Assembly: GCA_950295325.1 (NCBI GenBank)
Contig: OX485807.1
Location: 9,325,001 to 9,389,000 of the forward strand
DNA: 64,000 nucleotides
Direction: 5' to 3'
Origin: Polytrichum commune
Taxonomy: Eukaryota > Streptophyta > Polytrichopsida > Polytrichales > Polytrichaceae
Part shown: piece after piece, positions 1 to 64,000 of the stretch
Layout: every line of letters starts with the position of its first letter
Numbering within the stretch: position 1 is the stretch's first letter
The notes under the pieces: generated by a model
The model's input: the letters and a program-made list of their open reading frames with translations, nothing else
What the model was told of the DNA's origin: nothing
Database searches by the model: none
Position numbers and translations under genes: made by a program

Positions 1-1
1 T

Positions 2-2897
2 GTGCAAGCTCAGGTTCCATCGCCGCGTATGGCACTCTCGCCGACTGGCATCAAACAAGTGGCAAATTCTACAATTAGTGACATCATTCAAGAAGTTATC
101 CAAGTGCCACATTCTGCGCAGCCTCCACTTGAGCCCTCACCTTTGGAGATTGTCGAGCTATCGCCGCAAGGTGTGGATGATGATGTTGCCAACGAAGAGG
201 CTTCAACTCGAGCCGTGGAGTGCCCTCAAACAAAGCCACAGTCGCATGCGACGGCATCCACGAGTGCTGTCAATGTTATCCCATTGGACTCGTCGAATCC
301 AGAAGCCACCATAAATGCTCCACAAGCTGTTAGGAGGTATTTGACACGTTGGCCACAAGGCGAGAAGGCTCCCCATCCAGTATTCAACAACGTTAGTTCC
401 CAAGATTTCCGGACGACGCACAACAACCAAGACGATCAGAGACGGCGTGCCGAGCTTCTAAAAGTGGTGCCTTCACATGTCAAAGTAAGTTTATTCCATC
501 CAATGCATTCGTTAAATGGCACGTTAGTTTCGATTGACATATGTCTATTTCGACCTTTTCACCTCCTCATTTATTTAAATTCGCGTAGTTTTGGGTTCAG
601 GCTCCACAACATTCGATAGCGCCTTTGGATGCGCCTCTACCAAAAGACGTCGTCTATGATAAGCTATTTGTTTACGATGACACATACCCAAAGATCAATA
701 GACCTTGCCAAGTTTTCACAAGGGAGATGGGAATCGCGTGTGCTAAAAGACTAATGTATAAGTATCCCGAAGATCCTTCCCTAGGGTACTCTGAGCGATG
801 GGAATTCAATCCAATACAGTACGAGGTATTGATCGTGGCCCATTTCTCCCTGTCGTTCGAGTTCGCCCATACCATACGTGGTTTGGAGGACTACACAATG
901 AACTACTTAATGGTATAGTCCATCATGCCTAGGTTTGCGAGGTCATTCTATGTTTAATTTATATGTAGCACATGTCAGAAGCTCACAGTGGGTTCATGTC
1001 GGCAGGCGCCTGCTGCTACACCCAGTCGAAGGTTCATTGTGGTGTTCGATTTAAACGGCATATTTTGCCATTGTTCCCGACGTAACCCGGGTATGGTGAC
1101 TGTGCCCACTTGGATAACTTACGATAAAGCACCGGACAAACCTCCGGCCTTGGTAGGGCCCAAGGTTGTCCTACCTAGACTGGGATACAAGGTGTTTTGG
1201 TTGTGGATGTCCTCCATGTTCCATGTTTGCATATGGTCATCCATGAAAAAATCCACTGTAGACCTTGTGGTGGAGTATCTATTTGCCGGGGGCCCAAAAC
1301 CTGCATTAGTACTTGGCCAAGAGGATTGCACCTTGTTCAAGGACATGTGGAACAATGTCGTCATGAACCCTTTGAAGCCAGAAGCTCCTTTGTTTTTGAA
1401 AAGTTTACTCAACAAGTTTTGGTGGCCGCCTATATCCTTCGATTCTGGAAGGATCACAGCTGCACCCTCCAACACCATTCTAGTAGACGATTGCCCTTAC
1501 AAATCTGTTTGCAATCCGGACGAGTGGTATCTTTCCCAACCCATTCACATCCAATCGGGTGCAAGACGCAGACATGACAAAGGTCCTCCTTCCTTACTTT
1601 CAATCATTGTTCTACTCACCAATGTCCGACGCACGCGAATTTGTGGTCAGCCGTAGGTTTGGGCAACAACCTGTACGGCATAACGATGCAGTCAAGGTGG
1701 CAGTTTTGAAATCCAACGGGCTTGAAGAAACCGACTCGGAAATTGTAGAAAAGTTGCAAATCGATCGAATAGAAGTAGCAAAGAAATCAGTAGGATTGTA
1801 TGTCTAGTAACATTGTATTTTATGGTATCTTCAGCTTCCTCCTGCTGGGTACACACCATCCAGTTCCACGCCATCAACTTTTGCGTGCCCCACTTCGGGG
1901 CTCTCATGCGGTCCAATAGAGGCAAAACAAGTTTCAGAGTCGCACAACCCAATGGAGGTTTCACCAGTGAAGAACAACTTGCACCATGTGCAATGGACTG
2001 ATGGATCAACTCTGGTAATTTATTATTGTGTCATTTATTATTATAGTGTCATTTATTGTTTCGACAACGTTATTGTGTAAAGGTTATTGTAATATCAAAC
2101 ACACATTTCATTACCAATTCAGGGTCATTAGCATAAGTATACTTGAATCTGTATAAATCCAGACTCGCTTGAACGTGCATGTGTACGCAATTTTGGTTCA
2201 GTTGCTACCGCATATGCGAGTTATGAAATCATGATAAGTTGCAAACATATATATGTATGGGTGTATATGTGTATATGTGTATGGGTGTATATCTGTATAT
2301 GTGTGTGTATATGTGTATGGGTGTATATGTGTATATGTGTATATGTGTATGGGTGTATATGTATGCACGAGTGTATGTAAATTAGTAAGCCAAATAAATG
2401 CATGTCACTTTGTCACCGTGCAGGGTGTTGATCTCAATATGGAACCCGCAGTGGAAGATTGTGCATCCCCTTGTGAAACATTGCCCGTCCTGCGCTCTAT
2501 CTCTACACGCGACCACCAAATCTCCCTCATTGAATCAAGAGGCCTTAATTCAAGGGGTGTTCACATGTTACGTGCGGGATTGGCGAGCATTGGCAAAACT
2601 TATGACCCACAACCTATCACGACCACAGTGCCAACGATTCTTTTGAACGCGCAAGGTGCTGACTTCAATATGAAACCATTGGGACCGCCTTCCACCCGCG
2701 AGCATCAAATAGAGCTTATTGAGTCAAGAGGCCCTAATTCAAGAGGCGTCAATCTATTGCATGCGGGGTTGGCTGACCTCGCGACACACACAGAGCACGG
2801 TCCGGAAACGGTTAGCCTCCCCTTGGAAGGCCCAAAACACCACAATCAATGTGATGGACAGATGATTTGTCTGTACCCTAAATATGCTAGAAGTTAA
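2..2897 (+). CDS. FCP1/NIF-type HAD phosphatase-like protein, 5' truncated by window edge, one frameshift
   Basis: Proposed exons are 2-484, 601-825, 1006-1789, 1835-2014 and 2424-2897 (stop 2895-2897). All junctions are GT..AG and phase 0. The third exon holds an FCP1-homology (NIF) domain: motif I VVFDLNG near 1045, CIWSSM near 1230, and motif IV NTILVDDCPYKSVCNP near 1470-1515. The family consists of HAD phosphatases acting on protein substrates. The DLNG form, in place of DLDG, is also what I recall in plant members, so it is not by itself a sign of decay. Near 1560-1570 the frame moves by one base: the codons up to QSG are in one frame, while DADMTKVLLPYFQSLF through FGQQPV continue in another. 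An inserted C in GGTGCAAGAC would explain it. The first exon is low-complexity and the last exon is internally duplicated. It is either a recent pseudogene or a sequence error. The true start lies left of the window. Confidence 0.6.
2248..2366. repeat. TGTATATG-type microsatellite in an intron
   Basis: Imperfect run of TATGTG, TATGGG and TGTATA units inside the intron before the last exon of the FCP1-like gene. It has no coding role; the long frames across it exist only because the repeat lacks stops. Confidence 0.85.
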
Positions 2898-3364
2898 ACA
2901 ATCCCGTGACCAATTGTGCGAGCATTCATATGTGTACACAATATTTTGTGCAACACTCAATATATAAAAGTGGCCAGACACTCCCAATACCCAACGCATT
3001 GTCTTATATCAAGTCGGTTCACATGTCAACCATGCTCTCATTTTGCTTACCATATCCACATGCTTGTTTGCACCCAATGTATGGTTCTTGCTTGTCCTTC
3101 GTAAATCCATCATCGAGCACTCCCCCATGTATGGGTGGAACATGTAGTGCATAAACGATACGGCGGAAGCTCCATGTGAATGTTTTCGTTCTGTCTTGCA
3201 TAACTGCTTCATGGGAAGCTGCCCCTTCATGTAACCTATTTGTCCTGCCCAAACTCTTCTGTGATTGGACACAACGCGTAGGGCGCCTTTGTCTTGAATG
3301 CACACTCCCAGAGGAACAACCCATGTGTGCACCATGTAAATCCGCCCTTAAGGTATAGACACCC
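2898..3364. other. Intergenic stretch, nothing recognised
   Basis: Non-coding sequence between the stop of the FCP1-like gene and the 127-bp duplication. It probably includes the 3' UTR of the first gene. The short frames on both strands have no recognisable protein features. Confidence 0.5.
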
Positions 3365-3626
3365 TATAACCGATAACGATCCCATCACCGACAAGTAGAG
3401 TAGCTCATAAACGCGCATGGCTTTACTAGAAGTCGATATGAATATATATAAAACGCGAGGACAATATGACTGTGGAGGGGAAGTTGTTTCCGATAACGAT
3501 ATAACCGATAACGATCCCATCACCGACAAGTAGAGTAGCTCATAAACGCGCATGGCTTTACTAGAAGTCGATATGAATATATATAAAACGCGAGGACAAT
3601 ATGACTGTGGAGGGGAAGTTGTTTCC
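3365..3626. repeat. Tandem duplication of a 127-bp block (period 135)
   Basis: Two copies, 3365-3491 and 3500-3626, appear identical by eye and are separated by 8 bases. Each contains GATCCCATCACCGACAAGTA and an AT-rich TATATATAAAA. The near-identity implies a recent event. Confidence 0.9.
3443..3588 (+). promoter_or_regulatory. Duplicated TATA-like motifs upstream of the two-repeat protein gene
   Basis: TATATATAAAA occurs at 3443-3453 and again at 3578-3588, once in each 127-bp copy and each followed by CGCGAGGACAATATGACTG. The second copy lies about 300 bases before the ATG at 3889. A promoter role is inferred from motif and position only. Confidence 0.3.
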
Positions 3627-3888
3627 CATAGATATTGTCGGTCGTGTGTGAAGCTATGTGTTGGTTATGGGCTTTGACCGACTTTCGCACAAAGAAATTT
3701 TACACAATCAATTTTGAAAAAAGGGTCATTATTCATGAACCTTATTTTCCTACGCACAAAAAATAACTCCTCCTTGATATTCCAAGATATGCTATGCTGA
3801 AATGCTTAAGTTTTCAGTTATAGGTATTTGTACCTCACATGTTGAAGCGTTATTCACACTTGTTCGTACTATTCAATGCCGTGTCAGG

Positions 3889-4791
3889 ATGCCCCTCCCA
3901 ACCCGGCCAGCTCCCCCCCCAGCTCCCCAGCCAACTGGGTTCGGGGAGGTCATTGCGAGAATGCAAACAGCTGAACTGGAACGCCCGTTAGGCCTCCCAA
4001 TGGAAAGGAGGAGTATGGACGACGAGTTTAACAACTTAGCTTCAGATATTGATGTGTGCATGGAACGGTTCATGCAACTACAATCATTTATGACCACTGC
4101 TTTAGATAGATATAAAGGATGCCGCTTGGTTGGAATGGATGCACACATGCTTGGGAGATTGGTGGTATACAGTGCCGATATAGGGCTCACCATCCCACAA
4201 GTGGAGGCACTCCAACAACGTCTCCCAGAGTTGCACTTAATAGAGAACGATATGTGGGAAGCTACTCAAGCAATCGAGCCCCATTTAGATGACTTACTCC
4301 GCCGTGATTCAGAAGACATGTTGAACCATGTCTATGACATCACGGATGAGAACCTCCCAATCACACCATTGTTGGAAGCCTGTCATATTGCCGATCCACA
4401 GAATGATGAAGGAGACCCAGTGGAACCCACAATGGGGGAGCGTAACATTGATTACGAGTTTTACTACTTAGCATCGCAGATCCATGACGTAACGCGCGAG
4501 TTTATGGGACTACAGAGGACCATGACAACTGCTCTACAGAGATATACGGGCACTCTTTTGCTCGGCGATCGCATACACCGCCTTTGTATGTTGGTGTTAG
4601 CGACAGAACACATTGGCTTTGACTCTCAGCAAAAAGCCTATCTTGGGAGCAAAATACCGGACTTGGCTTACATGGAGAAAGTTACATGGGAGCAATCTCG
4701 GGAAATCAAACCTCACTTGCCAAACATCTTTGAGTCCATGGCCAAACATGACTCCACAATTTGCGAAAGCCAAGGCACAAATGTAGAGTAA
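3889..4791 (+). CDS. Unrecognised 300-aa protein of two diverged copies of one domain
   Basis: Open frame from ATG 3889 to TAG 4789-4791. I prefer this ATG to upstream codons because it follows a TGTCAG that could be a splice acceptor; the frame itself opens further up (about 3802), so an upstream exon is possible. The product starts with a Pro-rich segment (PLPTRPAPPPAPQPTG). Two homologous blocks of about 100 aa follow, at residues ~43-142 and ~181-280. Aligned pairs include MERRSMDDEFNNLASDI with MGERNIDYEFYYLASQI, MTTALDRYKG with MTTALQRYTG, and EIKPHLPNIF with AIEPHLDDLL. Both look helical and acidic. No signal peptide, membrane segment or catalytic motif is visible, and I do not recognise the family. 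It may be a real gene or part of a repeat family. Confidence 0.5.
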   Translation: MPLPTRPAPPPAPQPTGFGEVIARMQTAELERPLGLPMERRSMDDEFNNLASDIDVCMERFMQLQSFMTTALDRYKGCRLVGMDAHMLGRLVVYSADIGLTIPQVEALQQRLPELHLIENDMWEATQAIEPHLDDLLRRDSEDMLNHVYDITDENLPITPLLEACHIADPQNDEGDPVEPTMGERNIDYEFYYLASQIHDVTREFMGLQRTMTTALQRYTGTLLLGDRIHRLCMLVLATEHIGFDSQQKAYLGSKIPDLAYMEKVTWEQSREIKPHLPNIFESMAKHDSTICESQGTNVE

Positions 4792-4979
4792 TTTAAGTTA
4801 TGGCATGTTACAGGCATTTATAGACAATATTCAATCGAGTGGACGCCTCCTAGCATAGAATTGGTGTTTCAATGAAGAGGATTGTGGGTGCAAACCTCCT
4901 GTTGTGTGACAGTCTATGCAAAAGCCCATTGGAAGCAAAGAGTATTTGTCTCGCATGGGCAGGTCCATCCAAAGTGTCC

Positions 4980-5046
4980 ACGAGTTCCCAATGAGTTCCC
5001 AATGAGTTCCCAATGAGTTCCCCATGAGTTCCCCATGAGTTCCCCA
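4980..5046. repeat. 11-bp minisatellite, six copies
   Basis: GAGTTCCCAAT three times, then GAGTTCCCCAT twice and a terminal variant GAGTTCCCCAC. Lies about 190 bp downstream of the stop of the two-repeat protein gene. Confidence 0.9.
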
Positions 5047-5957
5047 CATACATCCCAGAAGTCCCAAAATCATCCTAAAGTCCCATAATGTTTAATATCG
5101 CGTTAGAGGACGAACTAGAGGAAAGGAGGATGAAAGTGCATATTATTCTTTTATAGAGCATGGAGACTATTGTCTTACGTAGGTGGCTTCGATGGAAATT
5201 ATACTAGTCCATAAAACACCGAGATTTACAAACAATCTATTTAAAGAAAATAGTTTTAAAATAAGGAAAATCTCTAGAAAACACCCATTGTCACTTTTGT
5301 CAAAATCTATTTCCGAAAATAGATCAAATGCTCGTGTCTCAAATTCAATTACTCTACGAGCTCGAGAAAGCTTAGAAATTTATTGTCAGTTTGTCTCAAT
5401 CCCGTGTCAAATCAATCAACGGAAATTTTAACCTCCGGGATGCATACGATTTCAGGGCTTGTATGTTGGATGGATCGAGAGGTTCATCACTCGGATGCGA
5501 CAGTTCCTCTCTCTTGGACTCAAATCTCAAGTTACATCTAAAAATGACACTGGATGATGTGGGGCCGGTTTTATTTACCCACCCAAGAATCAGAGAGGGG
5601 AAAACAAACACAGGAAAATCCGAAAAAGGAAGGAAAAAGGGGGAAAAAACATTCTAAATTCATCCAAAAGTCCAGCCGCAGTGAGCCGGAGGGGAATTCG
5701 GAGGAACTGGTCTTGAGTGGGGATGATGAGGGCCATCGAAGAGGTGCCTGAAAGGGCATGAAGCTAGATCTCTTCTCCAACTTCTTTCTTCAAAATAAAT
5801 TCCCATCTTCTCCTGCTTTCCATCTTCTTCCTCTTTCCATCTTCTTCAACCTCAGGCTCAACAAACACACCGAAATTTCTATAAGAGGCACCCACGGCCT
5901 ACCTACCCTTCTCTTCAGTTCTCTTCTCCTTCCTGCAATCCTTCAATCTCTCCTTCT
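5047..5957. other. Intergenic and probable 5' leader region of the serine-rich gene
   Basis: No coding sequence recognised. From about 5770 the plus strand becomes rich in CTTC and TCTTC, typical of a plant 5' UTR, just before the CAGA repeat. A transcription start around 5.7-5.9 kb is an inference. Confidence 0.3.
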
Positions 5958-5958
5958 G

Positions 5959-5959
5959 C

Positions 5960-6004
<45 letters not shown>

Positions 6005-6005
6005 G
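5959..6005. repeat. CAGA tetranucleotide microsatellite
   Basis: About eleven perfect CAGA/GACA units directly after a CT-rich tract. Confidence 0.95.
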
Positions 6006-6603
6006 TTAACCGTCCCAACTTTATAAGTTTCCTTGATGTGTGTGTGAATCTGTCGCCTTATGCAGATGGTGAGAAGTTAGAGACCCACATGCTGTTGCTG
6101 CTGCACAGAACATGCATGGGGTAAGTTATGTCGCTCCCGCATGCAAACTTACCCCATGTTGCCTATAATTCTATTCTATGAGACTTCTTGGGATAATGAT
6201 GATGACGATGTTGTCTGGGTTATGGTGTCTCATGTGTGCCTTGTGGGCCACATTTCCTTTTTGCAATGCGGTTGACCGTGGTAAGTTAAAGTGCATCATG
6301 AGTTTCATCACGGTTGAGTTTGTTGTAATCGGGTGGTTAATCTGAGTCGGTGGCACGACACGGTTCTTTTTGGGGGGTTTTGGTTTCTGGATTTTGGGTT
6401 GGCGCCATCTTTTGGATAGAGGAATTTTTGGTTTTATGTTCAACCTTTTCTGCAGGCGCTCGGAATCGGAGAACCAGAATGAGAGATAAGCAATGTGGGT
6501 GAAGTTGGCTGCACATGGAAGTTCACATGTCTCTTTATGAGATTTTTTTCTCACTGATTTTTGTGTTTAAGGAGGGTTTTGTATGCCTGCCTCTTGGAGC
6601 ACC

Positions 6604-6604
6604 G

Positions 6605-6639
<35 letters not shown>

Positions 6640-6640
6640 G
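6604..6640. repeat. GTT trinucleotide microsatellite ending in a splice-acceptor-like GCAG
   Basis: About twelve GTT units followed directly by GCAG, so the repeat could act as the pyrimidine-containing tract of an acceptor in the 5' leader of the serine-rich gene. Confidence 0.9.
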
Positions 6641-7289
6641 CAGGATGACATGAATGGTGAAGGAAGAACAGTTTAGTCGTTTGTTGTGTGTGGGGATTTC
6701 ATCGTGTGGGGGAGGTATCATTCATGGAGTTGCTTTCTCTGTAACCGTGGACACATGCATGTGACATCAATTGTGAGGAAGGTTAACTCGGGGTTGGTCA
6801 TTTCTTGGTTGGTTGGTTGTGTCAGATGTCCTGAATGACTTAGGAAGGTTGTCATCTGCATTATAACCTGCCTGCCTGCCTGCATCCCCGGGTCCACTGC
6901 CGAGAGCTTTTGGTTTTTCCTCGCAAACAAATCCATCACAATGCATCGGTTCCATCAGGTCCAGGGCCCTTAACTTACACCCCTGTCCAAGTCACTTTGC
7001 CGTGAGTACTTCGTGGAACTTAAAGAACTTAAAGTGAGGGCGCCGTTTCAGCTTCCTTAATTTCTGGTTTTCTGATTTCCTGATTTTCTGATGCCTCGGA
7101 GGAACCTACACATCATCATGGTTCTTCCTCTCTTGTCTTTCTTGGCAACATGAGCGGTTGTATGAAGATGATATATGTTTTTTTCCCCATCTTTTGTTGG
7201 AGTCGCAAGATTCGGCAACGGAGTCTCCCAGGAAATCCAGAGACTCATCAATGAGTCTTCTTTTTCTTTTTCTTTTTCTTTTCTGCCAT

Positions 7290-8032
7290 AACATTCTTAA
7301 GCCTTGTGAGAAGAATCCTCTCCCTCTCTCTCTTTCTCTCTGTTAGACCCAAGGAACAATATCCAAGAGTGGGGGACGTCCTCATTTCGAGCTATGAATG
7401 CTCAGCAACCTCCTGTCCAACCTTCTCACATTCTAAGGTTGAGGGTTAAAATTGCAGAACATCATTCTCTTGGCCTAACTTAAATCGTGCCTTCGATTCA
7501 CTAAGACCCTTTATAAAACTTAAGAAGGTTATGCTACCTATGATGATCGTCATGATGTGCAGGTAATGAAGGTATTACATTCTTAACCCTTGTGTGAGGA
7601 GCTTTTTCTCTTCCTCTTTAGACCAAGAACCAAATCTCCAGGAGTCGGAGTCCTCATTTCTAGGAATGAATGCTGAGCAATCTCCTGTCTTCCACCCTTC
7701 TAACATTCTTAGGCTACAGAGTCTTAAAACTGCAGAACATTATCTTCTGTTACATCACTAAGATAAATCGTGCTTTCTATCCACGGAAGACTCTTTATGA
7801 AGCACTCTTAAGAAGGTTATAGGAGCGGTGATGATGATGATGATGAGGATGAGGATGATGAGGAATCTCCTGTCCAGCCTTCTCACATTCTTAGGTTGAA
7901 GTTAAAAATGCACAACATTATTCTGTCTTTTGGCTTAACTTCAATTTACCCTTCGATTCACGGAACACTCTTTTTCTTGAAACTCAAGAACAAGGTCTTG
8001 GTATCGATGATGCTGCCGATGATGATGTGCAG
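7290..8032. repeat. Three diverged tandem copies of a ~285-bp unit upstream of the serine-rich ORF
   Basis: Approximate units: 7290-7575, 7576-7862 and a partial third 7863-8032. Shared landmarks are ACATTCTTA at unit starts, CTCCTGTCCAACCTTCTCAC, a GCAGAACAT motif, TTCGATTCAC, and an ATGATG-rich tail. Units 1 and 3 end in ATGATGTGCAG|GTA. The last GTGCAG (to 8032) is a credible splice acceptor just before the coding exon, so the repeats probably lie in a 5' UTR intron. Confidence 0.75.
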
Positions 8033-8053
8033 GTATCGAAGCGGAGCTCAAGC

Positions 8054-10059
8054 ATGCACACAACATCGAACTCGTCGAAGGGAGTGCTCAAGCCCCGGAT
8101 GCTCAACTCCTCCACCTCCTCAACCACATCAATGTATCCGGCCATCGGCTCGACCTCCGCCAATTTGGTCGACACCAACACCACCAACAACATCAACAAC
8201 GCAGTAGCCGCGAGAGGGAAGCGCACATTCAACTCTTCTGACAGCGTATCCCAGCACCACTCGCCCAGCCTAAACCTCAAGAAATCATCGTCCCTCCCGG
8301 CCAAGTTCGCCTGCCTGTGCGCGCCCACGAAGCACGTCGGCTCGTTCCGGTGTCGTCTGCACCGGGCTACCCCGCACCACCACCATCATCATTCCTCGAC
8401 TTCTTCCACCGCCTCGAGCTCCTCAGCCCTGCCTTCAAGTGAAAACTCCTTGGTAATCTCACGGCCCAAACTTGGCCACCATCACCCTGTTGCAACTAAC
8501 AATGGAGCTATGATGGTGAGGTCGGCAGGATCTGCGAGGCAGAGCAGGTTAAGGATGGTGGTTCTCGCGGCTCCAAATGATGACGTGATGGTCACCACAT
8601 GTGATGATTCTGCTTCTTCTCCAGCTCTCAGCGAGTGAGTACTCCATCTTTTTTGTCCTTGAATCCTCGATTTTGTTAGTCTTTGGCATGTATATAAGTG
8701 CTCATACCTGCCTTCCTCAGCCGAGGCGTTGGCAGTTGAACCGTGTACTTCTTGCCTGCATTACCAGATCTGAGGCATGTTGCATTGCAATTTTTTTGGT
8801 CAGTGAAGAAAAATTCAATGATTGAGTCGATCCTTTCTCCTTCACATGCCCTTCTTCCCCGATTTCTCAGTCTTCGGCATTGGTCGGGGTTGTACTGCTG
8901 CGGTTGATCCATGATGTTCTTCTTGCCTTACCAGATGTGAGGCATGTTGCGTCATATTTTTTTGGTCAGTTAATTTCGTTCTTCCGTCCAAGGAAAAGCA
9001 GAAATCAATGGCTGAGTCGACTTCTTTTGCCCTTGACATATCCTTCCTCCTCAATTTCTCAGTTTTCTGCAGTTTTGCTGCTGCAGTTGAACCATGATGC
9101 TCTTGATGCCTTACCAGATGTGAGGCATGTTGCGTCACATTCTTTTGGTCAGTTGATTTTGTTCTTCCCTCCAAGGAAAAGCAGAAATCAATGGCCGAGT
9201 CTACTCCTTACCTTCTGCAAATCTGAGGCATGTTGCGTCACATGCTATTGGTCAGTTGATTTTTTCCTTCCGGCTAAGAAAAGCTTAATTCAATGGCTGA
9301 GTTGATCTTTGCCACATGACATGTCCTTCCTCGATTTCTCAGTCTTGTGCATCTTCTAGTCTTCCTGCCGTCCTCCGAGGCATTGGACGGGGTTTTGCTG
9401 GACAGTTGAACCATGTTCTTGTTGCCATACCAGATCTGATGCATTTTGCATCACATTCTTCTGGTCAGTGGGTTTTCTCCGTCCAAAAAGAGCAGAATAC
9501 CATGGCTGGAAGCAGCTCATTCAAGCCTAAAACTCTACATAACATAATTCTAGGATTGTAATCCCAGGTTTATGTAATTCCGAATTTGTGATCCCAGCAA
9601 GTGCACTGTTGGAGTTCATGCTGCAGTTGATGTCCTGCCCCACTCGGATCTGGGAATTGAGCATCATATTCTTTGGTCATTTGGTCTTCTTCATTTTATA
9701 AAAACAACAGGATTTTAGGTGCAACCAGTTCATTCAAGCTTAAACTCTGCATTTCATAATCCTGGGTTTCCAGAATAGCTCATTAATGGGGGTGGTCTTG
9801 CCCTTTATGTCACGCAGATACATTCTTGTCAGAGTCGTGAGTTTGATTCATTTAAGCATGATTCTTTGAGAAAGTTTTACGAATTTCATTGTTTTATAAT
9901 CAGAAATTACCCATGGGGGCTGATGTTGTGAAATTGTTTCTCTTTTGCAGTGGAAGTGTAAAATACATAAAAGTTGCGTCATCAGGGGCCGCGACATCAA
10001 ATATTGCTGCCCTGGAAGCAGGAGCATTGGCACTGAGGATCATGAAGAACAGTTCATGA
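8054..10059 (+). CDS. Serine-rich small protein with CAPTxHxGSFRCRLHR motif (plant-specific family)
   Basis: Two coding exons, 8054-8634 and 9951-10059 (TGA 10057-10059). The donor is GA|GTGAGT and the acceptor TTTTGCAG|T. The total of 690 nt gives 229 aa. The product is rich in Ser, Thr, Asn and His. It carries CLCAPTKHVGSFRCRLHR at residues 87-104, the signature of the plant serine-rich protein family, followed by a His run and a Ser-rich tract. Exon 2 continues the frame across the junction as DGSVKYIKVASSG and ends with a helical ALEAGALALRIMKNSS. Read without splicing, the frame stops three bases into the donor. Upstream the frame stays open, but ATG 8054 is the first after the acceptor at 8032. 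No signal peptide or membrane segment is seen. The family's molecular role is not established to my knowledge. Confidence 0.8.
8690..9700. repeat. Diverged tandem repeats inside the serine-rich gene intron
   Basis: Five or six degenerate units. The marker TGAGGCATGTTGC recurs at about 8771, 8938, 9121 and 9223, with weaker versions near 9437 and 9651. It is usually followed by TTTTGGTCAGTT and then CCAAGGAAAAGCAGAAATCA. Spacings run from about 100 to 215 bp. The run fills most of the 8635-9950 intron and creates stop-free shadow frames. Confidence 0.8.
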
Positions 10060-12511
10060 CTTTTCGTGTTGTAAAGTTTGTCCGTCCCATCAACCAGAGA
10101 GCGAGCATTTTTTTTTCAACCTCATGGATCGTATGGCGGTGTTCGACATTGTCCACCCTTGCATCATGTGGGGACTATCTTTATTTTCGCATGACTACGA
10201 CCGCCGGGCTGGCGTCGAGATTTGTGAATACAACACCTTAAGCATAAAAAAACCATAGTATAGTAAACCACGGAGTAGAAACTTAGCAACTACTGAAGTT
10301 TTTCTCATACCTTTGTTGTTTCCCCTTCTTGTCACTAAACCTCTGGACGAGTGGCACATGGTGCTCGACATGTGCAAGTCGTTCAAATAGTTGGACTTCA
10401 GGGTCAGGCAGATATACATACAGATATATATAATTAGTTTTGATTCTTGTCCTGGCTGTGGGCAGCAATACGAAGTTGTAATTCCTTTTTGGCTCCATCC
10501 GCTTTTGTAAATATTGTAGAGGGGCATGTTTTGTATTACCTGCTTTGTTTTAGTTTAAATTTCTCATGCTACTCAATCCCTCAATCTTTTAGGAATTTTC
10601 AAACAGAATTTTGTGGTGCCTGATTGATTTTTGACTGCACATGAATGATGACATAAATATCGTGGTGGATTGCTGAAGCCTCAGAATGAATCTCAACATC
10701 AGTTTAGTTATGTGACAATGGAGAGATCTCGTTGTTATTCACACTTTAGTTGTGGGTTTTAAGCTTGAATGCAAATACGTTATTCCTTATAAACGAAGTC
10801 GCCAAATAGTCTTGGAAATCGACATGATATAGAGTGTGAGAAAATTTCCCCTTTCTGTGGTGGTGGTTGTTGTAGCTAAAAATCATGCAAATTGACATTC
10901 AAGCAATGCCATTGATTATGATGATACCTTGGTCCACACTCTTGAGCTTCAACACTAAATATTGTGGGTGCATAACTTCTTCAAAACCTCATCCACATTA
11001 TAGGCTTCTATATTTTTGCTGGTTTGGCAGTTTGGTGCCAGAATCTAATTTTGATGGTACACATGGGATTTTGTACAGGAACCAATCAATAGGAAAGTGA
11101 CATGTGGCACTTTATATAAATTTTGAATTGATTTGTATTGAAATCGATTACTACCTATGATATTGTGCATTTGAAAGATTAATAACCTAGGGAAAGAAGG
11201 TGGATACATCATGGGGGCATGACATAGTGTAACTAGAGTTGTACACTATTTTTGCATGATGTTGTATAATGTGAACCACAAAATATAGGGCTGCCTAGGG
11301 GTAAGCCACACTCTAGATCTGCTCACACTATTTATCATAATCAGTGTAGTTGAGTAGTTGAGTCATCATGTAAGGGAAGGAACCAGAGTGAAGTCAGAAT
11401 TAAACAGCTTTTTCAAAGAGACATAAGATGATTAGAGCAAGTTCCAAAGAGAGATAAGTTGAAAATGGATAAGGACAATGAAACAGGAAACTGTGCACAA
11501 GTCACCTTCTGGCAACAAAACAAAAACAGTCGTTTATGTAGGCACTTTGATTTATTGGTATTTCATAATTTCATTAAAATGACCTTACTTCCTTGATTGT
11601 GATTCTCATTACACTTATTTTCTTGGGGTTTCAGAGATAGGATCTCCCAAGCTACTGATATTGGAATCCCAACAGTTTGAAAACAGTAGCAATTAATGTG
11701 CTACTGACTTGGGGTGCACAACTTGACCAAGACTGGGCTTTGCCAATCGGAATTTCAAAATATCATGGACCATTGAGGGTAAACTCTCAAGCCTAGGGCC
11801 AAGAGGTCAAACCTCTTCCACTTTGGACTTTGAGAACTCATGGAAACAAACGGCTCTGGTAAAGTATGATGTTACATATCCAAATTGGCAATGGATATCA
11901 TGGTTGGAAAAATGGCATGTTTGAGATAGATATGTAAGATGGCACTAGGGCTCAAGTAAAACCACACCTTTGCCTCCTAAATCTCAAAACAAGACCAAAA
12001 TAATAATATACGAGGTGTAGCTGATACATTCAGCCCAAAAACAGAGAGTAGCTTTCAACATCTGTAAGTTACAGCAATGAGTTAAGAAATGTTGTCCCCT
12101 CTGGAGATCAATCCCACTGGTTTCCCACAGATATAGAAATTGAGTTTCTTCTGGCCATAGACATTGGTGTTTCTTCTATAAAAAAAGAGGTTTAACTATT
12201 GGAAATGCAAAAGAGCTTTATCCATGCCACTCACGACTTAGAACAAGCACGTGTATTAGCATATACCGAGCACATGAAAACACCTTGGGTCAACTTGATT
12301 GCACTAACAGTCAAATAGACAGGACCTACAGGTTCTCAACAAAATACATCTCAAAAGAAGGCAGAGAGCATCACAAATGTGATATCCAGCTTGCACAGGG
12401 TGGTCAAACAATCGAAAATAGAATAGTTTGCCTTTCATTGCAACAGTAAAAATTTCTGTGCAACAACTAGCTGTACTCTAAAACAACTCAGTAGCACCTT
12501 CCACCAAGTCA
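10060..12511. other. Convergent 3' intergenic region, no gene seen
   Basis: The first ~500 bases are probably the 3' UTR of the serine-rich gene, and the last few hundred the 3' UTR of the RBR ligase on the other strand. The AT-rich middle has no open frame with recognisable features. Confidence 0.5.
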
Positions 12512-15500
12512 TTAATCAGGAGTGTGTTGTCTGCATTTATTTGCACCATAGTGCTCCGCACTCCTGCGTACCATCTTGAAGCAAAGAGCACAATAATGAT
12601 TCTGACAAGCCCAGCAAAAGAGGTGGTTGTTGTTTCCTTCCTGCAAATCACACAAAAAAGGAGTTCCATTGTTGCGATGAGTATCGCCCCTCAAGTTGCT
12701 TGCAAAGAGATAAACCTAAGGATAGCACGCAGAAGTCCAGCCAGTTGGTACAAATGCCTACAGTTTCAGTCCATTTACCACTAAAAGAGGGCATATTTAA
12801 CACATTATGCTGCACCACCAAGTGGTAAATCAAAACATGTGAAGAGAGGCAAAGTCTAGATGGTCGTGTTCTATGCTTGAAATGAAACATGTCATTCAGC
12901 TTCAGAAGATTGAGATCTACCTTGAAATTGGGTTGTCGACAATTTGGACAAGGCCTTATCCTAAGGGCTCCCAGACCAGCCATAGCATTAGGAGCCCGCT
13001 CCATCGGATTTTGGTGTTGTAATTGTTGCACATTAAATTGTTGTTCCCAGCGGTCAATTTCTTCTTGGTCAAAAAGGACACATGATGTCGAATCCCTGGA
13101 TGCACAACAATTCAACTCAGGACATACATTACTCTATCGTAAAGTTGAGCTTGAGGGAAAAAACAAATAATCCTCATACTCCACTGTCTCCTATTCATAT
13201 TTCCAGAACAAACCCAACTTCTCTCCAGGTAAAACTTCCCAGAAACATCACTGTACAATTGGCTCAAGAGTATTGTCTAATCAAATTCATGACATACAAG
13301 ATGTAAATATTATCTACCTGAAATGCTCATAGCCAGTAATGGAACGGCCACATTTGAAACAAAAGAAATTCCCGCAGTTGGTGCAAGTCATCTTATTGCA
13401 ACCCTCAGATTTTTCAACAGCAATTCTGCAGCTAGGACACTGCTTTGCTTCTTTGTTGATATACTCCATGCTCCGCACTTCATTAATCAACTCCTTTTCC
13501 TTTCTCAAGGCCTCTTCTCCCATAAGTCTTCCTTTTTGCCGACCCTGCAATTTGTCCACAACAACTGAAGGTCAAGAAACAGAGACGCACTTAAGAAATA
13601 AAATTGCCGTATCTAAGAAAGAGCACAGAAACAATAGAAAGAGACAAGAGACCCTCTCTGTAAAGAAAAGCCAAAGGTATACCCTTACACAGGCTAAAGT
13701 GCACCAAAGTCAAGATGTATACTCGGACCAACTTATTCCAATTTTGCATCTGTTCTATCTTAGAAGCACCAACTCCAAGAGAAAAGAGAGCTCATACAAA
13801 TCAATAGTGAAGAGATTATACAGAATATCAAACATGAAGACACAAACCTGAAGTATGCGCAGTTTTGCCTCAGCAGTCATACACTCTTGACCAACATGCC
13901 ACGTAGACATGCATAAACTACAAAAGCTGAAATAACAACTACTGCACTGCACAAGATGGTCTGCATCTTCAATGCCAGGGTTTTCACAGCGAGGACAGTA
14001 CACCACATCTATCATTGAATCCAATGTCTTCTGTAGCACAAGATCTTCCCATCTCTTGAAAGAATCGTTATCAAGGAGGTCCTTCAAGACTCCAGGGGGA
14101 ACTGACTCCCTGCAAACACAATAAATATGCTGGTAAAGCATTTATCTAGCATGAACTTACTGTAATTCCAAGAAACTGAAAGCATGCCAACAAGTTTTCA
14201 GTTTATAACTATCTCCTGCTCCAGAGCGAAACCAAAATTGCTCTAGAAGATTCAACGCCACCATGTGCACACAAATGGTTCACTCATTGTGCCTAAATTG
14301 CAGTGCAAATCTACAAGTATAGAATATTTATGCTCTAAATAAGAAGTTGCAGTCCTCATGGTATGCCATGCCGTTGCAAGGTCAAGCAGGCGTCACTCTG
14401 CTGTCAGATAACTCATACCAAAATCTGCAATTCACTCATTCTATCTTTACTAAGTGGATTCTCAAGCTTCAATGCATCCATAGGCAATAGACCTTAGAAA
14501 ACAACTTACTTGCAGGTTGGATCTGGACAATTGAGGTTGAAAACGCTGCCTTCTTTCACATGCATATTGCAGAAGTCGCTCATGCAGGTTTTGCAGAATT
14601 TGTGCAGACATGGAAGCCTTACAAAATTCTTTCCTGACAAGCACACAACCAATATATGAGAATATTAATACACCAACTCTCTGCTGAATGTTAGGACATA
14701 CAAGTCTCCAGAAACAAAGATATCCCATCCCGACTTCAAAGCTCTTGCTTACATCCCACCTTCTATCTTCCTTTCTCTACTATATTCTTTCTTGAGGATT
14801 TGTGCAGGTTGACTGAGTGGAAGTCACCATATGAATACCACAAAAGCAGAGATCTTTAAGAGTTGCTTGCAACCCCTAACCTTTTTTCAACACCCATGAC
14901 AAAGTCATTTGTATGTCACATATATTCTCAAGAAATAATAACATAAGTCATAGATGACTTTGTAGTCTCACTTGTATGCCACTGAGAATTTGAGCATAAG
15001 TGACAATAAGTGAGAAATAATATTTGAGTCATATAAGACAAAGTAACTTATATGTCACTTACAAAAGTCACTTACACTCTAAACAAAATGATGATGGAAA
15101 AAATTTAACCAATGTTACCAGGTTGATCATTGGTGAGGCAGATAGAGCACTCCTGCATAGATTCCAGAAACTCCTTGTTGCGAGTTTCCTCGTTGAAACG
15201 TAACAATCGAGGAATATCCACATCAAAGGACTCTGAAGCTGATACAGCTCGCTCATCGTACTCCTTTTGGGTTTCATATCCTCCTCTCATCTCATTGTAT
15301 GGCCCCAACTCTAGCTCTTCACTCACACCCAAATAGGAAAGTGATTGGGACCGAAGCCATTCTGCCCATCTCCAAACCACTACCTCGGGAGATGTGTCCT
15401 CCCACTCCTTGTCAAGACAGGAGCACAAGCTTGACAGGTTTTTTGAGTTCAACCATATGCATGTAAGTGTAAACAAAGGGGGAGAATGGGAGGGGTATGA

Positions 15501-17937
15501 GCAAGGTAGAACACAAAGCAAAGAAATTGGGGGGAGCGTTTGGACAGTAAATATGTGCTTGTTTTCATGAGATGATGAACTCCTGCTTGTCGAAGCCACA
15601 TTGCCATCATCTTTAATTTCAGAAGACCAAGGTACCTCAGCCACAATTTTCAAGCTCTCAGGGATTTCCACGTGAACTTTAATCTGCAGCACAGGCAGCA
15701 ACCTATAAGAGATGGTGTAGGAAGAGTTAATGTACATCATATTGAAGGTGGTAAGAGTACAGTTCCTCAAAGATTATGCACCGCTTAAGAGCACATCAAG
15801 GAAGTGCCTCCAAAATACTGACAAACAGCCTATGCCACTTACCATGAAAGCAGTTGGTCCACACTCAACTTCGTCAATAAGGACATAATCGGATCCAAAA
15901 ATTGCCTCCAAAGCTGTTACCTGCAATCATCGAGTCACAATCACGCATATAATCAAGTTAGCATCATATGAAACGACTCATATGTCATGTGTATCAGCAT
16001 AGATGTACCTCACAGCTACAAAGGGTAACATCCTCTGTAGTCTACTCAAGCACATCTCAGAATTTCAAGGAGATGGTGAAGTGAATTCTACAGGCACAGG
16101 TAAAATTGAATCCTTGTATTTGTGATGCCAGGGTACATGGGCAGCAATTGAGCCATTTCAGTATCCAGAATCACAAATAAATTCTCACCTCATCCTCTTG
16201 TTGTTGCTTATTAAGATCCACCTCTAATTCAGTCAATTGTGCACGCCCACTGGCAGACGCTTTCCTTACAAGCCACTTTACTTCAGATTCCTCCTCATAT
16301 ACGTCTGTGCTACATTCAGCAACATCATCAGCATCCAGCTGCCCATCTGTAGTTCCAAGACTGGCTGATGCTGCTGCTTCTTTGTATGGAGTCTCAATAG
16401 CCCCACTGTCCCTAACCGATTCACTTGGTATGTTATCCAAGGGCTCCACAGCTTGATTCCTCACTTCTTTTCCTCGCACTGCAGTCTTCTCACCTACACA
16501 AAACGTACATCTTAGATATTTCAATGAACCAAAAAGACACGTAAACCATTTGGACCAGTGTAGACTTTATTGGTTAAAGTGTCTGGATTTTGCATGAACA
16601 GTGTATTCCCAAAACCTGCAGAGCAGAAATGTTCAGGAAACCAATGGCTGTGTTCACTGTACTCAGAAGCCTCGCATACTGTGAAAATATTTCCAGGCAA
16701 TCCTTAGCCAGTCTTACAGGAACATAATTCCTGCAAAGGGGCTTGGCTTCATTGGTTCAGCTTAGCTCAAACAATGATATGTTCAGAAGATTATTAAATA
16801 GCAAGCCAGAAAAGGCAGCTGACAACTACACATGTGGCCCTGAAGTTATTAACTCATGCAGGTTTTGGATGCACCTCTCAACTGCACGTCAAAACCACTC
16901 CATTTGCTCAAGCCATTTGCTCAATCATGATACTATCCTATCACAGGCTCTCAATAGAATACAAGAAAGAAGAGATGACACCGATGTTCCCACCAGCGTG
17001 AATAATGGTGTTGCTTCATCTTCAAGTTGGTCTAACTCTATATGTAATCTGAACAGGCATCACGTGAATTACAGGCCCTTGAAGACTGCTGCATACTTTG
17101 GTTTCATAGCTGAACACCTTGAACAGGGCGGACAAGCCTGCCTGCACCTAACTATCTCCCCCAAGGGCAAGCCCCTAGGTTCCCACATCCCTAAGTCAAA
17201 ACAATATAAGGTTCGCCCACATATCCCATTATCATTGGGTGGGCCATAGTGGTAGGGTGCACCAGAAAATCAAGTGTTTAGAAAAGTCACCCATCCTAGT
17301 ACTATTCCAGCCCTAAGCGGCTTAAACCTCCGGTTCGAGGTTAAGGCCTTGAGGGGTTTAAGCCACCCAATAATTTCCAGGTTATTCAAATCCAACCAAT
17401 TAGTGCTTTCACATCCATAGTGGACTACATAACCGGCCAAGAGATGAGTGGATGACAAGCTGCGAAAGAGACATCCATCTACTCATGCTGTTTATAGAAC
17501 AGCACCTGTCTGCTCATGCAGATCGAGTGAAGGTTATGAATGAAATGATCTCTGCGTGGATAGCAAAGCATAATAGAATTGTTGGAAGGGCTCTCCAATT
17601 GGATGAGCGACCGATTATGTTTTTGTTAATATGGATTCACCTTTCATGTTCACTCTTATCATCATCACTCTCATCATGTAATCAGACTAAAAACACTTCT
17701 TTCACATCTGCACCATTGAAAACGTGAATTGGCTCACATACACCACTACAATGCAGCATTTTCAAGAACACAACAGAACCTCAAGGTTTCTGTACAAGTA
17801 AGTTGAGTAAGTTTACCTCCTGCTGATGATGATGCTTTGTGATTTACAGCACCACGGCCTCCTCCTCCATCTTTACCGACTCTACCATCCCCACGCGAGA
17901 CAACGTGATGTTTCTTGCTCTCCTTCTTCCTCACCAT
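12512..17937 (-). CDS. RWD-domain RBR (RING1-IBR-RING2) E3 ubiquitin ligase, RNF14/ARA54-like
   Basis: Nine exons on the minus strand: 17937-17817, 16493-16189, 15920-15843, 15683-15119, 14633-14510, 14109-13848, 13544-13318, 13095-12921, 12640-12512. They total 1986 nt, 661 aa, with consistent phases. The N-terminus is basic and disordered. An RWD domain (~137-330) shows [20 protein letters not shown] and [18 protein letters not shown]1 ligands are C347, C350, C365, H367, C370, C373, C392 and C397. The IBR spans C436 to C474. RING2 begins CPSC at 521, and EGCNKMTC places the catalytic Cys at 534. A last C-terminal Cys cluster (CPNCRQPNF, then [13 protein letters not shown]) spans the final intron, as in RNF14-like ligases. 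RBR ligases pass ubiquitin through a RING2 cysteine thioester; RWD domains bind partner proteins. All key residues are present, so the gene looks functional. Confidence 0.93.
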
Positions 17938-18189
17938 TATCAATCGATCAATCCCAAACACAAAAACCCTAATCAGCACAGCAACACACACGCTCTGGAC
18001 CAATTCACCTCCTCCCGCCAATTCACCGCAACTCCGATCCAACCTCCGAGCTCCACAAAAAAATTCCACGCACCAAATTTGAAAACCCTAGCCAATCAGC
18101 CACACGCAATACCGCCACTCCCAATGCGCAAACAAACAGGGGGAAGCTCCCCTCGAATTGGAACTCCAATTCACGTCCTCTCCATTCCA

Positions 18190-18205
18190 CCGCATAAATA
18201 TACTC
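18190..18205 (-). promoter_or_regulatory. Possible TATA box of the RBR ligase gene
   Basis: On the minus strand the sequence reads GAGTATATTTATGCGG, about 260 bases upstream of ATG 17937. Assigned on motif and position only. Confidence 0.25.
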
Positions 18206-20178
18206 AATCTGTTCTCGAGAACAATAGAGACTTGAGATATCCTGGGAAATGGACGTTAAAGCTCCATAGCTTTGGGATGGTGATCCACCGCCCTTTCGAA
18301 CTGCTCCAGACTTCTCAATTCGGGGGGCCTGTGTCGGGTCTCCCTGTGGTGAGATCTGTGCAATGAATGGAGAAATGATTTTGAATTCGCCCTGGTTTTT
18401 TTTGTCTGTGGTGATCAAGGTGAGGGTGAGCGAAAGAAACAAAATCTCGTTGAGCGAGTCCACTGTGAGGGATTTGGGCACGAGAGGAGCGAAGATAGTG
18501 GTCGAAATGACGAGAAAAAGCAGAGAAGGAAGAAGACGAGGAAGAAGGATGGCTGGATGGATGATATATGCATGATATAATATCATCATCCGGTATATTT
18601 AGCATCCCCAGTCCGCCCATTCGGTGCGAGAGAAGCATAGAGAAGGCGGCCATTAAGCCCCCCTACGAACTATGGGGAGTGTCGGATCCGGGCTGGGGCA
18701 GCCCTCCAGGAAAATTTCTGAATCCGACCGAAAACTGCTGCCCGCCCCGCCCAACTTCGAAAAGAACATTGCCCTTGCATTCTTGAAGGTCGCTTAACTA
18801 TAATTCCCATATTGAGTGCATTTCACCTTCAAGGTCTAAAATCCAATATATATGTGAATTTCCAATTAGTGAAATTAGCAATTGATTGGGATTTCATTCC
18901 GGAAGTGAAACCATCAATGAAACACGCAATTAACTTGGAGGTCAATAACATTACAAAATTTGTATTAACATTGAGGTTATAATTTTCCTGACTTACCATT
19001 TGAAATTGTCTTTGTCATTCTAAAATGACACTTAAATGTAGTGTGTTGATTTAGTATGTATATTTTATAATACTTTAGGTAATGCCGTCTACTTTCACAA
19101 GTATTCATACACATTCAAACCAATTAAGTGTGATTTAATGTAATTAAGTATGATTAATTATGATTAATCCTAATTAAGCCCAAATAAATCAGAAAGTATG
19201 ATTAATATAGATGATTATTTACATAACTTTATTATTTAGTTTTCATGCCTCCCATCCAAAAACCAGGTTTGTAATACGATATTCTAATCTAGAATCGTGG
19301 GTAAATAGTTACTGGTGAGCATCATCATCATCACTAGGGAGTGATCGTTCAATCTATCACTCACCAGTAAGGGGAGGTTGGGCCAAGGGAAGCAGGTTTT
19401 CTTGGGCAGTGTGTAGGGTTGACTCTAGGTCTTCACCCAGCATGACAACAACAACCGTGCCTTCATTTGATTAAGAATAGAGGTTGACACCGACCTTCTT
19501 AAACTGCGAAACATGGCTCAGGAAGGTGTTTCAAAACCAGAAACCTTAAAAATGGTGCATTTTGAAAGCGGGCTACATGAGGTGGATAAAGGCGGGGCAC
19601 GTGTTTAGAACCCAGAATAGACAATCATCACCCCCAACAAGAGACTAATAAATTCAGCCCGAAATTGTGCCAAATTAAGGACCACACTTGGTTGATTCCC
19701 CCATAAGAACTTGTGCCCACCCAATTCAACTAGACTATTGAATAATGTTATGTTCATCCAATTGGAGTGAGGGAAGGGAAGAGAGTGTGGGCAACAAAGG
19801 AGAAGACGAAGAAGGAAGTATGGGTAGACGGACGGATGGATAGATATGTGGATGGATTAGTGCACGGTTATCACCCATTCATCCACGACTTTGGGGAACT
19901 GCACCAAATCTAGGGTCACTATTGGACCTTTTGTAAGGAGTTTCTTGGACAGCAAGGTGAGCGATGACCTCACAGGGCGTCCTAGTGTTTGAGACGGGTT
20001 TTTGGATAACAAGGGAACTACACTAGGTGCCTACATTCTTTCTTCCAATCTTTAGTGTGGGTTTTATTATTTCGAACTTTTGTCACTAGTCCACACTAAA
20101 TATTATGTTTATTGTCACCAGTTCTTTTTGTCTTGCTTAATACTGAGTGTAAACCGCCCGTCTAGTGTCACCAACAGT
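18206..20178. other. Intergenic, AT-rich, no gene seen
   Basis: Nothing codes recognisably. Contains repeated ATTAAGTATGATTAAT-like runs near 19140-19200 and a short inverted pair, TTACTGGTGAG at ~19309 with CTCACCAGTAA at ~19361, perhaps a decayed small element. Confidence 0.4.
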
Positions 20179-20425
20179 AAATGTAAACCTAACAGTATTT
20201 GCCATTCCTTGTAAACAACATCTATGGGCGTTGTAAGTTTACAATGTTGGCAATTACTATCACTTACTAAGTGATTATTTCATTCAAATGTCAATCATTC
20301 ATGACAATATTTCTTTACAAACATGTTCAGATGCATGATATACCAAACTTTGTTTTAATAATTGCCTTTTGGATGATCTAAAAGTAAGTTGGGATGATGG
20401 TACTCCTAAAGTTATTCAAGAAAAT
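20179..20425 (+). repeat. Dispersed ~240-bp repeat, copy 1
   Basis: Begins ATGTAAACCTAACAGTATTT and contains ATCATTCATGACAATAT, then GATGCATGATATACC. Diverged copies occur at 31150-31385 and 32046-32245, all in the same orientation. No coding capacity. Probably a non-autonomous element family. Confidence 0.7.
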
Positions 20426-20484
20426 AAAATATGACGCCCATACCAATGTACCGGCATGAATACGAACTCGTTGGCCCTGTGTCA

Positions 20485-20502
20485 ATCACGGTATCCCGTG
20501 AT
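20485..20502. other. 7-bp perfect stem near the 3' end of LINE A
   Basis: ATCACGG-TATC-CCGTGAT, about 65 bases beyond the ORF2 stop. It could be a 3' UTR structure recognised by the reverse transcriptase, but this is speculative. Confidence 0.4.
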
Positions 20503-20568
20503 GCAGTATAGGGTGTTGTGCCTCCTTTGGGAGGTGGGCTCTGCTCTTGTATTAGTTAATCCCTTTCA

Positions 20569-23500
20569 TCATGGTGGAGGGACAGGGGTTTGCTTATTAT
20601 TTATTTTTCTTTTGTTTAAGACACATTTGATGGCGTTTTGGTGTATATTTTTCATGAAGGTTTTAATACGGGTTTTCGGGATTTCTAGTTTGATTAGTTG
20701 GTCTATGGAGTGTTCATGTATGGCTCCTCTTACTCCGGCGGTGATGGTAATGAGGGGGTTGGTATGCCAACCATTGTTTTGTATGATATTGATTAGTGGG
20801 TCGTATTTGGTGTGTTTGTGCATGAGGTTTTGTTTAGGGAATATGTCGTGGCAGTATGTGAATTCGATGAATTGAATTGTGTGCTTGGGGGAAGGTGATA
20901 TAGGTGTTTGTGTTTGGTTTGGGGCTCCAATGATGCACAATATGTTTGGTCTTAGTTTGGCATGGCATTGACATGTTCTTTGTGGGCATGTGCATTTAGG
21001 GAGCCATTCTGGGACTGTTTGGTCTGGGGGTTGGTTGATTAGGTTGCCTCCGTTGGTCAAAGTGAAGAACCGGGTGTTTTTATTGGCTTGTAGTGTCTGA
21101 GTGATGAGGTGGATTGCTTTGTTGTGCCTTGCAATTTGTAGTCCCTTTAAGTATGGATGTTTGCATGTTGATATTAAGTGGGGCCACATGTCTATGTCGT
21201 TGTTATGACATAGTGCACAGTTGGGGTTTTGGTACTTAAGGGGCCAGAAGATATTTTTCCTATGGGTTACCCATGTATTGGGCATATCCAAATTTTAGAG
21301 TTTGGGTAACTTGCATATCCAGCACTTTGTCGTCTTTCCATAAGTGGTTAGAGAGATTCTGCTTGATTTGTTTGTTTGATAGCCATTTGTCTACATATGG
21401 GAATTTTCTTTTGGTGGATTCCGTTTCACGGTTTCATGTTCTTTTGTTATGAATGTGTGGAGGTTGCGGATGGCTCCATCATGTGTGGATGTTGGGCAGT
21501 TTGCTAGCCAATAGGGGGCAGGGTGGGCTATGTGTATATGCGGCATATTGTTTGGTTTTTCTTTTAGTGTCCCTTCATTGGCTAGTGTGTTCGCTATTTC
21601 ATTTCCACTAATGCCCGTGTGTGCTCGCACTTTGTGTATGTGGATCATATGTGGGGTCCAGTGTATTTGATGTACGATGGCTGCGATGAATAATTTATCT
21701 GGGTGATGGTGTTGGGATGTTGGGTGTTGTATGTTTTTGTTGATTAAGTATATGTTGTTAAGGTTGTTTGTAAATATGTGTGTATCTCATTGGGTGGTTT
21801 GTATGGTTTAGATAGCAATGAGTATTGCATTGAGCTCTGCTCTTAGGATATTTTAGTATCCATGTAATCTTTATGATATTTGGGTGTTGTTGTTGGGGTT
21901 GTATACCCCGGAGCCTGCAGTATTGTCCTCTATTAGTCCTTTGGGTTTTTGGAGGGTGGGATAAACGACCCATCCGTGTATATGCACTGTTGTGGATGGT
22001 ATTTAAGGGGGTGGGTATGGTTGTATGTGGTGGGTAGAGGTCTTCTAATAATGTTGTTGGGAGGGGGATGTTTCTTTTGGGGGAGTTTTCCCATGCCTTG
22101 GGGAATTTAATGTTGTAGTGTGTAGGGGGTGGGGTGGGTTTGATGGGATAGGTGTCTATATGTGTGTTCGTTACTCTTTTTAGGACTCTTTGTAATTCGT
22201 GTGGGGTTTGTAAGTTCGTTGTTGGGTTTATTTGGTTGTGTATGTATATGATGAATGTGAGTGATGATTTTGTGTATTGGTAGTATTTTGGCCACTTCGG
22301 CGTGGGGTTGTAATGTATAATATGTGGTAGGATGGTTGCTATTTTGTGTATGTCTACATTTGTGGTGAGTGAAAGTTTTTGTGGTGTCCAGTCGGTGTGA
22401 TTGATTACTAGTATGGTGTTTGTTTGTGCATCTTCTTTGGCGCCCATTCTAGCCCAATGGATGGCTTCTAGGGTCATATTGTGGTCCGTGGGGAATGCTA
22501 GGCCTATTCCATTCCATCTGGAGGATTGTACGTGTCCTAGAGATCCAAATAGTGTGTCTCGGGTATGTGGCAAGTTATATTGTGTAAGTTGGATGGGGCA
22601 TGTAAAGGGGGGGGGGATGAATAGTACGAGTGTATAATTTAAAGGAATTTATTAATATTTTGATAATTTCCGGGTGTAGTGTGTGGCGTTGGTTGTTTGG
22701 TTGTATGTATTTTGGTTTTTTCTTGGGGAGTATGGTTATGTATCTTTGTATGAGCCATAATATTTCGGTCTCAAGACTTGTGGGGGTGGTTATAGGAAGT
22801 TGTTGAGGTGCAGGGGGTTGTTGTGGGAGAAACGTTTCCATAACCATTGTAATCTTTCCGTAGTGATGGTGGTTATGTACTTTCCGTTTTGATCATATAT
22901 GTTGGATTCTGAGGCTTGTATTTGTATGGTTGGTTTGTTGGTAAGAATGTCTTTGTCCGGGTTTGCATTCTTGCGTGTAGGTCTTGAGATTGGTAATGTT
23001 GAGAGGGGGGTGTATGTATTTATTGTCTTTTGTTTGGGTGTAGTTGAGGTAGTTGGCATATGCTTGAGTGGCTTTTTGTTTCCTTGTTACGTTTTGGTAT
23101 TGTGTTATGAGTAGTAGGTCGTGGTCTAGTAGGTAGTTGTCCGGGTGTAGGAGGTCTTCTTATGTGCACCATTGGTGTGTGTTCCTTTGTGTGGTTTGCC
23201 ATTGGCATAGGTATATTGTTTTGATGGCTTGTGCACCCCATTTGTCTTTTCTAGTAGTGGATTTTTCATTGATTATTGTGTGGATTGCTCGCCCTAGGGT
23301 GGGTTGTGGGTCAACGACGCTATCTTGTGAGCGGTGAGCAGTGAGCGGCGAGCGGTGAGCAGAAAATTTGAAAATTAAAAAAAAAATTGATTTAAAAAAA
23401 AAATCAGAATATTTGACTTAATTCTTACACCGAGTAGGACTCTTCATATAGTTTCTTTACAAATATGACTAAAAGTAGATGGTACGTTTAACTGTGGATG

Positions 23501-24120
23501 GTGCCTATAACCGTGGAGTGGAAGAAATTATAAACTTTTGAAAAAACCATCCATAAAAAGAAACGGAAGAAAACGAAAAAACAATTTAGAAAAAAAAACT
23601 TCCAAAATAATAGGGAACATAAAATAAGGGATAAGAATGTAAATTAAAAATTTAAGTATTTATCCACGAAAACTCAAAAAAAAGAAATAGGACCTTGATT
23701 AATTTTTGTTAAATAATATGCAGATTTTATAGAATGAAACCATAAATTCTCCATGGTCATAGGGTCTATATCATACATTTCATTGAAAAATTTGAAGAAT
23801 AAAAATTCAAATTTTCTGCTCACGGCTCATTGCTCACCGCTCACCGCTCACAAGATAGCATTCCTGAGTATGGCCGTAGTGTCTTTATTTTGAATTTGCG
23901 TTAGTGTTATGATCCCGTGTGTGTATAGTTTGTCTAGGTATTTTTGGGATTTTGTTTTGGAATTGTCGGTGAGGGTGGTGTATGTTGGGTTGGATTTCCA
24001 CGCTTGTTCTATTGGGGAATTTTTGAGGGGGAATGCGTGGTTTGCAGTGGTGACGTGGATCTCATATTCTTTTTCTAGTAGGAAGAGAGTTTTGGCTATG
24101 GGTGACCTTGCGCATGTGTG
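20569..24120 (-). pseudogene. LINE A ORF2 C-terminal remnant: linker, RNase H, CCHC finger and restriction-like endonuclease-type domain
   Basis: Read on the minus strand with frameshifts. The intact last segment, 21291-20569 (240 aa), has CALC...H...C at residues 25, 28, 38 and 43, then RHN at 55-57. It continues with CTCPQRTCQC at 100-109, RPNILCIIG at 114-122, IEFTYCHD at 142-149 and KHTKY at 159-163. CCHC, then RHN, then (K/R)PD, then an acidic residue and KY is the layout of the restriction-like endonuclease of R2 and Dualen-type elements; here the PD is PN. Upstream an RNase H remnant spans ~21985-21560: YTDGS, a frameshifted RAELNAI, FTNN where FTDS is expected, and HTGISGNEIA. Further upstream (~22000-22570) lies an unassigned domain containing HWARMGAKEDAQTNTILVI. 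The 23319-23859 element interrupts the ORF. Confidence 0.72.
23319..23859. mobile_element. 541-bp TIR element (MITE-like) with heptamer-repeat ends, inserted in LINE A
   Basis: Inverted ends of about 55 bp: the left begins GCTATCTTGTGAGCGGTGAG and the right is its near-complement ending CTCACAAGATAGC. The ends consist of degenerate GAGCGGT heptamers followed by CAGAAAATTTGAA. The interior is AT-rich with no coding potential, and G/T-rich LINE A sequence flanks both sides. No clear target-site duplication was found. Confidence 0.8.
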
Positions 24121-24398
24121 AGTCCTAAGGATGGTCTCACATGGTAATTAACCATAAAATAAGTAGTGGAAGGTGGGAAAAAATGAGCAATAAGGCTAAC
24201 CTCCATCTTAAAAGGAGATAACCTAAAATCAAAAGAGGTAAGAGCAATTAATGTGAGTGGGGAAGCGGAGTTTTAGAGGGAGAGATCAAGGAAGGAGGCC
24301 AAACTCGTTTTTTCTTCGGGCGGCCCGGAAGATGCCGGGCAACGCGAGAAAAAAGGAGAATGTTGGAGGGGTCTCGGGAGGTAGGGTGAGGAACCTTA

Positions 24399-24759
24399 GG
24401 GCCGGTTCACACTATGCCCAAGTCGAGAGGAGAAGTGTCACTTTTCTAGACCAAACTATGTCGAGAGGAGAAGCCTTTGGGTTGAAAAAATATATTAAAA
24501 TAATCCACGGCTAAAAATGTTCGGCCTCTCGACGGAAGTTTGGGTCGAGCATTTTGCTCGACCCAAACTTGGCTCGAGAGGCCGAACTCTTGGCGCCATA
24601 ACTTCCTAAAAGTGTTGCCACCTAGGCTCTTTTGGAGGGACGTCCTTTGGACTTCGGCCTCTAGTGTGAAGGCCGAGAGGACGGACTTTGGACATTTATG
24701 CATTTTCATTGGTCGAAACGCTTCTCCTCTCGAAGTTTGGCCATAGTGTGAACCAACCC
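24399..24759. mobile_element. 361-bp Tourist/Harbinger-like MITE
   Basis: Left end GGGCCGGTTCACACTATG, right end CATAGTGTGAACCAACCC, followed inward on both sides by matching GAGAGGAGAAG-type sequence. Flanks are TTA on the left and TCA on the right, close to the TTA/TAA target site of PIF/Harbinger elements. Non-coding. Confidence 0.75.
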
Positions 24760-27119
24760 TCATTATGCACATGAGAGAGGAGAGGTAGGAGGCTGGAGTT
24801 GGAGGCGGAAGCGCTGCCTCATTCCGAATGAAAGGGCACGCGCATCGAATGATGATCGGGTGAATTTCAAGCGAGCGGAGGCTCAAGCAATGCGGGTTAG
24901 TGACATTGAGGGAGATGGAGGAACTACTCGCAAGATCAGAAGCGAAAGAAAAGGGAAAAAAATTAGACAAAGGGGTCGAGAGCAGCCTCGAGATCGCATT
25001 CAATTAACGATTGATTGGAAAGCGCTCTTGTATTTGCGACTACGGGAGAGTGGCGAGATTCTTCGAAGCATCCCACTGGTACGAGATGTTCGCCTCCGAC
25101 AACGCTACCAAGCTCACTTGCCGAACCAACCAGCGGGCATCAGCAAATGCAACATTCGCGGCGAAGCTGCCCGTGGTCTTCCTCACCACTGCAAGGGCTG
25201 CGGGGGAGCGCAAAGTTCAGGTGCATCGAAGCGTATCGTTTGACGAGAGTAAGTTGGTAGTAGGGATCGTAGTCTAATATAGATTCTAGGTCTGAAGGTT
25301 TTTTGGGTGAGTTTCTATCAAGGCTGTGAGAGGTCTGGCAGTTTGATTTGGGTTGTTTCAGACATGCTGGTGCCATTTTCAATGTGAGGGACAAGAAGGA
25401 GAGTATGGTGGTCGAGTGTGTTCTGGGCAAGGCAGAGAGTTGGGTGCATTTTTACGGACGTAAGTAAGGGGAACTATTAGTGAGATAAGAGCACGACCTC
25501 GTGGCGCTGGAACGAGGATTGCTAGGTGCACGTGAACCTGGAGGAGACGAGGCTTACGGGGTGGGAAGAGGAGTCGAAAAGGGGTGTTGAGATTGCGGCT
25601 CCTGTGCACGAGATTGGGTGTTAGCGGAGTGATCCGCGGAGGCTAGCGTTGGCTGATGGGTTAATCAGAGAAGATTATGGGCTTGGTTGTGGGTGCGCTT
25701 GCGGCGGGCTGCACGGGGCTAGTGGGCGCGATGGCGGTGATTGGAGGATGAATACCGAGAGCAGTCGGAGCGCTCCATTCTGGCTGAGTCGGAAGGACCA
25801 GCTCTTGGGTGTGGCGCTCACACTAGGGGCACTGAGCCGGCATTGAAAACCTGACAGATTCCGCAAGTTGGGTCGAGTGAACTCGAAGGTGTTGTGTAGT
25901 GGAGCATTGGGCATAACCGGTCCCAATTGTTAATTCATTACTTCCTCATCTCTCTCTACCGGTGTGGGGGACTTCGGCTTCAGGGCAATTGATTATTGTT
26001 GCCGAGGGAGTAGGGGGTGTGATTCAGGACACTAGACGGCAAACCCAAGCTGCCCTTCACCTTGCTGTTGCTCTCGCCACCAAACACAAGGGGTTGACGC
26101 GACTGATACCACAGGTGAAAGGAAGCAGAGTGGCACACCGAGATTTCATCCACTACCTGGCTCTGTAGCGGAGACCGGGAAGGGGTTAAGGCTAAGTCAA
26201 GGCAGTGCCTCGGTTAACGTAGGGGAGTGGGATAGTTAAACTTAGGAGAAGGATACTAGGGCTAGATGGGGTGCCTTGTGATATTGTAAGTGACTCGAGT
26301 GTTTGTGAATACTCGTGTGGTTTAATAAAAACATAAAGGTGTCATATACACCACTTCTCACACATTGATGGGATTGAAGTGCACATGTGAATGTTGAGTT
26401 TGGGATGTGACAAGGGACCCTCCACCCGGACTAGGACGCAATGAAGGGTGGTAGGTGATTCTTGCTCACATAAATGGTGCATCCGCTGGGAGTTGAAGGG
26501 TGTACAATTGTTGGAGGTTGGTGTGGTGAGAGGTCACGCGAGTGGAGGAAAATGTCTTTGCTTGAGGTAAGCAACTGCAACTTTGAGCTCCCACCTTGCT
26601 GATTAATTCGTGGTCAATTCGAAATTAATTTTCTTAATTTATTTAATTTAAATAATAAATAAAATTGATTTGCAGTCAATTAAGTTTACCACATTGTTTT
26701 ACTATTTGTTTTTTACCTCAGTTGCCAGAAGTCACCATGTAAGTTATTTCACTGTGGTAATTTTCTTTTACTATGGTAAAATTATTTTTACTAGATAACT
26801 TTTCATTTTTTACTATTATAAGTTAATGTTATTTTTTACTAGCCGCAAGTAGGTGGGGAGTTAGAGGGGAGTGTGGGTTCGCCCCAACCTTCCAACACTA
26901 GCACAAAGTGTTGGAAAGACCTCCCTCTAGCTCTTGTGCTAGGCTCAAGTGAGGGGGCCTAGGGGTAAAAAGTAGAGGCCTTTATATGAACAACCAGTGA
27001 GCCTCTAGGCCGAAGGGGAGAAAACATATGCCCGAGTATGGGACAAGGGCGTTTTCTCCTTCACCCCCGAACTTGACTTACCACCAAGGTAAGAGTGGTT
27101 AGTTCCTTTATAATTACTT
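24760..27119. other. Unassigned sequence inside the LINE A footprint
   Basis: Replaces the APE and RT part of LINE A. A GC-richer stretch at 24,990-26,170 has short open frames on both strands, one encoding RFFEASHWYEMFASDNATK, but no recognisable domain. From 26,570 it is AT-rich, with ATTTAATTTAAATAATAAAT near 26,640. It may be another retroelement or a captured fragment. Confidence 0.35.
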
Positions 27120-28860
27120 TTAAATTCCATTGTAGAAGCTTGATGGGGAATTCTTATAGTGGACACTAGTGAATCCCGGTGGTGCTAGTTGTAGCATATT
27201 GTTATCACCCGCATGTGTATTGGCCATAAAGGTGCGTGGTGTGTGTGGAAGTCTCACGGTGTTGGCATGAGGGGGGTCCGGTGAAGTGGCGGCTAGAGTT
27301 TGCATTATGTTGTAGATGCAATGGTTTGATTGTTGGAACTCCATAGCCATAGCGCTTATGATATTGTGGATATTGGTTGCATGTGTCATGAGTGTGTCCA
27401 TGAAGGCCTCGATTCGCATGTTCATGTTGAGGTTGATGTTGTTGGTGAGTGTGTTGAGTTTGTCATCCATTGTCTCGGCGAGTTCTTTCATGGCCTTGAT
27501 GAAAAACTTCTCTGATACAAGTGGGGAGGAGACAACGGTCATGACTTTGGTTTTTTAAGTGATAACATCTCTCACGGGTGCATGTGCTAGCTGGATGGCG
27601 GTTGGATTTGGCTCGGTACCGTCAATACTTCCTTTGTGCGGGACGAAAATCACCCATCTCCTGAGGATGTACGTGGATTTGTGTAGTCATTTCGTATAGA
27701 TCACTACGTTAAGACATTGGATGTGACGCCATCTGGTTTGTCTATTGTTCTCTTGCTTGGTTTTATATCCAAAGGTGACCCCGGAGATGTTCTCCTACCC
27801 AATTAGCCTTTTGAAATATTTGGTAATTCCTTATTGGGATTCTCGTTGTGGAAGGTTGTTCGCGACAAGGGTAGTGCTAATTTTAGCTCCGATGGGTTGC
27901 CCAACTTTTTGTCTTTGGTGATGCTCACATTAAAGCATTTGAAATGATAGGTGAGGCCATTATTGAAGAGGCTATCTCTAGATTCTTCGGTGGTGAGGGT
28001 GATGCAGGCAAAGTCTTTTTCGATGTCCAATTTGATAAGGGATAGGATCTCGATTTTTCATCCGTCGTAGTAAGAATTCCTCATGAGGTTTTTTAAAGTA
28101 TGTCTATGGCCGTGTTGTTGCGGAGGTCTTCCCCTTTAAGGTATAGTCTCATGTTCCGAGCTTTGATGATGAGTTCGAAGCCTTTCTCCACCTTGCCAAT
28201 GATTCTTTCTCCGTCCCCCATAGTCATGAAAAATGCGCGTTCACCCTAAAGTAGCGCCAATCCGTCTCGTTTCGGGTGTAGGAGGTGGATTTTGATGAAC
28301 CCAACCCAATTTTGTGTGACCGTGTTGATTTTGATGTCAATTGGGTTGGAGTATGTAGTGCCAAGAGGTATGTTTATGAGGCGGAACCTCTCCAAACATG
28401 CAATTTTGACCTCCCTCTGATTGAGCTTCTTGTACTCTCCGTCGAATTGGATGGTCACGTGGAAACCTTTGGTAAGGCCCGTTTCTTGGGAAATCTTCTC
28501 ATACATGGGAATTTGTGTGAAGTGTAGATGTTGGCCGGGTACCGCATCTGGATGTTCGTTGGGGAAGACAATTTGTTTGGTTCTTGGGAATGCTCTATGA
28601 AGTGAGTAAAATTCTTGAATTTCATTTGCGGGATGTGCCAATGGTGATGAATTCCTCGTCGGTGCAATACTCCTTCAAGTTTTTTTTGCCTCTTTGGGTG
28701 GCAAAGGCTTCTTGCATTTGGAATCCTAGCCACATTTGCCCTAGCATGTCAATGCTTAAAGTGGATGTCCGTTTTGCTTGTGTGTATGGAGGTGTTGATG
28801 TGTGCTTGCTTGGTGCCTCGGATGTGGACGTTGCAGTGTAGTCTTCGGCCTTGCGTCATT
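27120..28860 (-). pseudogene. LINE A ORF1 remnant
   Basis: On the minus strand, in several frames. GQMWLGFQMQEAF (~28740) matches PPFWLGFQAMNW of LINE B ORF1. The 28641-28246 segment carries FTQIP and WVGFIKIHL. The 28030-27803 segment (EKDFACITLTTEE, then FKCFNVSI) sits where LINE B has its middle domain. The last segment, 27542-27120, is a Met/Asn-rich coiled-coil candidate corresponding to the ORF1 C-terminus. ORF1 proteins of LINEs bind and chaperone RNA; this copy is broken. Confidence 0.7.
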
Positions 28861-29120
28861 TGGTAGTTTGGCTCTCCGATGGGTCTGCAATCCTTGGGTT
28901 TCGGTATTCTAGCGTTTGCGGTATGCTCTCAGTAGTGTGTATGGGTTTGGAGAATGTTATGGTTGCTTGCTTCGAGTTGCGTTTGTACGACAGTTATATG
29001 GAGTTGTTCCCTCGTTCCAGGGAGACAATCTCTATCTGGGCATCCATTTCTAAGTCCTCTTCGGCTTCGAGGTCATTGAAGTGGGGGGGGGGGTCTAATG
29101 GGATGGTTGTGAGTTGAGGG

Positions 29121-31149
29121 CAACCGGGGGCTACGCTAGCACTTGCTATTTGAATTCATGGTACTGGAAATCTAGTGATGTCGGCTGTGAACTGCCTACA
29201 GGTGAGTTGATGTGATCCATGGAAATAAGGGGATTGCGTGAGAGGTTACTTGAGGTCGTATATAGTCCTTGGTGGTTGGCCGATGGTGGCCTAGGCAGCT
29301 CCGTTTGTTCTGGTTTTCTTGGGGTCGGGTCGTGGTGTGGAGTGATGGTGTCAGGGCGTCATTGTTTTGAATTGTAGTCTACTTTATTGTGTGATCGTGT
29401 GTGTGTGTCCTGGTGTTGAGAGGGAGTTGGGTTGGATGTGGGCTTTGGTGGTAAAGGTATGTTGTGTGACCGGGGCTCGGGTATGGCTATGTGTGTATGT
29501 CTATGTTGTCTTCGACAGTCTGTGTGGTGTCGTTGTGGTGATGGAGTGTCTAAGTGGGTGTGAGAATGCCTTCCCATCGTCATTTTGGGGCTGACTGGTG
29601 CGGTTGTGTGTGTAGGTGGCTAGTTGTGGGAAGGTTGTTGCGGCGCTGCGAAGTGGGTCGATTCTTTAGGGTGGTGTGTTTCAAGGCGCGTGTTGGGATG
29701 GTGTTTGGCTTTAGCTAGGAATTTGGGGGAGAGTTGGTGTTTGGTGGCCGTTGTGTTGAATCTTGGGGTTGGTGCAGGAGGTTGGCAAGTGATGAGGTGT
29801 TTGTGTGGGAACTTGGAGTTAGGCGTGCATGCACTCTGTCTTGGCCGAGGTCTTGTGTTGGGGTGGTGTTTGCTGTAGTGTTGGTTCCTGTTGTTGTAGC
29901 ATTTGGGGGGTTGTTGTCGAGTTCGGTTGTGTGAGTGTGTCATGTGGTGTGCTCTCTAAGGTATGGTGTGGGCGTTGAGAGGGGGTGGTGAAGAGGGGGT
30001 GTTCACTACAACAAAACACGTCTTTTACAAATGGGTTTTTCAACTTCTACAAGTGAAAAAACCTAGACTTTACTGACGTGGAAAACGACCAGTCGCTTCA
30101 GACAAGAAGTAAAGTGTGGTCATAGTCATGTCGGACAGGACGTTCCCAATGGACACGTTCCCAATGGCAGTGAAGTTTGGGGTGCTCCAGTGCTTTACTT
30201 CTTAAAGTTGTGTCCTACTTCACTACACCTCGTCAATATAAGTAAGATAAGACACACGTTCATATAACTAGGCCTAGTGGACTCATGGCACTGACACCAG
30301 TTATGTATGGTGTTTGCAGTAGGGAGGAGTATGTGGGTTTTCTGTAGAGTGGTGAGGAAGTGGTGGGGAGCAGTAAGAGTGGGAGGGGTGAGTATGTGAG
30401 GTGAGCGGGTTTTTGAAGCTATGGCTATGATGTTGTGAGACATATAGCGAGAGGGGAGAATTGAGAGGGGAACTAGGAGGTTTCTCTGTGTTGTGAGAGT
30501 GAGATTGAGAGGATAATAGGGGGCGGAGGACTCTAGGAGTGGTAGTATAAGAGATGTGGGGGAGCTGGTAGATAGATTGTTGAGGTGGGATAGATGGATG
30601 TTGTGTAGATTGGAGTTGGGTGTGTTAAGAAGTGGGTTGTGTGTGATGGTTTTGGCGGGTAGTGGTGGAGTCTTCTTGGTGGATGCTAGTGTTAATGGGT
30701 GTGGCAAGGTGGGTTGTATTATTTTCTTGGGGAATTTTGGTTGGGGTGTGTGTTTGGCGGAGTATCTGATTTGGGTGGTTGTGAGCTAAGGGACTTGTGT
30801 GTGAGTTGGCAAGTCAATTTTGTTGGAGTTAGAGTTTCTAGAAGTGTTTTTTGGGGGATGTTCTTGTTGGCTTTGGTGTTTGTTGTGTTGGACTTGACAT
30901 GTTTGCCATAGTTGCAATTAAGTGGATGTGTGTTTTGTTGATCTGGCATGTTTTTGCTTGTGAGGGGCTTGTTCTTACAGCATGGTACCTTCTGGTTGGG
31001 GATTGAATTCGGTTGTGTAGGGATGGATACTTTCCCAGCAAAGTTGAGTGTGTGTGTGAGCTCACAAATAATGACATTTTCCTTACATACATTGACTTTA
31101 GAAACACTTTTGGCTCCATTGACCATGTGAGATTGCTTGCTCATTAACA
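29121..31149. other. G/T-rich region, probable 5' leader of LINE A plus unassigned DNA
   Basis: The same strand bias continues to about 31.1 kb. The minus strand is C/A-rich and reads as low-complexity Thr/His/Pro/Asn protein, like the leader of LINE B. No domain is recognised. A block at 30004-30230 differs in composition and starts CACTACAACAAAAC; it may be a separate insertion. Confidence 0.4.
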
Positions 31150-31385
31150 ATATGTAAACCTAACATTATTTATCATCCCTTGTAAAAACATTTGGGAATA
31201 AAGAATTTGCAATTTGCAATTATGGTCATTTACTAAATGAATTTTCATCCAAATATCAATCATCCATGACAATATATCATTACAGACTTTCCAAATGCAT
31301 GATATACCGAAAGTTAATGAACTACAAGAAGAAAGTTGGGATGACAAGACTTGTAAACTTATCCCCAAGAAGTGTCATCAGCAAA
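31150..31385 (+). repeat. Dispersed ~240-bp repeat, copy 2
   Basis: Begins ATGTAAACCTAACATTATTT and contains ATCATCCATGACAATATATC, then ATGCATGATATACC. Lies directly beyond the G/T-rich block, in the same orientation as copy 1 on its other side. Confidence 0.7.
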
Positions 31386-32045
31386 GTTACCACAGTACCA
31401 TTTGACAATAGATTATTGAGATTCAAAGAACGATGAACAACATTCATCACACAAACTCTCATCCGTTTCTTCTCGTCGTCTGCCGAGTCTCTCTGTGTTC
31501 TAAGGTGGATGATGCACATTCATCCGTCTCTGTTAGTTATCATTGGATGATATGCATTCATCTAGTAGACCATCTTTGTTTTATCTGGCTGTAGTGCTCT
31601 ATGCAATCATCCCCAAGACTTAACTAAAATCCTTTTCAGCTTTTTTACTCTTGCCTTGTGACTCACATAACATGCACAAATCTCGCAAGATACCAAGAAT
31701 ATAAGCTAAATTTACAATTATTTAGCTTCAACAATGAATAATGTTAGTTGATTTTAATGCAATCCATTGTAACTTATACCCCCAACGATGCAACACTGAG
31801 GTAAGAAGATTGAGGTTTAATTTAGGCATGGAAGTGAATGCTTTTGTTTACTAATGTTATGTCATTTCATTTTCGGAAAATCTCTATTTGAAATTCAAAA
31901 TGGATTATTCATAGAGTGAGATCCTACTATATCCTTCTCACAACTCCTTTTCAAATTGTAAACCAACCCATGTAGTATCAACAACACTATATGCAAACTT
32001 TTTTTCTTTTTTTTGGTCAACTTTTTAAATAAAATTAAAATTTGG
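31386..32045. other. Intergenic, nothing recognised
   Basis: AT-rich non-coding sequence between two copies of the dispersed repeat. Confidence 0.4.
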
Positions 32046-32245
32046 GCATTACAAATTTACAATGTTGCAACTACTGTCACTTAATAAGTGATTTTTCATC
32101 CAAGTTTCAATCATCCATGGCAATGTTTCATTGCATAATTGTTAGATGCATAGTATACCAAACCACGTTTCAATAATTGGCATGGATTTCATCCAAATTT
32201 CAATCATCCATGATAGTACTTGTAAACTTATTGATAGGAAGGGTC
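32046..32245 (+). repeat. Dispersed ~240-bp repeat, copy 3 (5' shortened)
   Basis: Shares AATTTACAATGTTG, a CACTTAATAAGTGA segment, TCAATCATCCATGGCAATGT and ATGCATAGTATACCAAAC with copies 1 and 2. The final TCAATCATCCATGATAGTAC repeats part of the unit again. Confidence 0.65.
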
Positions 32246-32751
32246 TTTCAAAAACTTACTGTAATGACATGAAATACCATATGACACTAAATACAATATT
32301 TAGTGCATGGGAGGGGTGAGGGTTTTCTTCTGCAGCTAGAACCATTACTTATTTGTAGACAAAGAACATTGCTCCTCCATAAATAGTAGATTTCTTTTTT
32401 GGGCCACTCTTAACTACAAGGCTTATCATATATCACTCACATATATGATGTGGGTTGCATACCACTCTATACTGATATGATACATTATCATGTGTTCACT
32501 TTTCCATGGTCAACCTCATATGTGACCCAAAATTTATGAGAAAAATGGCCATGGGCATAATTTGGATTTGCTAATCATCTAGCATTAAATGTATGCTTTG
32601 TACCCTACATGAACCAGGTGCGTAGAGAGAATTGTATGTTGACAATCCACTACCCCCTCAAGGTACTTGTGTGTTAATCCAACGAAGAACGACTAAGATT
32701 TGTGTTAAAAAAAGATTAGTCTACGTGCTCAAAACATGCTAACCACTCTAA

Positions 32752-34876
32752 TGCCCCCTTCCCACCTGACTTTAGCTAAGACTAAAAGTTGGTTCTAACA
32801 ACCTGGCCTTCACACCATCGACATTGTCTAGTGCCGAGCCTAGTTGGCGAATGATGTGGCATGGCTTACAAGTGGAGGTTTTAAGCCTCAAGGACCGACT
32901 CTCCCATTGGTACCTAACACATGAGGCAAGAATATAGGACCTTTAAAAGTGTTGCCTCCCGCCCTTGTGATTGGTTGCTTTTTAGTCTTAGGGTTGCTTG
33001 ACACTACGGTGGAGAAGTCCTCTGGTCAAGAATTCTAGGGGAATTCTAAAATTTGATTGGCCGAGAGTGACACTCTTGTCCGGTGGTGGTTTACACTATG
33101 GCCAAGAGTCCTTTGGTGGAGAACTTAGCACATGGATGAAATAATGACATGGTTGGCAACATGGTCACACTTTTTCCAAGGGGAGTTCTCCGGAGGTCAA
33201 GTTCCTTGGGCAATCTCAAAGCCTCAGACAACGAACTTGGCCTCTGGAGAACTCCAACTTCAATCAAATATTTCTTCCTTAGAGAAATCTCTCGGGGGGT
33301 GCACTCCATTGTCAAGTTGAACACCACGTGCGATAAATAAAATCTACTTTCTACATAAAGCATCACCAAAATGGGTCAAAATTTTATCAATTGTTTTTCA
33401 TGAGTAGATATACACGGTATCTATTACATAGTTAGAAATAATAACCAAATTTGATGATTCTTTTAAATAAAATTGATAAAACATACCGTTTCTAACTAGA
33501 ATGACGCAAAATTGAACTAAAACAATTACTACAAAATGAAGATGCTCACAAATTTCAAAAAAGATATAAAAAAGATATTATCAATGGTTATGCATATGTA
33601 GAAAAAATATCATAATTTTCAAAATTATATATGGCTTATAATATAGGGTAGCCAACTTTTATCGCACATGGTTATGAAACGTAAGGGGGTGTGATCGCCC
33701 CGAGTGAAATCTTTGCACTATTGTTCTCCCTCTTTAATATGACATTTTTGGGAAATACAAAAAAATTGTATTATCGAGGTGTCGTCTTCTCATTACTATG
33801 ACAAATGACATCAAGGTGTCATACTATTGAGGGAATACGAAAACATAAGTAATATGAGCTTAAAAATATATACAACAAGTTTAAGCAATGTAGATGGTAT
33901 GAAATAATAACTTATAACTCCAAATAATTACAAATATTCTCATGAACTCTTAATTAAAAATAAGAGTCCAAAGATCTTTGGTGTTGCCTACCCAAAGTTA
34001 GCAATTGTCATCTTATCTAAATTCCCATTTAACTTTTGGAAACTAATAATTTCATGAACACCAAAATATAAAGAGTTCTCTAAAAATGTGTCGTAATATT
34101 GAGGGTGTCGTATAAACGAGTGTTGTATTAACAAGGTTGGACTATACCAACATGTTATTTCTTTAAAAATCAATAAGAAGATAATGTTGCATACTTATTT
34201 ACCTTAATTTGGATGTATTATAAAGGTGGAACATTTTCAAATAAATTATTGTCATGAAAGAAGTTCTAAAACATTGCCATATACATCTTTTTTATCAATA
34301 TAATTTTTTTAAATATCAATACAATGGTCATTTAGGGGGTAAGGTTTCTATTATGGCCGGCTTTGACCGTTTTGTGAAGTAGTCCGGTGGACTTCTCCTC
34401 TTGGTGAAGTTGTCCAATACACTTCTTCTCTAGGTGGTTACACTACAGCCGGTCAAGACTTCTTAAGGCAGTATTTTATTGTCTTTTCATCTTCTCTGGC
34501 ATACCATCCCTCGCCTCAAATAACCATGTCTTGGGGGGAAAGTTCTTGACCAACTGGTGCACTTCTCCACCGTAGTGTAAAGCGGCCCTTAGTTATGAGG
34601 GCACGAGGAGCTTCATTAACAAAAACCGATGGTAAGATAGGTGAATAGTAAGGCATTTGGGGATGGGACAAAAACTACCCAACATTCATTGCTTGGTAGA
34701 TGAAACAATGAACATGTGTGAAAGCTACTTAACTAAAACCTACTTGAAAATATTTGGAGCAAGTTCTTGTAGGTGCATTGGGATAGCCGGATGCCTCCAC
34801 TATAACCGAGGGAGTTTTACCCACTGTTTTTAGGAAAGACTTTTAGTCTTAGCTAAAGTCATGTGGGAAGGGGGCA
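32752..34876. mobile_element. 2.1-kb Harbinger-like element with long TIRs (outer of a nested pair)
   Basis: The left end TGCCCCCTTCCCACCTGACT and the complement of the right end match for about 37 bases with one mismatch (through TTTAGCTAAGACTAAAAGT). TAA flanks both sides (32749-32751 and 34877-34879), consistent with a TWA target duplication. The AT-rich interior shows no transposase, so it is non-autonomous. Confidence 0.78.
32991..34588. mobile_element. 1.6-kb TIR element nested in the previous one
   Basis: Left end GGGTTGCTTGACACTACGGT; the complement of the right end reads GGGCCGCTTTACACTACGGT, and both continue GGAGAAGT and then GGTCAAGAA. TTA flanks both sides (32988-32990 and 34589-34591). 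Further partial copies of the same end occur inside (about 33079 and 34334), so the interior is itself composite. No transposase is seen. Confidence 0.75.
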
Positions 34877-34879
34877 TAA

Positions 34880-37356
34880 GCTCAATAGTCAACATAACTG
34901 GAGAGGACCCATATGACGAGTTTATGAGAATGGAGATCTTCACTTTGATAAAGAGTACACACTTAAACCCGTAATATCACGCTTGTGGCAACCAAAGTGC
35001 ATGTGATATTTAGGAGTTCCATAGTGTCAACATGGATGCATGATAAAAGAGGATCAGTGTAGCATGTGACATTGTGGAATAACGCCAAATCAACATTGTG
35101 ATAATGACAATAAATTACAATGATGACAACACGACGGGAAAAAGTGGGTGCAGATAGAAAAGCAATCCTAATAACCACATCTACCTCAGAGTTTATCACA
35201 GGCAGACTGGCAATAATGTTGCAAATCTGAACCTTGAATCCCCTCAACTCAAACCTGTAGGTCAAGTTAAGCAGAAAGGCAAGAATATTGGCCACAAGAT
35301 TTACAAGATTTCCCACTCTTTCTCTCTAGAATTTGAAGTCTGGCCCCTCAAGGATTTGTTCAACTTAAAGTATTGCAATCATTGCTCCATCAAAGAATTG
35401 CATCATTGAATCAGTGCTCGTCAACTTGAACCATTGCATCGTTGCAATTAAGGTTCAAGTCAGCGTCCAGGGAGGTTTTGGGAACAATCAGTTGAGATTC
35501 AAGTATTTTCAAGTCCAACCAGTCACACATGATACAACCTCGGTGTATATGTATATATATATATATAGATCCTCTATCGAAAACAGTCGGCGATTTGCTC
35601 TCTAGTAAAAGTCTTGAACTTGAACCGGACATCATTTCTCAAACTCAACTGCTCCATCTGACATAACTGACTGGCCGGATCTCCCCACTTGAACTTTCAA
35701 TTTGAATGATTTTATGAGCAGGTGATGTATATAAACTCTCAAAAAGTGTGATGATCAAGAACCCACAATTGTGTACTGTGTTATGTACCTATAGCTATCA
35801 TTTTTCTGCTGGGAATTGTTGTACTGTGGACTGAGAGGTTAGGGTTAGGGTCGGAAACAGTCAGACATACAGACAGTTAAAAAGGTGACATAAGAATCTA
35901 TCTAGCTACTAACCTGGAATTTGTGAATCCATGCATATTTGTTCTGCAGCATTTTTCGGCAGGAGACAGTGATGATGCTGCCCCACGGCCACTGCTAATA
36001 ACTGGGTTTGTTACTTCAACCTCCGTATCTATCTTCTGACTATGAATAGTAGTACTGTTTCTTCGCTGACTACTCATTCATCTTCAAAACTAGATCTAAG
36101 TTAACTGGTGCAAGTCGTTCAAAACTAGAGAGATTCGATGTTTAGTAGTTACAAGTATGGATAAGGTTTAATCCTAACAGTATGTGTAGTAATCTGTAGC
36201 TCTAAGTGTTAATACTTGTTTGAGAAGTATATACCGAGAGAATGACATGAAAGATTGAGAAGTTCCTAATTGCGTCATTGTGATGCCAATTTTTTTTTCT
36301 CTTAAAGCTTAGATCTTAATCTTTCAGCTTCCTAAGCCTCTTCCCTGCAGTCGATGATGACCCACAATTCCTATACTGGAATCGAGGGTTGCAAACTGAG
36401 TGCATTTCTTTTTGGTGGATTGATTTTTTGATTCAGGGTTCGGATCGTCATTTATTGCTCATGTGAGTGTCATGTAAGATAATCTGAGTGTAAGTTGTAC
36501 TTGGTCAATCCATCTCCATCTTCTTGATGTGTATCAAGTACTAACCTCCGAGGGCTTGCTTACACCGACACAATTATGTAGCTATAATTGTGTTGGTGTA
36601 AAACTAATCTGTTTTCTCAATCTTCAATATGCAGAAAGTTTCGAATCCCATCATTCATGTTGATGCAAATTTGACACCAACTCCATCATCACGAGTCTGT
36701 CTGCACATGATTATCAGCCGGTCGATCAAAGAGCCTTTTTTTGGGTCAATCAATCGGTTCGTGATGAAATTCAATGCGATTCGCCTTGTTCTAATGCGCT
36801 TCCTGTATTGGGTCAACGTTGATTCCCTCTAGCTAGCAGATGATAAATTTTGACCGTTGGATAGGAAATTGACTCGGGAAATCACCTAATACTGTTAGCA
36901 ATTGTAAATCACACAAATTATCGTTCTTCAAGTTTGCATAATGAGATTTGAGACGCAAAAGTTACAGAAGGTCAAAGTGAAGATTGTTTTATGTAAATTC
37001 TTTTTAAACAGTCACATAGGCCCTCTCATAATGTGTTAACAGTTAAACCAAGAACAACTGGTGTATGTTGAGCACATAGTCCAATCTCATCATACCACAT
37101 GTCATTTCTGATGTTTAAAAAAGAAAATCTACAAACCTTGCCATATAAGTACCACTCATAGTCTCAATCATAGGCGAGCTTCTAGACTTGTCTACTCAGC
37201 TAGAGGAGCTAATTTCAGTACCTACAGTAAGCACTTGAACCGAACTCAGAGTTAGATAAGTAGATTATCTGGATTCCATAAATAGAATCTGAATTAGGTA
37301 ATCAATCAATTGTGTCAAACCTAAATCTGATTTAATTTTTTTCCTAATTGAAGACT
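34880..37356. other. Intergenic region upstream of the glycosyltransferase gene
   Basis: No recognisable gene. A short TA run lies at ~35550-35567 and the T-rich tract TTTTTTTTTCT near 36292. CATAAATAG at 37277-37285, about 75 bases before the UGT ATG, is a weak TATA candidate. Confidence 0.35.
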
Positions 37357-40300
37357 ATGGAGGTCCGAAGGAGGCCACATGCGGTTTTGCTTCCGTTCCC
37401 AGCACAGGGCCATGTGCGACCATTCATGCAGTTGGCGCACCAGCTTTGCCATGTCCACGGCTTCCACGCCACCTTCATCACCACCTCCTACATCCACAAG
37501 CGATTGGGGCACCATGAGAAAATGTGAGTGCTACTTAAAGTGAATGTCAACCTAGTACATTACAAAGTGTATGTGTCTCTTTCTAATGTTTAATGTAGCT
37601 CAACCTAAGGTAGACGTGCCTTACATGGATACTTTCTCTCTGCACCCACTTCTCGTAGGATAGAAAACACGCAATCAGTGCAACAGGATTAACAAATCGA
37701 AAGCGTGGATGTAGTCATGTACCTCGTGCTTTTCGGAGCCCATGTGAACATTTTATTCATTATCATAGTGAAGATGTTCACTAAGTGGTTATATAGGTCC
37801 TTCCCATCACATTCATACTATTGAGCCGAGTCTAATGGTTAGCATGATTTGAGCACGTTGTCCAACGTCTTTTGAACACATGTCTTTTTGGTGTCAATCC
37901 CTACATTCATTTCTAACCACATACCACTCAAACGTAGGTGTCTAGATTATTGTTGTGTTCGAGACTTTATGCACGTGTACCTTAACACTAACACCAAATG
38001 ACCTTTTCTTTGAAAACAAAAAGAACTTATTGCTAGATCTTTTTGGCACGTAGGAGGGGTACTAGTGCTATTGAATCAAGTTTTGGCAAGGAACCCACAA
38101 ACTTAGATGCTTAAGCAATGGAAGTCAAAATATGGTTGGGGATACTTTTTTACTTTGGTCATCAATAAGGGCCTCTTCACCTTTGCTAAATTTCCTTGGT
38201 ATGGGAGAGGGGCAAGTGCTAGTTCTAATTAACAAAGTTTCGATAGGGATCAAGGGGCCCAACAACTACACATACCAATGTTTAGATTGGTATCACATTT
38301 TTTTTGTACATTGAAGATTGTACATCTTTTTGAAATGTGTACCTAGATACATATGTTTGAGGTTTCATTCCTTTTTATATCATTCAGATCTATGTACCAA
38401 TTAAGAACCACCTTGTACCCATGTACAATTATCCTAGTATCAATGGTATTGACCCAAATAATGATTCGACCGTACAAAGATTCTCTCATTAATATGTGTT
38501 ACCCGCCAAGGTATCAATCTCTAACTAGGTACTCCTACAATTATGATATCGGGTAGGTTGACACCATCATTGTTATTGTGTATTGATAGCATACATGCAC
38601 CTATATACCGGTCCAACATTGGTATATAAGGTATGTATACTCAAAAGCAATATCAACCTATAATGAATACCTAAACATCTTCTACAATAGGTAACCAATG
38701 ATTATGAGCCTCATACATTACATGAACATTTAATGAAGGTGTCGGCTTTAGATCAACTACAAATTATACTTCAAACCCCTCATAACTTTTGCCTACAAAA
38801 TCGAAACAATGTGCTCATTTATCCTCTTCGACTTGCGGATACAAAAATATAAAAATGTGACACTCTTAATTTCAGTAACCGTTGCTCAAACGCTTCATCT
38901 GACTTCATCTAATGTGTGGTCTCTGGTAAACTGGTGATAATTGCAGGGCCAGAACCGACGATGGCCTCCACTTTCTGGACATGCAAGACGGGTTCCCCGA
39001 CGACTACTACACTCTACAAAAACTTAACGTCCTCTACCACGCATGCACAACAATACGACCCAGATTGGAAACCCTAATTGGAGGGCTCACGATCGCGCCC
39101 ACGTGCATCATCTCCGACCTTGGCATCCTCGAAGAAGCGCACAAAGTAGCGCTCAAATTCGGTGCCTCGAGCGCCGCGCTCTCCACCCAAAACGCGCTCA
39201 CATTGAGTGCAAAATACTATTGCCCCCGCCTGATCGGCGAAGGGCTTTTGCCCCTTCCAAAGATCGACGACAACCCCACCTCGTCGACAAAGTACGTCGC
39301 CTCAAAAGACACGGACGTGCGAACGTTGCACACGCTTCGCGTCGGCGAGGAAGTCGCAATGCTCGCGCGAGAGGTGACGTGTGTGCCCGGGATGTACCCG
39401 ATACGCCTTCGGGAGTATTACACTCCACTCTTGGTGCGGGATCTCTCGGATCCCACATTTCAATCACTCTCGGATACACAAATCAAGAATTTACGCAAGT
39501 GTGATTGGATCCTCATGAACACATTCTACGAGCTCGAGGCACCGATTATCGAGGCGTTCCAAAGAGACTCGGGCATCAAGTTGACCAACATCGGCCCCCT
39601 CATTGCCACCACGGTTCCTGAAGGAGGAAGAATTAGTACTCCTCACGAGGATGATGTCAAGACAGTCAACAACACCGACGTCCCTTCAGGTCAGTTCCAA
39701 CACATGTGAAATGCAAAGGTCCCATGTGAATGGGGTTAAGCCACAGTACCTAGAAGTGGTCCAATGTGAATGGGCGTAAGAAACTCTTTAATGTGAATTA
39801 GAGACTTGGTTCGTTCTTGTATATGCCTTTCACGACGAGGATTGCGTAGACAAAACATTGGTCCGCAGTCAGAATAAGCCTTTATCTACCCCTCTAGTAG
39901 ATTTGGATACCATGTAGACTAGTGCTTTTTTTGCCCACGTAATCCTTGCTCACCTTCATGTCGTTGCTCTCAATCCTCAAAGGTTACGGGTGGGTGCTCC
40001 GTGCCACACAAACTCTTCTAGACTTGCAGAATGTTACATTATCAAAATGAAGAATGTTTAACGCCATTTTAACGTGCATACATCTTCATATTAAGCTCCT
40101 CTCGAAAGAAGGTAAGGCGGAGGCATATATAACATTCTAGCAAATGAACCCTACATTCATGCATCTTCTCAACAAAAATTATGCTAAGCTCTTTTTATGG
40201 GTATGAAGTTTACTCTATGATCTCTTGTCCTCAAAGCTTTTGTATGTGACTTTGAGATTCCCAATTCTATTTGAGTACTTCTCGTGGGGAAAGTCCTAGT

Positions 40301-41860
40301 GTTGCTGAACAGCAAGGCGGTAATATCGTAACAATTGTTGAACTATGGGGTCTATTATCAATCAGTCGTACATTTGATGGAAGAATGTGAAGTTTACAAC
40401 AACAAAGATTATGCGATGACGATATTTTCTAGAACTGATATTCAAAATACATGAGCATTTCAAGCTGTAGTACTTCATTACATCAAACATCAGCCCAATG
40501 GCATATGACAGAAATAAGCTCCTCTCTATCTAAGGTGCCATTCTTGTCTGGAAACTATATTATTTCATTTCAGTAAGATTGCATAGATGCAAGATTTCCT
40601 TGTACTTTTATTGAGTCATCCTGAAATTTTAGGAATCTGGACAGTGTACGGGCAATTTAGTGTAGAACATGTCACACTACTTCCCTTCATGTCTGAAATT
40701 TCAATGAAATCATGGTGTTCGATCGATCGAAACTAACCCGACTGAACGTTGTTTTGATCCCAACAGAGCAAAGTAGCATGTGGCCAGAGGAGACCACGAA
40801 GTGCATCGAATGGTTGGACAACCAAAGCCCATCATCGGTCATCTACGTGTCGTTCGGGAGCTTGATGAACATCACCACCGACAAACTTCATGAATTCATG
40901 CTTGGCCTCGAGGACTCGGGAGTGTCCTTCTTGCTTGTGCTCCGCCCTAATGTGGTCGATGGCGGCCATGATCAGACCGGTAAATATACTTACTTGCAGA
41001 ATAGAAGCAGTCTGACTAATTTTCCTGACATTTATATTTTGTTCATCGCAACTTTTGTATGAATGAGTATACTATACACTTTCTAAGAAATGTTGGAATC
41101 AGAAGAAGAGGAAAATTTATATTTGAAGTTGATTTCTTAGCATGTTTTTCAAGGATCATCCTAAAACAAGGGTCTATATACAGATATTCTAGGTCTGTGA
41201 AACTCTTATTGTGAGGGAATGTGTTATGATATCTTACAATGAGAGCATATTCTTTCACGAGAAATACGAACATTTTGAATCACGGTTCTTAATTGCATTT
41301 TGATGTCACTGGCCCTTCACGACTATTATACAGGAGCCTCCGCCCCCGAAACTGGATCTGGAGGCCAACTTCTTCACGAAATCGTTCTACCTCTAGGATT
41401 TGAAGAGCGCACAAAAGCACGGAGCCTAATTGTCTCATGGGCTCCGCAACTCCGTGTGTTGGGCCACCCCGCCACTGCAGGTTTTGTGTCACATTGTGGA
41501 TGGAACTCAGTTTTGGAGAGCATCTGCATGGGTATGCCGATGTTGGCCTACCCGTTTTTCGCGGACCAGCCCATCAATAGCCGGTATTGTGTGAGTGTTT
41601 GGAGAATGGCGTTAGAGTTTGAGACTACCGCGTCCGATGAGGAGGGTAGGCATCACTTGGAGCGGCACGAAATTGCGGCGAAGGTGAAGGCATTGGTGAC
41701 CGAAGGCAAAGGTGTTCGAGGTGGAGCAATTGCATGGGGAGAGGCCGCTCACAAGGCGGTTGCAGTAGGAGGCTCCTCGTATCTTGACATGGCCGCCTTT
41801 GTTACGGATATGTGTAGAAGAGCTCATGAAGCAAAACCATCAATTTCCGAATCAAATTGA
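37357..41860 (+). CDS. UDP-dependent glycosyltransferase (family 1, PSPG box)
   Basis: Four exons: 37357-37523, 38947-39689, 40767-40979 and 41334-41860. They total 1650 nt, 549 aa, with phases matching at every junction. The N-terminus [17 protein letters not shown] carries the conserved catalytic His (H19), and the acceptor-binding domain follows. Exon 3 has the linker signature [20 protein letters not shown]. Exon 4 carries a complete 44-residue PSPG box at residues 410-453, from [11 protein letters not shown] through [10 protein letters not shown] to FADQ. The final Q suggests UDP-glucose preference by family rule. Such enzymes glycosylate small acceptors such as phenolics or hormones in the cytosol; the acceptor cannot be told from sequence. 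No signal peptide. The protein is longer than the usual 450-500 aa, partly from a linker of ~15 residues after H-D-Q-T. No inactivating change is seen. Confidence 0.93.
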
Positions 41861-42041
41861 GGGTGAAATCTTTAGGTACTTGACAAAAAAAAATCATTTG
41901 AGACATTCTTAAAAGATCAGGATAGAGAGTGCAACGATTTTTAATAAATTAGAAAATTTATTTGTTTTCTAAAAATATTCCCAGTGTTCATAATATTTGA
42001 ATATTCTTGTAAACCTTGTCTCATTCGTGTTTGGAGCTATA

Positions 42042-42047
42042 AATAAA
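42042..42047 (+). terminator. Polyadenylation signal candidate of the glycosyltransferase gene
   Basis: AATAAA, about 180 bases after the stop codon, in an AT-rich 3' flank. Confidence 0.45.
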
Positions 42048-43960
42048 CATATGTTCAACAATATTTTTCTCCCATTCTTGGTCTCATTGAAGTTTAGTGA
42101 CAGAAACCACTAGATGATGGTAATTGGCACACTTCCCATGAGAACCAAAATCAACAGCCAATCTGATTTTAAGGAAAGGTTGAAGTTTGAGGAGGAGGAC
42201 TTCACCACATATCCTCAAACTCAAAGACTGACTTTCATTTGAACAAAATAAACTTCATTTCCATAAAACATGTTGGTGTGAACCGAGATTGTCGTATTTC
42301 GCACTCATGTCTTTCTTGGTGGCATGAATTATACTTGCCCAGATTTTCCTTTTTTTTTTCCTCTTTTCTTTCCAGATTTTCATTAATTTTACTCGTGCAA
42401 CATTCCAAATGGGTACGTGTGAGCATGTTGGGCAACAAGACAAATCTAAGTTACTCTCACATGTTGGCCACCTCCCCCCCCCCCACTCAACATGGAAGTG
42501 CTCAGCCAACAATATTCTTGCAACTTCACCAATGTCAGCAAACTTCATTTAACTTCGTTAGAACGTCCAGCAAAAGGGAAGTGCGCCCTTTGTCGAAATT
42601 GTAAATGTTTTTTGGGGAACATGTAAATTGAGCTTGGAATCTTCTTGGGAACCACGAGGTTGATGAGTTAGGATATCTACATCTGGAAGATTGTTGAAAC
42701 CAGAGAAATTCAAGATAACACACCCAAAACAAGATGCACCTCCAAACACAATATGATTGCTCCCAACCTTTTTAAGGATAACTTTTGACACACACTTAAT
42801 CCAATTTGATACACTTCCATAGATTTGTTACAGGAAGCTTTCTCACTTACAAACAAAACACATACACAACAGGATCGCCCACATTATGCACACGAATTTG
42901 TACCTCATTGATTTACTGAAAAGCCACAGACAACTAGGAACAACGATCACCTGCTTTTGCCATCACCACAACTATGTGAAGATTAAGTCAACAATACACA
43001 GCTAGGTTCCTAAACTTCATTTTAGATTTAGTCATGTTAGCACTAATTGGATCATTAGTTTTCGCTTTTAGTGGCACATATTAATTCATATTTTGAGCAA
43101 ACCGCAACATGTCACTTTTCTATGAGAGAATCTTCACGAAATTAGCATTTCAGCGCTGAAGTGTCAATCCTGTTTATCATCTACAGTACTTGCTCACACT
43201 TAAGAAAGTACAAAATATATAAGATTGCTGCACATAAATAAGGTGCTAGGTAGGTTTTCCAAGAATACAAGAGATTATCACCATGACAAATTATACACCA
43301 TAAAGCACAGGGCTGCACCATTATGCAGTACTGTGTGAGAAATGTATTGAAAATATATGCTACATGTATCTTGATTACAGAACAGTCCGAAACAAGACAT
43401 GTAAAAGAAACCAGCTTGACCCAAAATCCCACTGATTAGTTGCCAGGTAAGCAGGAGGTATCAGTCACCCTCTATATATTGCAGGTACGTATCTTCTATG
43501 AACTAAATAATAATTCAGGAATTCAGCAAGATTCAGGAATTCTTGCTGTAGAAAACTCATAGACCATTCAAAGATCACATCTTTTAGCTTATAGATTTAT
43601 TGAGGTGACTACTTTGTTGTAGTTAAACAGGTAGAGCTCTTGCTCTCTACAATGCAACAAGATAATCATTGTGAACAATGTCCTCCCAAATTGTCAGCGA
43701 CAATTGTTATGGACATGTGACACTGTCACACTGTGACCCTAACCTCAAACCTTATATCTAAACCGTAAACCCTAATGCTTCTCAGATTGAAACGAATTTG
43801 GCAGAGGTTCACACTGCACATATAGTGTTCCATACAACAGATGTTCCTACCAGTTGCAGATTTATCATATTCACAGATTGGAAGACTTTTTCAATGTGGT
43901 CTGAAATGAGGCGATGGTAACAATTCTTACATAAAAAACCCCTCCTTCAATGACTCCACT
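42048..43960. other. Convergent intergenic region, no gene seen
   Basis: Lies between the 3' ends of the UGT (plus) and DUF707 (minus) genes. Contains a C homopolymer at about 42475-42484. Nothing else supported. Confidence 0.45.
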
Positions 43961-46900
43961 TCATACCATTGGAAGTGGGAAGTTTTCTGCAGTTGAACTT
44001 GGGTAGGGATCAACCCAAGAAGAATCGCTCTTGACTGCTTCCTTCCAACGTTGAGCAAAAACCAATATCTCTTCGTGAGATTGTTTTCGAACCTGTTGCA
44101 CTTGAAAAAGGATTATGAGTGACCAGCAACAAGAACTGAATCTTATCAACTTCAGGATTTCAGAAATATGCTCTGGAGTTATAGCCACTCGTGTATCAAT
44201 TCTCTGCTAGGCATGCAATTCCAACCATAATGAATATATTTATTCTGAATTGGACCATCACCTTTATCATGCGTGGCAGGTCTACATCTTATCATTACCA
44301 AGTTTCTAGAATTTCATTGCTTAAAAGGCTGTTCGCCAGAAATGCACCTTGCAAGAACTAAATTCATAAGGCATTATGACCAATCATGCCAAGTAATTTA
44401 CTAGAACCTAGGGGCCACATAGACTAATGTGTGACCTGTATTCTGATATCAGAAAAAATGCAGACTGATATGCAGACTTGGGAAGTGGGAAAATTGTGAT
44501 CTTACTTCTCCTCTTGAACCAGAAGCAGCCTGCCAAAAGAAAAATTAAAAAACATGTCAATAATATGACAAGTATAAATTGAAACATGAAGGCATTGTTG
44601 GACACTTTGACCACAAGATCTGGTGGAAGTTGGTTCTCTGCAGAGTGTGTACACTAATTAAAATATTATGGATTCAAATTTTAAGATCCAGTTTCGAAAT
44701 CAGCACACACATGGGTGGCATTTGTTTATGCCTTTCTTGCAACTTTGTTGAGCAAGAGAACCCATATTTCTGCATAGTGCAGTTCAGTAGCTTACTCTGC
44801 TCGTGGGGATTCCTAAATGCACAACATACTCATCATCAATTACTCCAACTTTTTCGCTACGGATTCCCTGATTACAAACAACAGTACCCATTAGTACTTG
44901 ATCGAACTTCAATTTGACACAAATCAAGGATACATAAAATGCTTATGCATAAAGATTCAGACTTCAGAGATGATATTGACAGTAATTAAGTGGAGAGTAA
45001 ATTGGCATGCAGAATTTATGTACAAAAGCAAAAGATATGTCTGGTAAAATAAAAGGCAAACAGGAACAAAGTATTGCTTGACATTGGACAATTTAAGTAA
45101 CCCAATGAGCACAGATTTTAGAGAAACTTGACTCGGAAGAACTGAGAATCTCACCTGGGCGCAGTAGCCGAGCTTCAAATCTAAACCCCAACCATGAACA
45201 AGATCATTCTAGACCACAACAGTCACAAGACAACCCACAGCAAGTTATAGGATAGATTATATTGTGAAGTTGATTTTGCTTTGCATGTGCAGAGTTAACC
45301 CTTGTAATCAAGATGCCCATTCTGGACATAAAGGTGACATTTGGAGGGGCTTAAGATTACCTCTTGATACTTTTAGCTAAAAGTGTCAGAAGTGACCCTT
45401 TCCTAAAATTAGCCCATTTGTCACAGGCATTATTCCGATCAGACCTTGTACAAGCTCAGATTTGAGCTCATACAAGTGACCTTGACTCAAATGCATACCA
45501 TGTGTGTCTAATCGCCATTGTCACATATAAATTTTACTTCCTCTTTTCAATAGGTTGTGCTAGATTGGGATTCATTACCATAGACCAACATTTGGTGATA
45601 ATCTCAGTACTTCTTGAGGGTTCATACAAAATGTCACGTATCCTGTATAAATACACCCCCCATCCTCTAAGAATAAAACCATATGAAGAAAGCAATGAGA
45701 ATGCCAATATATCCTTCCAACTGTTTAAGCTATTTAATTCTATGATCTCAACATCAAACCCAAGCAAATACCTGTATCATGTGCCAAGTGCATCTCCAAG
45801 CAGCTTTAGAGAAAACTGGTGCCATGACCTCCACCCACCTGCATCAATGCAAATTCCATGAAGGACATTCATTTAAAGTCTTTGTACATTACCATACTTT
45901 ACAGAGCCCTTTGGGCTTAAAACTTGCATGAAACAAATGTCTTTGCTAATATCTACCTGCCCTGAATAGATACAGCAAGAATGCAAGGAAATTCTCACCC
46001 GGTACAAGGGGGATCAGTGCTGCTCTCTGTGCACATGAAAGACCCTTTTTTCTTGATAAACCGTCTGTTCAACCAAACAGAAGATTTCAGATTTATGTAA
46101 ACAAAAACATATTTTGGGCGCCAGCTTCTGCTAATACATTCTTGCTGTTGAGTAGCATAGTGATGCTTTTGAATTGAAGATTGCAAAGAGCAAGAACCTT
46201 TTTTTTGTAAAGTCTTGAAAAACTGGGATAAAATAATGACAACAATGAAAATTACCTGTGCACTCTTTGATCTGGATGTCTCCGAGTAAATTTGTGGTGA
46301 ATCTCAGGAGACAGCGGATCAAGAGCTGGTTGTGTAATCTCAAGACCTTCTTCTTTCATAATCTTTAGATACCTGAGAAGAAAATGTGGCAATATCTGAG
46401 CTCAATGTGCTAAGCCTGTACAACTTTGGCAAAACCACACTTCAATGTAAAGACAAGCACTGAGATCCATAAGATTCATTTAATGAGATTTATGAGTCAA
46501 CCACAATGATGTGCACATGTCTGTGTCTGTGTATATAAAAGCCACACAACATGCAGGGGTCAAAAAAAGAACATTCAAGAAAAAGTTAGGTCTAGGCAAT
46601 AAAACCTCACTGGATCAAAGTGTTCGACTCCAAGGTCCTCATCCCATAAAAATATATAGTTGTACTCTTCTACAATATCTGGGTGCAGGAATCGCTTGGC
46701 AAACCACCTGTCTTCCCATGTCACATATATTTACCTTGTTAGACTATCAACATCCAAACATATATACCAGAGGTAAAGAATTTCAAGATAGCAAGAAATG
46801 ATGATCACGAAGTGACCAAGTTGAATATGGTATGAGGATCAACGTTCAACCATATAGAGAGATAGCAACAACAAAAGAATTGCAGATAAAGGACAGTAGA

Positions 46901-49900
46901 GAAGTATACCATTTTGTTTGGTGGCTGGCAACAATATGGATTGATCGATTACTCCAAGGGAGGTCGTTCCATTCTTCCACGACTCCATCATAATGAAATA
47001 ACATGATTGTAAAATTCCTAAGAGGAAACTGGAGGTGAACAAACTAAGTATCAGATGTCAATTGCACAATACTTCTGTAAAGCACATTGTATTAAGATCA
47101 TTGAGAGATATTGGACGGGTTCCTGTAGCTCCTTTGATGACATATATATTTAGATATCCAGCGTTTGCAAGATCAATAAACCATATGCAGAATAGAAACT
47201 TAGACATTTGTTGGAGATGTCCAAATGCCACTAAGTTACTCACCTTTTGTATAATCCGATTGACAATGGTCTTTTGCTCTATTCCCACTGCCATTGCCAG
47301 CAAATTCCTTGGCATTTCTGCTTGAATCTTTTTCAAGGAACACATGGAACAAGGTTAGTGAGTTGACCTGGAAAACATCCTCAAAGCCAAAACATTTACC
47401 AAATTACCTAATGCAATATACTCCAACATTATCTGTGGAGAATCTCTGGCCTGATGGAGCAGTAGTCCTTTCTGTTTGTATGGCAATTACTTCTTAAATC
47501 TTGATGATAGATTGGACCACATAGAACATTCATAGTGGACATAAGGAAGGAGAAGTGCACTAAGTAGGATAATTTATCACAACAATTAGATTAAGGTAGA
47601 GTGCTTCCTGCTTTGGCTCTTAATGAATGATTTTTCTCAATATATTGGCACATGGCAGTCGTACATTGTTTGAGCCCCACTCAAATCCCACATGGAAGTT
47701 ATAGTTCCACATCAATAAAGATGAATTAGAAAGCACCTTAAAGTATCAAGTAACAGGCTTCGTGGACTCAGTATATTCACATTCTTGGTTATGTGCTGAC
47801 ACGTATATCTTGACTGATTAGTCATAATCATTATATTGCTCATAAGTACAATCTCTGAAACAGCTGATTGTAGAGCACAAAATGACAGCCTTACCTTAGT
47901 CTCAATCTTGTTATCAAGAGGACGGAGTGCCAAATCGGAAGTGATCTCCATGAACCCTCGGGGAAGTGCCTCACCACCCTTTTCCCACAAAGACCACACA
48001 TGCCAAAACAATGACACTTAGGTAGGGCAAGTAAATCTACTCAGATACATTCATACATCACACTCCAAGAAATGCAAGCAATTCAAGCAATGTTTTGATA
48101 AATATGATGCAGATAATGGAAGAAATAGATATTATACACCAATACATGATCAGCCAATCTCTTGAAGAAGTTCTGAAAACTCAATGTACAGGTTTTATTG
48201 GGTCACTGGCTCTTCCAATGCATTCATAATTAACCCTGATTTGCAACCTACTCACAAATAAAAAAGAATTCTGCAAGATAACAACATTATCATGTAGGTA
48301 ATGATAGGCTTATATAAACTACAACCAACTGTACAACAAAGAGAGAATTCATAGTGAAGAAGGTACCACATCAGAAATCAATGATGCCACAGGCGTCATA
48401 ACTCCTTGAACCTAAATGGTCAATGTAGACACACACATGACAAGTGTCACAAGATATCACTCATGCACCCACAGTATGAGCTTGTTCTTCAAAAGCAAGG
48501 ACCTCATTTTCGAATTCAATTAACAGAAAAGTACTCAAATGAGGACACCTCACAACCAAAACAAACAAACAGAAAAACTCGATGTGGTGCAAAAATAACA
48601 CTCAAAAATTACACAATCACGACGAACGACTGCATTGAGGGTCACTACAAAAGAGGAGGAGCTAATGAATGTGATGAAGGTCAGTAACCTACAGTATCAT
48701 TGACGGTGAAACTAAGCATGAAGAATGAAAACATGATGATCAGGATTCCACTGGACATGTATTTCAACTTCAGCCATCGTGTAGTCCCCATTTGCAGTAG
48801 TCTGCTTGGCTGTACCAACACACAGCAATCACAAGGACACATTAGATGGTAGAGCTGTTATTTTAAGTGAGACTTGGTCAGAGCAAAGTCCAAAACCAAT
48901 GGTCACATATGATAGGGTAAGTTATGTTTCAGACATATTGCACCACAAGGGAAGAGGTGTTTCCACAGAACTACTTGAGTGGTTGTGGTTGTCGTTCCAG
49001 CCCACTTTCAACCACAACTACAATTACATTCATTTACACACAACTACCATTTGTAGTTGAGGCTTAATTTGACATCAACAATCGCCCCTCCTCCTCCTAC
49101 TGGTGCAATGTTTGGAGTGGAAATAAACAATTTATGGATTCTAGTGGAAAGTTTGTTTTAAGAGTAATTGCCTCCTACAAAACCTCTCCCATGCTTGGCC
49201 TTGAGGTTCTCTCCCAATGCCACATAGCAACTACAAACAAAATGAAACCAAAGAAATAACCTACAACCATCACAACTACTCCCAACTATACCTCACAATA
49301 TCATGATTGGACAAGGTAGAGTAGTTGTGGTTATGGTTGTTATCAATGCAACTTGTCCCTCAGAATTAGAGCCAAAGTAAAGTACAACCACCAACCACCA
49401 AAGTGAGACACACAAGTAAGAACAACAAAGATGTATGTGACCACTACCATACTACACGAATGGCTCCCCACCAGCTAAATGCAAAAGATTGTACAGGTTC
49501 ACGTTCGCAAAGGCACATGCACACAGATGAAGATTAAAGCTGAAACGAAAACATTTTTTTTAAATAAATTCTAAAAATATTTTAAAAACCACAGCAACTT
49601 ACGTGAGAAAAGTAGGTTATCAGGGATGGAAGACGCATCAGCATCTTTCTAGGACTTGGAGGGATAGCAACATTTCTCAGCTTCCTCTCTTCCCTTAACT
49701 GTGGCTGCAGACACGTGGGTAGATAGGCATCAAACTTTGCAAAAACAAATTTGAAGAATGTAATTACATGATCGCCATTAGTGTTATCCTCTTACTTAAC
49801 ATGAATATTGATCAGGAGTTGGTTGTTTTGCATACACCACCTTCCATGTCTTGTAAGGCTTTGGTGCATGCTTGACGGTAGTCTGAGGTTCTAGAATATT

Positions 49901-51520
49901 CTATGTCAGTCTTTTGAGGGTCAACCCTCATTTTGGCATGCCAGGAGGTGGTAAAATGAGTTTGACCTCAATGCACCGGAACAGGTTGCTCTTAATTCAA
50001 TTTCAAACACTACCTCTGAGCATGCACCACAAATTGAAAGAAATTGCTGATGTTATATGTAAAACAACCAATGGAAAATCATAGGGGACCAACTCCCAAT
50101 GAACAGTCCCATTTAGTTAAAGGATAAATCTATTGCATGCAGATTATTGGTGATGCAAAGCAGTACACGTCTTTATTTCACACCAACAGAAAAATGGGCC
50201 ATGCCACTCCCTGTTGGTAGAGATGATTCTACAATTCTGGGCAACCAATTTGAATTGGTAGAATTGCCAACTAATATTTTTGATAGGGTTCTGGGCTGCA
50301 ATCCTTCACGCCAAAAGACTATCATAAAAGACCAAATGTAGTCAGTCTTCCACAACCATATCCTCTAGTTGCAAAAATACCTCTGAACTCACTTAAGAAC
50401 CTCTCTGTGAATGAAAAAATTAAATTTTCTCACCTGCGTGGCCGACATGGTAATGCCAAAAATGCTCTCAACCTCCAAATGTTTGACCCTCACATCAACA
50501 TTGATAATGAAGCTTGTCCTTCAAGGACTTCAGATAGCTGCAACCGCGTAAAATCTGACACTCAATGCCATAAAAACCTTCACAAGTGTACATAACATCA
50601 GTAAACATAACCCAGCTCCTTAAAATTGCTAAAAATTGACAACAACAACATTTCTTATCTACTCCCAACTGTAAGCTATGTAATAATCCACCCAAAATGC
50701 CAGCCCCAATAACATATCTTTACCAATAAATGCATTGAACATCCAACACACATTCCTGCACCATGCTCTGACAACAAATAGCATCAACAAACATGCATTC
50801 CAAATGTGTCCTAGGTTTTGCACTTAACCCCCAATGTCCGGGTTTAAGCTAAATCGCACGAAGTCAGAGGATGGAGATCATGGTGCCTGATCATCATCAT
50901 CGCAGTTAGATCACATCACTAAAAATTGTACAAACCACAACATCAATCCAGATCACAGCGATCCTTCGGCTAACCCACGTTTTGAAAAAAAATTGGGAGC
51001 AAACCTCCTAAAGTGTCACTGCTCCTTAAGGGCGCCAAAACTGACCATTTCCAGCCTAACCCACTACAACACTAACTAAATGGGGTTTCTTCTCAGTCAG
51101 TCAGAAAAATTGCAACCATCGCATCTGCACACAACGAACTCTGAACCAAGGGTTTAACAACCCATATTTCACAGGTTCCGCCCATCTCCTGAATTTTTTC
51201 AAAAACTGAACTCTCATCATCCTCCCTTGAATACTCCATAGCCAACATCTAATGCACGAGAGCGAAAGGAAACTTGATGGACTTCAAACTTGGCAACCAA
51301 GGAATGGAATCAACCAAGAGAGTGAATCCATCCAGATTCCGGAGGTTGAGGTCAGTTACCTTAGATCGTGAGAAGGGAAAAGTGTTGTTGCAACGGAGAT
51401 GGCAAGATCCATTCACGATCGAAAGATGATTTTTAAATTGGAGCAACTTACAGGGAATGATGCGATAAATGCTCCGGTGTAAGTAATAAAAATATGTTTG
51501 AATGATTGGAATGTGCGCAT
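43961..51520 (-). CDS. DUF707 family protein, probable type II Golgi-type membrane protein
   Basis: Fourteen minus-strand exons: 51520-51452, 49704-49603, 48809-48689, 48016-47895, 47327-47244, 47028-46910, 46707-46606, 46372-46256, 46064-45999, 45838-45772, 45208-45155, 44867-44796, 44529-44506, 44092-43961. They total 1251 nt, 416 aa, with no internal stop. A hydrophobic segment at residues ~78-93 after a basic stretch suggests a signal anchor. The DUF707 core follows: FTIMLFHYDGVVEEW, TKWWFAKRFLHPDIV, IFLWDEDLGVEHF (227-232 WDEDLG, a DxD-like acidic motif), EEGLEITQPALDP, PPCTGWVEVMAPVFSKAAWR, GWGLDLKLGYCAQ, VGVIDDEYVVH, and a C-terminal RKQSHEEILVFAQRWKEAV. The family is plant-enriched and of unproven function; the acidic motif and topology suggest a glycosyltransferase-like role. 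Exon 13 is only 24 nt. The first exon and start are the least certain; an ATG in exon 2 is an alternative. Confidence 0.9.
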
Positions 51521-52575
51521 TAACCTGGCCTCGCCATCGTCATGATGAGTGACCGCCGAACCTGGGGACTGTGGACTGGACTCTGGACTCTGGACTCTGA
51601 AGAAGAACTTTTCTCACCTGCCCCCGGCTCCGGCTGCCCGGTCTGCCCGTGTTCCCTATGCGTTCCCATGCCACGTTCCCTTTAATGAAATGAAATTAAT
51701 TTTAGAGTCCGGGATGCCGAAAGGTTTATTGGACTAAGGCCACATCAGGGTGATGTTAAAACCGGTTAATTCTCAATAGTGGTGGAGTGTGGTGGCCTCC
51801 GTGACGTAAAGGTTAATATTAACTTATGGTCTAATTGACAATATTATTTGAGATTTTCTTCTCAGATAATGTAGTGATTAAAACTTATCTCTAATGAAGT
51901 TGTATAGGGGACACTCCAGCATAAAGCATGCTTCAATTTCAACTACACTGTAAAAGAAAAAGTGGCATAATCTATTATCTCTAGAGATAGGGATGGTTGA
52001 CCATTGTCCAGTTTCCGCAACAAGTCCACGATTCAAGGTGCGGTAAGCAGCCATGATTTTGTGTGTGTGGGTGTGTCAATAGTTGCTTCAAGTATAATAC
52101 ACATTCGTATTTGAGAAATCCTTCATATGTAGGTAATCTAGTTCCTTCCCCGCAAGATGGAAAGAGTTCCACTCTTTAGCAAGAAAAGCCTCGTTGATAT
52201 TATCAAATATGATTTTTTATATTGTTGGGTTGCCCCCACGATGAGATAGAGCCCATGATGCTTTTCACATGGTTGTAGATTTATGCCATGTGTTAGCCCC
52301 TTGTCCACCAAGGTGACGAGGAAGTGAGACTGCTTAAATGATTAACGAAGAGGATGGTAGGTCAGCTACTCGTTGTTGAGAACTCAAAGATAGTTTGAGA
52401 GCATATAAGTCCATGGGAAGTTCTCCAAATTCATCCACACAAAATGTGAGAAGTTGTCAAAGAACGCACTTTGACGTGAGACGCCCATATGTATCTTCAC
52501 GCCCTTCTCAAAAACCTTCCATTGAGAGTTTTTCAAAGTCAACTCCCCAAATTTCAATGAACGGGAGAACCAACC
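51521..52575. other. Intergenic region upstream of the DUF707 gene
   Basis: Begins with its probable 5' UTR and promoter (minus strand), which includes an overlapping GGACTGGACTCTGGACTCTG run near 51574. No other gene recognised. Confidence 0.4.
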
Positions 52576-52808
52576 ACTACACTAAATATTGTATTTAGTG
52601 ACACTTACTATTTTGGAATCACGTGATGCTATAACTATTTAGTACTATATATCTCGTTTTTCTTAACAACAAATGTCAAATTGGTTGGTTGAACATTATA
52701 AAACATTAACATCTTTACTTGGTAAGAGATTACATTAACAATAGAAAGATGTAGCAATGTTTAAAACTCCAAATAGTAAGTGACACAAAACATCATGTTT
52801 AGTGTAGT
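52576..52808. mobile_element. 233-bp MITE with ~40-bp inverted ends
   Basis: Left ACTACACTAAATATTGTATT continues to GTGACACTTACTATTTTGG. The right end is its complement, CCAAATAGTAAGTGACACAA to TTTAGTGTAGT. Short, AT-rich, no coding capacity. ACTAAATATT-type fragments recur near 20090 and 32290, so this is a dispersed family. Confidence 0.7.
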
Positions 52809-53545
52809 TACGGAGAGAGGGAATTTATTGTATACAAGCCTTCCTCTCGTTCATCCAACGTAAAAGCCCTTAACTAATATGAATCTCGGATTAAAGAAGA
52901 ATCTGTGGAATATATCTCAAATTCATAAAGAAAACATGGACGATCACAACATGTAATCAGTTGCACTTGGAACCACTACAGAGAGAGAGAAGAGAAGAAA
53001 CGTTGACCTTTCGATCAGCGTGATTGGAATGCCCGTTCGACCCACCCTTGATATTATACCCTCAGGGCATAATACCAATGGTGTAGGACTACTAACCCCT
53101 CTCGGGGTGGGCACTATAGTAACCGGATTGGCTAGGTGCCTATGGGCACTTAGCGGTTGGCTATATGGGAGTCTAATAGTGGTTATGCGTCTGTTGGTAG
53201 TGGCTGGAACCACTACACTACTTATCCCAATTACAATTACTTGGGATAAGTAGTGTGTGTTGCAATTCGGAGTGCAATACCATATTACTCAGGAGTTCAA
53301 TATTGACTAACGAAAGTTCAATAGGTCGTTCGGACATTATAGAACATAAATTACTCTACTTCGTAAAAACACATTACATTCTCATCAAATAGCTATAGCA
53401 TTGTGTACCTCCGAACATTGACACACACTAATTGGGATAATCAAAGTAGTCGATTTATGCCCAACAATCTCCTTGGACACTTCTAGCTTGAATCTAGAAC
53501 CTCCAAACCTATGTCCGGAAAGAACCGGTGGTTAGTTACATATGC
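52809..53545. other. Intergenic, with one strong hairpin
   Basis: No gene supported; a 77-codon frame at 53020-53253 ends in the hairpin and has no recognised domain. See the hairpin at 53215-53256. Confidence 0.4.
53215..53256. other. Perfect 16-bp stem, 10-nt loop hairpin
   Basis: ACACTACTTATCCCAA, loop TTACAATTAC, then TTGGGATAAGTAGTGT. The two arms pair without mismatch. Confidence 0.85.
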
Positions 53546-54276
53546 ACCGGTTGAGTTTGAGAAATAACCGGTTGAAGTTGGAGACTTGAGGAGAATTACC
53601 GATTATTTTAGAGGAAGAATATACCCCAAATGAATGAAAGCAAAACCGGAAGATGATGTCAACATGTAACCGGTTGGATTTAGAATCACTAGGATCTTGA
53701 CCGACTAAGTTATATATGCCCAAACACTTCCCGGGCACTGCCTCCAAGCCTTTGTAAATTGTGTTTGTGTCGGAGTTGGTTTCTTGGAGCTCGTGCATGG
53801 TTGGTAAGGTAAGTACTAGCTACTTCCCTAGAGAGAGTGTGCCATTGGACCTCGGGCCAAACCATCCGGCTTCGATTCCAATGAATGGGGAAGTCAATGA
53901 ATGGAGATTAGGATCAACCACTAAAGTTTATAACCCATCCACACTTGTTGGTGTGGGCCACCAGTGATCGATTCCTACCAGCAGGGGCCACTTTCAGAGT
54001 TGGTTTAGTCAGTGAGAGCCACTGGTTGCAACCAGTGTTGGTACTCATTGTTCACTGGTGGCCCACGCCAGTAAGTGTGGGTGGACTATTAGTTGTGGGA
54101 TGAACCGGTTGAGTTTGAGAAACAATTGGTTGAAGTTCAAGGCTTCGGGAGACCTACCAATCATTTGAGATGGATCTAGAGATTACACCTCAAATTAGTA
54201 AAAGAGAAACCGAAAGATGTCAACATGTAACCGGTTGGACTTGGATACACTAGGATCTCAACCGATTAAGGTATGT
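53546..54276. repeat. Pair of diverged ~173-bp direct repeats (53546-53718 and 54104-54276)
   Basis: Both begin ACCGGTTGAGTTTGAGAAA. They share GATGTCAACATGTAACCGG and CACTAGGATCT, the latter close before GACCGA in copy 1 and CAACCGA in copy 2. Offset is about 558 bp; a TIR element lies between them. Confidence 0.75.
53935..54088. mobile_element. ~154-bp TIR element with an 18-bp central palindrome
   Basis: Left TCCACACTTGTTGGTGTGGG continues CCACCAGTGA. The right end is TCACTGGTGG continuing CCCACGCCAGTAAGTGTGGG. The centre holds the perfect palindrome CACTGGTTGCAACCAGTG (about 54020-54037). A very small MITE or foldback element. Confidence 0.7.
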
Positions 54277-54879
54277 AGTTTTAAAGTGGCATGTGATTTT
54301 TAAATGGTTTTTTTAACATGTAAGTATGTATTCAATCCTGAAAATGTACATAGATGAAAGACAATCATTTAAGAAAATCTATGAGCACCACTTCAAGAAT
54401 TCATAAAATATTTATTTTTCATTTCAAATATATAGCAAGACCAACTTTCATGTTCCTCGTTTGGATTTGCAAATGTGTGCATGTAGGTTTTCTTGAACCA
54501 TCAAACTCCTACATTTGTTAGAATGTTGGAAGTGTCCACTTTAGGCCCACTTACCTTATGCCAAACATCCTTCCCGGACACAAGGCAAAATACACCGTTT
54601 ATCCTATTTTTTGGTTTTCTTACAATTTAAGGTAGATGGTCTTAAATACTTACATAAAGTCATGGCTCAAATTTTCCTTTGGTAAAAGCATGCATCTTAT
54701 ACAACATAAGAGGTGGAACACAATGGGACCTCAAACATAATGGCAAATAAACCTAGATCATGGCACACACTTGATGGTTGAAATTTGATCTAGGACTTTA
54801 CATTCAATAATGCCCTTGGAACATGGTAGTCCGCAGAGCCCAACATTTTCCTTTCTAATTGCACCCATACCCAGACCAT

Positions 54880-55215
54880 GCCCATCAGCAACGACCTATG
54901 CCCACCCATGCCCACCCATAGCATGACATGTGCGCACCCATGCCCACCCATGCCCACACATAGCATGACATGTGCCCACCCATGCCCACCCATGCTATTC
55001 AAATTGTGCCCATGTATTCAAAAATTATGTAATGTGTATTGTGTAATTGTGTAATTGTGTAATTATGCCCCACCCATGCCCGCCCATGCCCGCCCATGAA
55101 CAATAATAGCGCAGCCATGCCCACCCATGCCCGCCCATGAACAATAATATTGCACCCATGCCCACCCAAAACCCATGGGCATGGGTGGGTATGGGCATGG
55201 GCATGGGTATGGGCG
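54880..55215. repeat. GCCCACCCAT minisatellite with an inverted arm
   Basis: Many GCCCACCCAT and GCCCGCCCAT units on the plus strand, in two or three clusters joined by AACAATAATA and GTAATTGTGT repeats. From about 55177 the strand reverses to GGGCATGGGTGGGTATGGGC, so the end could fold back on the array. Confidence 0.88.
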
Positions 55216-57299
55216 CCCGATGTAGGGCTCTGGTAGTCCGTGAATAATGCCCACATCCTCATGCGGGCGTTTATTCATGAAACGCTATGGTCCTTGGGCA
55301 TTGTTTATCACTTCTTTGACTAGCTCACTTCTCATAGGATATAAAACATGTGATTGGTATGAGATTGTTAACTTAGCAAGTCCAAATCGAGGTTGCAACC
55401 ACGTTACTTGTAACTTTTGGAGCTTGTACAAATATCTTATTCATTACCGTAGGTTCATAGCTGGTTCGACACATGTTAGCCGAATAATTAATTAAAGTTC
55501 AAAAAGTAGATTCAGCACCTAAAAATAGTATATTCATATTTCCGGGAATTTTCTCTTTTAATTTTTAAAATTCAGCTTAAATTCATTTTTAATTTAAGCT
55601 TACATCTTGTACATCTCTTTTGCATTGAATGACAAGTAAGATGTGGGTGAACAGTTGAGAATGCTTTGTGCTTTATGCAAGTAGAGTGGAGTCGTGTTCA
55701 ACAATGCATATGGGATATGTAAACTTTGAGGTGAAGCACCGAGTTAGACTTCATTTTAATAACACACATAACTTTTGCATAGAGTCTTCAAATGACATAA
55801 AATTTGTTGGAGGTGAAAGATTACTTGATTTCTAAACTTTTCTTAGACCACATAAATTCCAAAAAAGTTGATCTTCTATGCACAAATGAGCTCCGAAAAA
55901 CTGTTATGAACACATTTTAATTTTTTGATCTTCACACGGCTGCAATGTTTTGTCCATATCTTTTGCATTAAGACTTATTTTGAGACAAAACTTGTTGGAG
56001 GTGGAAGAATGATTGATTTCTCAACTTTTGTTAGTTGGACAAAATTCTATAAAACTTCATCTTCTATGCTCAATTGGACTCCAAAAATTTGTGTACAACA
56101 CATTTGAAAAGCCTCACCTAGAGTCTTGCTACTTCTTAACCCATATTCTTTGTGGACTAATGTAAGTGAGCTTGATTACAAAAGGAACACCTTCTCTCTT
56201 TCAAAATTTACATATGCTTCCACTGTAAGAGAAACTCTAGTGAGAAGTAAAGATTTCTTACTTTTTGGCAATTTTGAAAAATAATGAATTTTATATTCGG
56301 CAAAAAATGCCAATAATATTCCAAAATTTTCGGCATCTATTTTTGGAATTATTTTTTGTTGAACCTGCTATTAAACTAAGGTATCAAAGAGACGATTCTT
56401 GTGCACATTGGATGGGTCACATAGCCTCCCCCCCCCCCCCCTCCTAATTATGCTGATTATTGAGCTTTAGAATGTTTGCATGTTGTGAGCATGTAGTTCA
56501 AAAATATTTTAAACACATGTCCCATTGGTGTTTGTTCGTTCTTGGATATACACTTATTACATATCATTCCAATATAAGTCTCCAATTAGTTGAGAAGCTG
56601 AATTGGGGACGTCTGCCTTAAGGCACGTGGGTGTTATTCGGTTTATTTTTGATGTTTTCCAACTTCTACAAATGCAAGTTATGTACAACCAAAACTTGTA
56701 TTGCATTAGCAATCAACGATAGAGCATCGACAAAAATCAAATCTCCCTTTATTTAGTTATGGTTAGCAAAAGTGTATACATGTGGATTCTTTAAACAAAT
56801 ACTTAGGTCCCCTAACTATGTTGACTGTATGAGTCTAGAATGGGTAATAAAATTTGAGCATATACTCCAATCTCTTTGGACACATGTGTTGTTGGGTTCC
56901 ATTCAAAAAAAAGGATGGAGGACTGAAGCGCTCTGCAGTGTGGCAAGAGGCAGGAAGATGGATCTGAGGAGCTAGCCGCAGAGAGTTGCACACGAACTCT
57001 CTACCACATGAGGGAAGATCTTTGCTACTGATATGAAGCATGGGGGACTAAGTAGGTGCGCTGGGGCACCATGCAAGCAAACAATGGGAAGGTAAGCATG
57101 CTGGGATGCTCTTCCAAGTGAAACATTTTGCAGATCTTGATCTAACTTGTTGGGTTTTCCTTCCCACTTTGCATTTATGGAGTAGTTGTGCCAAAGTGCT
57201 AGAAGAGTGGTGGCATAAGAGAAGTGTTGGCATAAGATGTAGTGTTGCATCAAAAAGGAAAATAGAGAACAGGCTGGGCTGTCATCTCCCCCACCATTG
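55216..57299. other. Intergenic, no gene seen
   Basis: AT-rich. Contains a C homopolymer at about 56430-56441 and two related segments near 55790 and 55990 that both carry AAACTTGTTGGAGGT- or AATTTGTTGGAGGT-like sequence, a decayed duplication. Nothing codes recognisably. Confidence 0.4.
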
Positions 57300-57414
57300 A
57301 CTGCTTGCAACTAGGACACCATGCTCATCATTCAACACAAAGATCTGATCTCCTAGGCTACCCCTCCTCAGCTAGATCTGACTCGCCTCAAGCCATTCAA
57401 ACAAGGCACAACAA

Positions 57415-58872
57415 ATGGCACATTCATCGAACAGGCTTGCACATTCTCACATTACTCTTGCAACTCATTTTACTCATCAAGTTGATACATATCACCCTTT
57501 TACATATGTATGCCATAACACTACCTTTAGCATCAAATCTCCTACACTAACCATTTTTTACAGAGATCTGATCCCCTGTGCAAAAGAAATGCTAACACTA
57601 GGTACGAAAGACCCAAAAGCGAAGACTGAGCTGCACCGGAGATCGCAAACCAACCTGCACCAACCACCAAACAAAACAGGGGATCAACATCAAAGAACCT
57701 CCGCACATCAACGAATCCGGCAAGATCAGGTAAGCTTCTCTAAAACCCTCCTAACCCACAAAGCCCAGAACCCAACACAGGAAGAGGAAACCAAGATCAG
57801 CGGCGAGCTGGACACCCGCAACACCAACCCAGCCCTGACGAATGACGGAGAGAAGAAGAACCAGAAAAGCAAGAATGCAACAGGAAAAACGGCGACCCAC
57901 AACACCGGCCCCCGCCAAAAGATGATTGCGATAACAACCCCGACACCTGCAGGAACCCCGACCCTCAAACAACAGGTACACACCAGCAAAGTGCCGCCAA
58001 CCTACCAAACCACAAGCCCGGAAAGCAGCGCCGAAGGGAATCTACACTCCGAAGGCCGAAGCACTCACAGAACCACCTGCAACCAACAAAAGTCCACCAC
58101 CCCGTTGCCCCCAGAAGAAGAGATACACCAGGAGCAACATACACCGAGGATGCGGCCAAAACGATGTCAACACCACAAAGCAAGACGGATCCAGACAACC
58201 GAAGTGCAGACTGCCCCAACGAACCCATCACCAAACCAAGAACGACCAGCAAAGAAAACGAAAGCCAAGCCAACAGAAAGAAGGCCGAATGTGCACACTC
58301 AAGGAGTAGGAAGAAATAACAAAAAATTAATAGAAAAACCACTGTCACCCACCAAAACAAGAAACCCTAACAGAGATTGCAATAGCAGTACTGAGACAAG
58401 GATGTTTAAAAGCCTTAGCAACAGAAAACATCGACCAAAAAATGCACCAACCTGCCAATATAAAGAGAAAGAGAAACTGTCATCTCTCAATCATACCTAC
58501 TTACCAACATGTACTCACTCTCTCCCTCTGATTAGAGCAAATCTCCCTCCCCCTCTAGCCATTAGCATACCTCTCCACCCCCTATACACACAAGTAGAAG
58601 CAGCCTACATCACCTGTAGAAGTAGTGCAGCAGCACCCCGGGATCAGCACCAACAAGCCCGGCGAACAAACCCAGAGCCGAAGACCGAAACGCACTGGAA
58701 CAGCAAGGAGCGGAGGAGTAGACTCAAGCAGACAGAGGGAATCGGCAGCCGAGAGCAGACCTCGCGGAGGAGCAGACTCAAGCAGACAAAGGGAATCGAC
58801 AGCCAAGAGCAGACCTCGCGGAGGAACAGACTCAAGCAGACAAAGGAAATCGGCAGCCAAGAGCAGACCTAG
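57415..58872 (+). CDS. Possible leader ORF of LINE B, low-complexity 485 aa
   Basis: Runs from ATG 57415 and stops inside the tandem-monomer block. The product is rich in Thr, Lys, Gln, Pro and Asn with no recognisable domain, and its C-terminus consists of repeats such as RRSRLKQTKGI. The openness may result only from biased composition, and other frames of the monomer block are open too. Not a confident gene. Confidence 0.2.
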   Translation: MAHSSNRLAHSHITLATHFTHQVDTYHPFTYVCHNTTFSIKSPTLTIFYRDLIPCAKEMLTLGTKDPKAKTELHRRSQTNLHQPPNKTGDQHQRTSAHQRIRQDQVSFSKTLLTHKAQNPTQEEETKISGELDTRNTNPALTNDGEKKNQKSKNATGKTATHNTGPRQKMIAITTPTPAGTPTLKQQVHTSKVPPTYQTTSPESSAEGNLHSEGRSTHRTTCNQQKSTTPLPPEEEIHQEQHTPRMRPKRCQHHKARRIQTTEVQTAPTNPSPNQERPAKKTKAKPTERRPNVHTQGVGRNNKKLIEKPLSPTKTRNPNRDCNSSTETRMFKSLSNRKHRPKNAPTCQYKEKEKLSSLNHTYLPTCTHSLPLIRANLPPPLAISIPLHPLYTQVEAAYITCRSSAAAPRDQHQQARRTNPEPKTETHWNSKERRSRLKQTEGIGSREQTSRRSRLKQTKGIDSQEQTSRRNRLKQTKEIGSQEQT

Positions 58873-59280
58873 CGGAGGAGCAGACTCAAGCAGACAGAGG
58901 GAATCGGCAGCCGAGAGCAGACCTCGCGGAGGAGCAGACTCAAGCAGACAGAGGGAATCGGCAGCCGAGAGCAGACCTCGCGGAGGAGCAGACCCAAGCA
59001 GACAGAGAGAATCGGCAGCCGAGAGCAGACCTAGCGGAGGAGCAGACTCAAGCAGACAGAGAGAACCGGCAGCCGAGAGCAGAACTCGCGGAGGAGCAGA
59101 CTCAAGCAGACAGAGGAAATCGGCAGCCGAGAGTAGACCTCGCGGAGGAGCAAACTCAAGCAGACAAAGGGAAACGACAGCCGATAGCAGACCTCGTGGA
59201 GGAGCATACTCAAGCAGACAGAGGGAAACGGCAGCCGAGAGCAGACCTCGCGGAGGAGCAGACTCAAGCAGACAGAGGGC
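58700..59280 (+). repeat. 54-bp tandem monomers in the LINE B 5' region, about eleven copies
   Basis: GAGCAGAC marks successive units at 58753, 58807, 58861, 58915, 58969, 59023 and onward, exactly 54 apart. The unit includes CTCGCGGAGGAGCAGACTCA and AGCAGACAGAGGGAATCGGC. Because 54 is divisible by three, each frame repeats as 18 residues; one reads SRPRGGADSSRQRESAAE. Confidence 0.95.
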
Positions 59281-59466
59281 AACGGCAGCCGAGAGCAGCC
59301 GACAGCAGAGGAGACTGCCGCAAAGCAACATCAAAGGACAGCAACGGCAGCCGAGAGCAGCCGACAGCAGAGGAGACTGCCGCAAAGCAACATCAAAGGA
59401 CAGCAACGGCAGCCGAGAGCAGCCGACAGCAGAGGAGACTGCCGCAAAGCAACATCAAAGGACAGC
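59281..59466 (+). repeat. 62-bp tandem monomers, three copies
   Basis: AACGGCAGCCGAGAGCAGCC starts at 59281, 59343 and 59405, and each unit runs through GACTGCCGCAAAGCAACATC to AAAGGACAGC. It directly follows the 54-bp array and shares the GCAGCCGAGAGCAG core with it, so it probably derives from it. The 62-bp period shifts frame every unit. Confidence 0.95.
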
Positions 59467-60202
59467 AACGCCGAGGGGAGCCCGGCAAGCTACTACCCGA
59501 GGCGCACACGTGGAGCTCCACCAAACGGAACTGCCCCCGTAAATCATCTCAACGGCCTGCACCAAAAATACCAGGGAACTGGTCCGCCACGTTCAACCAA
59601 TTCGAAACCCAGCAGACCATACCAGGTTCACCACAAAAAACTCTTGGATCAATATGTACTTAGCAAAATGGTGTAAACTACATAGAAATCCTAGTATCTG
59701 CCGTAAAACTCTCTCTAGCACAAATATGCAACACATATGGGTGCTTATTCTGCAAGCATGCATCCATGTCCCCCTAAACAAATTGAATAGGGGGTATGCC
59801 CAAAATCTCTCACACTCTATTAGGAATAATAGAGTCAAAACGAATGAGTTGTGTGTATGTACCATGCATAAAAACGCTTGCTACTATAGTGTCAAAAAAA
59901 TGAAGAGCTAGGCAACTACTTAGCATACATGTCCATGATACCTCTCCTAAAAAAATGCTAGGATATTCACCACATGCATCTATTATGTTCTCTCACAAAA
60001 CAAATGTCACAAACAATGCTCCTATGAACATAAAAATTGGCATAAAAATCACTACATCACTAGGAACATCTCCTTCTCAATGGTCATGCTTCACTCGGCC
60101 CCACAAATTAAGTTGTGGGGAGAAGAAGACCATGAGATTACTAGGAGAAACTCTATACCACAAAAAACCAATAGAAACTTAACACAAAGTTGTTTTTTCA
60201 GA

Positions 60203-61825
60203 ATGTCTCAACGGACCACAAACTCAAGCTCTTCCCAAAGATACAAAGAGAAACTCCTAGCCCTAGAAAATAACCCCGATGTAGAAATGTTTGTAACTCA
60301 AAAACGCTCCTCTTCCTCTCAAATCACTGCAAATCAAAAGAAGGCTAAGGGCAAACCAAACTCCGGTTTGAAACGCCCTCCCTTTTGGCTTGGGTTCCAA
60401 GCAATGAATTGGACAAATAGAGGAAAAGGACTCCCCATGGATAGCCATGCCCTGGTAGCCACTCTAGTGAAAAATGGAATGAGAGAAAAAGAAGCTAGAG
60501 AATGTCAATCCGTTGTTTCTTCCTTCCCCTTTGTCATCCAAGAGGAATGGCCAAACTCTAGAGAGGACGGTAAGGAGGGCCAACATTTTAACCTCACACA
60601 AATCCCATCGGATGTGGAGGTCGACAAGTTTGGCTTTTCATTTGACTACCAAATTGCAATTTTCTTTGAAATGGGAGAAAACGATTGGGAAAAAGATACG
60701 GTCATGACATTAGTAGAGTCAAGGCTCAAAGAGATGAACATTGAGCTTGGGGATACAATAGGGGAACCCATTGCACTAATGTGTTACCACAAATCCACAA
60801 AGTGGAGTGGGGTAATCAAACTACACTTGAAAACCCCCGAGATTGATGGGGTGGAGCTCCTGCAAGGAATCCGCCCATTTATTCTCAAACTAGATGATGA
60901 GAAACTCAAGAGAGGGAAAATATGCAAAACATATGAATCCCTAGCCTTGAATAACCTCTTGTCGGTCAAAATTACAAGTGAAGGGCTAGAATCAAAGGAA
61001 TGGTATGAAATGTTTGTAAAAATTGTAGAAGAGAGCTTCCAAAGGGGTACGGAATACGAAATAACAAACATTCAAAAGAAAAAAGAAAACCTCTTTGCAT
61101 GGGTAGTAGCCTCTTCACCGGAACAAGCCCAACGGATGAAGGACCATCAAATCACCTACAACAACGAAATATTGGACGGGAAACTAGCCGACCAATCACT
61201 CGCATCCAAGGATGACATCGCAAGGAAGAACGCCCTCATCCTCATCGCCAAAAATCTCAACAAAGCAAAAAGCGTGGAGGAAATCGAGAAGAGTATCGAA
61301 GCATACATGGGACCTAAGAACGCGGTCAACTTCTTCTTCAAACGCGATGACAAAAATGGTAAACATCTAGGATCATGCAACATCCAATGCCTAAATGCAA
61401 TGGTATACAAGAAATTTGGCAAGAAAACCGCAAAACTACTTGGCAAGCATGTAGAGTTTACCCCCCACCCTAGGAGCCTTGATGGAGCCAATGCACCAAG
61501 TGCAATGGAACTCACTAGACTAGGGTTTAGTGATGTGAACACTGCCCTTGCAAATACCATTGAAACACTTGAAAACATTCCCGCAAAAGAAAACCTACAC
61601 AAAGATCTCATGAAAGAAATAACCGGAATAAGAGAGGAAATTACCACCATGAAGGATGAGCTACGAAGTGAGCAACAACAAATTGCGGAAAAAGTCGTGG
61701 AAAAATCAACATCAACCCTCCATACACAAATGACACTCCTAAAAAGACAACTTGCCACAACCATGCAAGCACTAGAAATGGCTAGTTCCTCGGCCATTGA
61801 AGGCAACACGGATACGACAAACTAG
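60203..61825 (+). CDS. LINE B ORF1 protein: N-terminal conserved domain, RRM-like domain, coiled coil
   Basis: 540 aa from ATG 60203 to TAG 61823-61825. The frame also has an ATG at 60080, but MSQRTTNSSSSQ at 60203 gives a more typical disordered start. A conserved region begins PPFWLGFQAMNW (~residue 55), with FNLTQIP and WSGVIKLHL shared with LINE A. An RRM-like fold follows: RNP2-like NALILIAKNL and RNP1-like KHLGSCNIQCLN (residues ~344-392). The C-terminal ~90 residues (KENLHKDLMKEITGIREE onward) form a strong coiled-coil candidate. Such ORF1 proteins trimerise, bind element RNA and act as chaperones in retrotransposition. The next ORF starts in the -1 frame over its last 25 bases. No stops or frameshifts, so it is potentially functional. 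Confidence 0.8.
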   Translation: MSQRTTNSSSSQRYKEKLLALENNPDVEMFVTQKRSSSSQITANQKKAKGKPNSGLKRPPFWLGFQAMNWTNRGKGLPMDSHALVATLVKNGMREKEARECQSVVSSFPFVIQEEWPNSREDGKEGQHFNLTQIPSDVEVDKFGFSFDYQIAIFFEMGENDWEKDTVMTLVESRLKEMNIELGDTIGEPIALMCYHKSTKWSGVIKLHLKTPEIDGVELLQGIRPFILKLDDEKLKRGKICKTYESLALNNLLSVKITSEGLESKEWYEMFVKIVEESFQRGTEYEITNIQKKKENLFAWVVASSPEQAQRMKDHQITYNNEILDGKLADQSLASKDDIARKNALILIAKNLNKAKSVEEIEKSIEAYMGPKNAVNFFFKRDDKNGKHLGSCNIQCLNAMVYKKFGKKTAKLLGKHVEFTPHPRSLDGANAPSAMELTRLGFSDVNTALANTIETLENIPAKENLHKDLMKEITGIREEITTMKDELRSEQQQIAEKVVEKSTSTLHTQMTLLKRQLATTMQALEMASSSAIEGNTDTTN

Positions 61826-64000
61826 CTTGGTCAAACAACGCTACGGTAATCAATAAATCATACCTACTAGTATCTATAGATACCTTAATACACACTAAAA
61901 ACTATAAAAGAAAAACAAATCCTCAAACTTCAATAAAAAGTGTCAAACAACACTATAAAACAAAATCCCAAATACTAAACAAAAACAAAACTCAACTAAA
62001 ACGGGCTCGGCCTACCGGCCTCGCCACAAAAAAGAAAGAAGAAGAACAACAAAATAAACCACCCACCCAAACTACTAAAACCCAACAAAAACAAAATAAT
62101 AATAATAAAAACACACCAACACAAAAAACATACAAAGTAACCAAACAACCTAAAAACATAACAAACATCAAAACCAATGTAACCCCCACTCCAAGTACCT
62201 CTCATAACAACAACAACATCAAAATCACCAATAAACCAATACGATTACAAACTAAATACAAACTCATCCACTCACACAAAGATGAGATACTAACCCATCT
62301 ACATACCAAACCAATTTGGCCACATAACATAATGGCAATAGAAAACACACATCTACTAATAGCCACATACAATATAATACGCTCCAAATCCAAAATAGCA
62401 ATAAAACCACTTACCACTAAGAAGGATGTAAAAATGAACTACAAAACTAATATCCAAAAACTAAAAAAGGACACTCCCCTATCAAAACAAAATCAACCTA
62501 CCAACCTTGCCAAAAAAATAATAATAAGAAGAGAAAATAGAACAAAAAAGAAGAATAAAACAAAAACTCACAAACCCAACGACATTCTAAAAAGTCATAA
62601 AAGAAACAACACAAAAGAAACACAACAAACACACAAAATAAATAAACAACCCAAACACACAACCAAAACAAATGAAACCCCCACTATGGGCATCCCTCAT
62701 AACAACAAAAATATCAAAACTAACAAAACAAACAAAAACAACACTACAAAAAATTACCAACATCAAATAGATATCACCAAAACTAAAACTAAAATACCTC
62801 GGCATACCAACCTCGACCAAAAAGTATACGCAACCACACCACACTACAAAGATAATAAAAACAAAATAATATACACACCATCTAAAACCCATACAAAAAA
62901 TACCCGAAAACACAATAACCCTCAACACCAAAGACACACTACTCACAAATCCCCCAAATCACACAAAATAACCAACAAACCCAAACACCTTACTAACAAA
63001 GACAACATCACCAACACATCAAACTACTTAAATAACCACACCTCGAAACACCTGCTACTCCTCTGTGGAGACATCGAAACTAATCCAGGACCAATGCCAA
63101 ACATACTTAAAATGCACCCACCATCACACAAAAATAGGAATAAAATGTATTTTATACCTTGCACAATAAAACTGCACCCAGAGTACCAACACTTAGCAAA
63201 ACAATTTGCTGCATGTCTAAAAACAACACACCCAAACCACACTGCCACATCTATAGAACACCCACACCTCTCAAGATACATACAAGAAAACCAACATCAC
63301 CCACCCCAACGCATACTATATGCACTCATTACTACAATAAGCCCATTACTAGAAACATGTGACCATCAACTAATGCACATACCCAACCCAGACTGGACAA
63401 CAACACTCCTTGATAAAATAGCACATCTCCAAAATCCCCCAGAAAGACACATCCTAAAACCACACCCATACACAGAATTTATAAACAACAACCCAAACCT
63501 AATCAACCCCCCCAATACCATTCACAAACAACTATATGATTTTATAAAACAAAACAATAATTCCCCAAACCTTCAACTACTAACAAACAAATTCCCATTC
63601 CTACCTGAAAATTTACTAATAGAATCTCTCAAATGCAACGAACTCATAATAGAATATTCACATCCACCCCCACTACCCAACATAACATTACCACAAAGCC
63701 AAGATACACAAACAACTAATCACGACACACACATCATCACATGGAACGCCTCATCTCTAAACACAGTCCTACCAAACATATACAACTTAATCACAAACAC
63801 CACAACAAGCCCAACAATCATCACAATACAAGAAACCAAACTAACCGCAACAAAATCAACAAAATATATACAAAACCTATTCCCAAAATACAAACTAATT
63901 TTTAATAACACACATGCGCTAACACGTTGCATACAACAAAGAATGCCGTATACCCCGGCAAGAGGAGGACTCCTCACTCTAATAAATAACAAATATGCAT
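61801..64000 (+). CDS. LINE B ORF2, N-terminal part: basic leader, 2A-like motif, linker domain, start of APE endonuclease
   Basis: Stop-free from 61801 to the window end (733 codons) in the frame of 63040. The first in-frame ATG is 62332, later ones include 62434 and 62686, so the start is undetermined. About 410 codons of Lys/Asn/Thr/Gln-rich sequence lead to HLLLLCGDIETNPGP (63049-63093). A globular region of ~210 aa follows, for example TIKLHPEYQHLAKQFAA and YALITTISPLLETCDHQLM. From ~63739 come APE-type endonuclease motifs: IITWNASS (motif I), IITIQETKL (63820-63846, with the catalytic Glu) and RGGLLTLINN near the edge. The enzyme would nick target DNA for target-primed reverse transcription. 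RT and the rest lie beyond the window. Confidence 0.78.
63067..63093 (+). other. 2A-like ribosome-skipping motif in LINE B ORF2
   Basis: Encodes GDIETNPGP, preceded by a Leu-rich stretch (HLLLLC), matching the D(V/I)ExNPG|P consensus in full. 2A peptides cause the ribosome to skip the G-P bond, releasing the upstream product. They have been described in other non-LTR retrotransposons. Here it would separate the basic leader from the endonuclease/RT polyprotein. Confidence 0.85.

Follow-up and report, generated by a model that had tools for sequence, protein, structure and literature searches.

Does a plant genome hold LINEs in which the APE and the restriction-like (RLE) endonucleases belong to one element? 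The two are usually mutually alternative in LINEs. Elements with both were previously known mainly from algae, and the Dualen/RandI group of such elements reportedly goes back to Kojima and Fujiwara in 2005. The window (the whole stretch of 64,000 nucleotides that was analysed, G000:C5:9325001-9389000) belongs to a 407.8-Mb assembly of 64 contigs, in which C1 to C7 measure 42 to 78 Mb each and sum to 406.1 Mb.

Two LINE families in the window

The first-pass annotation had taken positions 20569 to 64000 as a single retrotransposon family combining APE, RLE, and RNase H. Two LINEs are indeed present there (Table 1), but the interval is not one element: the two are separated by a UGT gene and further DNA, and they belong to different families. 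Their ORF1s are homologous, as had been proposed (27% identity, E 3e-17). LINE A is closer to the family of L015, another copy in the genome (61% over RNase H-RLE, 44-60% over ORF1), than to LINE B. The UGT piece and the L1s of the genome, which have zf-RVT, fit a plant host, and seven large contigs with a total of 406 Mb would suit some mosses.

Table 1. Positions of LINE A, LINE B, and neighbouring features in the window
Feature	Position	Strand	Basis or remark
LINE A 3'-terminal stem-loop	20431..20461	-	match to other copies stops ~20418
LINE A RLE	20569..21294	-	CCHC 21219-21163, RHN 21129-21121, RPN 20952-20944, E 20865, K 20817
LINE A RNase H remnant, frame-shifted, stops present	21560..21999	-	match to L015
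LINE A ORF2 piece with PCIF1-like region	22076..23300	-	L015 residues 1462-1866
LINE A ORF2 piece directly after RT	23914..24129	-	L015 residues 1316-1387
LINE A ORF1 remnant	27132..28807	-	tblastn of L015 ORF1, 44-60% identity
UGT piece	41279-41857		PF00201 match
54-bp and 62-bp tandem arrays, directly upstream of LINE B ORF1	58710..59470		possible 5' leader of LINE B
LINE B ORF1, stop-to-stop frame	59951..61825	+	first ATGs ~60080 and ~60203
LINE B ORF2, 5' part	61801..64000	+	extends past the window to ~G000:C5:9395080
2A/StopGo-like peptide LLLLCGDIETNPGP in LINE B ORF2	63052..63093	+	core invariant in 8 aligned proteins
Conserved domain of LINE B ORF2, between 2A and APE	63094..63726	+	many invariant columns in alignment of 8 ORF2 proteins
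LINE B APE endonuclease start	63727..64000	+	motifs TWN, QETKL; APE Pfam match in L015, L013

LINE A spans 24129-20418 on the minus strand, with a separate ORF1 piece at 28807-27132, the two being candidate parts of one insertion. Its ORF2 is kept in two pieces (24129-23914 and 23300-20572), with an inserted stretch at about 23.87-23.30 kb. The 5′ part is missing, and the place expected for 2A, APE, and RT is taken by about 3 kb of other sequence. The RNase H remnant and, after it, CCHC, RHN, RPN, IEFTY, and KHTKY are all located where they had been noticed. The N of RPN, already read as a replacement of D, is private to LINE A: D is found in 11 of 12 aligned relatives and a gap in the other one. 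The K is present in 9 of the 12.

LINE B, on the plus strand, runs off the window. Its ORF1 has at least 119 homologs at E ≤ 0.001, and the arrays ahead of it are possibly the 5′ leader of the element. Its ORF2 has a short virus-like tag, a 2A/StopGo-like peptide, that is missing from the first-pass annotation. For the domain that follows, structure prediction on the homolog P0123 reached a pLDDT of only 40. The N-terminal APE that had been assigned to LINE B does start at the window edge, with approximately its first 91 residues inside, and Pfam run on the window pieces alone does not recognise this start. The remainder lies in the flank (L009, L051), along with RT (AAYADDL), a PCIF1-like domain, RNase H, and CCHC-RHN-KPD-EFTY-K. 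Because APE through RLE can be read in LINE B and its flank, both endonucleases are in one element. This copy is dead, as its ORF2 is interrupted by in-frame stops and frame changes.

Other copies and the position of the RT

L015 has all domains in a single frame of 2372 aa, and in L052, a B-type copy, the frame reaches at least 2546 aa within the fetched stretch; L013 and L014 have the identical domain order split over two and three frames, respectively. Pfam matches in L015 include RVT_1 (1.4e-32), RNase_H (PF00075, 1.3e-14; 3.5e-13 in LINE B), and Exo_endo_phos_2 (9.7e-8) above the cut-off, and PCIF1_WW (3e-6) and Exo_endo_phos (2.8e-4) below it; Exo_endo_phos is also matched in L013. The longer copies L009, L013, L014, L015, and L052 have the APE motifs TWN, QETKL, GDFNRDI, and SDH, and all of them have the C-terminal RLE, whose lack in a full-length copy had been named as counterevidence. 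The sequences show a one-protein architecture, and in several copies the catalytic motifs of APE and RLE alike are intact.

At least 89 rows match the APE query and at least 137 the RLE query, both lower bounds because few candidates were scored (88 of 1503 and 137 of 6976, respectively); LINE B is absent from the 89 APE rows, which shows the list to be incomplete. For 56 of the 89 APE rows, the same strand has an RLE row 3-9 kb further downstream (median 6090 bases); no APE row (0/89) has one upstream, and a single pair is on opposite strands. Among the 33 unpaired APE rows are L013, in which the RLE was read directly, and 13 members of the 42-44% family (that of L052), with RLEs outside the RLE list; the weakest row of this list is 74-77% identical. 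Five APE/RLE pairs have equal frame lengths, and because one of them (C4, 2038 aa) has stops in the APE match, four are intact by the census, to which L052, read directly, is to be added. Copies occur on each of the seven large contigs and range over many levels of divergence, which speaks against contamination. L015 lies on another chromosome than L022, and the two share 99% identity over the APE query, a sign of recent activity.

If an ordinary plant L1 with an APE and a separate, R2-like element with an RLE had been conflated, one would understand why A and B are of different families, with such divergent ORF1s, and why LINE A has neither APE nor RT. Yet APE and RLE are found in one element in LINE B, L015, and L052, single open frames span both, the 56 pairs are in the right order only, and the RT is not that of an L1. 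Such a conflation is therefore extremely improbable.

The best PDB match of L015 ORF2 is R2 (1.3e-39), with no L1 match up to E 1; for L010, an L1 of this genome that served as control, the match to human L1 is at 7.5e-59 and that to R2 at 1.3e-14. In a 35-row tree of the RT, LINE B, L013, L014, and L015 make one group (100/100), which falls within a larger clade (100/99, with a long-branch warning from the program) that also contains Pleodorina, Parachlorella, and 19 metagenome rows. Six rows of this clade (alignment A1) have both APE and RLE; the RLE of the Pleodorina protein is invisible because the protein ends shortly after the RT. Grouping with plant L1, which had been named as an argument against Dualen/RandI, is rejected by the AU test (p 0.0174), and so is grouping with R2 (p 0.0133), each being a single comparison under the long-branch warning. 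P0150, which has a long branch, was omitted from this second tree, and the first tree, which includes it, groups the elements alike; P0129, P0139, and P0151-P0155 are in neither tree, following the RT-motif filter. The tree has no row labelled Dualen, and the name Dualen/RandI is given here for the architecture together with the RT grouping with green-algal and metagenome sequences. The original interpretation is supported, as neither of the two outcomes named against it was found. LINE A and LINE B are very probably copies of two families of Dualen/RandI-type non-LTR retrotransposon, with the architecture and mechanism proposed here.

R2 is not known to have an APE or an RNase H. The likeness to R2 (PDB 9nl2, 9nl3, 9dou, 8gh6) lies in the RLE fold and motifs and in the nearest RT of the PDB, whereas the common RT grouping is rejected. 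The plant L1s (L010 and seven similar loci of this genome) share APE and RT but have zf-RVT, no RLE match, and no 2A, and their RT matches human L1. The zf-RVT knuckle of an L1 was considered as a source of a mistaken RLE and rejected: zf-RVT is found in the L010 control and not in L015 or L013, and the RLE fold is R2-like.

The accessible text of PMC4640811 and PMC3636483 gives APE plus RLE as the hallmark of Dualen/RandI. Other sources, in their accessible parts, place Dualen in relatives of Chlamydomonas (PMC8226300), list Dualen/RandI under green algae only (PMC4438587), and report LINE/Dualen in cryptophytes (PMC12747079). The elements described here resemble this group by the association of APE, RLE, RT, and RNase H, by a non-poly(A) 3′ tail, and by an RT grouped with sequences from volvocine and chlorellid algae; they differ from it by their plant host and their 2A/StopGo-like sites. 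Some algal relatives contain Josephin, Ulp1, or OTU-like domains, unlike L015 and L013, in which Pfam finds no protease domain. With green algae as the nearest named relatives, the lineage could have come from an alga by horizontal transfer and not by descent. Its presence on every one of the large contigs, with copies at many levels of divergence, indicates long residence, with which an old transfer remains compatible, and we regard transfer as unlikely.

Two endonucleases, PCIF1-like domain, and 3′ end

Values of dN/dS, taken between L015 and L013, L014, and L052, plus LINE B where the piece allowed, are 0.11-0.21 for APE, 0.09-0.20 for RLE, 0.05-0.06 for RT, 0.06-0.44 for RNase H, 0.14-0.30 for the PCIF1-like domain, and 0.26-0.34 for 2A plus the following domain; they are rough, with dS close to saturation and four comparisons left undefined. 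This suggests purifying selection on both APE and RLE. It bears on the reading in which APE alone works and RLE is decayed or left over for DNA binding, a reading to which the N in place of the catalytic D in LINE A and the presence of K in only 9 of the 12 relatives lend some weight. However, the N occurs in LINE A alone, PD and EFTY are retained in the other five own copies read, and dN/dS is as low in RLE as in APE, so that a leftover RLE is quite improbable.

The PCIF1-like piece of LINE B matches PF12237 with 45 bits (cut-off 31.1), and the match of the domain to human PCIF1 (6irv) is weak (E 0.012). Its NPPF motif, which is catalytic in PCIF1, is absent and replaced by AHPH in LINE B and by AFPT or AHPK in the A family; five relatives (P0129, P0130, P0133, P0136, P0146) have NPEY at this position. 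Judging from the motif, a catalytic role for the domain in the plant copies is unlikely.

All six copies whose 3′ end was read (L013, L014, L015, LINE A, LINE B, and L052) end in a ATTCACGCCGG-type sequence that gives a stem-loop, in which bases have changed among copies yet are still paired. A T/C-rich tract or CTAT-type repeats, (CTAT)n, follow it, and not poly(A). In the accessible text of PMC3747384, the tails of green-algal RandI are (ATT)n and (CTATTT)n, and the LINEs of flowering plants are L1 and RTE. No common target is seen by eye in four A-type 3′ flanks. A tRNA-derived 3′ end was also considered, given a B-box-like string in the 3′ UTR of the B family, and rejected, as neither ARAGORN nor Rfam gives a match.

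2A/StopGo-like sites and their meaning

The LINE B peptide contains GDIETNPGP, which fits the StopGo core (D/G/C/N)(V/I)ExNPGP, and sites of the LINE B type have an LLLL(S/C)G-type lead; the core and LLLLSG-type lead motifs are those given in the available sections of PMC12846837. Across eight aligned ORF2 proteins, GDI, NPGP, and the following MP are invariant. The pattern [DGCNES][VI]xxNPGP is matched, in any frame, in 26 of 30 APE-query loci and in none of the remaining L023, L024, L041, and L045; L036 has three motifs in one reading frame, where stops between motifs are possible. Sites are often tandem, each preceding a conserved domain. A set of 43 motifs from 29 loci was selected by pattern; L021 and L026, duplicates of L015 and L014, were dropped, and the window row, which repeats L009, is uncounted. 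The set shows two to four codons for each of G, D, N, and P. The residue following D-I/V is E in 15 cases, Q in 16, H in 10, and K in 2 (non-E in 28/43), so that part of the copies have the E-core motif (15/43).

The 2A is present in all seven close ORF2 homologs (P0120-P0126), which were retrieved by a query itself including the 2A region, and in none of the 23 algal-type relatives (P0127-P0149), some of which are N-terminally incomplete, nor in the eight L1 loci of this genome (L010-L012, L016-L020). As far as these sequences tell, 2A-like sites are a new trait for a Dualen/RandI-type LINE. APE LINEs with 2A in animals and trypanosomes are reportedly the subject of Odon 2013. Such elements, known from PMC4981915 and PMC11512398 in the parts available, likewise have a 2A within an APE-encoding LINE; they are described as APE-type, whereas here there is an RLE too and the 2A is often tandem.

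The many A-family sites in which Q or K takes the place of E could mean that the peptides are inactive and that NPGP is retained for another reason. This is unlikely: sites of the LINE B type agree with the core motif and have the lead, tandem sites each stand ahead of a conserved domain, and, in the accessible part of PMC12846837, H at this position (p14) is >95% active and E14Q is partly active (56% or 26%).

In the mechanism that we propose, ORF1 is probably an RNA-binding/chaperone protein. ORF2 encodes a leader of low complexity, then one to three 2A/StopGo-like sites with a conserved domain after each, APE, RT, the PCIF1-like domain without NPPF, RNase H, and the CCHC/PD-(D/E)xK RLE. The ribosome would release the leader at the 2A and restart at the proline. 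The enzyme core would then bind the 3′ stem-loop of its own RNA. One nuclease, most likely the RLE beside the zinc finger, as in R2, would make the first nick, which primes reverse transcription; the APE would cleave the second strand or broaden the choice of sites, and RNase H would remove the RNA.

We lean towards the view that this plant lineage of dual-endonuclease LINEs splits its polyprotein by natural StopGo sites, often tandem, which possibly replace the protease domains found before the APE in some algal relatives. If so, StopGo is used naturally inside a plant genome, with 2A-like sites in many copies of a genome element; in plant viruses, by contrast, no natural use of StopGo is found according to the accessible text of PMC12846837. 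No land-plant Dualen was found in the literature searched, which lies outside Repbase and most subscription papers. Dualen is taken, in the available part of PMC4640811, as evidence that APE-type LINEs arose by replacement of the RLE. If the proposal is true, both types of LINE endonuclease are kept working together, and the lineage would be a living intermediate for this replacement. In conclusion, this plant family has many copies and open frames, with selection apparently acting on both nucleases, and would make the roles of the two testable in a multicellular host.

Domains N-terminal of the APE

Among the algal-type relatives, protease domains lie N-terminal of the APE in P0130, P0142, and P0149. 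This domain is Ulp1 C48 in P0130, which also has a weak OTU match, and Josephin in the other two. A protease domain was also sought in L015 and L013, two genomic copies of the LINE family, and none was matched. In L013 and in another copy, L014, a unit composed of the 2A-like peptide and the domain following it is doubled in tandem upstream of the APE.

Repeats and interruptions in the LINE copies

The arrays preceding LINE B ORF1 consist of a 54-bp unit (∼11 copies) and a 62-bp unit (three copies), and are perhaps the 5′ leader or promoter of this element. The insert interrupting LINE A bears GAGCGGTGAGC-like repeats at each end, and it is perhaps a small DNA transposon. In the 3′ UTRs of two B-type copies, LINE B (continued past the window edge in the flank L051) and L052, the sense strand contains AATCGAACCCGG, a string resembling a B box; neither a tRNA nor an Rfam family was detected in this UTR.

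Positions of host gene pieces and of LINE-associated features
Feature	Location	Strand
Host gene piece, NIF-like phosphatase	window 958-1653	
Host gene piece, RWD domain	window 15108-15773	-
Host gene piece, UDP-glycosyltransferase	window 41279-41857	
Insert interrupting LINE A	window 23330-23850	
RT fragment of LINE A's type, 28 residues	window 31058-31141	+ (opposite LINE A)
Tandem arrays directly upstream of LINE B ORF1	window 58710-59470	
TCGGCCTACCGGCCTCGCCAC motif, LINE B ORF2 5′ part	window 62009	
TCGGCCTACCGGCCTCGCCAC motif	L052 8677 and 8377	-
B-box-like string	L051 ∼1370; L052 3′ UTR	sense

A DNA motif recurring in the 5′ part of ORF2

The motif TCGGCCTACCGGCCTCGCCAC is repeated across copies in the 5′ part of ORF2. 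Depending on the frame, it is translated into KRARPTGLAT-like or SAYRPRHK-like peptides, which are also found in the close homologs P0120-P0124. Because the reading frame varies, what recurs here may be an element of the RNA or DNA and not of the protein.

Follow-up and report, generated by a model that had tools for sequence, protein, structure and literature searches.

Does a short peptide motif in the ORF2 frame of a LINE from Polytrichum commune act as a 2A (StopGo) site that would split a retrotransposon polyprotein in a green plant? A 2A/StopGo site was reportedly found in the trypanosome L1Tc non-LTR retrotransposon (Heras, 2006), and such sites are also said to occur in non-LTR retrotransposons of sea urchin and multicellular organisms (Odon, 2013). 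That 2A is known in LINEs of trypanosomes and sea urchin is likewise stated in the accessible portion of a more recent paper (PMC5972666). The LINEs of plants named in the available part of a review are L1 and RTE only (PMC9033089), and no report of 2A in plant LINEs was found in the open-access literature as far as its texts were accessible, an earlier report in subscription journals being possible. 2A has been used as a tool in plant cells, according to the excerpt available (PMC4981915). StopGo works in plants when introduced, and the accessible sections of a survey covering almost 10,000 viral sites record no natural use in plant viruses (PMC12846837).

The window, by which we mean the whole stretch of 64,000 nucleotides that was analyzed, contains the motif HLLLLCGDIETNPGP in register with the open frame 61801-63999, which represents ORF2 of an APE-type LINE and continues past the window end to a total of 778 codons (Table 1). 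A preliminary description of this DNA had announced a complete 2A-like motif at exactly this place, and this proved correct, with all core residues matching. The DIETNPGP of the window copy agrees with the published extended core (D/G/C/N)(V/I)ExNPGP, and its upstream context, LLLLCG, fits, by resemblance only, an 'LLLLSG-like' upstream class in the accessible part of the viral survey (PMC12846837). The motif is flanked in frame by coding segments on both sides, namely the open leader and a conserved domain, and the skip would take place between Gly (63088-63090) and Pro (63091-63093). A degenerate DNA pattern for GDIExNPGP, run with up to three mismatches, hit a single place in the window, where it matched without any mismatch; shuffled windows gave a mean of 0.08 places at the same tolerance. 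In the whole genome searched (408 Mb, 64 contigs), GDIETNPGP yielded 63 and GDIExNPGP 255 exact matches, and neither pattern found a single one when written backwards. Seven contigs of 42-78 Mb account for almost the entire genome. On contig C8 (146,561 bases) PsaA_PsaB was matched twice, and the PsaB encoded there gave its best PDB scores with chains 7ksq_B, 6l35_B and 8htu_B, which come from the moss Physcomitrium. The host is thus a green plant and most likely a moss, and a set of seven large chromosomes would suit Polytrichaceae.

Table 1 Features of the LINE with the putative StopGo site. Coordinates are those of the window; where a locus is named, they are those of that locus, L001 being the window copy.
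Feature	Position	Strand	Basis
ORF1 frame of the LINE, 624 codons stop to stop	59951-61825	+	open frame
Leader of the ORF2 frame, 416 codons, basic, A/C-rich, fast-evolving, open	61801-63048	+	frame, dN/dS
DNA motif CTCGGCCTACCGGCCTCGCC in the leader	62006-62025	+	16-base core in 41/128 loci
Putative 2A/StopGo motif HLLLLCG-DIETNPG/P	63049-63093	+	translation, DNA pattern, conservation among copies
Conserved domain after the motif, 214 aa, predicted helical	63091-63732	+	structure prediction, mean pLDDT 69.6
Start of APE-type endonuclease, begins IITWNASS	63733-64000	+	sequence
PCIF1_WW-like domain after RT	L001:8839-9498 (just past window)		PF12237
PCIF1_WW-like domain after RT	L121:9112-9741		PF12237
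PCIF1_WW-like domain after RT	L123:2085-2714		PF12237

Downstream of the motif, the 214-aa domain is followed by the APE-type endonuclease, the reverse transcriptase (RT) and a PCIF1_WW-like domain. One long copy also has a recognizable RNase H; in the second long copy the scan ended where that region begins. Pfam recognized Exo_endo_phos_2 and RVT_1 in the ORF2 of the window copy and Exo_endo_phos and RVT_1 in two long copies, Exo_endo_phos lying below the curated cut-off in one of them. As ORF2 is predicted to specify an apurinic-type endonuclease and then an RT, we classify the element as an APE-type LINE. In a PDB search, which is distinct from a LINE-clade assignment, the RT scored higher against R2 (E 3.9e-25) than against L1 (E 3.7e-12). 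The claim that the motif sits at the junction between the leader and the conserved ORF2 domains holds in outline, but the motif does not border on the endonuclease, from which the 214-aa domain separates it. The model obtained for this domain had a pTM of 0.42, and no PDB entry matched its fold at E ≤0.001. The overlap of ORF1 and ORF2 amounts to 25 nt in the window (61801-61825), where no obvious shift site was seen by eye; locus L011 has an overlap of the same length, as does one longer copy out of three, the remaining two having overlaps of 91 and 80 nt. No Pfam family exceeded its cut-off in the ORF1 frame. The window copy is broken, its ORF2 being interrupted several times past the window and first within the endonuclease. 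Counted from stop to stop, ORF2 spans 2919, 2625 and 2924 codons in the three longer copies. A scan for relatives in viral contigs with 236 aa of the RT region returned 14 pattern matches, none of which was confirmed. Upstream of ORF1, at 58710-59470 of the window, tandem repeats were observed (a 54-bp unit repeated 10.9 times and a 62-bp unit repeated 3.1 times), which could be part of the LINE's 5' end.

Related copies were collected by a protein search with a 338-aa query reaching from just upstream of the motif into the endonuclease. The motif region was read in all 119 copies scored out of 1081 candidates, and two of them (L042 and L043), which could not be aligned there, were dropped, leaving 117 copies. 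GDIExNPGP is present in 92, the published extended core in 95 and NPGP in 106 of these, while 25 are not GDIExNPGP and 11 lack NPGP; note that retention may be somewhat overstated, since the query itself contained the motif and only this share of the candidates was scored. Departures were seen at position 11 (two copies), position 12 (one copy), position 14 (Lys in eleven copies, a stop in one), position 16 (His in three), position 17 (Leu in four), position 18 (four) and position 19 (one). The x position is occupied by T, S, P or L. Synonymous codons are mixed at seven of the eight fixed motif positions among the 92 GDIExNPGP copies, Glu being GAA in all 92. A Leu-rich run ending in (C/S)G precedes the core, with Leu-Leu at positions 7 and 8 in 96 of the 117 copies. 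An open frame of at least 1000 aa, taken as a proxy for an intact RT, is found in 29 copies, comprising 21 with GDIExNPGP, five with Lys at position 14, one with Val at position 11 and two without NPGP. Conservation across genomic copies had been proposed as a check in the preliminary description, and decay of NPGP in most relatives with an intact RT, which would have spoken against its claim, was absent as judged by frame length. A young pair of copies, identical over 600 nt, retains GDIEPNPGP.

Purifying selection increases sharply at the motif. In groups of 12, 28 and 77 copies, dN/dS was 0.55-0.76 for the leader, 0.06-0.13 for the core and 0.12-0.19 downstream. At residues 7 to 15 before the core, values of 0.56 and 0.73 were obtained in two groups and 0.14 in the largest, in which constraint sets in about 15 residues ahead of the core and not precisely at it; this early onset would fall within the would-be active tract. 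The leader itself is long and basic, as had been claimed, with 22% K+R and 4% D+E. It contains no stop in the ORF2 frame versus 31 and 33 in the other two frames. In the three longer copies the leaders are stop-free over 577, 276 and 575 codons, and dinucleotide shuffles of these three had on average 26, 17 and 27 stops and never fewer than nine. Because the three long copies have no stops where shuffling predicts 17-27, we conclude that the leader encodes protein and runs on into the motif. Interruptions of the leader frame occur in many other copies. Fast evolution combined with a frame kept open in the longest copies would be expected of a leader that is translated and then cut off.

The leaders of 30 loci and of the three longer copies (one of which is L025) were also scanned for extra motifs. 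Six leaders (L006, L007, L008, L024, L027 and L029) carry an additional upstream motif, which is altered in all six and lies in another frame in four, and this suggests past duplication. The DNA motif CTCGGCCTACCGGCCTCGCC is read in two different frames among the longer copies. This frame change, together with the recurrence of the 16-base core (Table 1), hints at a function at the nucleic acid level, perhaps as an RNA or DNA element.

Duplication of the motif is seen in intact form in sister lineages. In locus L128, two exact matches lie 801 nt apart and correspond to two intact motifs in a single open frame, each followed by a related domain. A search with the L128 stretch gave 136 matches, including second pieces of one locus and copies of the window's own groups. 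Nine further regions contained close-set matches; in five of them (L134, L135, L137, L139 and L142) a single open frame holds two motifs, and the other four show one motif each, L135 and L137 resembling close copies. Spacing was evaluated for the match places of GDIETNPGP, GDIExNPGP and the variants with Lys or Gln/His at position 14, 249 places among the matches listed. Among these, 35 neighboring pairs of motifs on the same strand are at most 1500 nt apart, and in 29 of the 35 the spacing is a multiple of three (binomial p 2.3e-9, the copies being related). When only distinct spacings among the matches listed are considered, 19 of 25 are in frame, and four of the other six come within 2 nt of an in-frame spacing. 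We also read 20 tandem loci (L143-L162), most of which had been selected for a spacing divisible by three, so that the coordinate count alone serves as the test. Of their 23 gaps, 21 keep the same frame, and 18 of these 21 are free of stops. A GDIQ motif stands ahead of a GDIH motif in 18 of the 20 loci, and L143, L156 and L158 have three motifs each. The tandem arrangement and the series of residues at position 14 extend beyond what had been found in the preliminary description, which had also overlooked the broken state of the window copy.

In viruses, position 14 is nearly always Glu. This one plant genome has 415 exact-match places, 255 with Glu, 143 with Gln or His and 17 with Lys at this position, many with signs of selection, and they occur singly as well as in tandem. 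The reversed Gln/His-14 pattern gave no match. According to the accessible part of the viral survey, variants with His at position 14 or at position 16 reach activities of about 90% or above when translated in reticulocyte lysate (PMC12846837); two of the three copies with His at position 16 are HPGP and otherwise intact. Activities for Gln-14 and Lys-14 are absent from the variant list in the portion of that source at hand (PMC12846837) and were not found in the available text of a further one (PMC3508920). Five near-identical Lys-14 copies differ in 0-1 of 270 nt downstream of the motif and have frames of 1249-2924 aa; two of the five differ more when 600 nt including the leader are compared without gaps. 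Of the six copies with frames of at least 2000 aa, three belong to the Lys-14 kind. The remaining Lys-14 copies among the 117 appear in the tree as four single tips and one pair. No other observation speaks as strongly as this recent burst against the canonical site being strictly needed: such copies either tolerate Lys or can do without the site. Gly at position 10 accompanies a non-Glu residue at position 14 in 49 of 160 cases and Glu in 10 of 255, related copies included, an association that we treat as a lead only.

In our judgment, the motif is probably a genuine StopGo/2A site that would split a LINE polyprotein in a green plant, an assignment that draws on sequence, context and selection. 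It is real, it is under selection, and it is sited where StopGo would part the leader from the enzymes. Ribosomes would translate the ORF2 frame through the long, loosely constrained leader, release the nascent chain at NPG and restart synthesis at Pro. The separate downstream protein would then consist of the small conserved domain, the endonuclease, the RT and the PCIF1-like domain, possibly with the RNase H seen in one long copy. In sister lineages with a repeated motif, three or four products could arise from one frame. The Lys-14 burst and the broken state of the window copy call for the most caution about this reading.

In principle, the conservation of the motif could be explained in other ways. 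The enzyme protein might start at the Met that directly follows NPGP in 116 of the 117 copies of the window's groups, the motif not being used to split the main product. An open leader and conservation of the motif at the protein level are not required by such a start, however, and most motifs of the sister lineages are followed by L, P, S or another residue. As most of these motifs have no following Met, the downstream protein of the sister lineages cannot generally start there, and we rejected a Met start as the general route and regard this alternative as unlikely. It is also quite improbable that the motif is kept for some other purpose, for instance targeting or the folding of the neighboring domain, and triggers no skipping in this plant. 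The core and this domain are indeed under similar constraint, but conservation has fallen on the residues by which StopGo is defined, the x position varies freely, and both sites of the tandem arrangements carry the motif ahead of otherwise diverged sequence.

A relic, i.e., a site that was active in an ancestor and for which living lineages are beginning to lose the need, would accommodate the Lys-14 burst, whose frames are long and open, and the six leaders in which an upstream motif is altered. Other young copies, among them the pair identical over 600 nt, nevertheless keep GDIEPNPGP, and the low dN/dS of the core also argues against a relic, which we hold to be very improbable. A chance match, finally, has nothing in its favor beyond the shortness of the motif and is refuted by the genome-wide control (255 matches against none for the reversed pattern in 408 Mb), leaving it practically no probability.

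With a functional StopGo site as the preferred reading, the element can be compared with known systems. It shares with the LINEs of trypanosomes and sea urchin, which are known to us from citing passages, the combination of an APE-type LINE with an in-frame DxExNPGP motif, and differs from them in its green-plant host and perhaps also in the long open leader, the tandem in-frame motifs and the lineages with Gln, His or Lys at position 14. As far as the accessible text on viral StopGo/2A sites with Leu-rich upstream classes goes (PMC12846837), the core octamer and a Leu-rich hexapeptide ending in Gly before the Asp at position 12 are common to both; here, however, the carrier is a cellular retrotransposon and not an RNA virus, and position 14 is often not Glu. 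More than one StopGo site per polyprotein is also found, according to the part available, in picornaviruses with multiple 2A-NPGP sites (PMC11512398), whose genomes are unrelated, whereas the sites described here lie before and within the start of a LINE ORF2. With the plant L1 and RTE elements, as presented in the accessible part of the review (PMC9033089), the element has an endonuclease and an RT in common, and two ORFs as in L1; the 2A motif, the ORF2 frames of 2625-2924 codons in three copies and the PCIF1-like domain set it apart.

If active, these sites would represent a natural use of ribosome skipping in plants. They would also form a series of natural mutants at a core position and enlarge the choice of sequences for expressing several genes together. 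To LINE biology, they would add an example of a polyprotein inside which the 2A unit itself has been multiplied. A wider proposal, which we put forward tentatively and with less than even confidence, is that the members of a plant LINE superfamily employ StopGo at one, two or three sites within ORF2, with a position-14 code widened from Glu to Gln, His and Lys, the Gln site usually preceding the His site. Position 14, perhaps with Gly at position 10, would set the efficiency of skipping and hence the proportions in which leader, free middle product and enzyme are made.

PCIF1_WW is a family of cap m6Am methyltransferases. PF12237 scored above its cut-off in three ORF2 copies (Table 1), and the solved PCIF1 structure 6irv_A was matched at E 0.00025. 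Where RNase H was seen, the PCIF1-like domain sits before it. The NPPF motif, which has a catalytic role in PCIF1, is not kept in the aligned domains, which read HPPN in one case, HPHN in three and FPTD in the window fragment. A model of the domain built from five sequences was poor (mean pLDDT 37.0). No mention of PCIF1 in retroelements was found in open-access titles and the beginnings of abstracts. In the genome, the search with PF12237 scored 150 of 697 candidate matches. Within the window, the ORFs of another LINE fragment, 'LINE A', were noted on the reverse strand at 20569-22648; over 22112-22648, this fragment shares 34% identity with the PCIF1-like domain of L121.
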